The notes beneath the pieces were generated by a model, which ran no database searches, was not told the origin of the DNA, and was given only the letters and a program-made list of their open reading frames with translations. Of a stretch of 64,000 bases of DNA, positions 1-64,000 are shown one piece after another. The stretch's first letter is position 1; the number at the start of each line of letters is the position of its first letter. The stretch covers positions 123,263,708-123,327,707 of the forward strand of contig OZ038381.1 in the NCBI GenBank assembly GCA_964036045.1, given 5' to 3'. This DNA comes from Eutreptiella sp. 'Long Island Sound 2002'. Its lineage: Eukaryota; Euglenozoa; Euglenophyceae; Eutreptiales; Eutreptiaceae. A program made the position numbers and the translations under genes.

Positions 1-4
1 ATGT

Positions 5-718
5 CTAATTCCGGATTTTGACTTGGTCGCCTTTAAACGAGACAAAGTCAACGGCGATTGAAGAAAAAATGTCGCCAGGAATGGGATGGCTCTCCATGGT
101 GTCAGGCTGAACTCCCCTACGGTGTTTGACTGCCTGGCAAGCCTTGCGGGCTTTAACAAACGTCTCTACTTCCTGTTTGATGTCACAATCCGGAACGGGT
201 TTCTTCGCCATGACCATATACTTTCGTTTGAACACTTGCATCGTCTTATCGATCTCCGGGTGTGCAATCGTGTGTATTGCTATCAACACCTGTCGAAGGA
301 TGCTCTTTGGCACGCAAATTTTTTCTTTATGGCGTACCTTACCCTCATGCAGTATGAAGTATGAATGATCATGATGCTGCACATATTTCTTCCGCTTCAA
401 CGCACGCCATATACCCTGAAAAAATTTGTCTCTCTGATAGTATTTGTCCCATGCTTGATGCAGAATGTGTATGTCGGGGGGGAGGGTTATCTGTTCCATG
501 CCATGAAGGTTTAGAAGCTTTACTCCCGGCATGTTCCAACTCATTTCCCTAAAATGCGACAGAAGTTCACTAAGCCCATGATCCTTCGAACGAAGGGAAA
601 GGAGCTCTAAGGGGGGGGATGAACTCCTCTTGAACTGTGTTGATGGATCCCTCATGTACTTGAGCATGTTTTTCTGATGGGTGTGACAGGTGTGCATACT
701 TGTGTGCAGAACGTCCAT
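5..718 (-). pseudogene. R1 integrase, zinc-binding domain and start of catalytic core
   Basis: The minus-strand frame carries an integrase zinc-binding region: histidines in HTIAHPEIDKTM, then FVKARKACQAVK, where the usual CxxC has lost its first cysteine (R-K-A-C). It is followed by SSIAVDFVSF, which fits the first catalytic Asp of the DDE core. The window edge cuts the core, so the second Asp and the Glu are not visible. The N-terminal ~80 residues (left of HQAWDKYY) look like degraded linker between RNase H and integrase and overlap the RNase H frame, so at least one frameshift lies near 570-720. Integrase would insert the cDNA into host DNA; this copy is inactive. Confidence 0.75.
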
Positions 719-1450
719 CTAGGATGCATGTGTCTAAGTCAATCTCATCGTCATCTAAAGGTACAGAAATATGTTTGAGACCTTTACAAGCATTACAACA
801 AACCTTAAGGAGTCGTAATGCCTCTTCTTGACTAGAAAAATGACAGACGTTCCCCTCATGCGTCATACTGTTGGAAGCCCCCAAGGCTTCCGGGTACCTG
901 TGTTGCAAAAATTGTCGCCTTTCTGCACACTCCTTTTGTTCTCGTGCTGTCCACCCTGCCAGGCTCCTATTCGAACCATGAAAATTGGTATCCTGGGCAG
1001 CCCCTGCTGGGTATGCCCACCTCGGCAGAGTGTCAGCTTCCTCATGGGTCAGACCTGGGTTGTATTCTATTATGATATTGAACCTACGAAGGACTTTGTG
1101 CCACCAACCCCTTCTTCCCAATGGTCCGGATATGGTGCACAAATCCTCCTTATACCATTGCACTATACTACTGTGATCAGTTGTGACCATTCCCTCGGAA
1201 AAACCAATCCAACTTTGGAATTTCAACAGGCAGCACACCAGGGCACAGGTCTCCTTCTCCCTTGGTGTCAAGCCCATTTCGCCAAAATTTTTTCCTTTTT
1301 CCCTTTTCCCTTGAAGCTTGCGTGAAACATATGCCACAGGCCTCTATTCCCCTGGAGCCTGTTCTTGTTTTAAGACTCCGCCAATAGTGAAGTCACTTGC
1401 GTCTGTTTCAATTATCCATGCACCTGTGGGATTGGGTAAAAGGAGTTCAC
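570..1450 (-). pseudogene. R1 RNase H domain (broken)
   Basis: On the minus strand near 1390-1450 the frame reads IIETDASDFTIGG, the typical start of Ty3/gypsy RNase H with its catalytic Asp. An in-frame TAG near 1345 follows, then PVAYVSRKLQ, LTPREKETCALV and TTDHSSIVQW, all standard RNase H landmarks. A tail, WAYPAGAAQD and beyond, links to integrase. RNase H degrades the RNA template during reverse transcription. The stop and later frame change show the gene is dead. Confidence 0.8.
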
Positions 1451-1927
1451 CCTCTTTGATGAGTGCAGCTTGTAGTGCTGCAAGACAACGCTTCATTTCT
1501 TCCGTCCACTCAATGTTTTTTTAGGAAGGCTTCAAGGGTATTTTTTTCCGTTTGATTGGTTTCCCGTTCCCGTCCAACTGCCCCTTGATGGATCAGGTAT
1601 TTCGTACAAATAACTACCCCTAAGTGCCTCCTTCAACGGTGCAGCATATTCCGCATACTTATGTATATATATACTGTACCAATTGGCCGATCCCAAAAGT
1701 ACCTTTAATGCTTTGGGGGTTTTAATGTCCTCCCATCGCCATTGGTAGATCGCCGAGCTCTTAGACGGGTCCGGCAACCTCCTGCCTTCTCTCAGAATGT
1801 GGACAACATATTTTACCTGCCGCATAAAAAGAAACCACTTGGAGGGCTTCACTGTTAAACCCGCATCAGCAAAGCGCTGGAAGCACTCACGCACGGCTTC
1901 CAAATGATATTGCTTGCATTCCTCCAA
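1451..1927 (-). pseudogene. R1 RT thumb/connection region
   Basis: The minus-strand frame from 1927 contains HLEAVRECFQRFADAGL, TVKPSKWFLFMRQVKYVVHIL and LLGSANWYSIYIHKYAEYAAPL, the familiar stretch after the RT catalytic motif in Ty3/gypsy pol (primer grip, then the G-x-x-x-YY-like segment). The connection then continues in another frame at 1530-1450 (IEWTEEMKRCLAALQ, KEGELLLPNP), so a frameshift lies near 1532-1560. It belongs between the RT palm and RNase H of R1. Confidence 0.75.
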
Positions 1928-2948
1928 CTTCCTTGGGTCGAAGGGATGGCTTCCATGTATGCTTGGCTATCCAACAGTTGTCCCTTTCCTGCTTTGGCTG
2001 GTGGGGGGGAATGCCGGTTCCTGTGAGCACATCCTCTGTGTATGGCCCCGACGTATCACACGGATTCAGGGTGTGGGCGACCATTCGTTGAAAAACTTGG
2101 GATCCCACCTTTACTCCCATTGGGAGGACCTTCGAGAAATACACCCCAAAAGGTGTGATAAACCCTGTGTATTTCTGGCTATCCTCTGCTAGCCGCATTT
2201 GATGGAAGCCATCTTCCAGGTCCACTAGTGTCCACATAAAATTTCCCTTCTGTTTGGCCAGCTGGTCCTCGATCAGCGGGACTGCAAAATTTTGACCCTT
2301 AAGCTGGCTATTAAGCCACCGATAATCGATGACCAGCCGCCATTTCCCGTTGGGCTTCGGATCCAAGAAGGCTCGACTTATCCATGAGGTATCATGGTGG
2401 TCCTGTGCTTTGTATATGTATCCCTTTTCCTGGAATTCATTCATGCGTTCCAACAAGGCCTTTTCGCGCAGTCCGATTCCTCGGACAGCTTTGCAGGATT
2501 TTGGCTTAGCTCCTTCAATGGGCTCCAGGTGTACTGTCCCAAAATCACCCCGTTTAGCTACGTGCTCCCTTGTTACCTGATCATACCTTTTGGATGTGAA
2601 AAGATTCTCCTTAAATTCTACCAAAACAAATTCCCTCAATTCTTGGCATTCAGGAAGCTGCTCATTCGATTCAATTACCGATCTGATACTCCTGGAATAC
2701 TGATCATTACGTACCTGAAACCCGCGCTCTTGTACCCCAGGATGAGACTCGAAATTAGCATCCTTGAGTGGGTGCCTGAAAGAAGGTAAAGGGGGTGACC
2801 AATCATCGGATGTCACTCCTGGATTGCCATGATGTCCTGAAAATTTATCTGGGGGGTGGATTGACGGAGGCATGGCCCGTCCTGGTTTGTTGTCTGAACG
2901 ACTTGCTTGTTTCATAATGGTCATATTCATCTTCATCCTCTTCTTCAC
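1887..2948 (-). pseudogene. R1 reverse transcriptase, fingers and palm (active site altered)
   Basis: The frame shows the RT core in order: KALLERMNEFQEKGYIYKA, SRAFLDPKPNGKWRLVIDYRWLN, TLVDLEDGFHQM (motif A Asp present), FITPFGVYFSKVLPMG, and GPYTEDVLTGTG (motif C). Motif C normally reads Y/F-x-D-D; here it is Y-T-E-D, the first catalytic Asp being Glu, about 2031-2042. The frame then slips into noise after PPHQPKQ. The N-terminal ~120 residues are linker that connects to the Ser-rich region duplicated at 3106-3773 and 20564-21232. RT copies element RNA into cDNA; this one is inactive. Family assignment is firm, the cause of the Glu change is not. Confidence 0.85.
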
Positions 2949-3105
2949 TGGCTTGCATCCCTATGGAACCAAAATATTTGAACCGAGCACTTTCCCCTTT
3001 TCGCACGGTGAGCGGATCCTTATAGGGACGCTGGAAAATTGTTGACCCGGACGGGACATCCATCCAGTCCAGGGTGATCTCTCCTGATGTCCACCACCAG
3101 TCCTT
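2949..3105 (-). other. R1 pol linker between dUTPase and RT
   Basis: Minus-strand continuation of R1 upstream of RT, with short broken frames (for example WWWTSGEITLDWMDVPSG). No known domain is recognised. It joins directly to the copy of R1 sequence duplicated by E1. Confidence 0.5.
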
Positions 3106-3773
3106 ATCCTTCCTGACAGGGACTATCATCAACCCGGAGCAACCCTCAAAAATGATCTTCTGCGCCGTGCGTTTGTAAAGATGGGGGGGGAGTGTACCCA
3201 CAGACACTTATTATTGCACAGCTGGGAGGGGGATCCCTTGTAGGGCCCTTTCCCAGTGTGTTGAGAATAAAAAGCATTACTGAGTACAGATGACACACGT
3301 TTTTTTGCAAATGCATCTGTCTCAATTATTATGTCGTTGAATTGTGCCAAACTAATGATGTCTTTACTAACTTCTGGAGGTGTTGTTAAGTTTCCCTTCT
3401 GATATATGCTTTTGAAGTTCTTTTTGCGTGTTTGCTTCTGCTGCTGCCTTTCGGCCGAGGTTTGTTTTCTTTTTGATATGTGATTGAGGGCATATGCACT
3501 GGGGCGGTCATTGAACGTTGTAGTTTCAAACCTAGTTTCTGGAGACGTCGAGGCTAAATCCATCCGTACTGGAGGGCAAATCACCCTTGTACAAATGATC
3601 ATGGTCCGCTCTGGTGTAACCCCATCCAGCCAGAAAATGGTCAGGGGCATACGGTAACGTTTTCGACGTACCCTTCAAAAGGGACACAGATGACTCGCTA
3701 GCCGTGTCCTCGTCGGAAGTCATCTCTCCCATACCACACTCAGATGACAAATCCCACCATGCCTGGTCTGACA
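3106..3773. repeat. Left copy of the ~668-bp duplication flanking E1
   Basis: This R1 segment (atccttcctgacagggac ... cctggtctgaca) recurs in the same orientation at 20564-21232. It ends exactly where the E1 tail begins, and the other copy begins exactly where E1's opposite end stops. To the left only this copy continues into R1 RT; to the right only the other copy continues into R1 dUTPase. That is the geometry of a target-site duplication. The two copies differ at scattered positions (roughly nine in ten bases agree by eye). Confidence 0.8.
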
Positions 3774-3793
3774 GTAAGTAAGTAGGTAAGTAA
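3774..3793 (-). repeat. E1 3' tail, (TTAC)n on the minus strand
   Basis: Plus strand reads GTAAGTAAGTAGGTAAGTAA; the minus strand therefore ends in about five TTAC-type units, one being CTAC. It lies exactly between duplicated R1 sequence and the GGGCGGCCGC terminus of E1. Confidence 0.8.
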
Positions 3794-4700
3794 GGGCGGC
3801 CGCATCCGCAGCCTCATCTGATATCCCCTTGTTTGTTTTACATGGTGGCCGCCTCTGGCGGGAAGGAGAGCTCTCCACCATCAGTTCCCCTGGCGACCCC
3901 TGTTTCATCTCACGGCCGAGAAGCTCAACCAGTTAACCTTGGGGCGTGACCGGCGGTAGGTTTCCTTCAGTCGCTGCCCTCACGGTCTCAGCTCCATCAG
4001 GTCACCCGTGGAAGAATCCCCCGGCCTCCCCCCCCTAGCACAGCCCTTAGGGTGCCTCCAGGCGGATTTCCTGTGGATAGCCGTCGCCGACAGCGCAGCA
4101 TTGCTCTCAACCACATGCCACCACTCCCCATCCCTCACGGGCTGGAGTACCCACTCGGCTCCCGGATGCACTTGGTTTTCGTCCATCAGCGGCTGGAGGC
4201 TGGGGGCGACCGTTTCCACGTTCCCCTGGGTTCCGCTCACGCGTGAACCCACGTGTACTCAGGCCATTGACCCGGGGGCCTCAGGGTCAACCCTCACTCC
4301 TGCGGACACCTCACGGCCGCGCCGGAGTTCAGAGCATTTTCCCGACTTCCCGTGGCCAGACTCCCCATGGTTGGCCCATGGTTCACCACTCCATGGCGAC
4401 TGGTTTCCCAATCCCACGGGGCTGTTGCTTGGCGCTTTCGGACTCCGATCCCCGCGTTGTCCCGTTCCCCTTCGCCACATCTGGTCGGCGGCCCATTTGC
4501 CGCATCCCGTGGTTTCCCAATCCCAAGGGGTTGCTGTGCCGCCCGTGCCACACCCCTGTCCTGGCCCCGTGCCCCATCCCATCCCTCATCCCGCGTTTAT
4601 ACCCCACCGGGCTCCGAGCGACCCAGTCGCGCGGGCCCACTGGATGCTCATCCATCCGGGGACGGTTTGGTGCTCCTAGCACGGGTCGCTCCTATCCAAT
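3794..4700 (-). repeat. E1 3'-terminal region, shared (inverted) with E3
   Basis: Read on the minus strand this matches the plus strand of E3 from about 11515 to 12598, ending in GCGGCCGCCC before the tail in both. It includes one copy of the ~182-bp unit that is repeated three times in E3, with a TTTATACCCC (minus: GGGGTATAAA) TATA-like site near 4597-4606. The opposite orientation of E1 and E3 makes this look like a long terminal inverted repeat of a single element; it is better explained as two separate insertions. No coding function is apparent. Confidence 0.75.
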
Positions 4701-4819
4701 CCCCCTTTTCCACGCACTGCGCGCGTTCGCCTCCAGATGTTCCTGTCCTTGGCGGCCGGCCACTTTTCCCGTGTCAAGGCCCCATTGGCCTACCTGTGCA
4801 TTGGCACGAGAACACAGCG

Positions 4820-5400
4820 TCTCTATGCGGCTGTGGCCCAGGAGGGACACCACTACACGTACCCCCAGTAGGGCTTGGAAGCGAGGTGTGTTCTGTATGC
4901 TTGCACCGCTTGTGGTCTTGCCGTCCTTGACGTCGTCTTTAAGAGCTCGAAGGGCAGATTGCCCTTTTGATTTTTGTACCTCGCCATTCAAGGCCGAGGA
5001 TCCTTCATGCTGCTGTTCCCCCCATACCTGGCTCGGGCGTGTTGCTGTGTGTGTGCTCTGTGCCCTTGGTCATGCAGAGTGGGCAGCCCAAGTGATCAAC
5101 CTGTGCTGGGGTACAAGAACATAGCGCGTTTTGTACTTTTTTTTTGCGGCTGTGGCCTAGCAGGGACGCAACTACAAGTACCCCTACTAGGGCTTGGAAG
5201 GATGGTGTGCCCTGTTGTCGCGCCCTGCTTGCGACGTGGTGACCATGTTGATGCGATCCTTGTTTTGTGTGTGACCCCGCCCTTGGTTTAGCTGGGTGGG
5301 CGGCCCTAGGCAAACCACTTCGGCCTACGTGTCCCACCTGTGGTAGGAGTGACTCATGCACGGTGGCCGTGCGGAGTGGCGTAGCTACCAGCACCCACCT
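4820..5400. repeat. E1 internal duplication, ~317-bp spacing
   Basis: The segment gcggctgtggcccaggaggg ... tagggcttggaag at about 4830 recurs near 5147 with minor changes, followed each time by similar text. E1-specific; no gene seen in 4700-5480. Confidence 0.6.
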
Positions 5401-5479
5401 CTGACCTGCTATACCCGGAGTACCGGGCCCGCCTCTGCGGGGCCTGTGGGGCCCAGCTCTTGCGGAGACAGGCGGTCAG

Positions 5480-6490
5480 CCCCGGATGATCGAGTCCGGG
5501 GCGCCAGGCCGCCACTTGTCCCTGAATGATCCAGTCCGGTGGACGGCGGCTCAGGCAGCTTGTTCCGCTCTGGATGATCCAGTCCGGGCTTCAGGTCTTA
5601 TTTCACCGGTTAATGCTCTCGTCGTGCAATGGCCGCTCCTTATTGTTTTTTTCCGGATGATCCTGTCCAGGGCACTTCATGGCCTCGTCCCCGCTTGGCT
5701 GCAGTACCACGGCCTCGTCCGGGTATTCGCATCACTGCATCACCGCGGGCTCCTCCTCTTGGCTGCCTCACTGCTTCTCCAAGGCTGCGTCCCCTTGGGT
5801 GCTGCTCCGCATCCCCACGGCCTCGTCCACTTATTCACCCTACTGCATCACCACGGCCTTGTCCTCCCCATGGTTAGACTACCTCTCCGCGGCCTCGCCC
5901 TCATCTCCGCTTGTTTGCTGTACCACGGCCTTGTCCTCACGACTGCCTCTCTGCATCTCCCGGCCTCATCCACAGGTCTGTTTCGCTGCTTCACCACGGC
6001 CCTGTCCTCATCATTGCTGCCCTGCGTCTCCTCGGCCTGGTCCTCATGCCTGCATCACTGCATTTGCTTGGCGTTGTCCTTTGCGTTCCCTCCGGACTTG
6101 ACTCCTTCGCTGCACCACCTTGCTCTCGGCCTCCTGTTTCCCTCGCCTCTGGCCACCATTTTCCCTTGGACGCTCCTGCCCTGGGGGTGGGGACCCCTTC
6201 TGGTTCTGCCGCCCCGGGCAATTCTGCCCTGGGGGTTTTGGCCGCTCTTTTACTTGTTCTGCCCCGGATGTTCCTGTCCGGGGCATCTGCCCGCCACGTG
6301 TCCCTCGACTATCGAGTCTTGGGTGCGGTGGCTCCTGCTGCCTGATCCACCCCGGATGTCCCAGTCCGGTGCGCCTGGCCGCCCCTTGTCCCCGGATGAT
6401 CCAGTCCGGGGTGCGGCGGCTCCTGCTGCTTGATCCGCCCCAGATGATCCAGTCAGTGGAGTCTGGCCGCCGCTTGTCCCCGAATGATCC
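5480..6490. repeat. E1 repeat block A, first copy (CCGGATGATCCAGTCCGG motifs)
   Basis: This ~1-kb block combines dispersed copies of CCGGATGATCCAGTCCGG (arms CCGGA/TCCGG around TGATCCAG) with cctcggcctcgtcc-type repeats. A second ~1-kb copy follows E2 in E1's own sequence, at 14835-15850, and further partial units continue to 17100. Long open frames here come from low stop-codon density in GC-rich repeats and show no domain. Confidence 0.7.
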
Positions 6491-6491
6491 A
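6034..6491. repeat. Left copy of the ~457-bp duplication flanking E2
   Basis: Host (E1) sequence from ggcctggtcctcatgcctgc to gaatgatcca repeats directly at 14379-14834. It ends at the E2 tail here, and the other copy begins at E2's 5' end. Because E1 has internal tandem copies of this region, an internal repeat could mimic this, but the match of both edges to E2's ends favours a target-site duplication. Confidence 0.65.
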
Positions 6492-6522
6492 GGTAGGTAG
6501 GTAGGTAGGTAGGTAGGTAGGT
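6491..6522 (-). repeat. E2 3' tail, (TACC)n on the minus strand
   Basis: Eight AGGT units in a row on the plus strand between E1 sequence (gaatgatcc) and the E2 body (gtgcactcgg). Confidence 0.8.
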
Positions 6523-6990
6523 GCACTCGGTCGTGGAGAGGCGCCCCATGGTTCCGCCTGGTATCCCCCCTGTGACGAACACAAAGAGGTTCCGCGTGTG
6601 AAGAGGGGAGGCGGCTTACATCCCGCTAGACCTGACTGGTGGCCCCCAACAAAGCGGCCCCGGGCAACACCGGGAGGGCTGATTGCCGCCAGCGTGACGT
6701 GCTTGTCTCGCCGGGAGGGTGTGCCCCCGTGCTTGCGCACGTCCCCTCCTTTGGGCGGAACCCTAGAGGTTCACCGGACTTCCTGGCGTATCCCGTTCCC
6801 AGGGCATGCATGCATGTTCTTGGTACTGGGGTTCCGAGGCGCTCCGGTGTCGCACGCTCCGCCTGAAGTCCCAAAGCAGCGCAGGCCTTAGGATGCAGCC
6901 TTACCCCCAGTCTCCGGATCACGTTTGGCCGGGTCACCTGCATGGCACGGGCTGCCTCAGTGCCCGGGCTATGGACACTGGGTTTCCTAC
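6523..6990 (-). repeat. E2 3'-terminal region; last ~100 bp shared with E4
   Basis: Reverse complement of 6523-6620 (cgcctcccctcttca ... ggaaccatggggcgcctc ... cacgacc) aligns with E4 at 43435-43531. The rest (6620-6990) precedes the satellite array. It carries cctttgggcgga and aaagcggcc text that distantly resembles the E5 3' region near 38450-38570. No gene seen. Confidence 0.65.
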
Positions 6991-9420
6991 TGTTGTGTGG
7001 TGTTTGTGTTTGGGTCCCGGTTATGTTTGGGCTCGGGTCTCGGCTGCGCCCCGCCACTCCGGGCTGGGGTGAAGGGGTGTGTGTATCTTGGGCTGCCCGC
7101 TCCGCTTGTACCCTGCCACTTCTGGCTGGGGTGTGCAGCGTGGGTGTGTGTGCTTGGGCTTGGGTTTCCGCTGCGCCCCGCCTCTCCTGGCTGGGCTGTT
7201 GGGGTGTGTGTGTGCTCGTGTGCCCGCTCCGCTTGTACCCCGTCACTCCTGGCTGGGGTGTGTGGTGTGGGTGTGTGTGCTTGGGCTTGGGTATCGGCTG
7301 CGCCCAGCCTCTCCTGGCTGGGGTGTTTGGGTGTGTTTGTGCTCGTGTGCCCGCACTGCTTCTACCCCGCCACTCCTGGCTGGGGTGTGTGGTGTGGGTG
7401 TGTGTGTTTGGGCTGGGGTTTCGGCTGCGCCCCGCCATTCCTGGCTGGGTTGTTGGGGTGTGTGTGTGTTCTTGGCTGCGCTCCGCTTGTACTCCGCCAT
7501 TCCTGGCTGGGGTGTGTTGCGTGGGTGTGTGTTTTGGCTCGGGTTTCGGCTGCGCCCCGCCACTCCTGGCTGCGGTGTTGGGGTGTGTGTGTCTTTGTGT
7601 GCCCGCTCCGCTTGTACCCCGCAACTCCTGGCTGGGGTGTGCAGCGTGGGTGTGTGTGCTTGGGCTTGGGTTTCGGGTGCGCCCCGCCACTCCTGTCTGG
7701 GGTGTTGGGGTGTGTGTGTGTTCGTGTGCCCGCTCCGCTTGTTCCCCGCCACTCCTGGCTGGGGTGTGTGGTGTGTGTGTGAGTGTTTGGGAATGGGTTT
7801 TGGCTGCGCACCGCCACTCCTGGTCGGGGTGTTGGCCTCTGCTTGTGTTTGTGTGCCCCCTCCACTCGTACCCCACCACTCCTGGCTGGGGTGTGTGGTG
7901 TGGGTGTGTGTGTTTGGGCTGGGGTTTCGGCTGCGCCCCGCCATTCCTGGCTGGGTTGTTGGGGTGTGTGTGTGTTCTTGGCTGCGCTCCGCTTGTACTC
8001 CGCCATTCCTGGCTGGGGTGTGTTGCGTGGGTGTGTGTTTTGGCTCGGGTTTCGGCTGCGCCCCGCCACTCCTGGCTGCGGTGTTGGGGTGTGTGTGTCT
8101 TTGTGTGCCCGCTCCGCTTGTACCCCGCAACTCCTGGCTGGGGTGTGCAGCGTGGGTGTGTGTGCTTGGGCTTGGGTTTCGGGTGCGCCCCGCCACTCCT
8201 GTCTGGGGTGTTGGGGTGTGTGTGTGTTCGTGTGCCCGCTCCGCTTGTTCCCCGCCACTCCTGGCTGGGGTGTGTGGTGTGTGTGTGAGTGTTTGGGAAT
8301 GGGTTTTGGCTGCGCACCGCCACGCCTGGTCGGGGTGTTGGCCTCTGCTTGTGTTTGTGTGCCCCCTCCACTCGTACCCCACCACTCCTGGCTGGGGTGT
8401 GTGGTGTGGGTGTGTGTGTTTGGGCTCGGGTTTCGGCTGCGCCCCGCCACTCCTTGCTGGGGTGTTGGGGTGTCTGTGTGTTCGAGTGCCCGCTCCGCTT
8501 GTACCCCGCCACTCCTGGCTGGGGTGTGCGGCGTAGGTGTGTGTTTGGGCTCGGGTTTTGGTTGCGCCCCGCCGCTCCTGGCTGGGCTGTTGGGGTGTGT
8601 GTGTGTTTCTGTGCGCGCTCCGCTTGTACCCCGCCACTCCTGGCTGGGGTGTGTGGTGTGGGTGTGTGTGCTTAGGCTCGGGTTTCGGTTGCGCCCCGCC
8701 ACTCCTGGCTGGGGTGTTGGGGTGTGTGTGTGTTCGTGTGCCCGCTCCGCTTGTTCCCCGCCACTCCTGGCTGGGTTGTGTGGTGCGTGTGTGTGTGTTT
8801 GGGCTCGGGTTTCGGCTGCAGCCCGCCACTGCTCGCTCGGGTGTTGGGGTGTGTGTGTGTTCGTGTACCCGCTCCGCTTGTACCCCGCCGCTCCTGGCTG
8901 GGGTGTGCGGTGTGGTTGTGTGTGCTTGGGCTCGGGTTTCGGCTGCGCCCCGCCACTCTTGGCTGGGGTGTTGGGGTGTGTGTGCGTTTGTGTGCCCGCT
9001 TCGCTTGTACCCCGCCTCTCCTGGCTGGGGTGTGCGGCGTGTGTGTGTGTGTTTGGGCTCTGGTCTCGGCTGGCCCCGCTGCTCTTGGCTGGGGTGTCCG
9101 GGTGTGTGTGTGTGTGTGTACCTGCTCCGCTTGTACCCCGCCACTCCTGGCTGGGCTGGGCGGTGTGGGTGTGTGTGCTTGGGCTCAGGTTTCGGTTGCG
9201 CCCCGCCTCTCCCGGCTGGGGTGTGTGTGTGTTCGTGTGCCCGCTCCCCTTGTACCCCGCCACTCCTGGCTTGGGTGTGCGGCGTGGGTGTGTGTGGTTG
9301 GGCTCGGGTTTTGGCTGCGCCCCGCCACTCCTGGCTGGGGTGTTGGGGTGTGTGTGTGTTTGTGTGCCCGCTCCGCTTGTACCCCACCACTCCTGGCTGG
9401 GGTTTGTGGTGTGTGGGTTG
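6990..9420. repeat. 127-bp tandem satellite array (~19 units)
   Basis: Landmark cccgctccgcttgtacccc recurs every 127 bp (7096, 7223, 7350 and so on). Each unit is a dimer of ~63- and ~64-bp halves, both built on ccgccactcctggctgggg followed by GT-rich text. Because 127 is not a multiple of 3 and the unit lacks stop codons, the array is open for hundreds of codons in several frames on both strands; none is likely a gene. The GT-rich side is on the plus strand. Confidence 0.9.
7376..8387. repeat. Two adjacent 506-bp copies inside the satellite
   Basis: 7376-7881 and 7882-8387 are nearly identical over ~506 bp, that is four 127-bp units (one noted difference: cactcctggtcgg versus cacgcctggtcgg). 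Divergence resumes at 8420 (ggctggggtt versus ggctcgggtt). This points to a recent unequal exchange or slippage of a four-unit block. Confidence 0.85.
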
Positions 9421-10390
9421 GGTGTTGCCTGGCACCTGTTCCTGTGCCGTGGTTTGTTGCGTGTTGTGCGCGCTGCCCAGGTTTGCGGCACCCGGTAGCC
9501 GTTGTAGCTTGGCACCTGTTCGTGTGCCGTGGTTGTGGCCGGCGGCGTTCCTCTCTGGCGTGCCTTGTGGCCCCGCGTTGGTGCGCCGCGCCTCGTCCGG
9601 TCCGGTCGCTCTCGGTGCTCCGGTCGGCTTTCCTGTCGCCCTCGTGCCTTTCCCCATCCCAGGGGCCTGCCCCCCCGGTTTTACTGGGCGGCTGCGCGGT
9701 GCACGTGGAGGCCTGCCGAGAAACGGGCTCTTTGTGCCTGCCGCTGGCCCCCGCCAAGGCGGGGGCTCCGGGCTCGCTCCGGGTCGTACCCGTTCGGGGC
9801 CCCACGATGGGGTTGTCCCTGGCGGGTCCCTCCGGCTTTGGTCTTGGGCTGCGTGCGCTGCGGTGGTTGGCGTGTGTGGACCCGGTCACTGACGCGTCCG
9901 GTTTCCCGTACCGCCCGTCTTTCGACGGGGGACTCGGCCGGTGCACCAGGGCTGTTTCGTGTGGACGCCGACACCTCCCCTTTCGGGTCGGAGGACGCGA
10001 CGCCCGGGTCCCGGGCGTGTGTGCGTGTGCGTGCTTTGCTTGGCTGGGTCGGGGGGGCCGGCCTCCTGGGCGCTTTGTGGTGCGCCTCACCTTTTCCTGT
10101 GGCCGCTTTGTCCTTGTTCTTTGTTCGGCCCCCTCCGGGCTTGGGTTGCCCTGTTTGCTGTGTTTTTTCTTTCTTCTTTCCTTTGTGCGCCCCCGTTGTC
10201 TCCGGCGTTCCGTGTTTTCTGGCCCGGGGTGCCTTGGGCCTTGGTGTCTTGTTCGCCCCCCCCTTTTTTTCTTTCTTTCTTTTTTTTTTCTTGCCGCCCC
10301 CCCCCCCTGTTTTTTTTGTCCTCCTTGGTGTTTTGTTCCCTGCGTTTTTTTTTTCCGCTGCCCTGTTTGTTGTTTTGTTTTGTTTTTGTC
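9421..10390. repeat. Block B, E2 copy
   Basis: From ggttgggtgttgcctggcacc through gtcactgacgcgtccggtttcccgta to the pyrimidine-rich tracts, this matches 17150-18060 in E1 in the same orientation. Nucleotide conservation is even, with no clear codon pattern, so I treat it as shared 5' non-coding sequence of E1 and E2. Ends in C/T homopolymer runs at 10255-10390. Confidence 0.75.
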
Positions 10391-10951
10391 TTTTTTTTGC
10401 CGGTTGTGCGGTGCGGTGTCGGTTTGTGTGTTTGTGGCTGTGCTGGTGTGTGGTGCTGTTGGCGCTGCGGTCTGTGGTGCGTTGTGTGTTTTGCCTGGTG
10501 CTGTGTGGCGTGCTTGTGCTTGGCTGGGTTTTCGTGCCTTGCTGTCCAGCGCGGTGTTGCGCTTGGTTGTCTTGTTCTGCTGTCGCGTGCTGCCGTGTTC
10601 TCTGCTGGGTTTTCTTTTGCGTTGTTCCCTGCCTTTCCGTGGTGGTCCCTCCTGTTTTGGTCTGTATGGTGCTCGGCCGTGGTGCGTCTTGCTGTTTGGT
10701 GTGGTCCTGTGGCGTTGCGTTCTTGTGCTGGCTTCGGTTGCGCTGTGCCGTTTGGTGCTCTGCCGTGCCGTGGTGCGTCTCTTGGTTCTGTGCTGTGTTG
10801 TTTGTATCGTTGCGGTGCTTGGGTCGCGTCTTGCCTCGTCCGCTGCTGTGGCGTGTTGTTGTACTCTGTCTGTCCTTGGACGCGGTGCTGTGTCGTCCTG
10901 CTGTGCTGCCTGTGGTCTGTGTGCTGTCGTTCCTTGTGCCGTGTTTCTGGG
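10391..10951. repeat. Left copy of the ~565-bp duplication flanking E3
   Basis: E2 sequence tttttttgccggttgtgcgg ... gtgccgtgtttctggg is repeated directly at 12615-13182. This copy ends at E3's first base and the other starts right after E3's tail. The two are almost identical, so E3 looks like the youngest of the E insertions. Confidence 0.85.
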
Positions 10952-11333
10952 AAAGAGAGTCAGGAAGCGGGAGGGGAAGGAGCAGATGGAAAAGCGGCCA
11001 AACACATGGAACCCGGACGGGAACAACCAGGGAAGCAGCGCACCAGGACTGGAACATCCGGGGGCGTGGCATCCCTGGATGGGAGCATTCGGGGCTCCAG
11101 GCGGAAGATGAAGCGGCGGCAGCAAAAAACAGCAAGGAGAGCAAGTACAAGAACTGGGGAAGCAGGAGAACGAGGACAAGAAGAGCAAGAGGCGGGAAGC
11201 GAGAGGAGAAGGAGAAGAATGAGAGGCAGATGGGCACATGGAACCCGGACCCATGTGGCTAGGGCCAAGCGACGGCCCCAGGGGACTAGGACAGCATGGG
11301 AGGCGGAACAGGAGAGAGGGGTGGGGGCGGTAG

Positions 11334-11880
11334 GGGAGCGACCGATGCTAGGCGCACAAAACGGTCCCCGGATGGATGAGGATCCAGTGGGCCCGCGCCA
11401 CAGGGTTGCTGGCGGCCCGGTGGGGTATAAACACGGGATGAGGGATGGGATGGGGCCGAACAACAGCCCAGGGGATTAGGCCGGGGCCGCGGCACAGGGG
11501 AAAAAGGCGGGAAGGGAGCGACCCGTGCTAGGCGCACGAAACGGTCCCCGAATGGATGAGGATCCAGTGGGCCCGCGCCACAGGGTTGCTGGCGGCCCGT
11601 TGGGGTATAAACATGGGATGAGGGATGGGATGGGGCCGCACAACAGCCCAGGGGATCAGGCCGGGGCTGCGGCACAGGGGAAAGGGACGGGGGCGGGAAG
11701 GGAGCGACCCGTGCTAGGCGCACGAAGCGGTCCCCGGATGGAAGATGATCCAGTGGGCCCGCGCCACAGGGTTGCTGGCGACACGGTGGGGTATAAACAC
11801 GGGATGATGGGACAAGGGGACGGGGCGGGGAAGGGCGTGTGGCTAGGGCCGCACAACGGCCCGAGGGGTAGGGAGTCCAT
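11334..11880 (+). repeat. Three tandem ~182-bp units each with a TATA-like site
   Basis: Units start at ggagcgacc near 11335, 11517 and 11701, each with gctaggcgcac, gatccagtgggcccgcgcc, gttgctggcg and GGGGTATAAACA (tataaa at about 11426, 11606 and 11792), then gggatga. E1 has one such unit (inverted, 4570-4700). The repeated TATA-like box could be an internal promoter array, but no transcript evidence exists here. Confidence 0.75.
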
Positions 11881-12598
11881 GGGAAGCTGGGAACGGGCCG
11901 GTGCCGGGATGAGGCAAAGGGGAATGCGACATGGGATGGGCACAGAGACCGAAAGCGCCAAGCAACAGCCCCGTGGGATTGGGAAACCAGTCGCCATGGA
12001 GTGGTGAACCATGGGCCAAATGGGGAACCTGACCACGGGAAGTCAGGAAAATGCCCTGAACTCCGGGAGGGCCGTGAGGTGTCCGCAGGGGTGAGGGTTG
12101 ACCTCGAGATCCCGGGTCAATGGCCTGAGTACACGTAGGTTCACGCGTGAGCAGGACCAGGGGCAACGTGGAAAGGGTCGCCCCCTGGCCTCCATCCGTG
12201 GATGGACGACACCCAAGTGCATCCGGGAGCCGAGTGGGTACTCCAACCCGTGAGGGATGGGGAGTGGTGGAATGTGGTTGACAGAGAGAAATGCTCCGCT
12301 GTCGGCGAGGGCTATCCACAGGAAACCCGCCTGCAGGCGCCCAATAGGCTGTGCTAGGGGGGGAACGCCGGGGGATCCTTTAAAGGGTGACCGGAAGGAG
12401 CTGAAACCGTGAGGGCAGCGACTGAAGGGGGCCTACCGCCGGTCATGCCCCAAGGGAACCTGGTTGAAGTTCTCGGCCGTGAGGTGAGACAGGGGTCGCC
12501 AGGAGAACTGATGGTGGAGAGCTCTCCTTCCCGCTAGAGGCGGCCACCATGTAAAACAAACAAGGAGATGTCAGATGAGGCTGCGGACGCGGCCGCCC

Positions 12599-12614
12599 TT
12601 ACTTACTTACTTAC
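12599..12614 (+). repeat. E3 3' tail, (TTAC)4
   Basis: Four perfect TTAC units follow GGCCGCCC and precede the T-run that begins the duplicated flank. Confidence 0.8.
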
Positions 12615-13182
12615 TTTTTTTTTTTTTCTTGCCGGTTGTGCGGTGCGGTGTCGGTTTGTGTGTCTGTGGCTGTGCTGGTGTGTGGTGCTGTTGGGACTGC
12701 GGTCTGTGGTGCGTTGTGTGTTTTGCCTGGTGCTGTGCGGCGTGCTTGTGCTTGGCTGGGTTTTTGTGCCTTGCTGTCCGGCGCGGTGTTGCGCTTGGTT
12801 GTCTTGTTCTGCTGTCGCGTGCTGCCGTGTTCTCTGCTGCCTTTTTTTTGCGTTGTTCCCTGCCTTTCCGTGGTGGTCCCTCCTGTTTTGGTCTGTGTGG
12901 TGCTCGGCCGTGGTGCGTCTTGCTGTTTGGCGTGGTCCTGTCGCGTTGCGTTCTTGTGCTGGCTTCTGTTGCGCTGTGCCGTTTGGTGCTCTGCCGTGCC
13001 CTGGTGCGTCTCTTGGTTCTGTGCTGTGTTGTTTGTATCGTTGCGGTGCTTGGGTCGCGTCTTGCCTCGTCTGCTGCTGTGGCGTGTTGTTGTGCTCTGT
13101 CTGTCCTTGGGCGCGGTGCTGTGTCGTCCTGCTGTGCTGCCTGTGGTCCGTGTGCTGTCGTTCCTTGTGCCGTGTTTCTGGG
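12615..13182. repeat. Right copy of the ~565-bp duplication flanking E3
   Basis: Matches 10391-10951 in the same orientation; continues past ttctggg into E2-specific text (tgcctcccttttcgtgg), whereas the left copy stops there at E3. Confidence 0.85.
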
Positions 13183-14378
13183 TGCCTCCCTTTTCGTGGC
13201 GCCTCTTGTGTGGTGCTGTGTTGGTGTGCCTGTGTCGTTGCTCTCTGTGCGGTGCCCTCTCGCCCCTCTGGCGCTGGCTGGTGATGTGTGTTTTTGCCTG
13301 TTGTGTTCGGGTGTGTGCTCTTGGGCTTGGCCATCCTCTGTTGTCCCCTGGTGGGTCCCGGTGTCGTGTTTCGGTGGTGCTGTCCCTGTCTCGCCATGTG
13401 GCTCGCCGCCCCGTGGTTTGGTGTGGTGTGTCTTGGTGCTCCGCTCCGCTGTGTTGTGTTCTGTGGTGCTGTGCTGTCGTGTGGTGGTGTGCTGTCGTGC
13501 TCTGCTGTCTGTTTGCGTCGTTGCCTGTGCCTGTTGTTTGTTTCCTGCCGCTGTGCTTTCTGCCGTGTGTGTCCTGGTGTGCTTCCCTGTGCTTGGTCGG
13601 CTTGTTGTGGCGCCCTGCTCCCCTGTGTTGTGTCCTGTGGTGCTGTGCTGTCGTGTGGTGCTGCGCTGTCGTGTTCTGGTGTCTTTTTGCGGTGCTGTGT
13701 GTGCTTGCTGTCGCTTTTTTCCTTTAAAACCACTGCAAAACCCGTTTAAAATAAACTTTTTTTTTGAAATAAAATAAAATTATACACTACCGAACACGAC
13801 CGCCAGCAACAAGACCATGTACTTTGTGCTGACTTACGTGTCACCTGTCGTTGGCGGCGTTGGTGGCGATGCTCTGGTGTTCGTGGGCTCGTACTTGAGT
13901 AGGTCGTTGTCAAAGTTGTTGGCGGTCATTGTCAGGGGTTTACCACTTTCCCCAAGGGCCGCCGCCTGAGCTGCAGGGCAAGGGGAGTGATGGGTACAAG
14001 GGTGGGGGAGGAGGTACATGGAGAAGAATGAGAAAAAGGCGACAGGGTGGGACGCGAGGGGTCGTGGCGAGCTACGAAAATATTTTGAGTTTTACACGCT
14101 GCTCGCGATGCGTTTTTCTTTGCGTCTATGGCTAGTTTGACTACGGGAGGGACGGCGTTATGCTCCTACGACGGTTACGGTGCTTACGGCTTTAACTATT
14201 CACCTATTTAAGGTCAAAAATTTTTCCGTCGCGTTTTTACCTGTTTCGCAGCGCGCTCTTTGGCCTAAGCCTTTTTTATGCTAATTAGCTTCATTTTCAG
14301 CTATTCAGAAAGTTTTTTCGTGTTGTTTTACCCTACTTTTTTATTTCATTCTGGCGAGACGCCAGCGTACGCGTCATG
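13183..14378 (-). repeat. E2 5'-terminal region, homologous to E1 18890-20563
   Basis: GT-rich text (cctgtgctgt, gtgttgtgttct) runs to 13730. Then comes an AT-rich turn (aaacccgtttaaaataaac, aaattatacactac) and a 500-bp 5'-end segment parallel to 19860-20563 in E1 (ttacacgctgctcgcga, gcagcgcgctc, ccttttttatg). On the minus strand this is where a transcript of E2 would begin. No coding frame with a known motif. Confidence 0.65.
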
Positions 14379-14834
14379 GGCCTCGTCCTCATGCCTGCAT
14401 CACTGCATTTCCTTGGTGTTGTCCTTTGCGTTCCCTCCGGACTTGACTCCTTTGCTGCACCACCTTGCTCTCGGCCTCCTGTTTCCTTCGCCTCTGGCCA
14501 CCACTTTCCCCTGGACGCTCCTGCCCTGGGGGTGGGGACCCCTTCTGGTTGTTCCGCCCCGGGCAACTCTGCCTTGGGGGTTGTGGCCGCTCTTTCTTGT
14601 TCTGCCCCGGATGTCCCTGTCCGGGGCATCTGCCCCCCACGTGTCCCTCGACAATCGAGTCCTGGGTGCGGTGGCTCCTGCTGCCTGATCCACCCCGGAT
14701 GTTCTAGTCCACTGCGCCCGGCCGCCCCTTGTCCCCGGATGATCCAGTCCGGGGTGCCGCAGCTCCTGCTGCTTGATCCGCCCCGGAAGATCGAGTCCGT
14801 GGAGTCTGGCTGCCGCTTGTCCCCAAATGATCCA
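14379..14834. repeat. Right copy of the ~457-bp duplication flanking E2
   Basis: Direct copy of 6034-6491, starting at E2's 5' end (ggcctcgtcctcatgcctgc) and running on into E1 block A (gatccagtccgggg), where the left copy is cut by the tail. Confidence 0.65.
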
Positions 14835-17150
14835 GTCCGGGGGACGGCAGCCCCTGCTCTGTTTTCCGTCTCGGATGCGCCCGTCCGGGGCGTCTGGCCC
14901 CCACTTGTCCCCGGATGAACCAGTCCGGCGCACGGGGCCTCCTGCTACTTGTTCCGCTCCGGATGATCCAGTCCGGGGCTTCAGGCCTTTTGTCACGGGT
15001 TAATGCTATCGTCGTGCTATGGCCGCTCCTTCTTGCTTTTCCCCGGATGATCCTGTCCAGGGCACTTCATCGCCTCGTCTCCGCTTTGCTGCATTACCAC
15101 GGCCTCGTCCGGGTCTTTGCATCACTGCATCACCGCGGGGTCCTCCTCTTGGCTGCCTCACTGCTTCTCCAAGGCCGCGTCCCCTTGGCTGCTGCTCCGC
15201 ATCACCACGGCCTCGTCCACTTGTTTATTGTACTGCATCACCACGGCCTTGTCCTCCCCATGGTTGCACCCCCTTTTCGCGGCCTCGCCCTCATCTCCGC
15301 TTCTTTGCTGTACCACGGCCTTGTCCCCACAGCTGCTTCTCTGCATCACCCCAGCCTCACCTACCGTCTTTTAGTCTGCTGCACCACGACCCCGTCTTCC
15401 TCATTGCTGCCCTGCGTCTCCTCGGCCTAGTCCTCATGCCTGCATCACTGCATTTCCTTGGCGTTGTCCTTTGCGTTCCCTCCGGACTTGACTCCTTCGC
15501 TGCACCGACTTGCTCTCGGCCTCCTGTTTCCTTCGCCTCTGGCCACCACTTTCCCCTGGACGCTCCTGCCCTGGGGGTTGGAACCCCTTCTGGTTGTTCC
15601 GCCCCGGGCAACTCTGCCTTGGGGGTTGTGGCCGCTCTTTCTTGTTCTGCCCCGGATGTTCCTGTCCGGGGCATCTGCCCGCCACCTGTCCCTCAATAAT
15701 CGAGTCCTGGGTGCGGTGGCTCCTGCTGCCTGATCCACCCCGGATGTTCCAGTCCGGTGCGCCCGGCCGCCACGTGTCCCCGGATGATCCAGTCCGGGGT
15801 GCGGCGGCTCCTGCTGCTTGATCCGCCCCGGATGATCCAGTCCGTGGCGTCTGGCCGGCGCTTGTCCCTGGATGATCCAGTCCGGGGGGCGGCAGCCCCT
15901 GCTCCGTGTTTTGTCTCGGATGCGCCCATCCGGGGCGTCTGGCCGTCACTTGTTCCCGGATGTTCCAGTCTGGGGTGCGGCGGCTCCTGCTGCTTGATCC
16001 GCCCCGGATGATCCAGTCTGTGGCGTCTGGCCGGCGCTTGTCCCTGGATGATCCAGTCTGACGGGCGGCAGGCCCTGCTCCGTGTTTTGTCTCGGATGCG
16101 CCCGTCCGGGGCGTCTGGCCGTCACTTGTCCCCGGATGTTCCAGTCCGGAGGGCGGCGGCCCCTGCTGCTTGTTCTGCCCCGGATTTTTCAGTCGGGGGC
16201 GTCGGGACTCCTTCCTCCGTCGTTTTGTTTCGGCCGCTCTATCTTCTTTTGGCCCGGATGATCCATTACTGGGCACTCCATGGCCTCGTCCAGGTCTCTT
16301 CATCAGTGCAGCTCCTCGGGCTCCTCCCCTTCGCTGATTCTCTGCTTCTCCCCGGCCTCTTCCTCTTGGCTGCTCCTTCGCATCCCCATGACCTCGTCCA
16401 CTTGTGTGCATTGCTGCATCACCTGGGCCTTGTCCTCTTCTTGGTTTCTCTGCATCTCCTCGTCCTCGTCCCCAACTCCGCTGCTCTGCATCTCCTCGGC
16501 CTTGCCCTCGCGGCCGCTTCTCTGGCTCCCCGTGGCCTCCCTCTCTCATCTGCCCCCCTACTTCCCCTCGGCCCCGCCTCTTCATTGCTGCTCTGCATCC
16601 CCTCGGCCTCGTCCTCTGCCCTGTGTCTCTGCTCCTCCGTGGCGTTGTCCTCTGTGCTGCGCCGCGACCTGTCCGGGGGGTGGGGGCTCGTGCTGCTTGT
16701 TCCCCCCTGGACGTTCCTGCCCTAGGCGTCACGCCTCTTTACCCTGGCTGATCCAATCCTGGGGGTTGTGGCCGCTCCTTCATGTTCTTCCCCGGACGAT
16801 CCAGTCCGGGGCGTTTTCCACCTCTTGTCCCTGGATGCTCCAGTCCGGGGGGCGGCGCCTCCTGCTGCTTGTTCCGCCCCGGATGATCCAGTCCTGGGCG
16901 TCCGCCGCCACTTGTCCCTGGAAGTTCCAGTCCGGGGGGCGGCGGCTCCTCCTGCTTGTTCCACTCCGGATGTCCCAGTCGGGGGCGGCGGCTCCTGCTG
17001 CTTGGTGCGCTTTGGATGATCCAGTCCGCGGCGTCTGGTCTCTCAGACGCTCCTTGTCCTCGTCTCTTCTTCGCTGCTGCTTTCCGGCCCCATCTGAGCC
17101 TCCGCCTCTGCCCTTCTCCGCTTGCTCCTCGGGCTCCTCAGGCGGCGTGG
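14835..17150. repeat. E1 repeat block A, second copy and extension
   Basis: Continuation of E1 after E2. 14835-15850 duplicates 5480-6490, and 15850-17150 adds more CCGGATGATCCAGTCCGG-type units spaced at tens of bases with gcggcggctcctgctgcttg between them. A long minus-strand open frame (16732-15434) is just the repeat translated (Gly/Arg/Pro-rich) and is not called a gene. Confidence 0.7.
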
Positions 17151-20100
17151 GTGCGTTTTGGTGGGTGCTCCTCGCCTGGTTGGGTGTTGCTTGGCACCGC
17201 CTCCTGTGCTGTGGTTGTGTTGATGTGGTGCGCGCCGTCCGGGTTTGGGGCACCCGGCGGCCGTTGTTGCTTGCCACCTGTCTGTGTGCCGTGGTTGTGG
17301 CCGGCGGCGTGCTTCTCTGGCGTTTCTTGCCGCCTCGCGTGTTGCGCCGCGCCTCGTCTGGTCCGGTAGCTCTCGGTGCTCCGGTCGGCTTTCCTGACGC
17401 CGTGGTGCCTATCCTCAACTCGGGGGCTTGCGCCCCCGGATTCACTGGGCGGCTGCGCGGGGCACTCGGAGGCCGGCCGAGAACCGGGCTCATTGTGCCT
17501 GCCGCTGGCCCCTGCCGAGGCAGGGGCGCTGGGCTTGCTCTGCGTCGTACCCGTTTGGGGCCCCGCTATTGGGTTGTCCCTGGCGGGTCCCTCTGGCGTC
17601 GGTCTGGGCTGCGTGCGCTGCGTTGGTTGGTGTGTGTGGACCCAGTCACTGACGCGTCCGGTTTCCCGTACTGTCCGTCCTTCGACAGGGGACTGGGTCG
17701 GTGCACCGGGGCTGTTTCGTGTGGACGCCGACACCTCCCCTTGCGGGTCGGAGGACGCCACGCTGGGGTCCAGTTCGTGTGTGCGGGTGCTTGCTCCTCT
17801 TGGCCAGGTCGGGCCGGCCGGCCTCCCGGGCGCGTTTTGGTGCGCGTCACCTTTCCTTTGGCCTTTTTGTCCTCCTCCTTTGCTCGGCCCCCTCCGAGCT
17901 TGGGGGGGCCCTTCTTGTTGGTGTGTTTGCCTTCTTTGCGTTGTTTTTTTTTTCGTGCGCCCCCGTTGTTTCTTGCTTTCACTGGTTTCCGGCCCCGGGT
18001 GTCCTGGGCCTTGGCGCTGCTTGCCTCCTCCCCCCCAACCCCCCCCTTTTTTTTTCCCGGTTTTCAGCCTTCCTGCTTTGGTTTGTGTTTGTTTCCGCCC
18101 CCCCCCTCCACCCCTCTCCTTTTGTTTTTCACCGTTTTTCCTTGTTTTGGTTGCTGCCTGTCTGGTTTGGTGTTTGTTTCGCGTCGTCCTCTTTTTCCTC
18201 TTCCCCGCCTCCCTCCCCTTGTCTTTTGTTTTCCTTCCCCCCCCCCCTCCCCTACCTCGTTTTTTTTTCGCCCAGGTTTTCGGCGCTTCCTGCTTTGGTT
18301 GGTGTTTGCTTGGTGCCGTCTTCCCTTTCTGCTCCCCCCGCCTCTCTTTTTTTTGCTTTTGTTGCTGCCTGTTTGATTTGGTGTTTGTTTCCTCTCGTCC
18401 TCCTTTTCCTCTTCCCCTCCCTCCTCCCCTTGTCGTTGTTTTCCTTTGCCCCCCCCCCTTGCGTTTTTTTTTGGTTTTTGGCGCTTCCTGTTTTGGTTGG
18501 TGTTTGTATCCTGCCGCCTTCCTTTTCCGCTTCCCCCCCGCCCTCTTTTTTTTTTTGATGCTGCCTGCCTGGTTTCGTGTTTATTTCCTTGCGCCCTCCT
18601 TTTCCTCCTCGCCGCCCCCCTCCCCTTGTCTTTTGTTTTCCTTTACCCCCCCCCTCCCCCCCCCTATCTTTTTTTTTGGCTTTCGGCGCTTCCCGCTTTA
18701 GTTTGTGTTTGTTTCCTGCCTCCTCCCTTTTCCGCCCCCCCCCCTCTTTTTTTCTCCTGGTGTTTGTTTCCTCTCGCCCTCCCTTTCCTCATCCCAACCC
18801 CCCTCCCCTTGTTTTTTGTTTTCCTCTGCCCCCTCCCCCCGGAACCTCCCCCGGTGTGTGCGTTCCGCCTGGTGTTCATTCTGGTGTTTTGTGGTGCCGC
18901 GTTGCCGTGTTCTGTGCTGCGTGTCGTGCTGTGGTGTCCCGCCTCGCTTGGTTGTGGGCTGCGGTGGCTTTTTGTGTGTTCTGTTGTGTTGTTCGGTGCT
19001 GTTGGTTGCTGCTGTGTGTTGTGCCACGTCTATGGCTGTGTCGTCCGGCTTCGTTGCTCGCGTTGTGGTCGCTGTCTCGTTGTAGTCTGTGTTGCCGTGT
19101 GCTTTGCTCTGTGCTTGAGTTCTGTGCTGTGCCGTGTTGCTGCGCGTTGCAACGCCCTGCGTTGTGTTGTTGTGCGCTGTGTCATGTTGTCTCGGTCTTT
19201 TCGGTGCTGCTGCGCGTTGTGTCGTGCCCCCAGGCGCTGTCTGTTGCCCTAGGGTCCTGTGCCTTCCGGCACTGTGAGTTGCCTTGTCTCCCCGCGCTGT
19301 GTGCTCTGTGCTTTGTGTGTTTTGGCGGGTTCTGTTGTTGCGTGTCGTTGTTCGCCGCTGTGCTTTGTGCTGTGTGCGTCCTGGGGTGTTGCGCTGTGCG
19401 TTTCCTGTCCTCTCCACCCTGTGCGGTTCTGGGCTGCGCTGTGCTGGTGCAGTTGCGTCGTGCTGTTTGCTTGGTCTGTGCTGTGTGTGACGCCTGGTGA
19501 TGCAGTGCGTTGTTGTCTGTTGCGCGGGTTCCTGCGGTGCCGTGCTGTGTTGTTGCGCGCTGTGCCGCTTCTTCCTGTGGCCCGCTGTGTTGTGCTGCGG
19601 CCTCCTGAGCGCGTGGCTGGCTGCCCTGTTCTGCGGTGCGGGTTGCTGTGCGGCCCTGCTCTCCCTTGGTGCCCTGCTCCCCTGTGCTGTGCCCCGCGGT
19701 GCTGTGCTGCGGTGTGGTGCTGTGGTGTCCCGTCCTGCTGCCTTGTTTGTTTTCGTGTTGTGTCCTGTGGTGCTGTGCTTCCGTTTGGTGCTGTGCTGTG
19801 GTGCCTCTTCGTCTTTTTTGCCTTGCTGGTGGCGCTGGCTTTCTGCTTCCCCTGAAAAATCTCCTGTAAAACCCGTCAAAATGGTTTTCCATTTTGTGAA
19901 AATAAATTCAAATTATACACTACGCAACCCACTCGCGAGCAGCAAGACCACTTTTTACTCACTGACTTACGTGTTACCTTTTGGCCTCCATGGTGTCGTT
20001 GTTGAAGGTAATGTTGCCTTGTGCTGGTTGTGTACTCCGAACTCCGAACTCTGTTTCCAATACTTGAAACTGTAGTTCAAATTGTGGTCAGTGGTGTTGT

Positions 20101-20563
20101 TGCACAGGGTTGACCAAATATCCCCCAGGGCAATCCACCATGCAGCGCGAGGCGACGCAAAAACGGCGAGAGTGGGGCGCGAGCGGGAAGGGTAGGTACA
20201 TGGAGAACAAAAGGGTGTCAAGGGCAGAAAGTGTAGGAGCGTGGCGTCTTAGAAAACGTTTTTTCGAGCTTTACACGCTGCTCGCGACGCGGTTTTCTTT
20301 GCGTACGCTGCACGATGAGCTACGGGAGACACGGCGTTGTGTTCGTACTATCGTTACGGCGCTTACGCGCGTGTTGTTTGCCTATTTAGGGTTCAAACGT
20401 TTCGGTCGCGTTTTAACGCGTTTCGCAGCGCGCTTTCTTCCCTAGCCCTTTTTTATGTTAATTACCTTTGTTGTCAGCTATTTAGAAAGATTTTTCGTCG
20501 TGTTAGTCTTATCTTTTTATTTCTATCTGGCAACAGGGCGCAGCGCGCGCGACAACAGACACA
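17151..20563 (-). repeat. E1 5' region: block B, pyrimidine-rich tracts, GT-rich tract, 5' terminus
   Basis: 17150-18060 matches block B of E2 (9421-10390). 17860-18860 is an unusual pyrimidine tract on the plus strand (runs of C and T: cccccccctcc, ttttttttt) repeated around gcttcctgctttggttggtgtttg. 18890-19860 is GT-rich. 19860-20563 is the AT-richer 5' terminus matching E2 13730-14378. No domain in any frame. Confidence 0.65.
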
Positions 20564-21232
20564 ATCCTTCCTGACAGGGACTATCATCAACCCGGAGCAA
20601 CCCTCAAAAATAATTCTTCTGCCCCGTGCGTTTGTAAAGATGGTGGGGGGGGGGTACCCACAGACACTTATTATTTCACAGCTCGGAGAGGGATCCCTTG
20701 TAGGGTTCTTTCCCAGTGTGTTGAGAATAAAAAGCATTACCGAGTACAGATGACGCACGATTTTTTGCAAATGAATCCATCTCAATTATTATGTAGTCCG
20801 ATTGCGCCCAACTAATGATGTCTTTACTAACTTCTGGAGGTATTGTTAAGTTTCCCTTCTGATATATGCTTTTGAAGTTTGTTTTGCGTGTTTGCTTCTG
20901 CTGCTGCCTTTCAGCCGAGGTTTGTTTTCTTTTTAATATGTGATTGAGGGAATATGCACTGGGCCTGTCATTGAACTTTGTAGTTTCCAACTTAGTTTTC
21001 AGAGACGTCAGGCTAAATCCATCTGTACTGGAGGGCACATCGCCCTTGTACGAATGATCATGGTCCGCTCTGGTGTAACCCCATCCAGCCATAAAATGGT
21101 CAGGGGCATACGGTGACGTTTTCGACCTACCCTTCAAGAGGGACACGGATGACTCCCTAGCCGTGTCCTCGTTCGAGGTCATCTCTCCCATACCACACTC
21201 AGATGACGAATCCCACCATGCCTGGTCTGACA
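20564..21232. repeat. Right copy of the ~668-bp duplication flanking E1 (R1 linker)
   Basis: Direct copy of 3106-3773, starting at E1's 5' end and continuing to the right into R1's own sequence (tctgaca|aatccgtacc). On the minus strand it encodes the Ser/Lys/Gln-rich linker between dUTPase and RT (for example RKQTSAERQQQKQTRK). Confidence 0.8.
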
Positions 21233-21629
21233 AATCCGTACCCGCCCCAGGCTGTCGCGGCTGACTAGGGTCACGCGACGGAAATGGCCTCTCATTTTGG
21301 CGACTCACACCCTCTAATTCATGTAGCAGATGGTCCACCATCTTGCTATACATGGCAGGCACTCCATTCCGGAGTCCTGGCGTACACTCCCGTGTGTATA
21401 CGGGCGACAACGCTTTCTCAAAAAGCAACGCATTTAGCATTGCCTGGGGATTTTTTGTTTGCAGCTTTATCTTGCATATTTGGATGGCCCACACCGTGAT
21501 GGCATAGCTACACACTGCTCTTGTAAAGTCATAGTACAGCATGCAGCCTGCGATCTGGGCCATTATTCTATATTTTAGTTTTGAAAATACAAATGTGGAT
21601 TGTAAGGGGGAGGGGGAAGTTCGTACGGA
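21233..21629 (-). pseudogene. R1 region between dUTPase and RT
   Basis: Minus-strand frame continues from dUTPase motif 5 without a stop through SPSPLQSTFVFSKLKYRI, TRAVCSYAITVWAIQICKIK and HELEGVSRQNERPFPSRDPS into the duplicated linker. No domain is recognised. It lies where the RT-upstream spacer should be in a Pro-dUTPase-Pol layout. Confidence 0.55.
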
Positions 21630-22040
21630 CGTCCCTGTACTGCCAAAACCAGCAGAGCCTCGGGATGTATCATCCATACTAGTACTTCCCTGCACCGTGG
21701 GGAGCACACACTGTTCACAGGCGAGTTGTGGTATTCTGTCACCTGTGGTAACAGACTATGCTACCTGGATGTGGTTAATCAAAACTACGCCGATGTCACC
21801 TCCGTAGTCTGCATCAACCGCTCCAGCACCCACAGACAACCCAAGTTTTAATGCAAGTCCCGATCTGGGTGCCACATGTATGTAGGTGCCAGGAGGTGCT
21901 ATGGCGGAGAGGCCTGTGCTAATGACCGCATGACTCCATGGGGCGATAGTGCGATCTTCGGCGGCTGTCACATCCCAGCCTGCAGACTGTGGTGTTCCTC
22001 GTTTTGGCATTGTGGACCATTCAGACAATCTCAAAAAATC
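21630..22040 (-). pseudogene. R1 dUTPase, all five motifs, one in-frame stop
   Basis: dUTPase converts dUTP to dUMP and keeps uracil out of cDNA. Motifs in order: PKRGTPQSAGWD (motif 1, from 22010), PRSGLALK (motif 2), GAVDADYGGDIGVV (motif 3, with the catalytic-pocket Asp; Gly where the family often has Arg), then an in-frame TAG at 21756-21758, then TGDRIPQL (motif 4) and RGSAGFGSTG (motif 5, the C-terminal P-loop-like tail). Motifs 4 and 5 are in the same frame as motifs 1-3, so a single nonsense codon is the only visible break. It sits between protease and RT in R1. Identification is firm; activity is lost unless the stop is bypassed. Confidence 0.9.
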
Positions 22041-22560
22041 GATGATGCTTCCGCCTGTAGGTGTTCGGGACAGTTCATTCAACATGTCTTGTGCGTGGCT
22101 AAGCATGTCGAACGTGATGCCTTGGCCAAAGCTGTACGGAGTGTGTGTGAGTTCCTGTACTGCTTCTGTTTGTGTCACTTGACTGTGACATATTTCGGCT
22201 CCCCTGGGAGGCTTGAGCGAAAGTTCTCGTATGGTACAGTGCAAAGCTGTCCCGGTCATAGCTGTTCTTATTTGCTCCAGGAAAGTCATCTCTTGCACTG
22301 TTTGCTTGAATTTCACAACGGTTGGCCTATGACATGACTTGTTTTTGTCCCTGCAAGCTACCCTATAATCTGCATGTCGCTCATACTTGCAAAGCACCGC
22401 CGGGGCTGACATTGGAAGTGTTTCTACGGCGGCAACTCCACCCATCTCTGGACATTCGGCAGAACCGTGTACAGGGCAACATTGCAAAGACGTGCAACAA
22501 GAACACTTGTCTGGTCGATATTGAAGGCAATTTGACCAGGAACCTATTGTGATCAGTTCC
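22041..22560 (-). pseudogene. R1 Cys-rich spacer between protease and dUTPase
   Basis: Same minus-strand frame as dUTPase. It contains CLQYRPDKCSCCTSLQCCP and HGSAECPE, then CKYERHADYRVACRDKNKSC, eleven cysteines within about 70 residues, and then a Gln/Thr-rich stretch leading into dUTPase motif 1. The cysteines could bind metal, but the spacing does not match a finger I know. Confidence 0.5.
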
Positions 22561-22744
22561 AAAGGCACAAGGTATGGAAGGTCTGGGAGTATAGCAAGTC
22601 CAGATCGTTGAAGAAGAGGAAAACCTAATATTATGTGTTTATCTATTGAAACAATATAAATAAAGACTCGACGACATCGTATCAATCGTGTGCCACGTGC
22701 AGTTCAACAGGGTGTCTGCACATTGACCCGAACCCCCACTTTAC
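22561..22744 (-). pseudogene. R1 protease, C-terminal half (cut by R2)
   Basis: The frame reads IDKHIILGFPLLQRSG, the I-I/L-G-x-x-x-L segment that closes a retropepsin fold. Its catalytic half lies on the far side of R2 (35941-36112). If R2 and one TTAC are removed, the two halves are in the same reading phase, with one TGA at 22704-22706 in between. Retropepsin processes Gag and Pol. Confidence 0.75.
22741..22744. repeat. R2 target-site duplication, left copy (TTAC)
   Basis: TTAC directly left of the R2 3' LTR; the same four bases follow the 5' LTR at 35937-35940. Confidence 0.7.
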
Positions 22745-24621
22745 TAAGGAAGGTCCCTACCAGGACCGGCCCCCGCTGTGCCCCTTCCGCCTGTAACCCC
22801 TGCCGATTTCCTCCTGATCAACGATTGCATTGCTCAAAATCCAAGGTTCCAACCCCAAAAATATAGAAAATAAAATCCTCCTTCAACCCTGAATGGCAAC
22901 CAGATCCCACAAATACAGCAATAACCCAATTCACAATCCAAATCAGGCTGCGGGCTTCCGTTCAGCACACCGGTCGTGTCACGGTGGCGGGCATGTACAA
23001 GAATTGCACCAAAGAGGAAAGCCCTGAAATTAGCATATGAACACAAATAAAGCAAAGTTGGGGAAAGAGGTAAACATACACATTCACAGCCATAAACCCC
23101 TCATTCCCTGGACTCAAGACCTTTCCTTGACTCACCAACATATTGCCCTGAACCAGGTCAAATGAGATGGCTGAATGCCATGTGTCACAAGTCACTACAT
23201 AAACCCCAAAAATGTGTTCACTCCCAAGCCTATAAATCCTAGCCCAATAGGGGGGGTGGCGTGTCATGGCCTAGAGTGGCACTCAAGACCATGCCCTACC
23301 CCGACATAACCTTGGTTGGACTTAGAGTCGAATGGGCTTGGAGATATGCCCCATGAGTTTGAACTCATAACATGCCAAAAAACTGCCAATTCACACCATA
23401 TTGGCCATATATCAAATATATGCTCAAAATTGAGGTTACCACTTATCCGAAGGCTCAAAGCATGCATGGAATCGAAGTCTAATATTCATGGAGGATAGAG
23501 ACCAAAGGCCAATGCCCATGTACATCCCCACTTTACCCTCGAAACCCCTTCAAATATGGGCGCCACGCACTGCCCAAGTCAGCCCATGATCTTGAGACCA
23601 ATTCTTGTAATCTTTCGTGTGCCAAACCAAATGGAGTACGCAATCCGGCATATGGTGGTGTTCAACTCCAAAGCATATGCCAACATATGAACAACATACC
23701 ATGGTTCGACTCCCTAAAGGCTTCTTGCTGTTTGCCGACCAGTTGAGCACACAAAATACAAAAATGAGCAAAAATTGAGGTCAAAAACATGAAAATATGA
23801 CCAAATACAAAGTTGTCATGATAGTATATCTCTATGCTCACCCATGATATCCGCGCATGGTTCAATATACAAATGATTGGAACCATTTGCAAACAATTCC
23901 CCCAGTTGGATCCCCAATCAGGCGCATGAAGACACCTTCGCCACTCGTATCTACATGCCCCATGAAAATGGGAGTGCACTCATGGATCTCTTTACCAAAC
24001 ATACCATGAGCAATACATACGCGGTAGACTTAGTCTAGCGCTTTGAATTCCACAATTGGGACATGGGCAAAACCCTTGTCACGTATGGCTCCCCATCTCT
24101 CCGGCCACACGAAGATATATAACATGGGCGTGTGCATATCAAGACATATACCATGCATATAAAACATACCCTCAAAAGTGGCTCCCACCATGATATGCCA
24201 TGTCCCTCCATTGGCATAATTTCACGTTAAAAATACGTAGGAACCCAAGGAAAGTTGCTATGCAACCCCAACACTCATGCGGTACACTCGAAAATCACAA
24301 TAAAATGTTCGGTTGGACGGTCCAAGAGATATATATCACCTTATACCCTCTTGACCATTATCCCTTGCTATACCAGGCATGAGTACACACCAAAGGCGTT
24401 TGACGCTTCCTAAATTAAGTTGAAACCAAGGCGCTTGCAACGCAACCTTTCCTATTCTCTTTCCTCACACTCGCTCGTAGATATGGCCCTTCAAAGTGGT
24501 CCCACGATTCGCTTTTGTTTCCCTCATATCTCCAAGTCAAATGGGTGGCAAGTATAAGGGAAACCTGATTCGGACATAGGGAAAGGAGTACGACCACTCG
24601 AAGAAGACCAAATCAAGTGCG

Positions 24622-24657
24622 GCGATGTCGAAGTCGAAAATCCGATTTCGACATCGC
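24622..24657 (-). promoter_or_regulatory. LTR hairpin, 11-bp arms
   Basis: GCGATGTCGAA (24622-24632) pairs with TTCGACATCGC (24647-24657) around a 14-base loop. Equivalent hairpins occur at 35462-35497, 46925-46960 and 55377-55410. Role unknown; in an LTR it could act in RNA packaging, transcription or polyadenylation. Confidence 0.7.
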
Positions 24658-24775
24658 GAAACATTTCGATTGAAATTTTGGAGTGCTTATTTAGAAATTT
24701 GCGGAAGCAACGAACCCTTTGCTGATGAAATCTGACCCTTCATCGGGGTTTCCGCCAAAATATCTGGAAATAACA

Positions 24776-24793
24776 GTTAACCAATCGGTTAAC
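24776..24793. promoter_or_regulatory. LTR inverted repeat GTTAACC-AATC-GGTTAAC
   Basis: Seven-base arms with a four-base loop; unchanged at 35615-35632 and 47078-47095. Degenerate in R4 (near 55528). May be a protein-binding site. Confidence 0.55.
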
Positions 24794-25098
24794 GCAAAAT
24801 CGCGAGCCAACTGACAGTCGCCGATACATTGACCATCAGAACGAAAGGCTGAAAAATTACGGAAACATTATGATAATAAAACCCTGTTGATTCCTGATAT
24901 TCTGATGTATAAATCTCCGCTGGCCTCGGTACTGAATGTGGCCGCTCATAGCCGGAATGGCCAAACCTATCACACTATCACATCGGGTTAGGTCAGGTGG
25001 ATGGGAGAGTATGATATCAGCCAATGGCGGCTTGCCGGCACATAGATACACACACCCAAGTGACCCCAAGATGGCCACGGGGGTCCGAACCGGCTTGG

Positions 25099-25112
25099 CC
25101 CCCTTCTCTGAG
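25099..25112 (-). promoter_or_regulatory. R2 polypurine tract
   Basis: The minus strand reads AGAGAAGGGGG directly before the 3' LTR; it primes plus-strand cDNA synthesis. R3 has GAGAAGGGGGG in the same place. Confidence 0.8.
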
Positions 25113-25490
25113 CGTTGTTACCGCTCGGAAGCCATTGAAGAGAGGACAGGAGGACCCCAATGGGCTCCGAACCCCCCCTCCATGTCCCAAGGACACATGG
25201 AGGCCCCACACACGTCGTAGGCGTCCCCCATGCCCCAAGAGAGGGGTGAGGACACTGATAGTCGGTGCCCTACGCCATATCCGGTCTCCTCTTGATCTAC
25301 AACATGGACCAAGGGGATCAAAGATAGAGAAACGTCGTCGGTCGACCTAAATAAGTATACCACAATGAAATATATATGTGGAGATCGAGTGAAGGGGGTA
25401 TATGGCCAATGAAGGCCCAAAAATCCCCGCATGAACGCCCTCACCAATCTCTTAAACACAAAAACAAACAAAAATGCCAAGGGGTATCCA
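25113..25490 (-). other. R2 3' untranslated region between pol and PPT
   Basis: About 380 bp after the pol stop without a credible gene; matched by 47416-47798 in R3. Confidence 0.6.
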
Positions 25491-27320
25491 TTAAGGTGCT
25501 ACAGCAGATACCAAGTTGACCAACACGTCCTTGACATCCAAAGAAATGTTCTTTTTCTTCAGGTAGTCCATCCAGACCGTGGTGTACCTCGGCACAAAAC
25601 TGCTCGGAGGCTCCCACGAATCCCTGGATGCGGCGAAACCCTTCCAACGGACTTTATAAAGCCTACCCCCAGGCGTCCCCGGGTCCGGCTTGTCCGCCAG
25701 GATCTTCTCGGCGGTGAAGTCGTCGTCCTCACCCTCGTCGTCTGAGTCCACATCGCGGGCCGTGGACTCGAAGGTGACGGGACGTCCGCTGGGGTCTGGT
25801 GCTCGGGGACGAAGCTGGGTATGGTCGCGGACCAGGATCTTGTTATCCCCTACACGAACCGCATACACATCCTGCCCGACCTTCCGAACGATTACCCCCG
25901 GCACATACCAAGATGCCTGCCGATGCCTGGACAGGACATCCTTGTGGTGCCGCTCCACCCATACGGTGTCTTGGAGAGCATACTTCTGGACGTTTCCCTG
26001 CTTGAAGTACTTGGCCCTCTTGTCATGCTCGTCCTGTAGTGCCTTGCACACCTTGGCCGCCGTGTCGTCCGCCTCAGCCATCATGGCGTTCGCATCTCGG
26101 GCCACTTTGCCATGGTTCAACCACGGGAGAGTGCGTGACACTCGATCCCGTAGGAACAGGATGCGATGGAGCGACAGTCCAGTGGGCCCCGGAAGGTCAT
26201 GGTACGCTTGGAGCACTCTCCACAGCGAATTGTACCAGTTCCGGCCCGGTTCGTCGATGTGCAGCTGGCGGAACTTCTCGAACACCTGCCGCCCGGCAAC
26301 CTCAGCCCGGCCATTCGACCGGCTGTGGTACGCCACGGTTTTGGCATGTCGAATGCCCATGTGCTTACACATCGTCTTGAACCACGTCCCCACAAATTGA
26401 CTGCCCCGATCGCTGCAGATGACAGCTGGGACATCGAAAATCGTCAGCCAATGCCTGATCATGGCATTAGCGACAGTCTTGGCTTGCAGCCCCACTCCAT
26501 GCTTGTCCTTCTTGTCCTTCTTCTTAGACTTCTTGCCCGGGACTGCCACGATATATCCGCTGTGCCTGTCCACCGCCAGGATGACACAGTCGTAGGTCTC
26601 TCCGTCCACGGTGACCTCAGGCATGGCGAACACATCCATGGCCACGGACCGCATAGGGGCCTCCGGTATAGCCGTATACACCGGGTTGCCCGCTGTGGAG
26701 TGGTTGGGGCTCTTCGTGGCCCGACACACGGCACAGTCGCTGCAGTACCTATCCAGGATGGCATAGTACCCCGGAGGGAACTTGAAACACCACTCCAGGT
26801 CCTGCTGCATCTTGTCTCGGCCAGGGTGCATGAGCTGGGCGTTGTGCCAATGGTCAATCAGCTCCTCCACTCGGTTCTCGGGCACCAGCAGCTTGTCCTT
26901 GAGGAACAACTTGTCGCCATCCTCGGTCAAGCCCTCGGGCCATTCGTCGTCCGACAGGACGCTCACGGAATTGCAGTACTTGCTCCAGTGCTCGGATGCC
27001 GCGTAATCATCCGACCAGTCCTCTGTGAGCACCGAGCTGACTAGCTCTACCGGGGCCACCATCCATTGCTCGAGGGTTTCCTCTCGAATAGCTTGGACGC
27101 GGGCAGCCCGGAACTTGGCCAGGTCCGTACAATTTGCCATCACCACAAAGCACTTGATCCCCTCTTGCTCCATGGCCTTCTCCATCTCGATGATGCGCTT
27201 GGCCTCCTCGGTTTCCTCGGCGTCCCCATGGCTGGATATGTCCATCCAAGCCTTGCCCGCGGGGTAGGCCAACCAACTGAGACAATCTGCCACAGTGTTG
27301 TCCTTCCCCGGGACATACAC
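25491..27320 (-). pseudogene. R2 integrase with C-terminal chromodomain
   Basis: Start of frame lies just after a nonsense codon in RNase H, so this is the 3' part of pol. It begins with the RNase H tail (YVPGKDNTVADCLS). Then the zinc-binding HWHNAQLMHPGRDKM ... CSDCAVC and the DDE core: Asp in VAMDVFAMP, Asp in CSDRGSQFVG, Glu in SNGRAEVAGR. The C-terminal chromodomain reads FTAEKILADKPD ... YKVRWKGFAASRDSWEP; chromodomains of this family bind modified histone tails and steer insertion into heterochromatin. The integrase and chromodomain themselves are intact. R3 carries the same module in broken form. Confidence 0.9.
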
Positions 27321-28870
27321 GACGCTGAGGTCGAACTTGGCGAACGTCTCGTGCCACCGGGCCCTCCTTGCCGCCGGTCCCGAGGGGGTGTCGACGTGCT
27401 CCTTGTGTTAGCTCTGCAAGGACTGATGGTCCGTGCAAACCACTACCGGTTGCAATCCGATGTGGCCAGACCACTTCCTGAGCGCACAAACAATGGCGTA
27501 CGTCTCCTTCTCCCTCGCGGTCCAGGTGCGGCGTTGGCCCTCGGCCAGGCTCCGGCTCGGGAACGCCACGGGTACATGTGACCCGTCGTCTCGGATCTGC
27601 TCGAGGACTGCCCCCACAGCATAGTCCGAGGCGTCCGTCCGTAGCACGAATCCCTTGTCCGGGTCCACCAGGAATAGCCCCAGTTGCCCCAGGAGTCGCT
27701 CCTTCAGGCTGTTGAACGCATCCTCAGCCTCAGGGGTCCAAGCAAGCTTCTTCTTGCTCCCCTTCCGGCCATCGAACTTGCCCACTTGCAGCATCTTGTG
27801 CAGCGGCCCTGACAGTTCTGCATACATCCGGACATAACCCGAATAGTAGTTGCAGAACCCCATGAAGGACCGGAGTTCGCTGATGGTCTGGGGCTCCTCC
27901 CAGTGGTGCAGGGACGCCAGCTTCACAGGCATGGGACGGCGTTGCCCGTGACCAACCACGTGACCCGCGAACTCCACTTCCTTCACGAAGAGTGAGGCTT
28001 TGGTGGGCTTGCACACCATGTTGTGCTTGTCCAACTCGCTGAGCTCTCGGCGCAGATCCTTCTCATGCGCGTTGACGAGCTCGTCCTTAGTCATGTTCTC
28101 CGTGCCGGACCTGATGATGATGTCATCCACGAAGGGATCGGCACAGTCCCGGACAGGACCGAGTAAGTCCTCCATCATGCGCTGGAAAGCGGCGTTGCCA
28201 TTCTTGGCGCCCATAGGCACCACCTTCCACTGCATGGGCCCCAGCGGCGTCGACATCGCTGTGCAGGGCCTGGAGTCCGGGTGCAGCGGCATCTGGTGAT
28301 AGCCGTGTTTCAGGTCTAACACCGTGGAAATCCGCTTTTTCTGTTGTTTTTGGAGGATGGAGTCGATCAGCGGAAGCGAGTACGAGTCGCGCACGGTCTG
28401 CTCGTTCAAACCTCTGTAATCAACCACCAACCTCCACTCGCCCTTCTCCTTCTTGGGCACGATGAAGGCTGGGCTGGCCCACTCACTGTCGGAGGGTTCG
28501 ATCCATCCCCGCTCAATGAACTCGGCCAACAGCTTCTTCATGGCCTCGGCCCGATCGCCCTGAAGTTGGTACTCCCGATGACGATAGATCTTCGGGTTCG
28601 GCTTCAGCTTGATCTTCGCTGTACCAAACCTCCCGCGATCTGGAGGGTTCTTGTTGGCGACGCCACTGAATAGCCGCGGATAGGCTTTGATCAGCCTCTC
28701 CTTCAGCTCGGCGACCTTCGGGTTCTCCTGGGCCTCTTCAGCCGCTTGCTTCGGTATGGATACAACCGACCGCACTGCGGTATAGGCCTCTTCTGGGTCC
28801 CATTCCGACTTCTCCTCGTCCGATATGCCGTCTTCGTCGTCGTGGGGAGCTCTTCCCACCGATAATCTTC
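27321..28870 (-). pseudogene. R2 reverse transcriptase and RNase H
   Basis: RT landmarks: EFIERGWIEPSDSEWASPAFIVPKKEKG, VVDYRGLNEQ, VLDLKHGYHQMPL (motif A), STPLGPMQWKVVPMG, DPFVDDIIIRSG (motif C, F-V-D-D, near 28122-28133), FAGHVVGHGQRR. RNase H: KGFVLRTDASDYAVGAVLEQ, TWTAREKETYAIVCALR, VVCTDHQSLQ. Two lesions: a TAA at 27405-27407 where R3 has the Trp codon of QSWHKEH, and a 1-base deletion near 28870 (ttcgaaatttg versus ttcggaaatttg in R3) that breaks the link to the protease frame. Otherwise the domains read through. Confidence 0.9.
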
Positions 28871-29941
28871 GAAATTTGCGGCCTCGGCCTGGTGACTGTC
28901 GCTATCGGCACCCATTCTTGGAAAATGCCATGTTGGTGGGTCCGACCGCACCGGACCATCGTATTCATCCGCGATGTGATCCATGACCCTCGCCACGAAA
29001 TCGTCCTTGTCGTACTTGCCGGTGACCAACATCTTGTCATCCCACCAATGCGGAGATGTGACCATGGCCCGCCTCTTCTTGGCTGCCACACGGTCGTGCA
29101 TGCCCATCCGCATGTAGTTGACGACGTCGTCAATCTCGGCGTGGGACAGGGCGTCAATGCCATCAATTGGCTGATTCGTCCCCTCCTTGGGCTCAAACAT
29201 GAAATTCATGGGCACCGCCTCCACCCTACGGATGAATGCCTCATCACCCGTGGGCTGGGCTTGCGCCCCATCCACCAGGAAAGCCTTGGTACCCCACGCT
29301 TGACCCGGAAAGGGCATTGATACACCCTTGGCGTCGATGAGCAACTCCTCCTCTGGCCCAAATGACATCTCGTTCAGAGTGATGAAGTCCAGCGTCGACT
29401 TGAGACCCTCCAGCGGACATGGGGTGGATCCTATGCCGGTTATGACCAGGATCCCCTTCGCCCTATCCGCGATGATCTTCTCCACCGTGCGTCTGGTATT
29501 GTCCAGGGAGCCATGCCAATACATGGGTCCCCACTCCTTCAAACCCCAATGCCTGTGCCAGGCTGAGTCTCCTTGATGCCAATGCCTCCTACACTTCCGC
29601 AGAAGTGGGGCATCCCGGGAAGCGAAGACGTCCGTCTCGGGCGCTTCGGCTCCCAGCGTCTGGATCATCCTGTCGTACACCTGCGGCGCCATTCCATACT
29701 CCGTGAGCTGAACTCCGCCGTCTCCTCTGGACTTGGCACCCACAGCTTGCAACGCTCGGACGATCCGATCCTCTTCCTCAGCATTCCATTGGGATGATCC
29801 GCATGCATAGTCCGTGGACAGCCATGTGAGGCATTCATCATCCTCCCGGACCAGCGTTGCACAATGGGGAAGGGCTCCAATGGCGTTTGCCACCATGAAG
29901 TCATACCCCATGATCATATCCCAATTGGTAATGTCGGCCAC
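28871..29941 (-). pseudogene. R2 protease-RT linker
   Basis: About 360 residues of family-specific sequence between protease and RT (WDMIMGYDFMVANAIGALPH ... RRVEAVPMNFMFEPKEG, HAEIDDVVNYMRMGMHDRV). IMGYDFM is the closing segment of the retropepsin fold. The middle contains VFASRDAPLLRKCRRHWH and AWHRHWGLKEWGPM, shared with R3 and R4, so it is a conserved domain of this lineage without a name I can give. Open until the frameshift at 28870. Confidence 0.75.
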
Positions 29942-30475
29942 ATAGAAGTTCCCGGATAGAGTGCTTCTCTTCGCCTAATCAGGGCGGTTCAAGCGCTCAT
30001 GCTCCCAGAATTCCATACTGATGGTGGCCTCATGGGTGCCCCCACCCATAATCTCTCCGTTGGCGACCTTCAGGCGGACCGGTCTCCGGCTGGGCTGCAG
30101 GAATTCCTCCTTGAACAACCCTCTCCGGACCAGGCTCACCTGGGCACCCGTATCCACCAACACATCCACCACCTTCTCCTCTCGTCCGCACCGTACTCGC
30201 ACTTTCAACTGCAACTGCCGCTGGTCGCCATGAGGTGTATGGACGACTCTCACGGCATGCAACTCTAGCACGTCCGGGTGCATCAGGACTTCAAGGGTAT
30301 GGTCACTGATGGTGTAGATCTTGGGTTGGTCCTGCCCGTCCACGGGGCTCTCCGTGGTCGCTCCTTCCTTCTTGCCATGTCCCGTACCCACATGTACTTC
30401 CCTTGGCAGGGCGCTCCAGGGGTTGGAAGTGGCGAAACTCAGTGGTTTTGGCTCTTCCGGAGCCTTCTTCGGCAC
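29942..30475 (-). pseudogene. R2 aspartic protease, N-terminal part
   Basis: The frame contains VVDVLVDTGAQVSLVRRG, with the catalytic DTGA, followed by RLKVANGEIMGGGTHEATISMEF. A TAG at about 29975-29977 stands where R3 has the Gln codon of PDQAKRS (CAG to TAG). Upstream text LSFATSNPWSALPREVHVG is linker. Retropepsin cleaves Gag-Pol. Confidence 0.9.
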
Positions 30476-30559
30476 CCGATGTGCCTTTGCTTTCTCAGGG
30501 ATTCCACTGATTTTCGGAGGAGAGACCTCCGAGGTCCCACTCCCGTGGGGGCTCCTCTA
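30476..30559 (-). other. Gag stop codon and in-phase gag-pro junction of R2
   Basis: Gag ends with GTC TAG AGG AGC CCC at 30557-30559 and the pro frame continues in the same phase without an ATG. The same TAG-NGG-AGC-CCC context closes gag in R3 (52830) and R4 (62285), so stop-codon readthrough is a plausible way to make Gag-Pol. Confidence 0.6.
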
Positions 30560-31594
30560 GACTTGGCTTCCCGCAGCCCCTTCCGGCTGCGATCCGCCAG
30601 GACTTTGTCCACCACGTTGCTGGGCTTTGAGTTCCTCCAACGTCCTCAACATGTCCTCAGCAACCTCCTCTATCGACCTCACTCGTCGGTCCTGGCCAGG
30701 GCCACCACCATAGCCTCTTCCTCCGCCTTTTCCTTGGCCTTTCCCTTGGCCTTTTCCTCCGTCTCCGCCCTTCGCCTTCCAATCGGAAATCCGCTGCTCC
30801 TTGGGCTTCTTCCGGGGGTGAGCGGCGAAGTAGGCCTTCTTGTCCGCCTCATACACCTTACACTGACGGTGGTCATGTGCATGGTTGTTTCCCTTGCCAT
30901 AACAGACCCAGCACCCGTCGTGCTGAGACCTGTACTCCCGGAACGAGAGCGGTGGGTTCCCGATCCTCCTTGGCGCTCTGCTCTTATTGGGTCCCACCTG
31001 GCTCCATCTGGACCGGTCCTGCCCATGGTTCTTCACGTTGTGCCCTACAAACGCGAAGAAGTGGGCCTCCTCATGATTCTCCCGGGACCCGGTCCAGTGG
31101 TCTTGGCCACTTCCACTACCATCCTCCGCGGAGTTGGCCGTGTCCTCCTGGATCTCCCGATGATGGCGGTCTTCTCGGTGGCCTCGTTGTCCATGACCAT
31201 GTCGATCCTGCACGTGGGCCTCGTTCTTCGCATTGAGCTTCAACTCCACCGTGATGTACTGCACAATCTTGTCAAGGCTCAAGCGGGCGAAGATGACTTG
31301 CATCCTCAGCGGCTCCCCGCGCCTCCACTCCACGTTGTTGAGGCGCAGCAACCTTTGCCCCATGGAGTCTCCAAACACCTCCACGTACACTGCGTTCTTC
31401 AGTCCCAACATCCGGTTGGGTTCGCCCAGGTTCCTCCTGAAGAACTCCATGATACCCGCATGGGTATCCTCCGCCGCCATGATCCTCACCGCCACCCGCT
31501 TCTTGGCGCGCTTCTTCTCCTCGTCCTCCACTCTCCTCTTCCAGTTGCCGGGGAGGACGTCCTTCAGCAAGTGGCGGATCTCACTGGCCTCGTT
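30560..31594 (-). pseudogene. R2 Gag C-terminal part with nucleocapsid zinc knuckle
   Basis: Continues gag in the same phase as the upstream frame after one nonsense codon. Contains RIGNPPLSFREYRSQ, then CWVCYGKGNNHAHDHRQC, a CCHC knuckle with wide spacing (CX2CX8HX4C rather than CX2CX4HX4C), then a Gly/Lys-rich tail (GGDGGKGQGKGQGKGGGRGYG) that would bind nucleic acid. Ends in the TAG described for the gag-pro junction. Confidence 0.85.
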
Positions 31595-33670
31595 CTAGTC
31601 TTCCACCAGCTTGAGGCATCTGCGGTACTTCCGCAGATACCGGTTCCACTCCCGGACCCGCAACTCAACGCGGTTCAGCGGCAGTGGGATGGACCACAGG
31701 TCCTCCAGCTTCTGATTTCGAGCGTCCACCCGCTCCTCATCCTCCAACCACTGGAGGCAGGCCTGCTCTGTCCTGATCAGTCCTTCCCGGATCTGATCCC
31801 GCAGCTCCTCCTTCAGGTCCTGCGCCAGGCGGTGTGGGAATGTCCGGCATACCCACTTATCCCGCGGCGCTCCCCGCATCTCGCCGACGACCTCCTCGGC
31901 AAAGTCCTCCCAATCCAGGATGAAGTCATCCAGGTTGGAGGGGTTGCCATCGTAGTAGGGGATTTTGATTCCCCTGAGGTCGTCAATCCTGATGGCGTCT
32001 CCGACGTCTCCAGCCACCACTCCACCGAGACGGATACCACCTGTGGCCGGGGGGTGTGAGTACACTCCCCGTACATCCCTCTCCTCCATGGAGTGCGGTC
32101 CAGTTGGGCCTGAACCCATGGGGTTTGGAATGCGGGAAGGAGTTGCTTCATCGGCTGTCCATATCCCTGTATTGGGGTCCTTCGCCCACAGGTTTCCGCT
32201 TGGATGGCCTCGACCATGTCCGTCGGCGCTTCGCATGGTTCGCCCCTGCATGGTCTGGTTCTGGATCTCGTCTTCTGCATAAACTGCATAGGTAGTCGTC
32301 GTGGGCGATGGATCCTGGGTGGCATGGGACATCTGTACCGTCAGGCTCCTCGGGTCTGTGGTTACGTGTCCTTCCCGCATGGACCCAGCCGGTGCCGTGT
32401 GTTCCCCGAGCATTGTGGATTCGCTGAACATGGGAACAAACGGCAGCGCACCCGGGTCAACACGCGGAGGCGCGTATGGTGCCTCTGCAGGGCCGCCCAT
32501 GGGTTTCTCCATGGCGCTCCTGAGGGTCTTAACCCGCTCCACCAGCTCTACCGCGGCCGGCTTTGCCGGGAGCTCCGGACCCGAGGCGAGGGGCTGTAGC
32601 TCCTCTAGCCTTTTCAGGCGTCCCGACATGTCCTCCACCAGGTGGAGGAGGCTGTCCACCACTCGCTGCTGCTTCTCCAGGGCCAGCTCCAGATTCTCCC
32701 GGTACCGGTCCCGTTCCGCTCGCAGCTCCTCCATGTCTTTCTCCGCGGCCGACTGGTCGTCCAGGATCCCGGCGACGTCCTCCTCTAGACCGTCCTTCGC
32801 GTTGTCCAGCCGGTCTAGGCGATGCACGACGGCGTCCATTCCCATCTTTGGGTACTTGCCCATGAGGAAGGACACGTGCTCGCAATGGCACGCAGCGTGC
32901 TTTCCGCCGGATTCAGCGCATCCCGCGGTTCCCGGCACCTCAGACTCATCGCCCATGGGCGTATCGCCTATGGCGTCCGTCTTTGGTCCCGTGTGCGGGG
33001 GCACAGGTGCCGTCCGGGCCCTGGCTGGCCTCTCCAAGCCCTCGGTGTCGTGCTTCAGGGCGGGCTCGGGGGCTGTATGCGCCCTGGCGATCGGCGCGGA
33101 CATCTCTGGTTCCGGAGGTGGCTCGTAGGCTGTCCGATAGCCCTCGCAGTGCCCCTCGGATTCCCACAGCCTGACCGGGCTGGGGTCCGTGTCCATAGCC
33201 CCGGCGTCCCTTGCCGCGGACTTGGGTGACCCGCGCTTCCGGTAGCGCCGGGCCCGTCCTCCACTGCTGCCTGAATGGCAAGCCTCATCAGAGTCCTCCG
33301 CGGCGGAGCGGAGGTTGCATGCCTTTCGGCAGCGACGCTCACACACGTAGACCAGGTCCTCCATGTCACGTCCTCCTCTTCCCGAATGTCGTACTTCTCT
33401 TCGGGCTTCAACTTCCGGAGTTCGCCATGCTCTTGAATGTCTCGGTTCTTCTATGGCTCCAATCTCCGGCGTGGTCTCCACCGAGTCCACAATACGCACC
33501 CGGGGCGTACTTGGGCAGGGCTCATAAGGGCCCAAGTCCCCGGGTCGGCGGTTGGTAGGGGCAGCAGGTAAGCCTCTGCTACCATAAAGAAGGTCCCTAC
33601 CAGGACCGGCCCCCGCTGTGCCCCTTCCGCCTGTAACCCCTGCCGATTTGCTCCTGATCAACGATTGCAT
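31595..33670 (-). pseudogene. R2 Gag N-terminal and capsid region
   Basis: Minus-strand frame of 691 codons. It is open from an ATG inside the 5' LTR (33670), through the PBS, and into gag, so the true start is uncertain; MEDLVYVCERRCRK farther in is another option. Coiled-coil-rich stretch ERDRYRENLELALEKQQRV, then capsid-like region (IKIPYYDGNPSNLDDFILDWEDF, EDEERVDARNQKLEDLWS). It ends at TAG 31595-31597 within VED*NEAS; R4 has VEDWNEGD at the equivalent spot, so the stop replaces a Trp codon. Gag forms the particle. Confidence 0.85.
33567..33584 (-). promoter_or_regulatory. R2 primer-binding site
   Basis: The minus strand reads TGGTAGCAGAGGCTTACC immediately after the 5' LTR. It begins with TGG as expected for pairing to a tRNA 3' CCA, and resembles the initiator-Met type of PBS (TGGTATCAGAG) common in plant elements, with one difference in the first 11 bases. 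tRNA identity not confirmed. Confidence 0.75.
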
Positions 33671-35936
33671 TGCTCAAAATCCAAGGTTCCAAATCCAAAA
33701 ATATAGAAAATAAAATCCTCCTTCAACCCTGAATGGCAACCGGATCCCACAAATACAGCAATAACCCAATTCACAATCAAAATCAGGCTGCGGGCTTCCG
33801 TTCAGCACACCGGTCGTCTCACGGTGGCGGGCATGTACAAGAATTGCACCAAAGAGGAAAGCCCTGAAATTAGCATATGAACACAAATAAAGCAAAGTTG
33901 GGGAAAGAGGTAAACATACCCATTCACAGCCATAAACCCCTCATTCCCTGGACTCAAGACCTTTCCTTGACTCACCAACATATTGCCCTGAACCAGGTCA
34001 AATGAGATGGCTGAATGCCATGTGTCACAAGTCACTACATAAACCCCAAAAATGTGTTCACTCCCAAGCCCATAAATCCTAGCCAAATACGGGAGGTGGC
34101 GTGTCATGGCCCAGAGTGGCACTCAGGACCATGCCCTACCCCGACATAACCTTGGTTGGACTTGGGGTCGAATGGGCTTGGAGATATGCCCCATGAGTTT
34201 GAACTCATAACATGCCAAAAAACTGCCAATTCAGACCATATTGGCCATATATCAAATATATGCTCAAAATTGAGGTTACCACTTATCCGAAGGCTCAAAG
34301 CATGCATGGAATCGAAGTCTAATATTCATGGTGGATAGAGACCAAAGACCAATGCCCATGTACATCCCCAAGTTACCCTCGAAACCCCTTCGGATATGGG
34401 CGCCACACACTGCTCAAGTCAGCCCATGGTCTTGAGACCAATTCTTGTAATCCTTCGTGTGCCAAACCAAATGGAGTACGCAATCTGGCATATGGTGGTG
34501 TTTAACTCCAAAGCATATGCCAACATATGAACATCATACCATGGTTCGACTCCCCATAGGCTTCTTGCTGTTTGCCGACCAGTTGAGCACACAAAATACA
34601 AAAATGAGCAACAATTGAGGTCAAAAACATGAAAATATGACGAAATACAAAGTTGTCATGATAGTATATCTCTATGCTCACCCATGATATCCGCGCATGG
34701 TTCAATATACAAATGATTGGAACCATTTGCGAACAATTTCCCCACTTGGATCCCCAATCAGGCGCACGGAGACACCTTCGCCACTCGTATCTACATGCCC
34801 CATGAAAATGGGAGTGCACTCATGGATCTATTTACCAAACATACCATGAGCAATACATACGCGGTAGACTTAGTCTAGCGCTTTGAATTCCACAATTGGG
34901 ACATGGGCAAAATCCTTGTCACGTATGGCTCCCCATCTCTTCGGCCACACGAAGATATATAACATGGGCGTGAGCATATCAAGACATATACCATGCATAT
35001 AAAACATACCCTCAAAAGTGGCTCCCACCATGATATGCCATGTCCCTCCATTGGCATAACTTCACGTTAAAAACACGTAGGAACCCAAGGAAAGTTGCTA
35101 TGCAACCCCAACACTCATGCAGTACACTCGAAAGTCACAATAAAATGTTCGGTTGCACGGTCCAAGAGATATATATCACCTTATACCCTCCTGACCATTA
35201 TCCCTTGCTATACCGGGCATGGGTACACACCAAAGGCGTTTGGCGCTTCCTAAATTAAGTTGAAACCAAGGCGCTTGCAACGCAACCTTTCTTATTCTCT
35301 TTCCTCACACTCGCTCGTGGAAATAGCCCTTCAAAGTGGTCCCACGATTCGCTTTTGTTTCCCTCATATCTCCAAGTCAAATGGGTGGCAAGTATAAGGG
35401 AAACCTGATTCGGACATAGGGAAAGGAGTACGACCACTCGAAGAAGACCGAATCAAGTGCGGCGATGTCGAAGTCGAAAATCCGATTTCGACGTCGCGAA
35501 AAATTCTGATTAAAATTTCGACTGCTTATTTAGAAAATTGCGGAAGCAACGAACCCTTTGCTGATGAAATCTGACCCTTCATCGGGGTTTCCGCCAGAAT
35601 ATCTGGAAATAACAGTTAACCAATCGGTTAACGCAAAATCGCGAGCCAACTGACAGTCGCCGATACATTGACCATCAGAACGAAAGGCTGAAAAATTACG
35701 GAAACATTATGATAATAAAACCCTGTTGATTCCTGATATTCTGATGTATAAATCTCCGCTGGCCTCGGTACTGAATGTGGCCGCTCATAGCCGGAATGGC
35801 CAAACCTATCACACTATCACATCGGGTTAGGTCAGTTGGATGGGAGAGTATGATATCAGCCAATGGCGGCTTGCCGGCACATAGATACACACCCCAAGTG
35901 ACCCCAGGATGGCCACGGGGGTCCGAACCGGCTTCA
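33585..35936 (-). repeat. R2 5' LTR (2352 bp)
   Basis: Starts TGAAGCCGG (complement of 35936) and ends CCTTCTTTA next to the PBS. Aligns over its whole length with the 3' LTR. The LTR hairpin has one arm mismatch (35493). Flanked at 35937 by TTAC. Confidence 0.9.
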
Positions 35937-36112
35937 TTACCTCCAAATATATGTTTCCGATCTGCCCCCGTATTCTTGAGTGGCTTAGGGGCGGGGACTA
36001 CCTTGTTGGAGGGAAAACACTCCGGACCCGCCACACCTTCCATTTCTGCACCGGTGTCGGCAAGTGCGTCCATTTGGCGAGGTGCAGCCTTTGGATCATC
36101 AACAAAAAACAA
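35937..36112 (-). pseudogene. R1 protease, catalytic half (cut by R2)
   Basis: The minus-strand frame reads MDALADTGAEMEGVAGPE: DTGA is the retropepsin catalytic motif (36047-36058). The frame then runs KNTGADRKHIFGG into the R2 junction, and resumes in phase at 22742 on the other side. The first TTAC is the R2 target duplication. Confidence 0.8.
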
Positions 36113-36532
36113 TCATAGGGGTGACATGAGACTCTTTGGAAGAGCTTTTTTACACCGTACATGAGAAATGCGGGGGCGCATTTGTTCAGGCTGCCCCTCA
36201 TCAAAAGACAAAACGTTCCAGGGCACACTTTCCCACTCAGTATGTGTTGCGGTAGCCGATTTCCCAACCACTGCTGCTTTCGGGGGGATTTGGCGGGCTG
36301 CCTTCGAGGCGCGGGGGTGGGACGTTGGCCTTTCAAGCGGTGTTGTAGACTGTACCACTTGGTGAGACCTACGACCCCTCGCAACCCTCTATTCGTCCTT
36401 CCCCTCCGCTGTCAGCTTCTCCACCTGACGTGGATGGGGCGACCGAGAGCTCCTAGGACTAGGGATGGTTCTTTTATCCTGATGTCGCTCCTTATCCAAT
36501 CCTGGTGGTACTGCATCAGGAAGCTTGAACCA
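36113..36532 (-). pseudogene. R1 region between nucleocapsid and protease
   Basis: Short overlapping minus-strand frames (for example HTEWESVPWNVLSFDEGQPEQM, and in another phase PKSLMSPL) indicate frameshifts. No domain recognised; position fits the Gag-Pro junction. Confidence 0.5.
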
Positions 36533-36574
36533 GCAATCAGAGGAGTTATGGGTGCTTAGTTTACAATGCTCACA
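36533..36574 (-). pseudogene. R1 nucleocapsid zinc knuckle
   Basis: Minus-strand translation CEHCKLSTHNSSDC is a canonical CX2CX4HX4C retroviral-type knuckle, which binds element RNA. It reads on upstream as GKQDKDYKRGSKR in the same phase, while the adjoining basic region is in another phase, so a frameshift lies near 36600. Clearly different from the wide knuckle of R2 and R4. Confidence 0.8.
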
Positions 36575-36993
36575 CCTCTTGGAACCTCGCTTATAGTCCT
36601 TATCCTGCTTCCCGTCCTTACTCTCTCCATCCCTACTAAGCCTCCTAGCGCAAGGTTAGTCTCCTCCTCGTGGAGTGCGGCTCCGATCTCTATTCGCTGT
36701 CCTCGGTCCTTGCTCAGACTCCTATCTCGGGTCCGGCTCCCCATCTTGTCCCGATCTCGACTGTTTGCCCAATCACGGTGCTTGGGGTCTGTATTGGTTG
36801 AGCGGTTTCGACTATTGCACCGCTCCCTATTTCCATCCCAACAACTTGCGTTCTCAGTTCGTGGGCGATCATTATGCCGGCTAGGACTCTTGGACCTTTC
36901 TCTTTCACGACTATGGCTCCCAGATCGGTGCTCACCAGATCCATAGCGGTAGCTCTCACTATTTTTACGCGGACGGGATCTTTCATTACTCAC
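36575..36993 (-). pseudogene. R1 Gag basic Arg/Ser-rich region
   Basis: Frame rich in Arg, Ser, Asp and Glu (ERERSKSPSRHNDRPRTE, DRSLSKDRGQRIEIG), next to the zinc knuckle. Likely nucleic-acid binding by composition only. Confidence 0.6.
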
Positions 36994-38347
36994 GCTGTGC
37001 CGTCACTCCTTGCTGCTATCCCTACAGGGAGTTGTTCTCCCTCAATATGGGGAAGTTTTTCGCTCCCTAGGGCCATCATACATTTCCCTTGTGCGAGCTT
37101 CACGTGTTCGATCTCGAGCCTCTTTTCGGTCCACATCCTCGAATGTGAGAATATGCGGCATTACGACACAATAGAGCTCAAGATGGGTGTACCTCTTTCC
37201 ATGCTCAGCATGGCGAGTAGTGATCTTGGACATCACCTTGTCAAATCCCTTGGTACGCCCCGTCTTATTATCGGCCCGCAAAACCTGCATGAATTGCTGA
37301 TGCGCCCTGAATTTGGAAACACCTCCGGTAACTCTCTGACCTGCCGCACACCATAATGTAGGAAAATCAGCAAACTTCTGAGGGGTTAACACCTCTGGCA
37401 ATTGCATGACCAGGCATTCATCTCCGGGCTCTTCGGGATCGGTATGTCGCCCTGCATCCCGAGAATTACGCCACAACAACTCAAAAAATGTGATCTTTCG
37501 GCCTCGTTTCAGCTTAGGCCATTTGGCCTGTTCTTCCTGTGGTTGGGCGGCAATCACATTTTCAAATTCAGCTTGCTCACTTTGATGCTGCGCATAATTG
37601 TCATACCATTCCAAAACACTAAGCTCATAATCACACCAAGGAGGTCCCTTTTTGGACTTTGGAAACCTTGCACGTGTGCGCATCATTTCCAATGTTTCCA
37701 GGTTATAGTGGGGATGTCCTTCTTTGGACCAAAGGTTTCCCGGATCCTCGGTTTGAGGTCTTTGCTCATAGATCAACTGAAGCCAATCCTCTGCCGGACG
37801 GACTTCCTTGAAACCCCATCCTTCCTCTATCCCTGATGGAAAGAGCTTCGTGTTTCGCTTATCCTCAGGCGGACACAATGCATAGCTCGGGTCAAAATAA
37901 TACTCCGAATCATAACACCAGGCTAACTGTTTCCACTCTGCCTCTTGTACTGGAGTCACTGTGGCGTTACCTACGAATGTATCCGGCTGTGGTGGTGGCG
38001 GCGGGAGTGCCAGTACCGGTACCGCGTTTGAAGAGTGAGAGTGGACCGCAGTGGGTATTGGTGGCTGTATGAGTGACGGAGACATTTGTGGCACTGGCAA
38101 TGTCCTTGGCAATTTGAGCAGGACGCCACCTAACCCAACTGTGGTGCCTATGTCCAATAATCGATTTGCTGCCTCGGGTAATTCCTTGGCACTTGAGTGT
38201 GAAGGGAGCTGGGGTTCTGGCAGGTTGATGTGTCCTGCTTGGCTGGAGTAAAAAACAAATGGTGAGACATTTCCCGTGGAAGCGGTTTTTGTATTGCTTC
38301 CGTCCGGTTGTCGGCTGTCTCAGCCATTTCATTATACAAACGGGTGA
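36994..38347 (-). pseudogene. R1 Gag, central part
   Basis: Minus-strand frame (main open part 38157-37042) with a Pro-rich stretch LALPPPPPQPD and a distinctive domain: WKQLAWCYDSEYYFDPSYA, EEGWGFKEVRPAEDWLQLIYE, GPPWCDYELSVLEWYDNY, LPEVLTPQKFADFPTLWC, DKVMSKITTRHAEHGKRYTH. No named domain recognised; placement before the knuckle implies capsid-type Gag. 37963-38347 is also the left copy of the E5 flank duplication. Confidence 0.65.
37963..38347. repeat. Left copy of the ~385-bp duplication flanking E5
   Basis: R1 gag sequence ggcgttacctacgaatg ... caaacgggtga repeats directly at 42618-43001. Ends at the E5 tail. The two copies are nearly identical (a few percent of bases differ by eye). 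Confidence 0.85.
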
Positions 38348-38362
38348 GGTAGGTAGGTAGGT
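38347..38362 (-). repeat. E5 3' tail, (TACC)4 on the minus strand
   Basis: Four AGGT units on the plus strand between R1 gag and the E5 body. Confidence 0.8.
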
Positions 38363-38879
38363 TGACTCGGGACTGGGGTTGCCCCGCCAGGAGGTCTTAC
38401 CAAGGGGCTTTTGCTCACCCACCCATGGCCCCACTGCACGTGCCCCCACAAAGCGGCTCCCGCACATGGGGGAAGGGCGCGGTCGCCGCGAGGAGTACCC
38501 TACAGCGGGTTCTCCCCAGAGAGGCAACCCATGTTCGACCGAAGTCTTACATTCCTCTCCTTCGGGCGGATGATACGTGGGGGAGGGTCCCATCGCACAT
38601 CCTCATCAACCTCCGGATTCTGGGGCCCAGGGGCCGGGAGCCACACCAAAGGCCCTGTCCTGCAGGCACCCCCACCTGGGTTGGTTTGCAGTAGGCGTGA
38701 GGCGACTTGAAGAAGCACGTGCTACGGGACTCGCACGCCGTGGCGCACACTCACGCCTCCTGACTCGGTCGAGCTTGCGCTCTCCCGGGGGGCCAGGGGT
38801 TCGAAGTAGGTCGTCGTGGTTGGTTGGTCGGTCGTTAAAAGGTTCGGTGTAGTCTGGTGACGTCCGTCGGTCGGTTGCG

Positions 38880-39830
38880 TGGCGGGAGAGTCACGGTTTT
38901 GTTCGTGGACATGGTTGTCGGCGGGCGTGGCGCACCACAGTGTCGCCAACCCGATGGACGCCGTTCCCGTTTCGACCGATGCACGCCTGGCTGGTTTGGT
39001 GTTGGCCGGCTTGCGTGTGGGCTGTTTATGGTCAAGTGGCGGCTGCAGCTGCGGTGTGGTCGGTGCGCGGTTGTCTTCGCCGCCTCATGGTCGGCTTGGT
39101 CTGCGTGGGTTTCGTCGCGCTGCTGCCGGTGGTCGTATCGCCGAATGTTGTGTGTGCAGCCGGCACGTCCATGTCGGCGCTGGCTAGTTGCGTCTTGGTT
39201 GGTCCAAGTGCGGCGTAGTGCGTTTTGTCAAAGTTGATTGGCCGCCTTCGTAATGGTAGAGTTGTGGTGTTCTGTTGTGTTCGTTGGCATGCTCGTCAGC
39301 CGGCGTGGCGCACCACGATGCCGCCATCTTGTTGGACGTCGTTCCCGTTTCGAGCCGTGCACGCCTGGCTGGTCTTGTGTTGGCCGGCTTGTGTGTGGTC
39401 TGTTTACGGTCATGTGGCGGCTGCAGCTTTGGTGTGGTTGGTGCACGGTTGTCGCGGCCGCCTCATGGTCGGCTCCGTTCGTGTGGGTTCCGTCACGCTG
39501 CTGCCGGTGGTCTTATCGTCAAAAAACATGCCTGTGCAGCCGGCGCATCCGTGTCGGTGCTGGTTAGTTGCGTCTTGGTTTGTCCAAGTGTAGTGTAGTG
39601 TAGTTTGTTAACCTTGGTTGGTCGTGTCCGTAGTGGTAGAGTTACGGTGTTCCGCTGTGTTCGTGGGCATGGTGGTCGGCGGGCGTGGCTCACCACGGTG
39701 TCCCCAGCCCGTTGGACGCCGTTCTTGTACCGGCCCATGCATGTCCGGCCGGTTCGGTGTTGACCGGCGTGCGTGCGGTCTGTTTATGGTCATGTCATGT
39801 TCGCTGTAGGTGTTTTGTTAGTGCGCGGTC
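38880..39830. repeat. E5 tandem repeat, ~379-bp unit, three copies
   Basis: ggcgtggcgcaccac-type landmarks at about 38924, 39303 and 39682, each followed by gttggacgccgttc, ttggccggcttgtgtg and gtttatggtcatgtgg. The last copy decays after 39830. Confidence 0.75.
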
Positions 39831-40740
39831 GTGTTAGTCGCGTCTTGGTGTGTTTGTTCAGCGTTGGTTCCTTGTCGCTGCAGCGGGCGCTTGCGCACTC
39901 CGATTTGTTGCGTGCAGGTATTCCGCTTGTTGCCGTGTTGGTTGGTGCCAGTTGCGTAGGGCCGGCACGGTACGTTTTTACTGTGCGCCGTCTCCCCACC
40001 GTCGGGGAGAAAAGTGATGATAAGTCGTTTGACCGCTGTAAAAACGTTTTCCCAATTCGGTGCCCTTTTCCCTGCCCTGCCCTGGCAGTGTTGCATGCAC
40101 AACCCATCATCTGGTACTTCGCGGTGCTCTGTGGCCGTCCTTCCAGTTTGGCCTGTGCCATTCATATGTACACCCCCCGCCGGTGGCAAGGCTCCGTCGG
40201 TCCCCCTTGGTGCGCCCCTGTGCTCCCCATGGGGGCCCCAGGGTGCTGTTCCGGCTCGGTGGTGCGGTGCTCCTGTTCGTGTCTGCCTGCCTGCCGTGCG
40301 CCATACCGTGCCGTGTTTTGCGGGTCATGTGGCTGGCGTGCCTGTGTCGCAGTGCTGAGTTTGGTGGTTAGGATGGTTAGGGCGGTTGGACTCGTGCTGT
40401 GGTGCCGGGACGTTCCGTCCGGCGTGGTGGGCTGGGCTCGGCGTATCACATCCGTGTCTGCTGGCAGGGGGTTGGCGTGGCCCCGTGTGGCGAGCCTGTG
40501 GTCCCTCGCGTGCCCCAGGTGGGGCTTCGGAGGATAGGATTACCGGGCAGTGTTGCAGCCCCCCTCCCGCTTATTGACGCTGTTAGCTTTCTGCCGGGAA
40601 TGTGTCCCTCGTACCCTTCGCGTAGGTTATATGTGCCGAAACCCCCCCGGCGTCCCAGGCGTTTAACTTTCCCGGAGGAGGTGTGCGCCGGTTCCCCCGT
40701 TGCACGTATCCCTGGATGCTCGCCTTGGAAGGTAATACTC
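39831..40740. other. E5 unique segment
   Basis: About 0.9 kb of GC-rich sequence without repeats or convincing coding potential. Confidence 0.4.
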
Positions 40741-42262
40741 TGGACGATTGTTCGATAACATTCTCGTGGTCATCGGCCCGGTCGTGGGTCCCGCGTGTTT
40801 GGCCGGCCACTTTGCCCGGCCCCTTGTGGATCTAGCTCGCGGGAAAGTAGGGTTAGGTGGAAGGACGGGTCCGGGTCCGGCGCCGCCCCTTTCTCTGTTG
40901 CAGGCGGGTTGCGGGGGTCCAGGAAGCGTGGCCCCCACCCGGGGGATGCAGGAGGAAGTCGTTGGGTTTTTGTTCTTGTCCGACACCACGGGCTGCTAAG
41001 GCTAGCCTCTCCTCTTCGGGTATCTGTAGCATGTGTCGGGCAGGTTGACGTTTTTCCTGGCGGTGTGTCCGACCGACAGGCGTTGCTGGAGTGTGTTGCG
41101 CGGCCGAGCGTCGTTGGGTTGTACGAGGGGTCCTTTTGGGCGAGGTTGGCTCGTCCGGGGTCGTAGCGGTTTATGGCCGAGTGCGCAGCCGTTGGTGGGA
41201 CGTCCATCGCCCGGCCCTCTGGGGGGAGGAGATGATCCCGCAGCCGTCGTGTCGTCTCCTCCCTTGCGCATGGCCCGTGCGGGACTTGCGTCGCGCGTGT
41301 GCGGCTGTGCGTCGTTGCTGCAGGTCCTGTGGCCTGGTGCGGCTCAGGGCCCTGGGGGGTTTCCAACGCGTCGCACAGGGGCGCTGCGGATGGAACCAAA
41401 GATTCCGTGCACAAGGGCCGCGTGTGCCGCCTGGGCCTCCGTCTTAGTGCGGATGGCGGGCTGCAGTTGTTCGCCCAGCGCCAGCGCCCGGATCTGGCGG
41501 ATCGCGGTGCTCGATAACACTCTCGTGGTCATTAGCCCGGCCGTGGGCCCTGCGTGTTTGGCTGGCCCCTTTGCCCGGCCCCTCGCGGATCCGTTACGCG
41601 GGAGGGGAGGGTCAAATGGGATGACGGGTCCGGGTGTGGCGCTGCCCCTTCCTCTGTTGCAGGCGGGTCGCGGGGGACCGGGAAGTGCGACCCCCGCCCG
41701 GGGGATGTGGGAGGAGGTCGTTGGGGATTTTTTTGTGTCCGACACCACGGGCTGCTAAGGCTAGCCTCTACTCCTTGGGTGTCCGTTGCACGTGCCGGGT
41801 AGGTTGACGCCTTCCCTGCTGGTGTGCCTGATCGACAGGCGTTGCTGGAGTGTGTTGCGCGGCCGCGCGTTGTTGGGTTGTACGAGGGGGTCTTATTTGG
41901 CGAGGTTGGCTCGCCCGGGGTCATCGTGGTTCGTGGCCGACTCCGCAGCCATTGGTGTGACGTCCATGGCCAGGTCCTCTGGCGGGAGGAGGCGATCCCG
42001 TGGCCGCCGTGTCGTCTCCTCCCTTGCGCATGGCCGCTGCGGGACTCGTGTCGCGCGTGTGCGGCTGCGCATCTTCGCTGCAGGTCCTGTGGCCGGCTGC
42101 GGCTCAGGGCCCTGGGGGGTTACCCACGCGTCGCACAAGGGCGCTGCGGAGGGCACTGAAGATTTCGTGCACAAGGGCCGGGTGTGCTGCCTGGGCCTCT
42201 GTCTCAGTGCGGATGGCGGGCTGTAGTTGCTCGCCCAGTGCCAGCGCCCGGATCTGGTGGAT
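40741..42262. repeat. E5 tandem repeat, ~759-bp unit, two copies
   Basis: tctcgtggtcatcggcccgg at 40762 recurs at 41521 (tctcgtggtcattagcccgg) and the copies run in parallel (ggcggatcgc, ccggggcgcgg, gacaccacgggctgctaagg, cgacaggcgttgctggagtg) to about 42262. Remaining 42263-42617 is E5 5' sequence with no gene seen. Confidence 0.8.
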
Positions 42263-42617
42263 CGCGAAGACGGGGCACAGGTTGGGCGCAGTGGGGGTCT
42301 CCGCCGTCGGTTCCGGGCTGGCTTCCAACTGCTGCCGGCCGTCAAGGTAGAACCTCCACGTCGCTGACCACACCCTGGTGTGTGGCCAGCGGCATTGCGC
42401 CCACCGCCAGAGGCAGTAGAGGGCATGGCCTGGGTGCCAAGTGCCGGCCGTCCCCGACACGATGGCCGTCAGGGGGTCCGGGGGCTGGCCTGGGAGCAGG
42501 GGGGTGGGGCTGTCCGGCACGTCCGTGGTCGCCGAGAGCATGGAGTTGACGGCCTCCAAGCTCCAGTGGCTCTTCTGCGGGTGCGAAATGATCCGCACTT
42601 GGTAGTAGTCAAAGCGG

Positions 42618-43001
42618 CGTTACCTACGAATGTATCCGGCTGTGCTGGTGGCGGCAGGAGTGCCTGTACCGGTACCGCGTTTGAAGAGTGAGAGTGGACC
42701 GCAGTGGGTATTGGTGGCTGTATGAGTGACAGAGACATTTGTCGCACTGGCAATGTCCTTGGCAATTTGAGCGGGACGCCACCCAGCCCAACTGTGGTGC
42801 CTATGTCCAATAATCGATTTGCTGCCTCGGGTAATTCCTTGGCACTTGAGTGTGAAGGGAGCTGGGGTTCTGGCAGGTTGATGTGTCCTGCTTGGCTGGA
42901 GTAAAAAACAAATGGTGAGACATTTCCCGTGGAAGCGGGTTCTCGTATTGCTTCCGTCCGGTTGTCGGCTGTTTCAGCCATTTCATTATACAAACGGGTG
43001 A
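42618..43001. repeat. Right copy of the ~385-bp duplication flanking E5
   Basis: Direct copy of 37963-38347 that continues to the right into R1 gag (gggtga|tgtttcgag), while the left copy stops at the tail. Confidence 0.85.
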
Positions 43002-43419
43002 TGTTTCGAGTTGCCTCAAGAGCCCCGGCAAGTTCCTGTTTGGCGGAATTCTCCTCGTTTATGGGCTCTGGCCAAGTAGCTGTGAATCTCATGCCTGGTG
43101 CTTCACTTTTCCATGTGGAATCTTGTTCTTTCTCTTTGTGACCTGTTTCCTTTTCATGGGCGAGGGGTTCATGGGCGAAGGGTACAACCTTTTCAACCAT
43201 TGCCTCTACCTGATCCCGATGTCTCCTGGTGTCACACACGTTGGAATATCTTTGAGCATTGTACCTTTTAGCTTCCTCAACGTAATCCTTCACTCTCAAT
43301 GCCGTCTCCTTCACCACGTTACTCTCATCGGTGGCGATCTCTGCATCCCGGGACGCAGCCTTCCAGCGCTTACCTGTGCTGACCGGGTTGCCTCTGTCAA
43401 TTCGGCTTCATACTTGGCC

Positions 43420-43434
43420 TTAATTGTCTTGATG
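43420..43434. repeat. E4 target-site duplication, left copy
   Basis: TTAATTGTCTTGATG here and at 43556-43570; perhaps 17 bp if the preceding CC is counted. Confidence 0.85.
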
Positions 43435-43555
43435 TAAGTCGCCTCCCCTCTTCAAGCGCGGAGCCTCTTCCTGTTCGTCACAGCGGCAACGCCAGCAGGA
43501 ACCATGGGGCGCCTCTCCACGACCAGGTGGCTACCTACCTACCTACCTACCTACC
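43435..43555 (+). mobile_element. E4: short 5'-truncated E2-type insertion
   Basis: 121 bp: body taagtcgcctcccctcttca ... cacgaccaggtggc followed by (TACC)n at 43532-43555. The body matches the last ~100 bp of E2 (reverse complement of 6523-6620). Perfect 15-bp duplications of R1 gag flank it. A SINE-sized, 5'-truncated, tailed copy with a normal-length duplication is typical of target-primed reverse transcription. Confidence 0.85.
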
Positions 43556-45037
43556 TTAATTGTCTTGATGGTAGCCAAGTGGTCATTCACAGGAGCAGGA
43601 GGAGGGGGAGGTGGAGGTGTCGGAGTAATTGATGCTTCAATCTGTGAGCGGATTCCAGGGACTTCCGTGACCTGAAGCCTTGCTTCTGTAGCCACAGCCC
43701 GTGCTTCCGCCACTTGTTGCACCACCTCGGCTGCTTTTGCTTCGAGAGCCGAATTTGTCGCTTTCTGATTTGTCATGATGCCCTGATTTTCAATGACCTC
43801 CAATTTGGCCTTTGCAAGTATTGCGTTGGCTTCTCCCACTTGCTGGAGAACCTGATTTGCCTCAACTTGCAGGTTTCCTGGGAACGTTGCGGCTACTGTG
43901 TGCATCTGTTCATTGATGACCTTGCGCAATGTTTCCGGTGTGACACATGATTGCATGCCCCTTCCCAGCTTGTCAACCGTTTCCTCTATCATTGAAACCT
44001 TGGAAGGCAGTGGGGAAAGGGGTTGAACCTCTTCTTGCACGACCTGATATTGAGCGTATGACACATATTCAGCCATACTCTCTATCATTTTGTCACGAGA
44101 CTGTTGGTATTCCACATGCAGCACGCAGTTACTGACTTTCCGTTCTGTTTCAATCTTTTTTGCCTCTAACCGTTCAACCCTTGCTACTGAAGATATTGTG
44201 ACCATGGTGGATCTCATTTCTTCACGATGCCGGGTGTATTCACCATGTGTCACACACTCATTCACCACACGATCTCTCAATTGTTCATGATGCGCGCCCA
44301 ATTGTTGTATATTGGCAACCATTTCATTAACCCGTCGTGTTAACTCATCATGCGGTTTTGGCAACGAGGCAGGAGTGGAGGGCAAAGAAGGCAATGGAGA
44401 CACAGAAGGCACAGCAAGATTCCACTTTTCCAATTGTGAAATCCTACATTGTAGCTCTTGGATATCCGACATTTTTTTCGAAAATTGTTGAGCTACTTGT
44501 CCCTCATGTTGTATGGAACCTTTCGCCAATTCGGTGATTCGTTGTCGGAGTGCCTCTATGTTGGACTCCAATCTTTCGAGATCACCTGTGCAAACCTTGT
44601 GTTCGATGGCCTGCAACCTGGTGTCCATGTCTTGTTGCATCTTTTGCACCAGGTTTTTTTTTGTGGACCCTTGCAACGTTTCCATTCGTTCTAGCCTTTG
44701 AGACACTTCTGCATATCGGCTAGAAAGTTCGGTATCTTGTAATTTCAAGGCATGGACCCTTTGGGGCAACGGAGAGTCCTCAAGCATGGGGTCTGGTGTT
44801 ACTAAAGACCTTTTGACCTCATCCATCTTGACATCCATTTCTTGTCGGAGTCCTTTGATGGACTCCCTTACTCGTTGGTGGGCCTCGTTAGACAAGGCCT
44901 CCTGGTCCGTCCGCAGACTCTGCATGTTCCGTTGGATTTCAACAGCCGTGCCCTTGGTTGTTGTGTTGTTCTCGAGTTCTTCAAGTTGTCCATGAATGGC
45001 ACCTATTTGCTTGGCATATTTATCTATGCTGTCACCA
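43556..45037 (-). pseudogene. R1 Gag, N-terminal coiled-coil region
   Basis: About 490 codons on the minus strand dominated by heptad-type helices (KYAKQIGAIHGQLEELENN, RRVNEMVANIQQLGAHHEQL, AKAAEVVQQVAEARAVATEA) and ending in TPTPPPPPPPAPVND before E4. The frame is open from the R3 LTR junction; the first ~30 codons (ATG at 45123) lie in the LTR and are shared with R2's gag frame, so they are not R1's own start. Unusually long coiled coil for a Gag; function inferred from position only. Confidence 0.65.
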
Positions 45038-47404
45038 TAAAGAAGGTCCCTACCAGGACCGGCCCCCGCTGTGCCCCTTCCGCCTGTCACCCCTGCTGAC
45101 TTGCTCCTGATCAACGATTGCATTTCTCAAAATCCTCAAAGTCCAGGGTCCAAAATCCAAAAATATAGAAAGTAAAATCCTCCTTCAACCCTGAATAGCA
45201 ACCAGATCCAACAAATACAGCAATAACCCAATTCACAATCCAAATCAGGCTACGGGCTTCCGTTCAGCACACCGGTATTCCCACGGTGGCGGGCATGTAC
45301 AAGAATTGCACCAAGGAAGAAAGCCCTGAAATTGGCATATGAACACAAATAAAGCAAAGTTGGGGAAAGAGGTAAACATACACATTCATAGCCATAAACC
45401 CCTCATTCCCTGGACTCAAGACCTTCCCTTGACTCACCAACATACTGCCCTGAACCAGGTCAAATGAGATGGCTAAATGCCATGTGTCACAAGTCACTAC
45501 ATAAACCCCAAAAATGTGTTCACTCCCAAGCCTCTAAATCCTAGCCCAATGGGGGGGTTGGCGTGTCATGGCCCAGAGTGGCACTCAGGACCATGCCCTA
45601 CCCTGACATAACCTTGGTTGGACTTGGGGTCGAATGGGCTTAGAGAAATGACCTATGAGTTTGAACTCCTAACATGCCAAAAAACTGCCAATTCACACCA
45701 TATTGGCCATATATCACAAATATGCTCAAAATTGAAGTTACCACTTATCCAAAGGCTCAAAGCATGCATGGTATCGAAGTCTAGTATTCATGGAGGATAG
45801 AGACCAAAGACCAATGCCCATGCACATCCCCATTTTACCCTCTAAACCCCTTCGGATATAGGCGCCACGCACTGCCCAAGTCAGCCCATGATCTTGAGAC
45901 CAATTCTTGTGATCCTTCGTGCGTCAAGCCAAATGGAGTACGCGATCCGGCATATGGTGGTGTTCAACTCCAAGGCATGTGCCAACATATGAACAACATA
46001 CCATGGTTCGACTCTCCATAGGCTTCTTGCTGTTTGCTGACCAGTTAAGTACACAAAACGCAAAAATGAGCACAAATTGAGGTCAAAAACATGAAAATAT
46101 GACCAAATACAAAGTTGTCATGATAGTATATCTCTATGCTCACCCATGATATCCGCTCATGATTCAATACACAAATGATTGGAACCATTTGCGAACAATT
46201 CCCCCACTTGGATCCCCAATCAGGCGCATGGAGATACCTTCGCCACTAATATCTACATGCCCCATGAAAATGGGAGTGCACCCATGGATCTCTTTGTCAA
46301 ACATACCATGAGCAATACATACGCGGTAGACTTGGTCTAGCGCTTTGAATTCCACAATTGGGACATGGGCAAAGCCCTTGTCACGTATGGCTCCCCTTCT
46401 CTTCGGCCACACGAAGATATATAACATGGGCGTGAGCATATCAAACATATACCATGGATACAACACATACCCTCAAAATATGGCTCCCACCATGATATGC
46501 CATGTCCCTCCATTGACATAACTTCACGTTAAAAATACGTAGGAACCCAAAGAAAAGTTGCTATGCAACCCCAACACTCATGCGGTACACTCGAAAGTCA
46601 CAATAAAATGTTCGGTTGCACGGTCCAAGAGTTATATATCACTTTATACCCTCTTGACCATTATCCCTTGCTATATCGGGCATGTGTACACACCAAAGGC
46701 GTTTGATGCTTCCTAAATTCAGTTGAGTCCAAGGCGCTTGCAACGCAACCTTTCTTATTCTCTTTCCTTACACTCGCGCGTAGATATGGTCCTTCAAAGT
46801 GGTCCCACGATTCAATTTTGTTTCCCTTATATCTCCAAGTTAAATGGGTGGCAAGTATAAGGGAAACCTGATTCGGGCATAGGGAAAGGAGTATGACCAC
46901 TCGAAGAAGTCGAAATCAAGTGCGGCGATGTCGAAGTCGAAAATCCGATTTCGACATCGCGAAAAATTCGGATTAAAATTTCGAGTGCTTATTTAGAGAA
47001 TTGCAGAAGCAACGAACCCTTTGCTGATGAAATCTGACCCTTCAACGGAATATCCGCCAAATTATCTGGAAATAACAGTTAACCAATCGGTTAACGCAAA
47101 ATCGCGAGCCAACTGACAGTCGCCGATACATTGACCATCAGAACGAAAGGCTAAAAAATTACGGAAACATTACGATAATAAAACCCTGTTGATTCCTGAT
47201 ATTCCGATATATAAATCTCCGCTGGCGGCGCCTCGGTTCTGAATATGACCGCTCATAGCCGGAATGGCCTAACCTATCACACTATCACATCGGGTTAGTT
47301 CAGGTGGATGGGAGAGTATGATATCAGCCAATGGCGGCTTGCCGGCACATAGATACACACCCCAAGTGACCCCAAGATGGCCACGGGGGTCCGAACCGGC
47401 TTCA
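45038..47404 (-). repeat. R3 3' LTR (2367 bp)
   Basis: TGAAGCCGG start (complement of 47404), CCTTCTTTA end. Parallel to both R2 LTRs, with the hairpin at 46925-46960 and the GTTAACC inverted repeat at 47078-47095. Confidence 0.9.
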
Positions 47405-47415
47405 CCCCCCTTCTC
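47405..47415 (-). promoter_or_regulatory. R3 polypurine tract
   Basis: Minus strand GAGAAGGGGGG next to the LTR TG; identifies this LTR as a 3' LTR. Confidence 0.8.
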
Positions 47416-47798
47416 AGAGCGTTGTATCCGCTCGGAAACCAATGAAGAGAGGACGGGAGGACCCCAATGGGCTCCAACCCCCCCCTCCATGTCCCAAGGA
47501 CACATGGAGGCCCCACACACTTCGTAGACGTCCCCCATGCCCCAAGGGAGGGGTGAGGACACTGATAATCAGCGCCCTACGCCATATCCGGTCTCCTCTT
47601 GATCTACAACATGGACCAAGGGGATCAAAGATAGAAAAACGTCGTCGGTCGACCTAAATAAGTATACCACAATGCAATATATATGTGGAGATCGAGTGAA
47701 GGGGGTATATGGCCGATCAAGGCCGAAAAATCCCCGGATGAACGCCCTCACTTGTCTCCCCATTCACAGAAACAAACAAAATGCCAAGGGGGGATCCA

Positions 47799-48634
47799 TT
47801 ACAGTGCTACAGCAGCAACCAAATGGACCAACACGTCCTTGACATCCAAAGAAATATCCTTTTTCTTTAGGTAGTCCATCCAGACCGTGGTATACCTCGG
47901 CACGAAACTGCTCGGAGGTTCCCACGAATCCGTGGATGCGGCGAATCCCTTCCAACGGACTTTATAAAGCCTGGCCCCAGGCGTCCCCAGGTCCGGCTTG
48001 TCCGCCAGGATCCTCTCGGCGGTGAAGTCGTCGTCCTCACCCTCGTCGTCCGAGTCCACATCGCCGGCCGTGAACTCGAAGGTGACGGGACGTCCGCTGG
48101 GGTCTGGTGCTCGGGTACGAAGCTGGGTATGGTCGCGGTCCAGGATCTTGTTATCCCCCACACGAACCGCATACACATCCTGCCCGACCTACCGCACGAT
48201 TACCCCCGGCACATACCAAGACGCCTGCCGATGCCTGGACAGGACATCCTTGTGGTGCCGCTCCACCCACACGGTGTCTTGGAGAGCATACTTCTGGACT
48301 TTTCCCTGCTTGAAGTACTTGGCCCTCTTGTCATGCTCGTCCTGTAGTGCCTTGCACACCTTGGCCGCCGTGTCGTCCGCCTCAGCCATCATGGCATTCG
48401 CATCCCGGGCCACTTTGCCATGGTTCATCCACGGGAGAGTGCGTGACACTCGATCCCGTAGAAACAGGATGCGATGGGGCGACAGTCCAGTGGGTCCCGG
48501 AAGGTCGTGATACGCTTGGAGCACTCTCCACAGCGAGTTATACCAGTTCCGGCCCGGTTCGTCAATGTGCAGCTGGCGGAACTTCTCGAACATCTGCCGC
48601 CCGGCCACCTCAGCACGGCCATTCACCGGCTGTG
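47799..48634 (-). pseudogene. R3 integrase C-terminal part and chromodomain
   Basis: After a 1-base deletion near 48635 (attcaccgg versus attcgaccgg in R2) the frame reads NGRAEVAGRQMFEKFRQLH (catalytic Glu), then the integrase C-terminal region and, past a TAG near 48188 (Lys codon in R2: IVRKVGQ), the chromodomain FTAERILADKPD ... YKVRWKGFAASTDSWEP. Short 3' UTR (47416-47798) follows. Confidence 0.85.
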
Positions 48635-51370
48635 GTACGCCACGGTCTTGGCGTGCCGAATCCCCATGTGCCTGCACATCGTCTTGAACCACGTCCCCAC
48701 GAATTGACTGCCCCGATCGCTGCAGATGACAGCCGGGATATCGAAAATCGTCAGCCAATGTCTGATCATGGCATTAGCGACGGTCTTGGCCTGCAGCCCC
48801 ACTCCATGCTTGTCCTTCCTGTCCTTCTTCTTGGACTTCTTGCCCGGGACTGCCACGATATACCCGCTGTGCCTGTCCACCGCCAGGATGACACAGTCGT
48901 AGGTCTCTCCTTCCACGGTGACCTCAGGCATGGCGAACACATCCATGGCCACGGACCGCATAGGGGCTTCCGATATAGCCGTGTACACCGGGTTGCCCGC
49001 TGTGGAGTGGTTGGGGCTCTTCCTGGCCCGACACACGGCACAGTCGCTGCAGTACCTATCCAGGATGGCGTAGTACCCCGGAGGGAACTTGAAACGCCAC
49101 TCCAAGTCCTGCTGCATCTTGTCTCGGCCAGGGTGCATGAGCTGGGCGTTGTGCCAATGGTCAATGAGCTCCTCCACTCGGTTCTCGGGCACCAGCAGCT
49201 TGTCCTTGAGGAACAACTTGTCGCCATCCTCGGTCAAGCCCTTGGGCCATTCGTCGTCTGACGGGGCGCTCACGGCATTCCAGTACTTGCTCCAGTGCTC
49301 GGATGCCGCGTAGTCATCCGACCAGTCCTCTGTGAGGACCGACCTGACTAGCTCTACAGGGGCCACCATCCATTGCTCGAGGGTTTCCTCTCGAATAGCC
49401 TGGACGCGGGCACCCCGGAACTTGGCCAGGTCCGTACGGTTCGCCATCACCACAAAGCACTTGACCCCCTCTTGCTCCATGACCTTCTCCATGTCGATGA
49501 TGCGCTTGGCCTCCTCGGTCTCCTCGGCGTCGCCATGGCTGGATATGTCCATCCACGCCTTGCCCGCGGGGTAGGCCCAGCGACTGAGGCAATCTGCCAC
49601 AGTGTTGTCCTTCCCCGGGACGTACACGACGCTGAGGTCGAACTTGGCGAACGTCTCGTGCCATCGGGCCCTCCTAGCCGCTGGTCCTGAGGGGGTGTCG
49701 ACATGCTCCTTGTGCCAGCTCTGTAGGGACTGGTGGTCCGTGCAAACCACCACCGGCTGTAGTCCGATGTGGCCAGACCACTTCCTGAGCGCACATACAA
49801 TGGCGTATGTCTCCTTCTCCCTCGCGGTCCATGTTCGGCGTTGGCCCTCGGCCAGGATCCTGCTCCAAAACGCCACGGGAACATGAGTCCCGTCGTCCCG
49901 GACTTGCTCGAGGACTGCCCCCACGGCATAGTCCGAGGCGTCTGTCCGTAGCACGAATCCCTTGTCGGGGTCCACCAGGAACAGCCCCAGTTGCCCCAGG
50001 AGTCGCTCCTTCAGGCTGTTGAACGCATCCTCAGCCTCAGGGGTCCAGGCAAGCTTCTTCTTGCTCCCCTTCCGGCCATCGAACTTGCCCACTTGCAGCA
50101 TCTTGTGCAGCGGCCCCGACAGTTCTGCATACATCCGGACATAGCCCGAATAGTAGTTGCAGAACCCCATGAAGGACCGGAGTTCGCTGATGGTCTGGGG
50201 CTTCTCCCAGTGGTGCAGGGACGCCAGTTTCCCAGGCATGGGACGGCGTTGCCCGTGACCAACCACGTGACCCGCGAACTCCACTTCCTTCACGAAGAGT
50301 GAGGCTTTGGTGGGCTTGCACACCATGTTGTGCTTGTCCAACTCGCTGAGCACTCGGCGCAGATCCTTCTCATGCGCGTCGATGAGCTCGTCCTCAGTCA
50401 TGTTCTCCGTGCCGGACCCGATGATGATGTCATCCATGAAGGGATCGGCACAGTCCCGGACAGGACCGAGTAGGTCCTCCATCATGCGCTGGAAAGCGGC
50501 GGTGCCATTCTTGGCGCCCAAAGGCACCACTTTCCACTGCATGGGCCCCAGCGGCGTCGACATCGCTGTGCAGGGCCTGGAGTCCGCGTGTAGCGGCATC
50601 TGGTGATAACCGTGTTTCAGGTCCAGCACCGTGAAAATCCGCTTTTTCTGTTGTTTTTGGAGGATGGAGTCGATCAGGGGGAGCGAGTACGAGTCGTGCT
50701 CGGTCTGCTCGTTCAAACCTCTGTAATCAACCACCAACCTCCACTCGCCCTTCTCCTTCTTGGGCATGATGAAGGCTGGGCTGGCCCACTCACTGTCGGA
50801 GGGTTCGATCCATCCCCGCTCAATGAACTCGGCCAACAGCTTCTTCATGGCCTCGGCCCGATCGCCCTGAAGTTGGTACTCCCGATGACGATAGATCTTC
50901 AGGTTCGGCTTCAGCTTGATCTTCGCTGTACCAAACCTCCCACGATCTGGAGGGTTCTTGTTGGCGACGCCACTGAATAGCCGCGGATAGGCTTTGATCA
51001 GCCTCTCCTTCAGCTCGGCGACCTTCGGGTTCTCCTGGGCCTCTTCAGCCGCTTGCTTCGGTATGGATACAACCGACCTCACTGCGGTATAGGCCTCTTC
51101 TGGGTCCGATTCCGACTTCTCCTCGTCCGATATGCCGTCTTCATCGTCGTGGGGTGCACTTCCCACCGATAATCTTCGGAAATTTGCGGCCTCGGGCTGG
51201 TGACTGTCGCTATCGACACCCATTCTTGGAAAATCCCATGTTGGTGGGTCCGACCCAACCGGACCATCGTATTGGTCCGCGATGTGATCCATGACCCTCG
51301 CCACGAACTCATCCTTCTCGTACTTGCCGGTGACCAACATCTTGTCATCCCACCAATGCGGAGATGTGGA
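48623..51370 (-). pseudogene. R3 RT, RNase H and integrase core
   Basis: One long frame (about 900 codons) encodes RT (VVDYRGLNEQTEHDSYSLPL, DPFMDDIIIGSG), RNase H (FVLRTDASDYAVGAVLEQ, CTDHQSLQSWHKEH, intact where R2 has a stop) and integrase zinc-binding and core (CSDCAVC, VAMDVFAMP, CSDRGSQFVG). It ends in the frameshift at 48635. The 5' link to protease is broken by a 1-base insertion near 51367-51371 (gagatgtggacc versus gagatgtgacc). Confidence 0.9.
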
Positions 51371-52829
51371 CCATGGCCCGCCTCTTCTTGGCTGCCACAC
51401 GGTCGTGCATCCCCATTCGCATGTAGTTGACGACGTCGTCGATCTCGGAGTGGGACAGGATGTCAATGCCAATTACTGGCTGATCCGTCCCCTCCTTGGG
51501 CTCAAACATGACCTTCATGGGCACCGCCTCCACCCTACGGATGAGTGCTTCATCACCCGTGGGCTGGACTTGCGCCCCATCCACCAGGAAAGCCTTGGTA
51601 CCCCACGCTTGACCCGGGGAGGGCATTGATGCACCCTTGGCGTCGATGAACAACTCCTCCTCTGGCCCGAACGACATCTCGTTCAGGGTGATGGAGTCCA
51701 GCGTCGACTTGAGACCCTCCAGCGGACATGGGGTGGATCCTTTGCCGGTTATGACCAGGATCCCCTTCGCCCTATCCGCGATGATCCTCTCCACCGTATG
51801 TCTGGTGTTATCCAGGGAGCCATGCCAATACATGGGCCCCCGCTCCTTCAAACCCCAATGCCTATGCCAGGCTGAGTCTCCTCGATGCCAATGCCTCCTA
51901 CACTTCCGCAAAAGTGGGGCATCCCGGGAAGCAAAGACGTCCGTCTGGGGCGCTTCGGCTCCCAGCGTCTGGATCATCCTGGCATACACCTGTGGCGCCA
52001 TTCCATACTCCGTGAGCTGAACTCCACGGTCTCCTCTGGACTTGGCACCCACAGCTTGCACCGCTTGGACGATCCGATCCTCTTCCTCAGCATTCCATTG
52101 GGATGATCCGCATGCATAGTCCGTGGACAGCCATGTGAGGCATTCATCGTCCTCCCGGACCAGCGTTGCACGATGGGGAAGGACTCCAATGGCGTTGGCC
52201 ACCATGAAGTCGTACCCCATGATCATATCCCAATCTGTAATGTCGGCCACATAGAAGTTCCCGGATAGAGTGCTTCTCTTCGCCTGATCAGGGCGGTTCA
52301 AGCGCTCATGCTCCCAGAATTCCATACTGATAGTGGCCTCATGGGTGCCACCACCCATGATCTCTCCATTGGCGACCTTCAGGCGGACCGGTCTCCGGCT
52401 GGGCTGCAGGAATTCCTCCTTGAACAACCCTCTCCGGACCAGGCTCACCTGGGCACCCGTATCCACTAACACATCCACCACCTTCTCCTCTCGTCCGCAC
52501 CGTACGCGCACTTTCAACTGCAACTGCCGCTGGTCGCCATGAGGTGTATGGACAACTCTCACGGCATGCAACTCTAGCACGTCCGGGTGCATCAGGACTT
52601 CAAGGGTATGGTCACGGATGGTGTAGATCTTGGGTTGGTCCTGCCCGTCCACGGGGCTCTCTGTGGTCGCTCCTTCCTTCTTGCCACGTCCCGTACCCAC
52701 ATGTACTTCCCTTGGCGAAACTCAGTGGTTTTGGCTCTTCTGGAGCCTTCTTCGGCACCCGCTTTCTGTGGGATTCCACTGATTTTCGGAGGAGAGACCT
52801 CCGAGGTCCCACCCCCGTGGGGGCTCCTC
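51345..52829 (-). pseudogene. R3 protease and protease-RT linker
   Basis: DTGA in VVDVLVDTGAQVSLVRRG, then RLKVANGEIMGGGTHEATIS, an intact PDQAKRSTLSGNFYVAD where R2 has a stop, WDMIMGYDFMVAN, and the family-specific linker. Frame ends in wrong-phase text after the insertion at ~51370. Upstream part up to the gag TAG (about 52830) has two small deletions relative to R2. Confidence 0.85.
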
Positions 52830-52848
52830 TAGACTTGGCTTCCCGCAG

Positions 52849-55806
52849 TGACGCGTTCCCGTGGGGGGCCGGCCACGGGACGCTGCGGGACACGCGCAAG
52901 TGAGCAGGCAGGCAAAGCACTACGCTCACAGGGGCATCAATGCGCTCATGTCATTGGACAAAGCGTTTCAGGATCCTTGCCACTCTGCAACAAGGGAACG
53001 AAAGTATGTACAGCAACACATCAGGATATGTACACATGGGGTTAAGACTGGACTGGGGTAAGGGCATCACAGGACAATAGACACTTTATCCTAACTTGTA
53101 TCCCAATCCCAGGTCCGACCCTCTCAGTGGCTGGTGGGGGCGGGGGCTCAAACACAATCCATGCCCTGCTCAGTCCGGACCCTGAAATCCTGCCAATGGG
53201 GGAGGTGTCCCGCCCAGCCACAGGCGAGTTCCTGAGAACCAAGGAGCTCCAAGGTCAACCGACAGTGGCTTCCCATGCTCTTTTAACGGCAGGTCCCAAC
53301 TCCTCTCTGAGACAGAGATATGGCCCCGCCAAAATCCCTCAGGAGTTGGTAGCTGAAAATGGGCTGTTTCAGCCACAACTGATATTAGCTCCCAAAACTC
53401 CCAAAATCGACCCCTCGTCCGGACCCGCCAGAGGTAGGGACGAGGCAACTGACCCTATGCCCTTCGAGTACAAACTCCCTGGAGCCCTCACCCAACCTGG
53501 TTCCCTCTGAGGTCCCGGCATCAGGGCAACACGGATGAGTCAAGTGGGGTCATGATGCCAAAATTACCAAAATTGGCGTCATTCCCACGCTTGGCTCGCC
53601 CGGCCAAGGTAAGGCCAATGGCTCACAGGATAGGAGACAGGACCTAGGACTCATATCTGAGTGCACAACCTGATTTTAGGTCCGGGCTCCCTGTGGGCAT
53701 AGAGGAATGGGGCCGCCAATTGACCACACAGAAGGGGGAAATTGGGGTCCCAAAATGGGGTCATTTTGGCTGCTCGAAATGAGCCAAAATTCGGGGTGCC
53801 CCCAATAGTATATCTCCACGCCGGCTTGGAGATCGGATCCGCCATCCCATACGCGATCCATCAGGAGTCCAACAGAGACTCCCATGCACTTGGCTCTGAG
53901 AGATCTCCATGCCACGCGGCGTGGTGACGATCCCAATTGGGTCCACAAATGCCAAAATGGCAAATCTGCCCACACTCACTTTGGGCTAGCGCCTTAACGA
54001 AGGTTGCTCCGCTTCGCCCATGTGGTGTGTGAACCATGGGGACCAATATCCATATCACCCATGTCATATATGGTCCATTGGTCCAAGCGTCCGGCGTGCA
54101 CGAGGGTTAGAACATGGGGCACGGCGGGCAGCAAAAGTGGAAAATTGCTCAAAATGGCCAAAAATGCGCACACGCATGGTTGGGGCAAATGAGGCACATG
54201 CCCGACTTGGACCGGAGTGTGCCATAGGATTGGTATCAAGTCCTATGTGTCCAACATATCTTTTGGGCGTCGCCCAACTCCTCCGGTATTGGGAATCGCA
54301 GGGTCGCCAAGTGAGCCCATGATTTGGGATAGTCCCAAATCGCCAACATGGCGGCCACGGTATGCCAAGTCTAAGAGGTGTTATTCGCCGGGTCCAAGAT
54401 ATGTTGGGCACCGAGGTATTTACCCTCATATCATACCTGGGTCATGATGTCAATTGAGCGCAACGTCGAGATACACGGTCGCCACTTGACATCATGACGG
54501 GCCAAAAACGGCAAAATTGGCACAAGCACACACAAAAGTGCCTTGAAAGGTGCACAATTATATTATCATATCTTCGGCTTGGATCGTGCAATCACTTAAT
54601 CCTTCTAAACAAATTGACTTGACACCAATGACCTTCGATCCCACATATGTGCTCCACTTGGGGCGCCTTGAAAGGTTACGAGCGCTACTTCCCAAGTGGG
54701 CACATGAGAATATGGAAAATTGCAAAACACACACCTTGCTCCCAACGCATCGCTTCGGGATCGCCACACAAGGTTCCCTTCACGAAGGTTAGGCTTGCAA
54801 TTGATCGTAGGGAGTATGGAGAAGGGGCTTGCACAATATGAGGTCCATAGGCGGTTTTGGCTTGGAGCGATGGACCCGCCAAATGGGCACGCAACACAAC
54901 ACAAGACACATACTCCATATTGCCCAAAAAGGTAGCTCCCACCACGATATGTCATGCCCCTCCAAGGGCATAACTTTGTGTCAATTGCTCATAGGAACTC
55001 GAGGAGAGTTCCTATGCAACACCAACACTTGCGCGCTACACTCGAAAGTTATCTTAGCGCACGCAATGTCATGGCCAAAGAGTTATAACGCAAACTCTAC
55101 CCTCTTGACCATGATCCATTACACTAGCGCGCACGTGTGGAAACGCAAGGCATATGATGCTTCCTAAATTACGTTTGGAGTATTGTGAATACATCCCACG
55201 TTTCCTTATCGTAAATCCTCGCAAGCAACACGAGATATGACCTTCACAAGTGGCCTCACGAATCACCTTTGTTTTGCCCACATCTTTAAGACAAATGGAG
55301 GGCAAGAGAAAAGGAAAGTTGATTCGTGCATAGGGAAGCACGTAGGTCCACTCGAAAGAGGTCAAATCAAGTGCGGGGATGTCGAAGTCGAAAATCCGAT
55401 TTCGACATCCTGAAAAATTCGGATTAAGGTTGCGAGTGTAAGATGTGAAAATTGCGGAAGCGTCCATGCAGTTCCTGAAGGCTTTGGAGCCTTCGTGACG
55501 GATTGCGTTAAAACTTCCATTATAAACAGTTAAACTGGCGGTTACGGTAAAGTCGCGATCCAACCGCCAGCAGTCAAAACAGTGAGTATCAGAACGGAAG
55601 CGTAAAAATTGACGGAAACAATATGAAAATAAAACCCTGTTGATTCCTGATATTCTGATGTACAAATCTCCGCTGGCGGTGCATCGGTTGCCGATGCGTG
55701 ACGGAACGGAGCGTCAACGGGCGTCTTCCCTTCCGTACATGGGGTTAGTGGACCGGAGACCGGTTGTATGCCGTAACCTGGCCATGGCATTCTGGGTACC
55801 GCTTCA
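52849..55806 (-). repeat. R4 3' LTR (about 2958 bp)
   Basis: Minus strand starts TGAAGCGGTACCC after a purine tract and ends GGAACGCGTCA at the R3 junction. The start half is recognisably homologous to R2/R3 LTRs (GATTCCTGATATTCTGATGT, the hairpin at 55377-55410, ctcgaaagttat), the other half is diverged. The end at 52849 is inferred from R3's break point; no second LTR is available to confirm it. Confidence 0.65.
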
Positions 55807-57301
55807 GCCCCCTCCTTAGGGCAAACCCTGGGGGGGCTCGATAACACCCAAGCATGGCAGCGGGTACCCAGGGCGATCCCCTGAAGGGGGGGTGTCACAT
55901 CGTCACTTCAGGCTGATTCTGGGTTAGGCTGCCCATTCCAACGCATAGTAAAACAGGTATGATGCTGTAGATGTTAGTAATAAGAGGTACAGTATCAAGT
56001 ATCAAGTCCCGGGTCCTGGCGGCGATTGTTCGGCATCCAAAGGACCAGTTAACCCATACCAGGCGCACCGGGTGCCGGCTGCTACGGTCACCACCACAGT
56101 CGCAGTGGCATACACGGCCAACATAGGCGACACACGACGACCGAGGTGGTCCCACACGTCGAGAGCGACCACAAAGATCCATCAGGCTACCCCAAGCTTC
56201 CCAAGGCCCGCCGACTGGGGAGAGTCCCCACGGGTCCTTCCTCGGGCGCACCATGTCCATATCCATACGACGCGAGTCCAGAGTGCCATAGTCGAACTCC
56301 TTAAGAACCCCAGATCTTAAGGGAGCTCCTCCTTAAGGGATCGGGCATCAAGGCCGTCTTTTCCCTCGCCCTACTGCCACGAAGGCCATACATGAGGGAG
56401 TCCTCATGCAGTGTGAGCGGAGGCGTCGACTCCTCAAACCACCAGTTTCCGAGGCAGACTGACCGAGGTCAGGAGCACCGGAGGCCGCCATCCGAATGCA
56501 AGTGCGTCTGCGAATCGGTAGGCTCACACTGGGACTGACAGTGGCGGACCGCTGGGAGTGTAGTCAGGCAACTGGGCCTCCCGCCTGGCGCCATCAGGAT
56601 CTCCACACATCACAGCGAATAGGGCAACACGGTGTCACGAGCACTCAAACAGTAGAATCTGTAATCAAGTACTGGTTCAGGCTGGACCAGGCTGTAGGAA
56701 CATGTAAACGGCGACTCAGGGCGCCCCTGTAATCCGATTCGTGGTGAAAAACAGTCCATCTCCAGCGATGGGCTGATGACACTTAACATACAGATGCACA
56801 TATCCTGGAGGGCAGAAAAACAAGCAATAATCTGGGTAAATAGGCGTGTAAACATGCTCTGGACAGAGCGCCAAACCACGCCACGGTCAGGATAAGGCAA
56901 TGCAGGAGGGTGGACGGGAAAACGCCTGAGTTCAGGCCATATATAGTCAGCTGACACACGTCGACTGGTCTGGATTCCGCAAGTGCCATGGAACCAGACC
57001 ACACACCAAAATTCGCAATGCCGATGACAGCGGCATCCGTTGCGCAACGACGTATGGGTTTCAAGGCCCCAAGAGCTCAAAAATATGAAGGTCAGTCGCC
57101 CTACCTGGTTTCCCAAGGATTCAGCAGGGGGGGGAGTGACGAATAGAATTGAGGAGAGGGGCCATCCTCCTCTGGATGCAGCAGGGGGGGGGGTATATGG
57201 CCGCTCTGTCACCGAAAGATGGAAGAGAGCAAGCAAGTAAGGGACGATTCGTCGGCCTCACAAGCGCTCGAAACGCATCAGGGGAGAGCTCAGGGCGCTG
57301 A
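55807..57301 (-). other. R4 3' untranslated region, unusually long (~1.5 kb)
   Basis: Between the pol stop and the purine tract (R2 and R3 have under 0.4 kb). A 208-codon minus-strand frame (57236-56610) is Cys- and Ser-rich with no motif and is not called a gene. Could hold an unrelated insertion or a regulatory region. Confidence 0.5.
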
Positions 57302-60300
57302 TCAGGCACCCCTGGCTGCAATCGCCCGGGTGAGTGCTGCCAAGTCCGAAACATGGATCTTGGTTTTGTGCTTGCGGATGTACTCCATGAAGGGAATATT
57401 GACCCGCGGCACGAACGAGGAGACGGGTTCCCAGGTATCGTGGGACGGCCCATAGCCTCGCCAACGAACCTTGAACTCCAGACCTCCGGGTGCCGAGGCT
57501 TTCGGACGCTGAGCCAGGATCTTCTCGACAGTATAGTCGTCCTGCTCAGCATAGTCATCATCCGAATCAGCCTCATGTGCGGCATAGCTCAGGGACACAT
57601 GTTGGCCACGGAGGTCGGGTTCCCGCACACGGAGTTGACTCTCGTGGCGCTCCCGGAACTGTCCGTGACCCACCTTGATGCGGTAGGTGTCCTCACCAAT
57701 CCTGCGGACCACCTCGCCGGGTGTGAACCAGGTCTTGGTGCGGTGGGTGCCCATGGGGCGGGGCCTGATCACCCACACCGGGTCTCCCACCCTGAACTTC
57801 TGCGCTGTCGAGCTCGGGGCGGACTTCTGACGCTCAGCATGCTCCTTCTCGAGCTGCTGGCGGATGTCCCGCGCCGTTTGCTCTTGCCGCGCGAAGAATT
57901 CCTTGGCATCCATAGCCATGCCATCACCAGACAAGGGAAGTCCCCTACCCAGGGGGTCCCTGCCGAAGAGAATCTGGTGAGGGGACAAGCCGCCCGGAGT
58001 GGGGGTGTCATGATGGGCCTTCAGAGCAGGCCACATCTCCTCAAACCAGTTCCGACGTGGATTGGTGATGTGGATCTTGCGCAGCTTCTCGAACAGCTGC
58101 CGTCCAGCCACTTCAGCACGGCCGTTAGACCGGCTGAGATAGGCGACGCTCTTGGCATGACGTATTCCCATGAGGGAACACATAGCCTTGAACCAGCCAC
58201 CAGTAAACTGGGGCCCTCGGTCACTGCAAATGGTGCGGGGGATGTCAAAGACGGTCAGCCAATGACGAATCATCATGACTGCCACTTCTCTGGCAAGCAA
58301 CCCCTTTTTGCGTGCCGGAACGGCTACAACGTAGCCGCTGTGGCGGTCCACACAGAGAACCACACAGTCAAAGGTCTCCTTGCCAATGTGCACTTCGGGC
58401 ATGGAGAAGACGTCCATGGCCACGCTCTCCATGGGCTGGTCAGGAACCGGGGTCCATTGGGGTTCCCCCTTGACGTTCCGGTTGTCGGGATTGCAGGCCT
58501 GACAGACCGAGCAACCCTTCCTGACCTTCCTGATGGCGGTGTAGAGAACGATATGGTCGATCTGGAACCGACGCTGCATGTCAAGAGCTTGCTTCTTGAC
58601 CCCTGGGTGCAGCATGTGGTGGTGCCAAGCTTCACACAGCTCGAGCACCCGGGACTCCGGTACCAGCAGCTTACCATTCCGGTAGAGCTTGCCATCTTCC
58701 TCGGTCAGCCCCTTTGGCCACTTCTGCCCGTCATCAGGGTCGGTCACAGCCCTATACTCGGCCGCAAAGGCCTCAGACTTGGCGTAGTCGTCGGTCCAAT
58801 CGTCCTGGAGGCAAGACTCCGGGCAGAGGTGCTTGTCGGACTCAGCTCCATCAGGGGCGAGTACTCTGACCGCTCTGCTCACCCTCGACGCGAGGGGGGC
58901 ATCCGCAGCCATGACGACGAAGCATTTTGCACCCTCCTCCTCCATCAGGCGCTCCATTTCAATGATCCTCTTGGCTTCAGCGGTCTCAGCCTCATCGCCA
59001 TGGGCAGAGATATCCTGCATGCCCTTGCTGGCGGGATAGGCCCACCTACTGAGACAGTCCGCCACGGTGTTATCCTTTCCAGGAATATAAACAACCGTAA
59101 GGTCGAACTTGGCCAAGGTCTCATGCCATCTTGCCCGTCGGGAGGCGGGACCTGAGGGGGTGTCCACGTGCTCCTTGTGCCACGACTGCAGACTCTGATG
59201 GTCGGTGCAGACGGTGACGGGATGGAGGGCTATGTACCCAGCCCATTTCCTGAGAGCCATGACGATGGCATACGCCTCCTTTTCACGGGGCGTCCACGTC
59301 CGTCTCTGGCCTTCCGCCAGGACTCGGCTCCAGAAGGCCACGGGCACGTGCCTCCCGTCGTCAAGCACCTGCTCCAACACAGCGCCAATGGCGTAGTCGG
59401 AAGCGTCGGTGCGTAGGACGAACCCTCGGTCGGGATCCACGAGGTGCAGACCCACTGCGGATAGCAGCGCCTGCTTCATCCCCTCAAAGGCACGGTCGGA
59501 CTCAGCTGTCCGGACCAGAGCCTTCTTGGACCCCTTCTTGGTCTCCTCTCGGTTGCCCTTGAGCATGGTCGTCATGGGGGCTGCATACTCGGCATACATC
59601 TTGATATACCCCGAGTAGTAATTGCAGAACCCCAGATACGCCCGTAGCTCAGAGACCGTCTTGGGCTTTTCCAAGTGCTCAATCGCAGCCACCTTGCCAG
59701 GTATGGGCTTTCGCTGCCCGTTCCCGACTACGTGGCCAGCGAAGACCACCTCGCTTACCGCAATGGTGGCCTTGTCACTGCTGCCCGTGAGTTTGTGCCG
59801 AACCAGAAGGTCCAGCACTCGAGTGACGTCCCTCTCGTGTGCCTCCAGGAGCTCCTCGTAGCTCATGCTCGGGTCCCCGGACGCGATGATCACGTCGTCC
59901 ACGAAGGGGTCCGCACAGTCGCGCACCGGCTCAAGTAGGTTCTCCAGCATCAGCTGAAAAGCCGCATTGCCGTTGGTAACGCCCATGGGCATCACCTTCC
60001 ACTGGAGAGGTCCAAGTGGGGTGCTCATGGCTGTGCAGGCACGGGACTCCTCGGCGAGAGGCATCTGATGATAACCATGTTTCAGGTCAATCACCGTGAA
60101 GATCCTCCGCCGGTGTTGCTTTTGCAGCATGTCATCAAAGAGGGGCAGCGTATAGCTGTCGTGCTGCGTTTGGGCGTTCAGGCCGCGGTAGTCGACCACG
60201 AGCTGCCACTCACCGGCAACCTTCTTGGGGACAACGAAGCAGGGAGAGGCCCATTCGGAGTGGCACGGCTCAAGCCAGCCTCTCTGGATGAAGTCACGGA

Positions 60301-62233
60301 GGATCTTCTCCATGGCCTCTTTCCTCTCGCCCCTCAGGGCAAACTCCCGGTGCCGATACACACGGGGGTCCTGCTTCAGTCGTATCTTGGCCTCGCCATA
60401 CGGTCCACGCACCGGTGGGGGAAACACAGGCTTACCGCTGAAGAAGGTGTCAGCATACTTCTGCTTCAGCCTGGTCCTCAATGCCTGGATCTTGGGGCAG
60501 TCATCGGACTCCGCCTTGGCTTTTCCGGGCACTTGAACCACGGAGCTTACTTGAGGGGTAGCGACCCTGCTCGCTTTCGGCTCAGGTGGTCTTCCCAGGT
60601 AGCCCAAAGGGCCATCTCTGGTCTTGCCTCGGAATAGATCGCCGTAGGTGGGTGGGTTACCCCCGATTGGCTCGTCCTGGCTGGACAAGTGGTCCAGCAC
60701 CCTCTGCACGAAGGTGTTCCCCTCATAGGAACCAGAGACGATCCAGTCCACTTCCCACCAGGCTCTGTCCTGGCCTTTGCCCTCACGCTTGTTTCCCCAG
60801 TCGTGAGAGGGCTGATCCATATACCCCTGAACCAGATCCCACTCCTCTTCAGTGAGGGGCTCTTCCGATTCCGATTCTTCGATGTCAACAGGGGGAACCG
60901 CAAAGCATTGCCTCCAAGGCTCCGCTATGATGCGGTTGACACACACGAAGTCCGTGTTGTCGGCCTGATCAAGGTCCCCATCCACATGGTGGAATTCCGT
61001 TGGCCATCTCTGGGGTGGCATGGGCTGTCCCTTAGCGTCCTGATAGACAATCTCTCCAGCCGGTAGGACGACCTTGTTTAAGGTCATGTTGGTCAATGAG
61101 GCTACCCAATGTCGGGTACTCTCCTCCTCGGTGCATCCCATAGGAACAACCAGCACTGCCTTGGAGCGGTCCTTGCGAATCTTCGCTATCGCTCTTGGAA
61201 TGTCCCAACGGGGGCAATGGATCCACATCAATACCTGATGCGGACCCCAGTGCTTCTTCCACGCGGAGTCCCGGGCGCTCCAGTACTTCTCACATACCCA
61301 AAGATGGGCGGAGGTTCCTGAAGAGAACACATCCAGGGCCAGATCCGACGCTCCCAGGTCCGCGACCACTCGGTTCGCCACTTCCGGCCTTACGCCGTAC
61401 TCCTGGTTTGCTGGCCCAGTGGGCTCAGTGTCCAGCGCGGCCACTTCGAGCTGATTGCGTTCGGGGTGGATCCATTGGCATTCCACATGGTGCTCAGGTG
61501 ACGAAAGCCACGAGAGCTGGTCGTCCTGGTACAGGGTCATGGAGGCCTGGGCCGGGAGAACGCCGGAGTCCGTCTCCATCATGAAGTCGTACCCAACGAT
61601 CATGTCCCAGTCCATCTCGGCCTCGTAGAAGCGACCGTGCAGGAGGATTTCCTTGCCGAGGTCTGGGCGACTCAGCTCACGATGGTTCACGAACTGCAGC
61701 CCGATGGCCGCTTCCTTCGTGCCTCCCACCATGTACTGGCCGTTCGCAACCTTCAGCCTGACAGGCTTCCAACTGTCGGTCAGACACTCTGGTGGAAGTA
61801 GGCCAGCCTTGACCAAGCTGACTTGAGCTCCCGTGTCGACCAACACGTCGAAAACCTTTTCCACTTCCCCGCATAGGGCACGGACCTTAAGATGCAACTG
61901 CCGCTTGCGACCGACACGGCGCACGGCGTGCAAACTCAGGATCTCCGGCCGTTCCAGAAGCTCAACAAGCGACTGGTGCAGGTCGTGGACAATGGGCTCA
62001 GGCTGCCCATCTGCAGCATCCAGCTGCGGTCCAGGTGATCCTCCGATACTCGTGGGTAGATCCTGTAGTACATCAAACACATTCTCTGTCGCGAAGGACG
62101 GACGGGTGCAAGTGTTCGTGCCTTCACTTGCCCTCACCCCGCCTCCGCGACTGGGCGCCGGACCGGGCCTTCCGCCCGCGGCGGTCCCCTTGTGCTTATC
62201 GACTCCCGACTGGGATGGTTCGGCGCTTCCCAC
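57302..62233 (-). CDS. R4 Pol polyprotein: protease, RT, RNase H, integrase, chromodomain
   Basis: Open for 1643 codons. Approximate residues: protease with VFDVLVDTGAQVSL (DTGA at 133-136); lineage-specific linker with WDMIVGYDFMME; RT with VVDYRGLNAQ, VIDLKHGYHQMPL, DPFVDDVIIASG (F-V-D-D near 776); RNase H with GFVLRTDASDYAIGAVLEQ and VCTDHQSLQSWHKEH; integrase with CSVCQAC, SVAMDVFSMP, CSDRGPQFTG (near 1336) and SNGRAEVAGR; chromodomain TVEKILAQRP ... FKVRWRGYGPSHDTWEP (near 1580-1625). All catalytic residues visible are present. The frame has no ATG at its start (first codon shown is GTG) and lies in phase with gag behind TAG (62285) and TAA (62243), so Pol would need translation past stops. 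The most complete coding unit in the window. Confidence 0.9.
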   Translation of the reverse strand: MGSAEPSQSGVDKHKGTAAGGRPGPAPSRGGGVRASEGTNTCTRPSFATENVFDVLQDLPTSIGGSPGPQLDAADGQPEPIVHDLHQSLVELLERPEILSLHAVRRVGRKRQLHLKVRALCGEVEKVFDVLVDTGAQVSLVKAGLLPPECLTDSWKPVRLKVANGQYMVGGTKEAAIGLQFVNHRELSRPDLGKEILLHGRFYEAEMDWDMIVGYDFMMETDSGVLPAQASMTLYQDDQLSWLSSPEHHVECQWIHPERNQLEVAALDTEPTGPANQEYGVRPEVANRVVADLGASDLALDVFSSGTSAHLWVCEKYWSARDSAWKKHWGPHQVLMWIHCPRWDIPRAIAKIRKDRSKAVLVVPMGCTEEESTRHWVASLTNMTLNKVVLPAGEIVYQDAKGQPMPPQRWPTEFHHVDGDLDQADNTDFVCVNRIIAEPWRQCFAVPPVDIEESESEEPLTEEEWDLVQGYMDQPSHDWGNKREGKGQDRAWWEVDWIVSGSYEGNTFVQRVLDHLSSQDEPIGGNPPTYGDLFRGKTRDGPLGYLGRPPEPKASRVATPQVSSVVQVPGKAKAESDDCPKIQALRTRLKQKYADTFFSGKPVFPPPVRGPYGEAKIRLKQDPRVYRHREFALRGERKEAMEKILRDFIQRGWLEPCHSEWASPCFVVPKKVAGEWQLVVDYRGLNAQTQHDSYTLPLFDDMLQKQHRRRIFTVIDLKHGYHQMPLAEESRACTAMSTPLGPLQWKVMPMGVTNGNAAFQLMLENLLEPVRDCADPFVDDVIIASGDPSMSYEELLEAHERDVTRVLDLLVRHKLTGSSDKATIAVSEVVFAGHVVGNGQRKPIPGKVAAIEHLEKPKTVSELRAYLGFCNYYSGYIKMYAEYAAPMTTMLKGNREETKKGSKKALVRTAESDRAFEGMKQALLSAVGLHLVDPDRGFVLRTDASDYAIGAVLEQVLDDGRHVPVAFWSRVLAEGQRRTWTPREKEAYAIVMALRKWAGYIALHPVTVCTDHQSLQSWHKEHVDTPSGPASRRARWHETLAKFDLTVVYIPGKDNTVADCLSRWAYPASKGMQDISAHGDEAETAEAKRIIEMERLMEEEGAKCFVVMAADAPLASRVSRAVRVLAPDGAESDKHLCPESCLQDDWTDDYAKSEAFAAEYRAVTDPDDGQKWPKGLTEEDGKLYRNGKLLVPESRVLELCEAWHHHMLHPGVKKQALDMQRRFQIDHIVLYTAIRKVRKGCSVCQACNPDNRNVKGEPQWTPVPDQPMESVAMDVFSMPEVHIGKETFDCVVLCVDRHSGYVVAVPARKKGLLAREVAVMMIRHWLTVFDIPRTICSDRGPQFTGGWFKAMCSLMGIRHAKSVAYLSRSNGRAEVAGRQLFEKLRKIHITNPRRNWFEEMWPALKAHHDTPTPGGLSPHQILFGRDPLGRGLPLSGDGMAMDAKEFFARQEQTARDIRQQLEKEHAERQKSAPSSTAQKFRVGDPVWVIRPRPMGTHRTKTWFTPGEVVRRIGEDTYRIKVGHGQFRERHESQLRVREPDLRGQHVSLSYAAHEADSDDDYAEQDDYTVEKILAQRPKASAPGGLEFKVRWRGYGPSHDTWEPVSSFVPRVNIPFMEYIRKHKTKIHVSDLAALTRAIAARGA

Positions 62234-62284
62234 GTCACCATCTTACGACCGCCCTAGCTGGGGCCCTTGGCTGCAGGGGCTCCG

Positions 62285-62833
62285 CTAGGGGGCGTCGGTT
62301 GTGGAGGAGGGGGTGTTCTCCTCGGCCTCAACGTCGTTGACGCCCTTCTTCCTCCTCTCACTACGAGTAGGCTTCTTGTCCTTGTCCTTGTTCTGGTTGT
62401 TCTGGTTGTTCTCCTTGTTCTTGTTGTCCGACCTGGGGACCCAGTTCCTCTTGATCTGCTGGATCTCCTTGGCCAACTCGGTCCCCTGCGACACCAGCTT
62501 GGAGAGCTCGTCCCTGTCCACCTCCACCTTTCCTTCCCGGATACCCGCGGGCGCACGCTTCTTCGACCCGTGCGCCTTCTTGTAAGCCTCTGTGTTGGCC
62601 TTGTGGACAGGGCATGTTCGGTGGTCATGGTTGAAGCCTCGCTTCCTCCCATAACACACGAAACAGCCCTGAGGGCGAGCTCGTATGAACTCCCCAAAGG
62701 ACAGCGGAGGGTCGCCAATGCGGCGAGGGTCCCTCTTCTCCTGCTTCCTCCAACTTTGCTGCAGGGGCTTCCAGTTTCCCGGTTTGCTCCCCGCGCTCAG
62801 GTTTTTGGCCACGAAGGCACACTTCCTCGCCAA
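62285..62833 (-). pseudogene. R4 Gag C-terminal part, nucleocapsid
   Basis: Frame reads CAFVAKNLSAGSKPGNWKP, PRRIGDPPLSFGEFIRA, the wide knuckle CFVCYGRKRGFNHDHRTC (CX2CX8HX4C, as in R2), then a Lys/Asn-rich tail (NKNKENNQNNQNKDKDKK). Ends with CCC TAG CGG AGC CCC. The capsid frame upstream is one base out of phase (slip near 62820-62840), either a lesion or a sequence error. Called a pseudogene for that reason only. Confidence 0.75.
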
Positions 62834-63925
62834 CCCACTCCAAGATCTCGTCGCAGCTCATCCGCGCCGGGATGGGCTGCAGACGGATGGTCTGGCCGCT
62901 CAACTCACAATCGTCAAGGCGCCACATCGCGGTCTTCTCGCGATCGCCCGAGACGGTGATGAGAAGAGCGTTCCGCAGGGAGTGCCGTTTGACATCCCGG
63001 GCCACGTTTTTCTTCGCCCAAGCCACCACGTTCGTATGATACTCCTTGGGGAGCATCATCTTGACCGTGTGGTTGGACTTGGCCCTCTTGAATTCCTCCT
63101 TGGTGACCCTCTTGATCCATGCTTCCGGCAGCATGGAGAGCAGGCGAGCCTGCTCGTCACCCTCGTTCCAATCCTCCACGTTGCGGCGGAAGAGGGTGTA
63201 TTTCCCTCGGAAGTCTCGCCAATCTCGTAGGCGGATCTCCCGTCCATCATGCTCAAGCTTGATGGACTTCCAGCGCTTGGCAGCCCCCTGCGGAGCGTCC
63301 ACCCGCTCCTGCTCGTTGAGCCACTTCTTGGCTTCCTTGAGGGTCTTGATTCTCCCCTCCTTGGTCGCCACGAAGTATAGCTCTCCGAGCACTTCCGGCA
63401 GGCGGTACCTGAACCGTTTGAAGACATATCTCTCCGCATCCGCGGGAGGCAGGTCTTCAGTGACGGTCAGCCCCCAATCGTCCAGCTTCTCCAAGAAGCG
63501 GTCGAGGTTGAGGGGGTTGCCATCGTACATGGGGGGCTTGATGTCCTTCAAGTCTTCCCACACGGCGGCATCCGCGGCCTTAGAGACCATGAATGCCGGC
63601 CGCGAGGTCGACCGAGGTTCCCATCGGCCTCGCCCACGGACTCCCACGGCCGCCACGTCCATCTCCTCCATGGAATCCCTGTGGCTACGCCGTGGTACCT
63701 CCACGTACGCTGAACCAAAATGTTCACGCCGTACTCTTTCCATGTACGCATCCTCATCACGGCGCCGGCGGCTGAGTTCAGCGCCCCCTCTCGTCGTACA
63801 CCACGCGGCGGGCTGATGTCGAACTCCTCCAGGTCCAGATCCAGGTCCTCACCTTCACCGACATCCCACTCCACGTCTCCTCTGGGGACCTCATCCCTGA
63901 GTCCACCATAACGTCCACGTGCCAT
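62834..63925 (-). pseudogene. R4 Gag N-terminal and capsid region
   Basis: ATG at 63925 (MARGRYGGLRDEVPRGD) opens an acidic N-terminal region, then a phase change near 63740 leads to EVPRRSHRDSMEEMDVAAV and the capsid-type region IKPPMYDGNPLNLDRFLEKLDDWG, EWVGEEV. This resembles R2's IKIPYYDGNPSNLDDFILDWEDF, and VEDWNEGD aligns with the R2 stop. Two frame slips make it non-functional as read. The remaining 63926-64000 is leader sequence. Confidence 0.75.
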
Positions 63926-64000
63926 TGGGATTGGCTCCTGGGCTGGTGAGGGGCGCCGGGGGCGTACTGGTGTCGGCGGTGGAGCACGGCGGTTGCGGTA

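Follow-up and report, generated by a model that had tools for sequence, protein, structure and literature searches.

Long direct copies of target sequence around tailed, non-coding insertions in a Eutreptiella contig

Can the insertion of a mobile element duplicate several hundred base pairs of its target? This question is raised by a 64,000-nucleotide stretch of DNA from Eutreptiella sp. 'Long Island Sound 2002' (contig OZ038381.1; the window), in which four insertions, here called E1, E2, E3 and E5, had been predicted to lie between long direct copies of their host sequence. It bears on a wider problem, as PMC6895275 treats the completion of LINE insertion, including the site and the agent of second-strand cleavage, as an open question.

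Alignment of the flank pairs

Gapped self-comparison of the window, which gave 78 pairs of at least 150 bp at E 1e-10 and a 127-bp array at 6.8-9.6 kb, was combined with end-to-end alignment. All four of the four predicted flank pairs were recovered within a few bases of their predicted positions, with direct copies of ~668, 458, 561 and 385 bp at E1, E2, E3 and E5, respectively. The alignment of flanks and junctions, which had been proposed as a check, confirmed each pair; as had been described, the similarity of each pair is bounded by the tail at one end of the element and by the element's other terminus, and the outer sequences differ. Chance, previously considered unlikely, was excluded: across 20 local-Markov shuffles of the window, direct repeats of at least 85% identity reached 28 bp at most. 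Flanks belonging to different insertions were mutually unrelated (left copies compared), and flank identity tracked nesting, being 92.2% at E1, 93.2% at E2, which lies within E1, and 96.3% at E3, which lies within E2. Each of the four insertions lies between long copies of the sequence it entered, and in at least two cases the insertion itself convincingly made the duplicate, which suggests a retrotransposon that copies hundreds of bases of target rather than about a dozen.

E5 (38348..42615, minus strand; (AGGT)4 tail at 38347-38362) is flanked by a left copy at 37963..38347, in a gag-like frame of the host, and a right copy at 42616..43001, located by self-comparison and alignment. The two copies are 96% identical (96.0% as measured on the blast pair 37954-38350 / 42607-43004). 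In a computed empty site that retained the right copy, one frame of 570 aa ran through the join, in place of the frames of 312 and 425 aa at the occupied site. When the left copy was retained, the frame did not cross the join, because the flank copies have diverged. Since each outer frame already runs open into the copy next to it, the join mainly shows that the frames agree, for which the chance is 1/3. An LTR-like pair around the E5 host is 93.3% identical, as compared to 96.0% for the E5 flanks, and by this measure of divergence E5 is younger than the pair that encloses its host. Long target duplication by staggered nicking is the best explanation for E5.

E1 (3774..20563, minus strand; tail at 3774-3793) comprises ~8.4 kb of its own DNA and contains E2. 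Its left flank copy (3106..3773), which lies in a Ty3/gypsy-type host element, is 92.2% identical over 670 columns to the right copy (20564..21232; self-comparison and alignment). The left part of this host (1..3105, minus strand) carries Ty3/gypsy-type reverse transcriptase and RNase H frames, with an RVT_1 match at E=1e-14, a weak RT_RNaseH match at E=0.0027 and tblastn matches to the other pol frames, while the right part (21233..22685, minus strand) carries a dUTPase-domain frame (E=5e-18). A 359-aa open frame enters the right duplicate from the outer right flank, and the computed join gave no continuous frame with either flank copy kept. No host homologues spanning the E1 and E5 sites were found within the window at E 1e-3 (13 frames). 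The E1 flanks lie in host-element DNA, and here also long target duplication by staggered nicking is the best explanation.

E3 (10952..12614, plus strand; tail at 12599-12614) is inserted inside E2, between copies at 10391..10951 and 12622..13182 (self-comparison and alignment) that are 96.3% identical as measured on the blast pair 10383-10951 / 12615-13182. Its surroundings are repeat-rich, low-complexity DNA, and both flank copies match one stretch of E1 (75.0% and 72.5%), a match compatible with one or more original copies in E2. The insertion site is probably unique, and the E3 pair is probably a long target duplication by staggered nicking.

E2 (6493..14378, minus strand; (AGGT)8 tail at 6491-6522) comprises ~5.6 kb of its own DNA and contains E3. 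Its left flank copy (6034..6492) lies inside a tandem array of E1, and its right copy (14379..14835) is 93.2% identical to the left; a third array copy, at 15424-15880, is as similar to each flank as they are to one another. Because the target is itself a tandem array, the E2 pair does not have to stem from a duplication of the target. The two flanks and the third copy differ equally from one another (93.7, 93.7 and 94.1%), and a sister test of the three was neutral. Duplication would restore the period of the array (1,044 vs 1,045 bp in self-comparison coordinates), and so would a 588-bp deletion. The pair is thus ambiguous; it may represent a 457-bp duplication or a 588-bp deletion in a pre-existing array, which the present data do not separate. 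The argument from four independent hosts is thereby reduced to two or three clean cases, and the staggered-nick reading offered with it is partly supported, as the best explanation for E5, E1 and probably E3, with E2 ambiguous.

Tails, 3' ends and coding capacity

A scan of the window in both orientations for at least three consecutive tetramers of the T(T/C)AC type gave eight matches. Five were tandem tails, one ending each of E1, E2, E3, E5 and a further insertion, E4; the other three were irregular and away from insertion ends. E4 with its duplication occupies 43420..43570 (plus strand). The element itself (43435-43555) is 121 bp long and 5'-truncated, with an E2-type 3' end and a (CTAC)6 tail at 43531-43554 (tetramer scan), and its target duplication, at 43420-43434 / 43556-43570, has an ordinary length of 15 bp. 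The 5' junction shows a 4-base overlap and, together with the truncation and the 15-bp duplication, resembles that of ordinary LINE copies. As E4 combines an E2-type 3' end with a short duplication, long duplications are not obligatory. The original prediction gave 43570, the end of this 15-bp duplication, as its own end coordinate and did not discuss E4, the counter-example.

The 3' ends of E1 and E3 have ~914 bp in common at 85% identity, right up to the tail, and those of E2 and E4 have 128 columns in common at 86%. E5, of which the window holds no second copy for this comparison, did not match E1-E3 past the tail region. The starts of E1 and E2 are no more than about ten bases apart in the family register, as judged by eye. 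When the terminal 100-110 bases of each of the five elements were folded as single sequences, comparison by eye revealed no common 3' hairpin.

The sense strand defined by the tail contains 6-11% T in E1, E2, E3 and E5, with the same polarity in all four. The insertions had been described as non-coding, and this description was largely borne out: the 20 supplied frames, a subset of all frames, gave no Pfam match (frame 42469-43317 is partly host), and the longest sense-strand frames of these four elements fell within the range of 50 sense-strand composition shuffles. However, antisense frames of E1 (704 aa) and E3 (276 aa) exceeded the maxima of the sense-strand shuffles (521 and 261 aa), the sense strand being the only control. 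Long open frames are attributed mostly to the T-poor composition, and a coding-element reading was rejected on the lack of Pfam matches in the 20 frames. These frames gave no match to a reverse transcriptase or LINE endonuclease, and a partner LINE was not found.

With a cutoff of E 0.1, Rfam gave no match in the window, and there was likewise no rRNA match and no tRNA gene (ARAGORN, bacterial setting). Relatives of host or element were not found in viral contigs by three DNA patterns or a 1,643-aa polyprotein, and a search of these contigs with an alignment of three pol frames gave 600 pattern matches, of which 0 were confirmed. In prokaryotic genome contigs, a DNA pattern found no relatives and the pol alignment gave 162 pattern matches, again with 0 confirmed. 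A eukaryotic relative is not expected in either set, as these contigs are those of viruses and prokaryotes. No description of these elements was found in the open-licence papers searched, among them PMC2861651, PMC2996970 and PMC5717806, which does not prove that none exists.

A proposed mechanism and its alternatives

By their sequence features, E1-E5 are, with reasonable probability, non-LTR retroelements of a non-autonomous LINE type that carry a tetranucleotide tail at the 3' end and were inserted by target-primed reverse transcription, mostly with a distant second-strand cut. In favor of this reading are the five tails at five insertion ends, the shared 3' ends between unrelated flanks, the truncated E4, the frames at the E5 and E1 sites, the order of flank divergence with nesting and the single polarity of the T-poor strand. 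Against it stand the lack of a reverse transcriptase or LINE endonuclease in the 20 frames and of a partner LINE, the equally close third array copy at E2, the limited weight of the E5 join, the interrupted frame at the E1 join and the short duplication of E4. A tail at a single end, a constant 3' end with some 5' truncation (E1/E3, E2/E4) and target duplications of variable length, from 15 bp (E4) to 385-668 bp (E5, E3, E1), are as expected of LINE-type insertion. One strand of the target would be nicked, and its 3' end would prime reverse transcription from the tail of a putative element RNA. The 5' end of the element copy would then be joined at a cut in the opposite strand, which in E1, E5 and probably E3 (E2 being uncertain) may lie ~385-668 bases from the first, and gap filling would duplicate an equally long segment of the target. 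For E4, the second cut would be 15 bases from the first. The distance might be due to weak second-strand nicking by the enzyme of a presumed helper LINE, which would recognise the 3' end, or to the repair state of the host, for instance a weak nucleotide excision repair, in which a distal nick is used.

One alternative departs from this mechanism solely in the joining of the second end: template switching or fork repair would have captured a copy of the element and resumed on the target hundreds of bases behind, so that no staggered double cut was involved. A length of 385-668 bp is indeed long for a melted stagger, and the second-end mechanism is invisible in the sequence, yet the tails, the shared 3' ends and the truncation at the 5' end are marks of target priming, and we consider this route unlikely. 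Somewhat less probable still is ectopic recombination or chimeric assembly, by which two copies of one element, at nearby sites of two host copies, would have yielded a hybrid element flanked by duplicated host DNA. Elements and hosts are repetitive, with several related host copies in the window, and flank differences of 4-8% would fit paralogues. However, nearby pairs of independent insertions would be needed at several loci, always duplicating and never deleting; divergence ordered by nesting is not expected; and among the listed pairs of at least 150 bp outside the 127-bp array, the E1, E3 and E5 flanks have no further copy in the window.

That the flanks are LTRs of large, non-coding, nested LTR elements (LARD-like) appears very improbable, although long direct repeats do enclose non-coding DNA, are nested and diverge with age. 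Since the 3' ends of E1 and E3 belong to a single family and their flanks are nevertheless unrelated, the flanks are not LTRs. Moreover, no matching duplication of at least 4 bases was present at the outer edges of any of the four insertions; an initial TG is missing from all four left copies and a final CA is present in that of E1 alone, with edges uncertain by a few bases; and the E5 flank belongs to a longer open frame. The LTR reading was rejected on the flank cross-comparison and the outer edges. A more serious, if still the less probable, proposition is that target duplication accounts for just part of the pairs, with E2 and perhaps E3 having hit pre-existing repeats, and that the four-fold pattern is partly coincidence. 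The equidistant array copies at E2 and the repeat-rich setting of E3, with both its copies matching one stretch of E1, favor it. Against it speak the position of the E5 and E1 flanks outside repeats and the array period restored by duplication at E2, although the 588-bp deletion restores that period too.

Relation to known long duplications

Penelope-like elements and retrozymes lie between direct repeats that are hundreds of bases long, and these repeats are element-owned and carry hammerhead ribozymes. In contrast, the repeats described here belong to the target, and a ribozyme-bearing identity of this kind was rejected on the empty Rfam search.

The non-LTR retrotransposon R9 encodes its own enzyme. 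In bdelloid rotifers it leaves a 126-bp target duplication, cited in a passage of PMC6895275 as widely staggered cleavage, and it is rDNA-specific according to a title cited there. The insertions with long flanks resemble R9 in their probable target priming and in the exceptional length of the duplication, but differ in their variable lengths (385-668 bp), in targets that are other mobile elements and in an enzyme that was not found in the 20 supplied frames; R9-type identity was rejected on the lack of Pfam matches in these frames, the lack of rRNA in the window and the mobile-element targets. For L1 in nucleotide-excision-repair-deficient human cells, the portion of PMC5223499 consulted gives duplications of 5 bp to 5.3 kb with a median of 1,495 bp, whereas in complemented cells the median was 14 bp, and suggests a distal nick for the long ones. 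The duplications reported here are similarly long and variable, whereas the L1 case is an engineered element in mutant human cells and this is a natural, old, nested set in a eukaryote, with microsatellite tails rather than poly(A). The contrast originally drawn was with ordinary duplications of 4-20 bp; much longer ones had been published for both R9 and L1. Given these two precedents, the long duplications here are best seen as a variant of a known long-duplication phenomenon.

Even in ordinary cells, L1 duplications reach several hundred nucleotides (PMC1291365, in part), and extremely long ones are recounted for 5'-truncated L1 in HeLa cells in a section of PMC2912911. There, however, they are a minority, with medians or peaks of ~12-16 bp in the relevant parts of PMC5223499 and PMC2912911, whereas at least two, perhaps four, of the five insertions here have them. 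RTE/Bov-B LINEs and their SINEs show microsatellite-like 3' ends, with mobilisation of non-coding partners, as excerpted from PMC13295347, a study whose search covered duplications of 10-49 bases only; SR3, of the RTE clade, makes duplications of 10-12 bp (PMC1291365, in part). E1-E5 share the microsatellite-like 3' ends and non-coding nature, a likeness and not a clade assignment.

A bolder reading, which we put forward tentatively as somewhat less than an even prospect, is that the LINE machinery here habitually cuts the second strand 0.4-0.7 kb away, ordinary closure being exceptional, as in the very short E4; it rests on five insertions, one ambiguous (E2) and one short (E4). If so, a target segment of coding size would be multiplied by most insertions, and duplication length would reflect the enzyme or the repair state, as in excision-repair-deficient human cells. 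Should a natural lineage usually place the second cut hundreds of bases away, the second-strand question would become accessible outside mutant human cells, and insertions in that lineage would copy exon-sized stretches of their targets.

Four long flank pairs

As the original prediction had claimed, four insertions in the window are flanked by long direct repeats, and sequence comparison showed all four pairs to be real. The flank copies of the tailed insertion E1 (3774-20563) lie at 3106-3773 and 20564-21232 (668 and 669 bp, 92.2% identical), and those of E2 (6493-14378), which is inserted in E1, at 6034-6492 and 14379-14835 (459 and 457 bp, 93.2% identical). E3 (10952-12614), which lies inside E2, is flanked by copies at 10391-10951 and 12622-13182 (561 bp each, 96.3% identity in the blast pair), and E5 (38348-42615) by copies at 37963-38347 and 42616-43001 (385 and 386 bp, 96.0% in the blast pair). 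In 20 local-Markov shuffles, no chance direct repeat at 85% identity exceeded 28 bp. Five of the eight matches in a tail scan were tandem tails, and each of the five insertions, including the 121-bp E4 (43435-43555), ends in one of them; the other three were irregular and away from insertion ends. E1, E2 and E5 carry the tail on their left and therefore read on the minus strand; E3 and E4 carry it on their right and read on the plus strand.

Host units

The window contains eukaryotic mobile DNA. Large minus-strand frames match the Ty3/gypsy-type pol domains reverse transcriptase, RNase H, integrase core (each match below the curated cut-off) and chromodomain, and the best solved structure for a 1,643-aa frame (57302-62233) was Ty3 Gag-Pol (E=3.5e-69). 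Searches of viral and prokaryote contigs confirmed no relative. The Ty3/gypsy-type units stand head to tail, split by LTR-like repeats of ~2.35 kb (22745-25096, 33585-35936 and 45034-47404; 93-97% identical), of which adjoining units seem to share one between them; a fourth repeat (54902-55689) is partial and 71-72% identical to the others. The unit carrying E1 starts with a dUTPase-domain frame (21756-22685), and its pol frames are 29-40% identical to others in the window; this host is an old copy. In the unit carrying E4 and E5 (36500-45123), two gag-like open frames overlap, with lengths of 559 and 570 aa in the computed empty site and in different reading frames. The three frames scanned gave no Pfam match, and this unit may be non-autonomous and carry a frameshift.

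Flanks as probable or possible target duplications

Element-borne LTRs were excluded as the source of the flanks, because the left copies of the four insertions shared nothing beyond 11-13-base matches (E 0.27 or weaker), even though E1 and E3 belong to a single family by their 3' ends. When the E5 site was emptied in silico and the right copy was kept, 570 codons were open through the join, as compared to frames of 312 and 425 aa at the occupied site. Both outer frames were already open into their own flank copies, and the new information is thus their agreement in frame. With the left copy kept, the frame was broken; the copies have diverged since duplication. At E1, a 359-aa frame enters the duplicated segment from the outer right flank, and no continuous frame crossed the join with either copy. 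The case for target duplication is strong for E5 and E1.

Tandem arrays are numerous in the elements (7024-9413, 14596-17033, 18145-18753, 38900-39795 and 40749-42266; periods of ~127/379, 88, 36, 211 and 380, plus one 759-bp pair), and plain copies within such arrays can look like target duplications. E3 lies in repeat-rich E2 DNA, and both its flank copies have weak similarity to a single stretch of E1, a result that fits one ancestral copy of the segment as well as more than one; target duplication is probable here. The target of E2 is a tandem array inside E1 with a period of ~1,045 bp, whose register is restored by either a 457-bp duplication or a 588-bp deletion. The two E2 flanks and a third array copy (15424-15880) are equidistant (93.7, 93.7 and 94.1%). 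The three possible pairings are backed by 13, 13 and 15 sites, and the adjoining array parts have diverged further (88.0 and 86.7%), a difference that neither model accounts for. The E2 pair may be a target duplication or may reflect a deletion inside the array. The original observation stands and its interpretation mostly holds, with the cases reduced to two strong, one probable and one open.

Flank divergence falls with nesting, from E1 (7.8%) through E2 (6.8%) to E3 (3.7%), as it should if the duplications arose at insertion; three nested ranks would agree by chance with a frequency of 1/6. E5 flanks differ by 4.0%, versus 6.7% for the LTR-like pair around its host, a pair that may be common to neighbouring units.

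Element families and mechanism

E4 serves as the internal control: it is a 121-bp copy, truncated at its 5' end, with an E2-type 3' end (86% over 128 columns) and a (CTAC)6 tail. At the 5' junction, element and target overlap by four bases (GATG), and the target duplication, TTAATTGTCTTGATG, is 15 bp long. E4 is an ordinary LINE-type insertion and ties the tailed group to target-primed reverse transcription. The last 914 bp of E3 match the E1 3' end at 85%, and E3 has probably also undergone truncation or an internal deletion, since its 5' part matches pieces of E1 interior arrays. At 1.66 kb, E3 is far shorter than E1 yet has a long duplication; truncation alone therefore does not decide duplication length. 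E1 and E2 have their 5' ends (73% over 349 columns) and middle parts (84% over 841 columns) in common and showed no match between their 3' ends, as if 3' modules had been swapped between families. E5 gave no match to E1, E2 or E3, sharing only 24 bases around the tail with E2. The tail-defined sense strands of E1, E2, E3 and E5 contain 6-11% T, as compared to 17% inside a neighbouring host unit (internal region, 25098-33580). This strand asymmetry is strong and unexplained, and it also creates long open frames by chance.

In target-primed reverse transcription, the duplication is as long as the interval between the two nicks. One account links duplications to staggered cleavage and cites R9, at 126 bp, as a distant case (PMC6895275). 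L1 duplications in excision-repair-deficient human cells are reported to range from 5 bp up to 5.3 kb, with a median of 1,495 bp as against 14 bp in complemented cells, and use of a distal nick was proposed (PMC5223499). In another report, the longest duplication is 29,902 bp and the medians are 12-13 bp (PMC5717806). In HeLa cells, full-length L1 copies are described with 10-17 bp duplications and truncated copies with extremely long ones (PMC2912911), the reverse of E1 versus E4. Either the enzyme or the host may be responsible for the long duplications here. The E elements would be a natural counterpart of these long events. Long duplications at LINE-type insertions are already known; the new aspect would be their frequency within one natural set.
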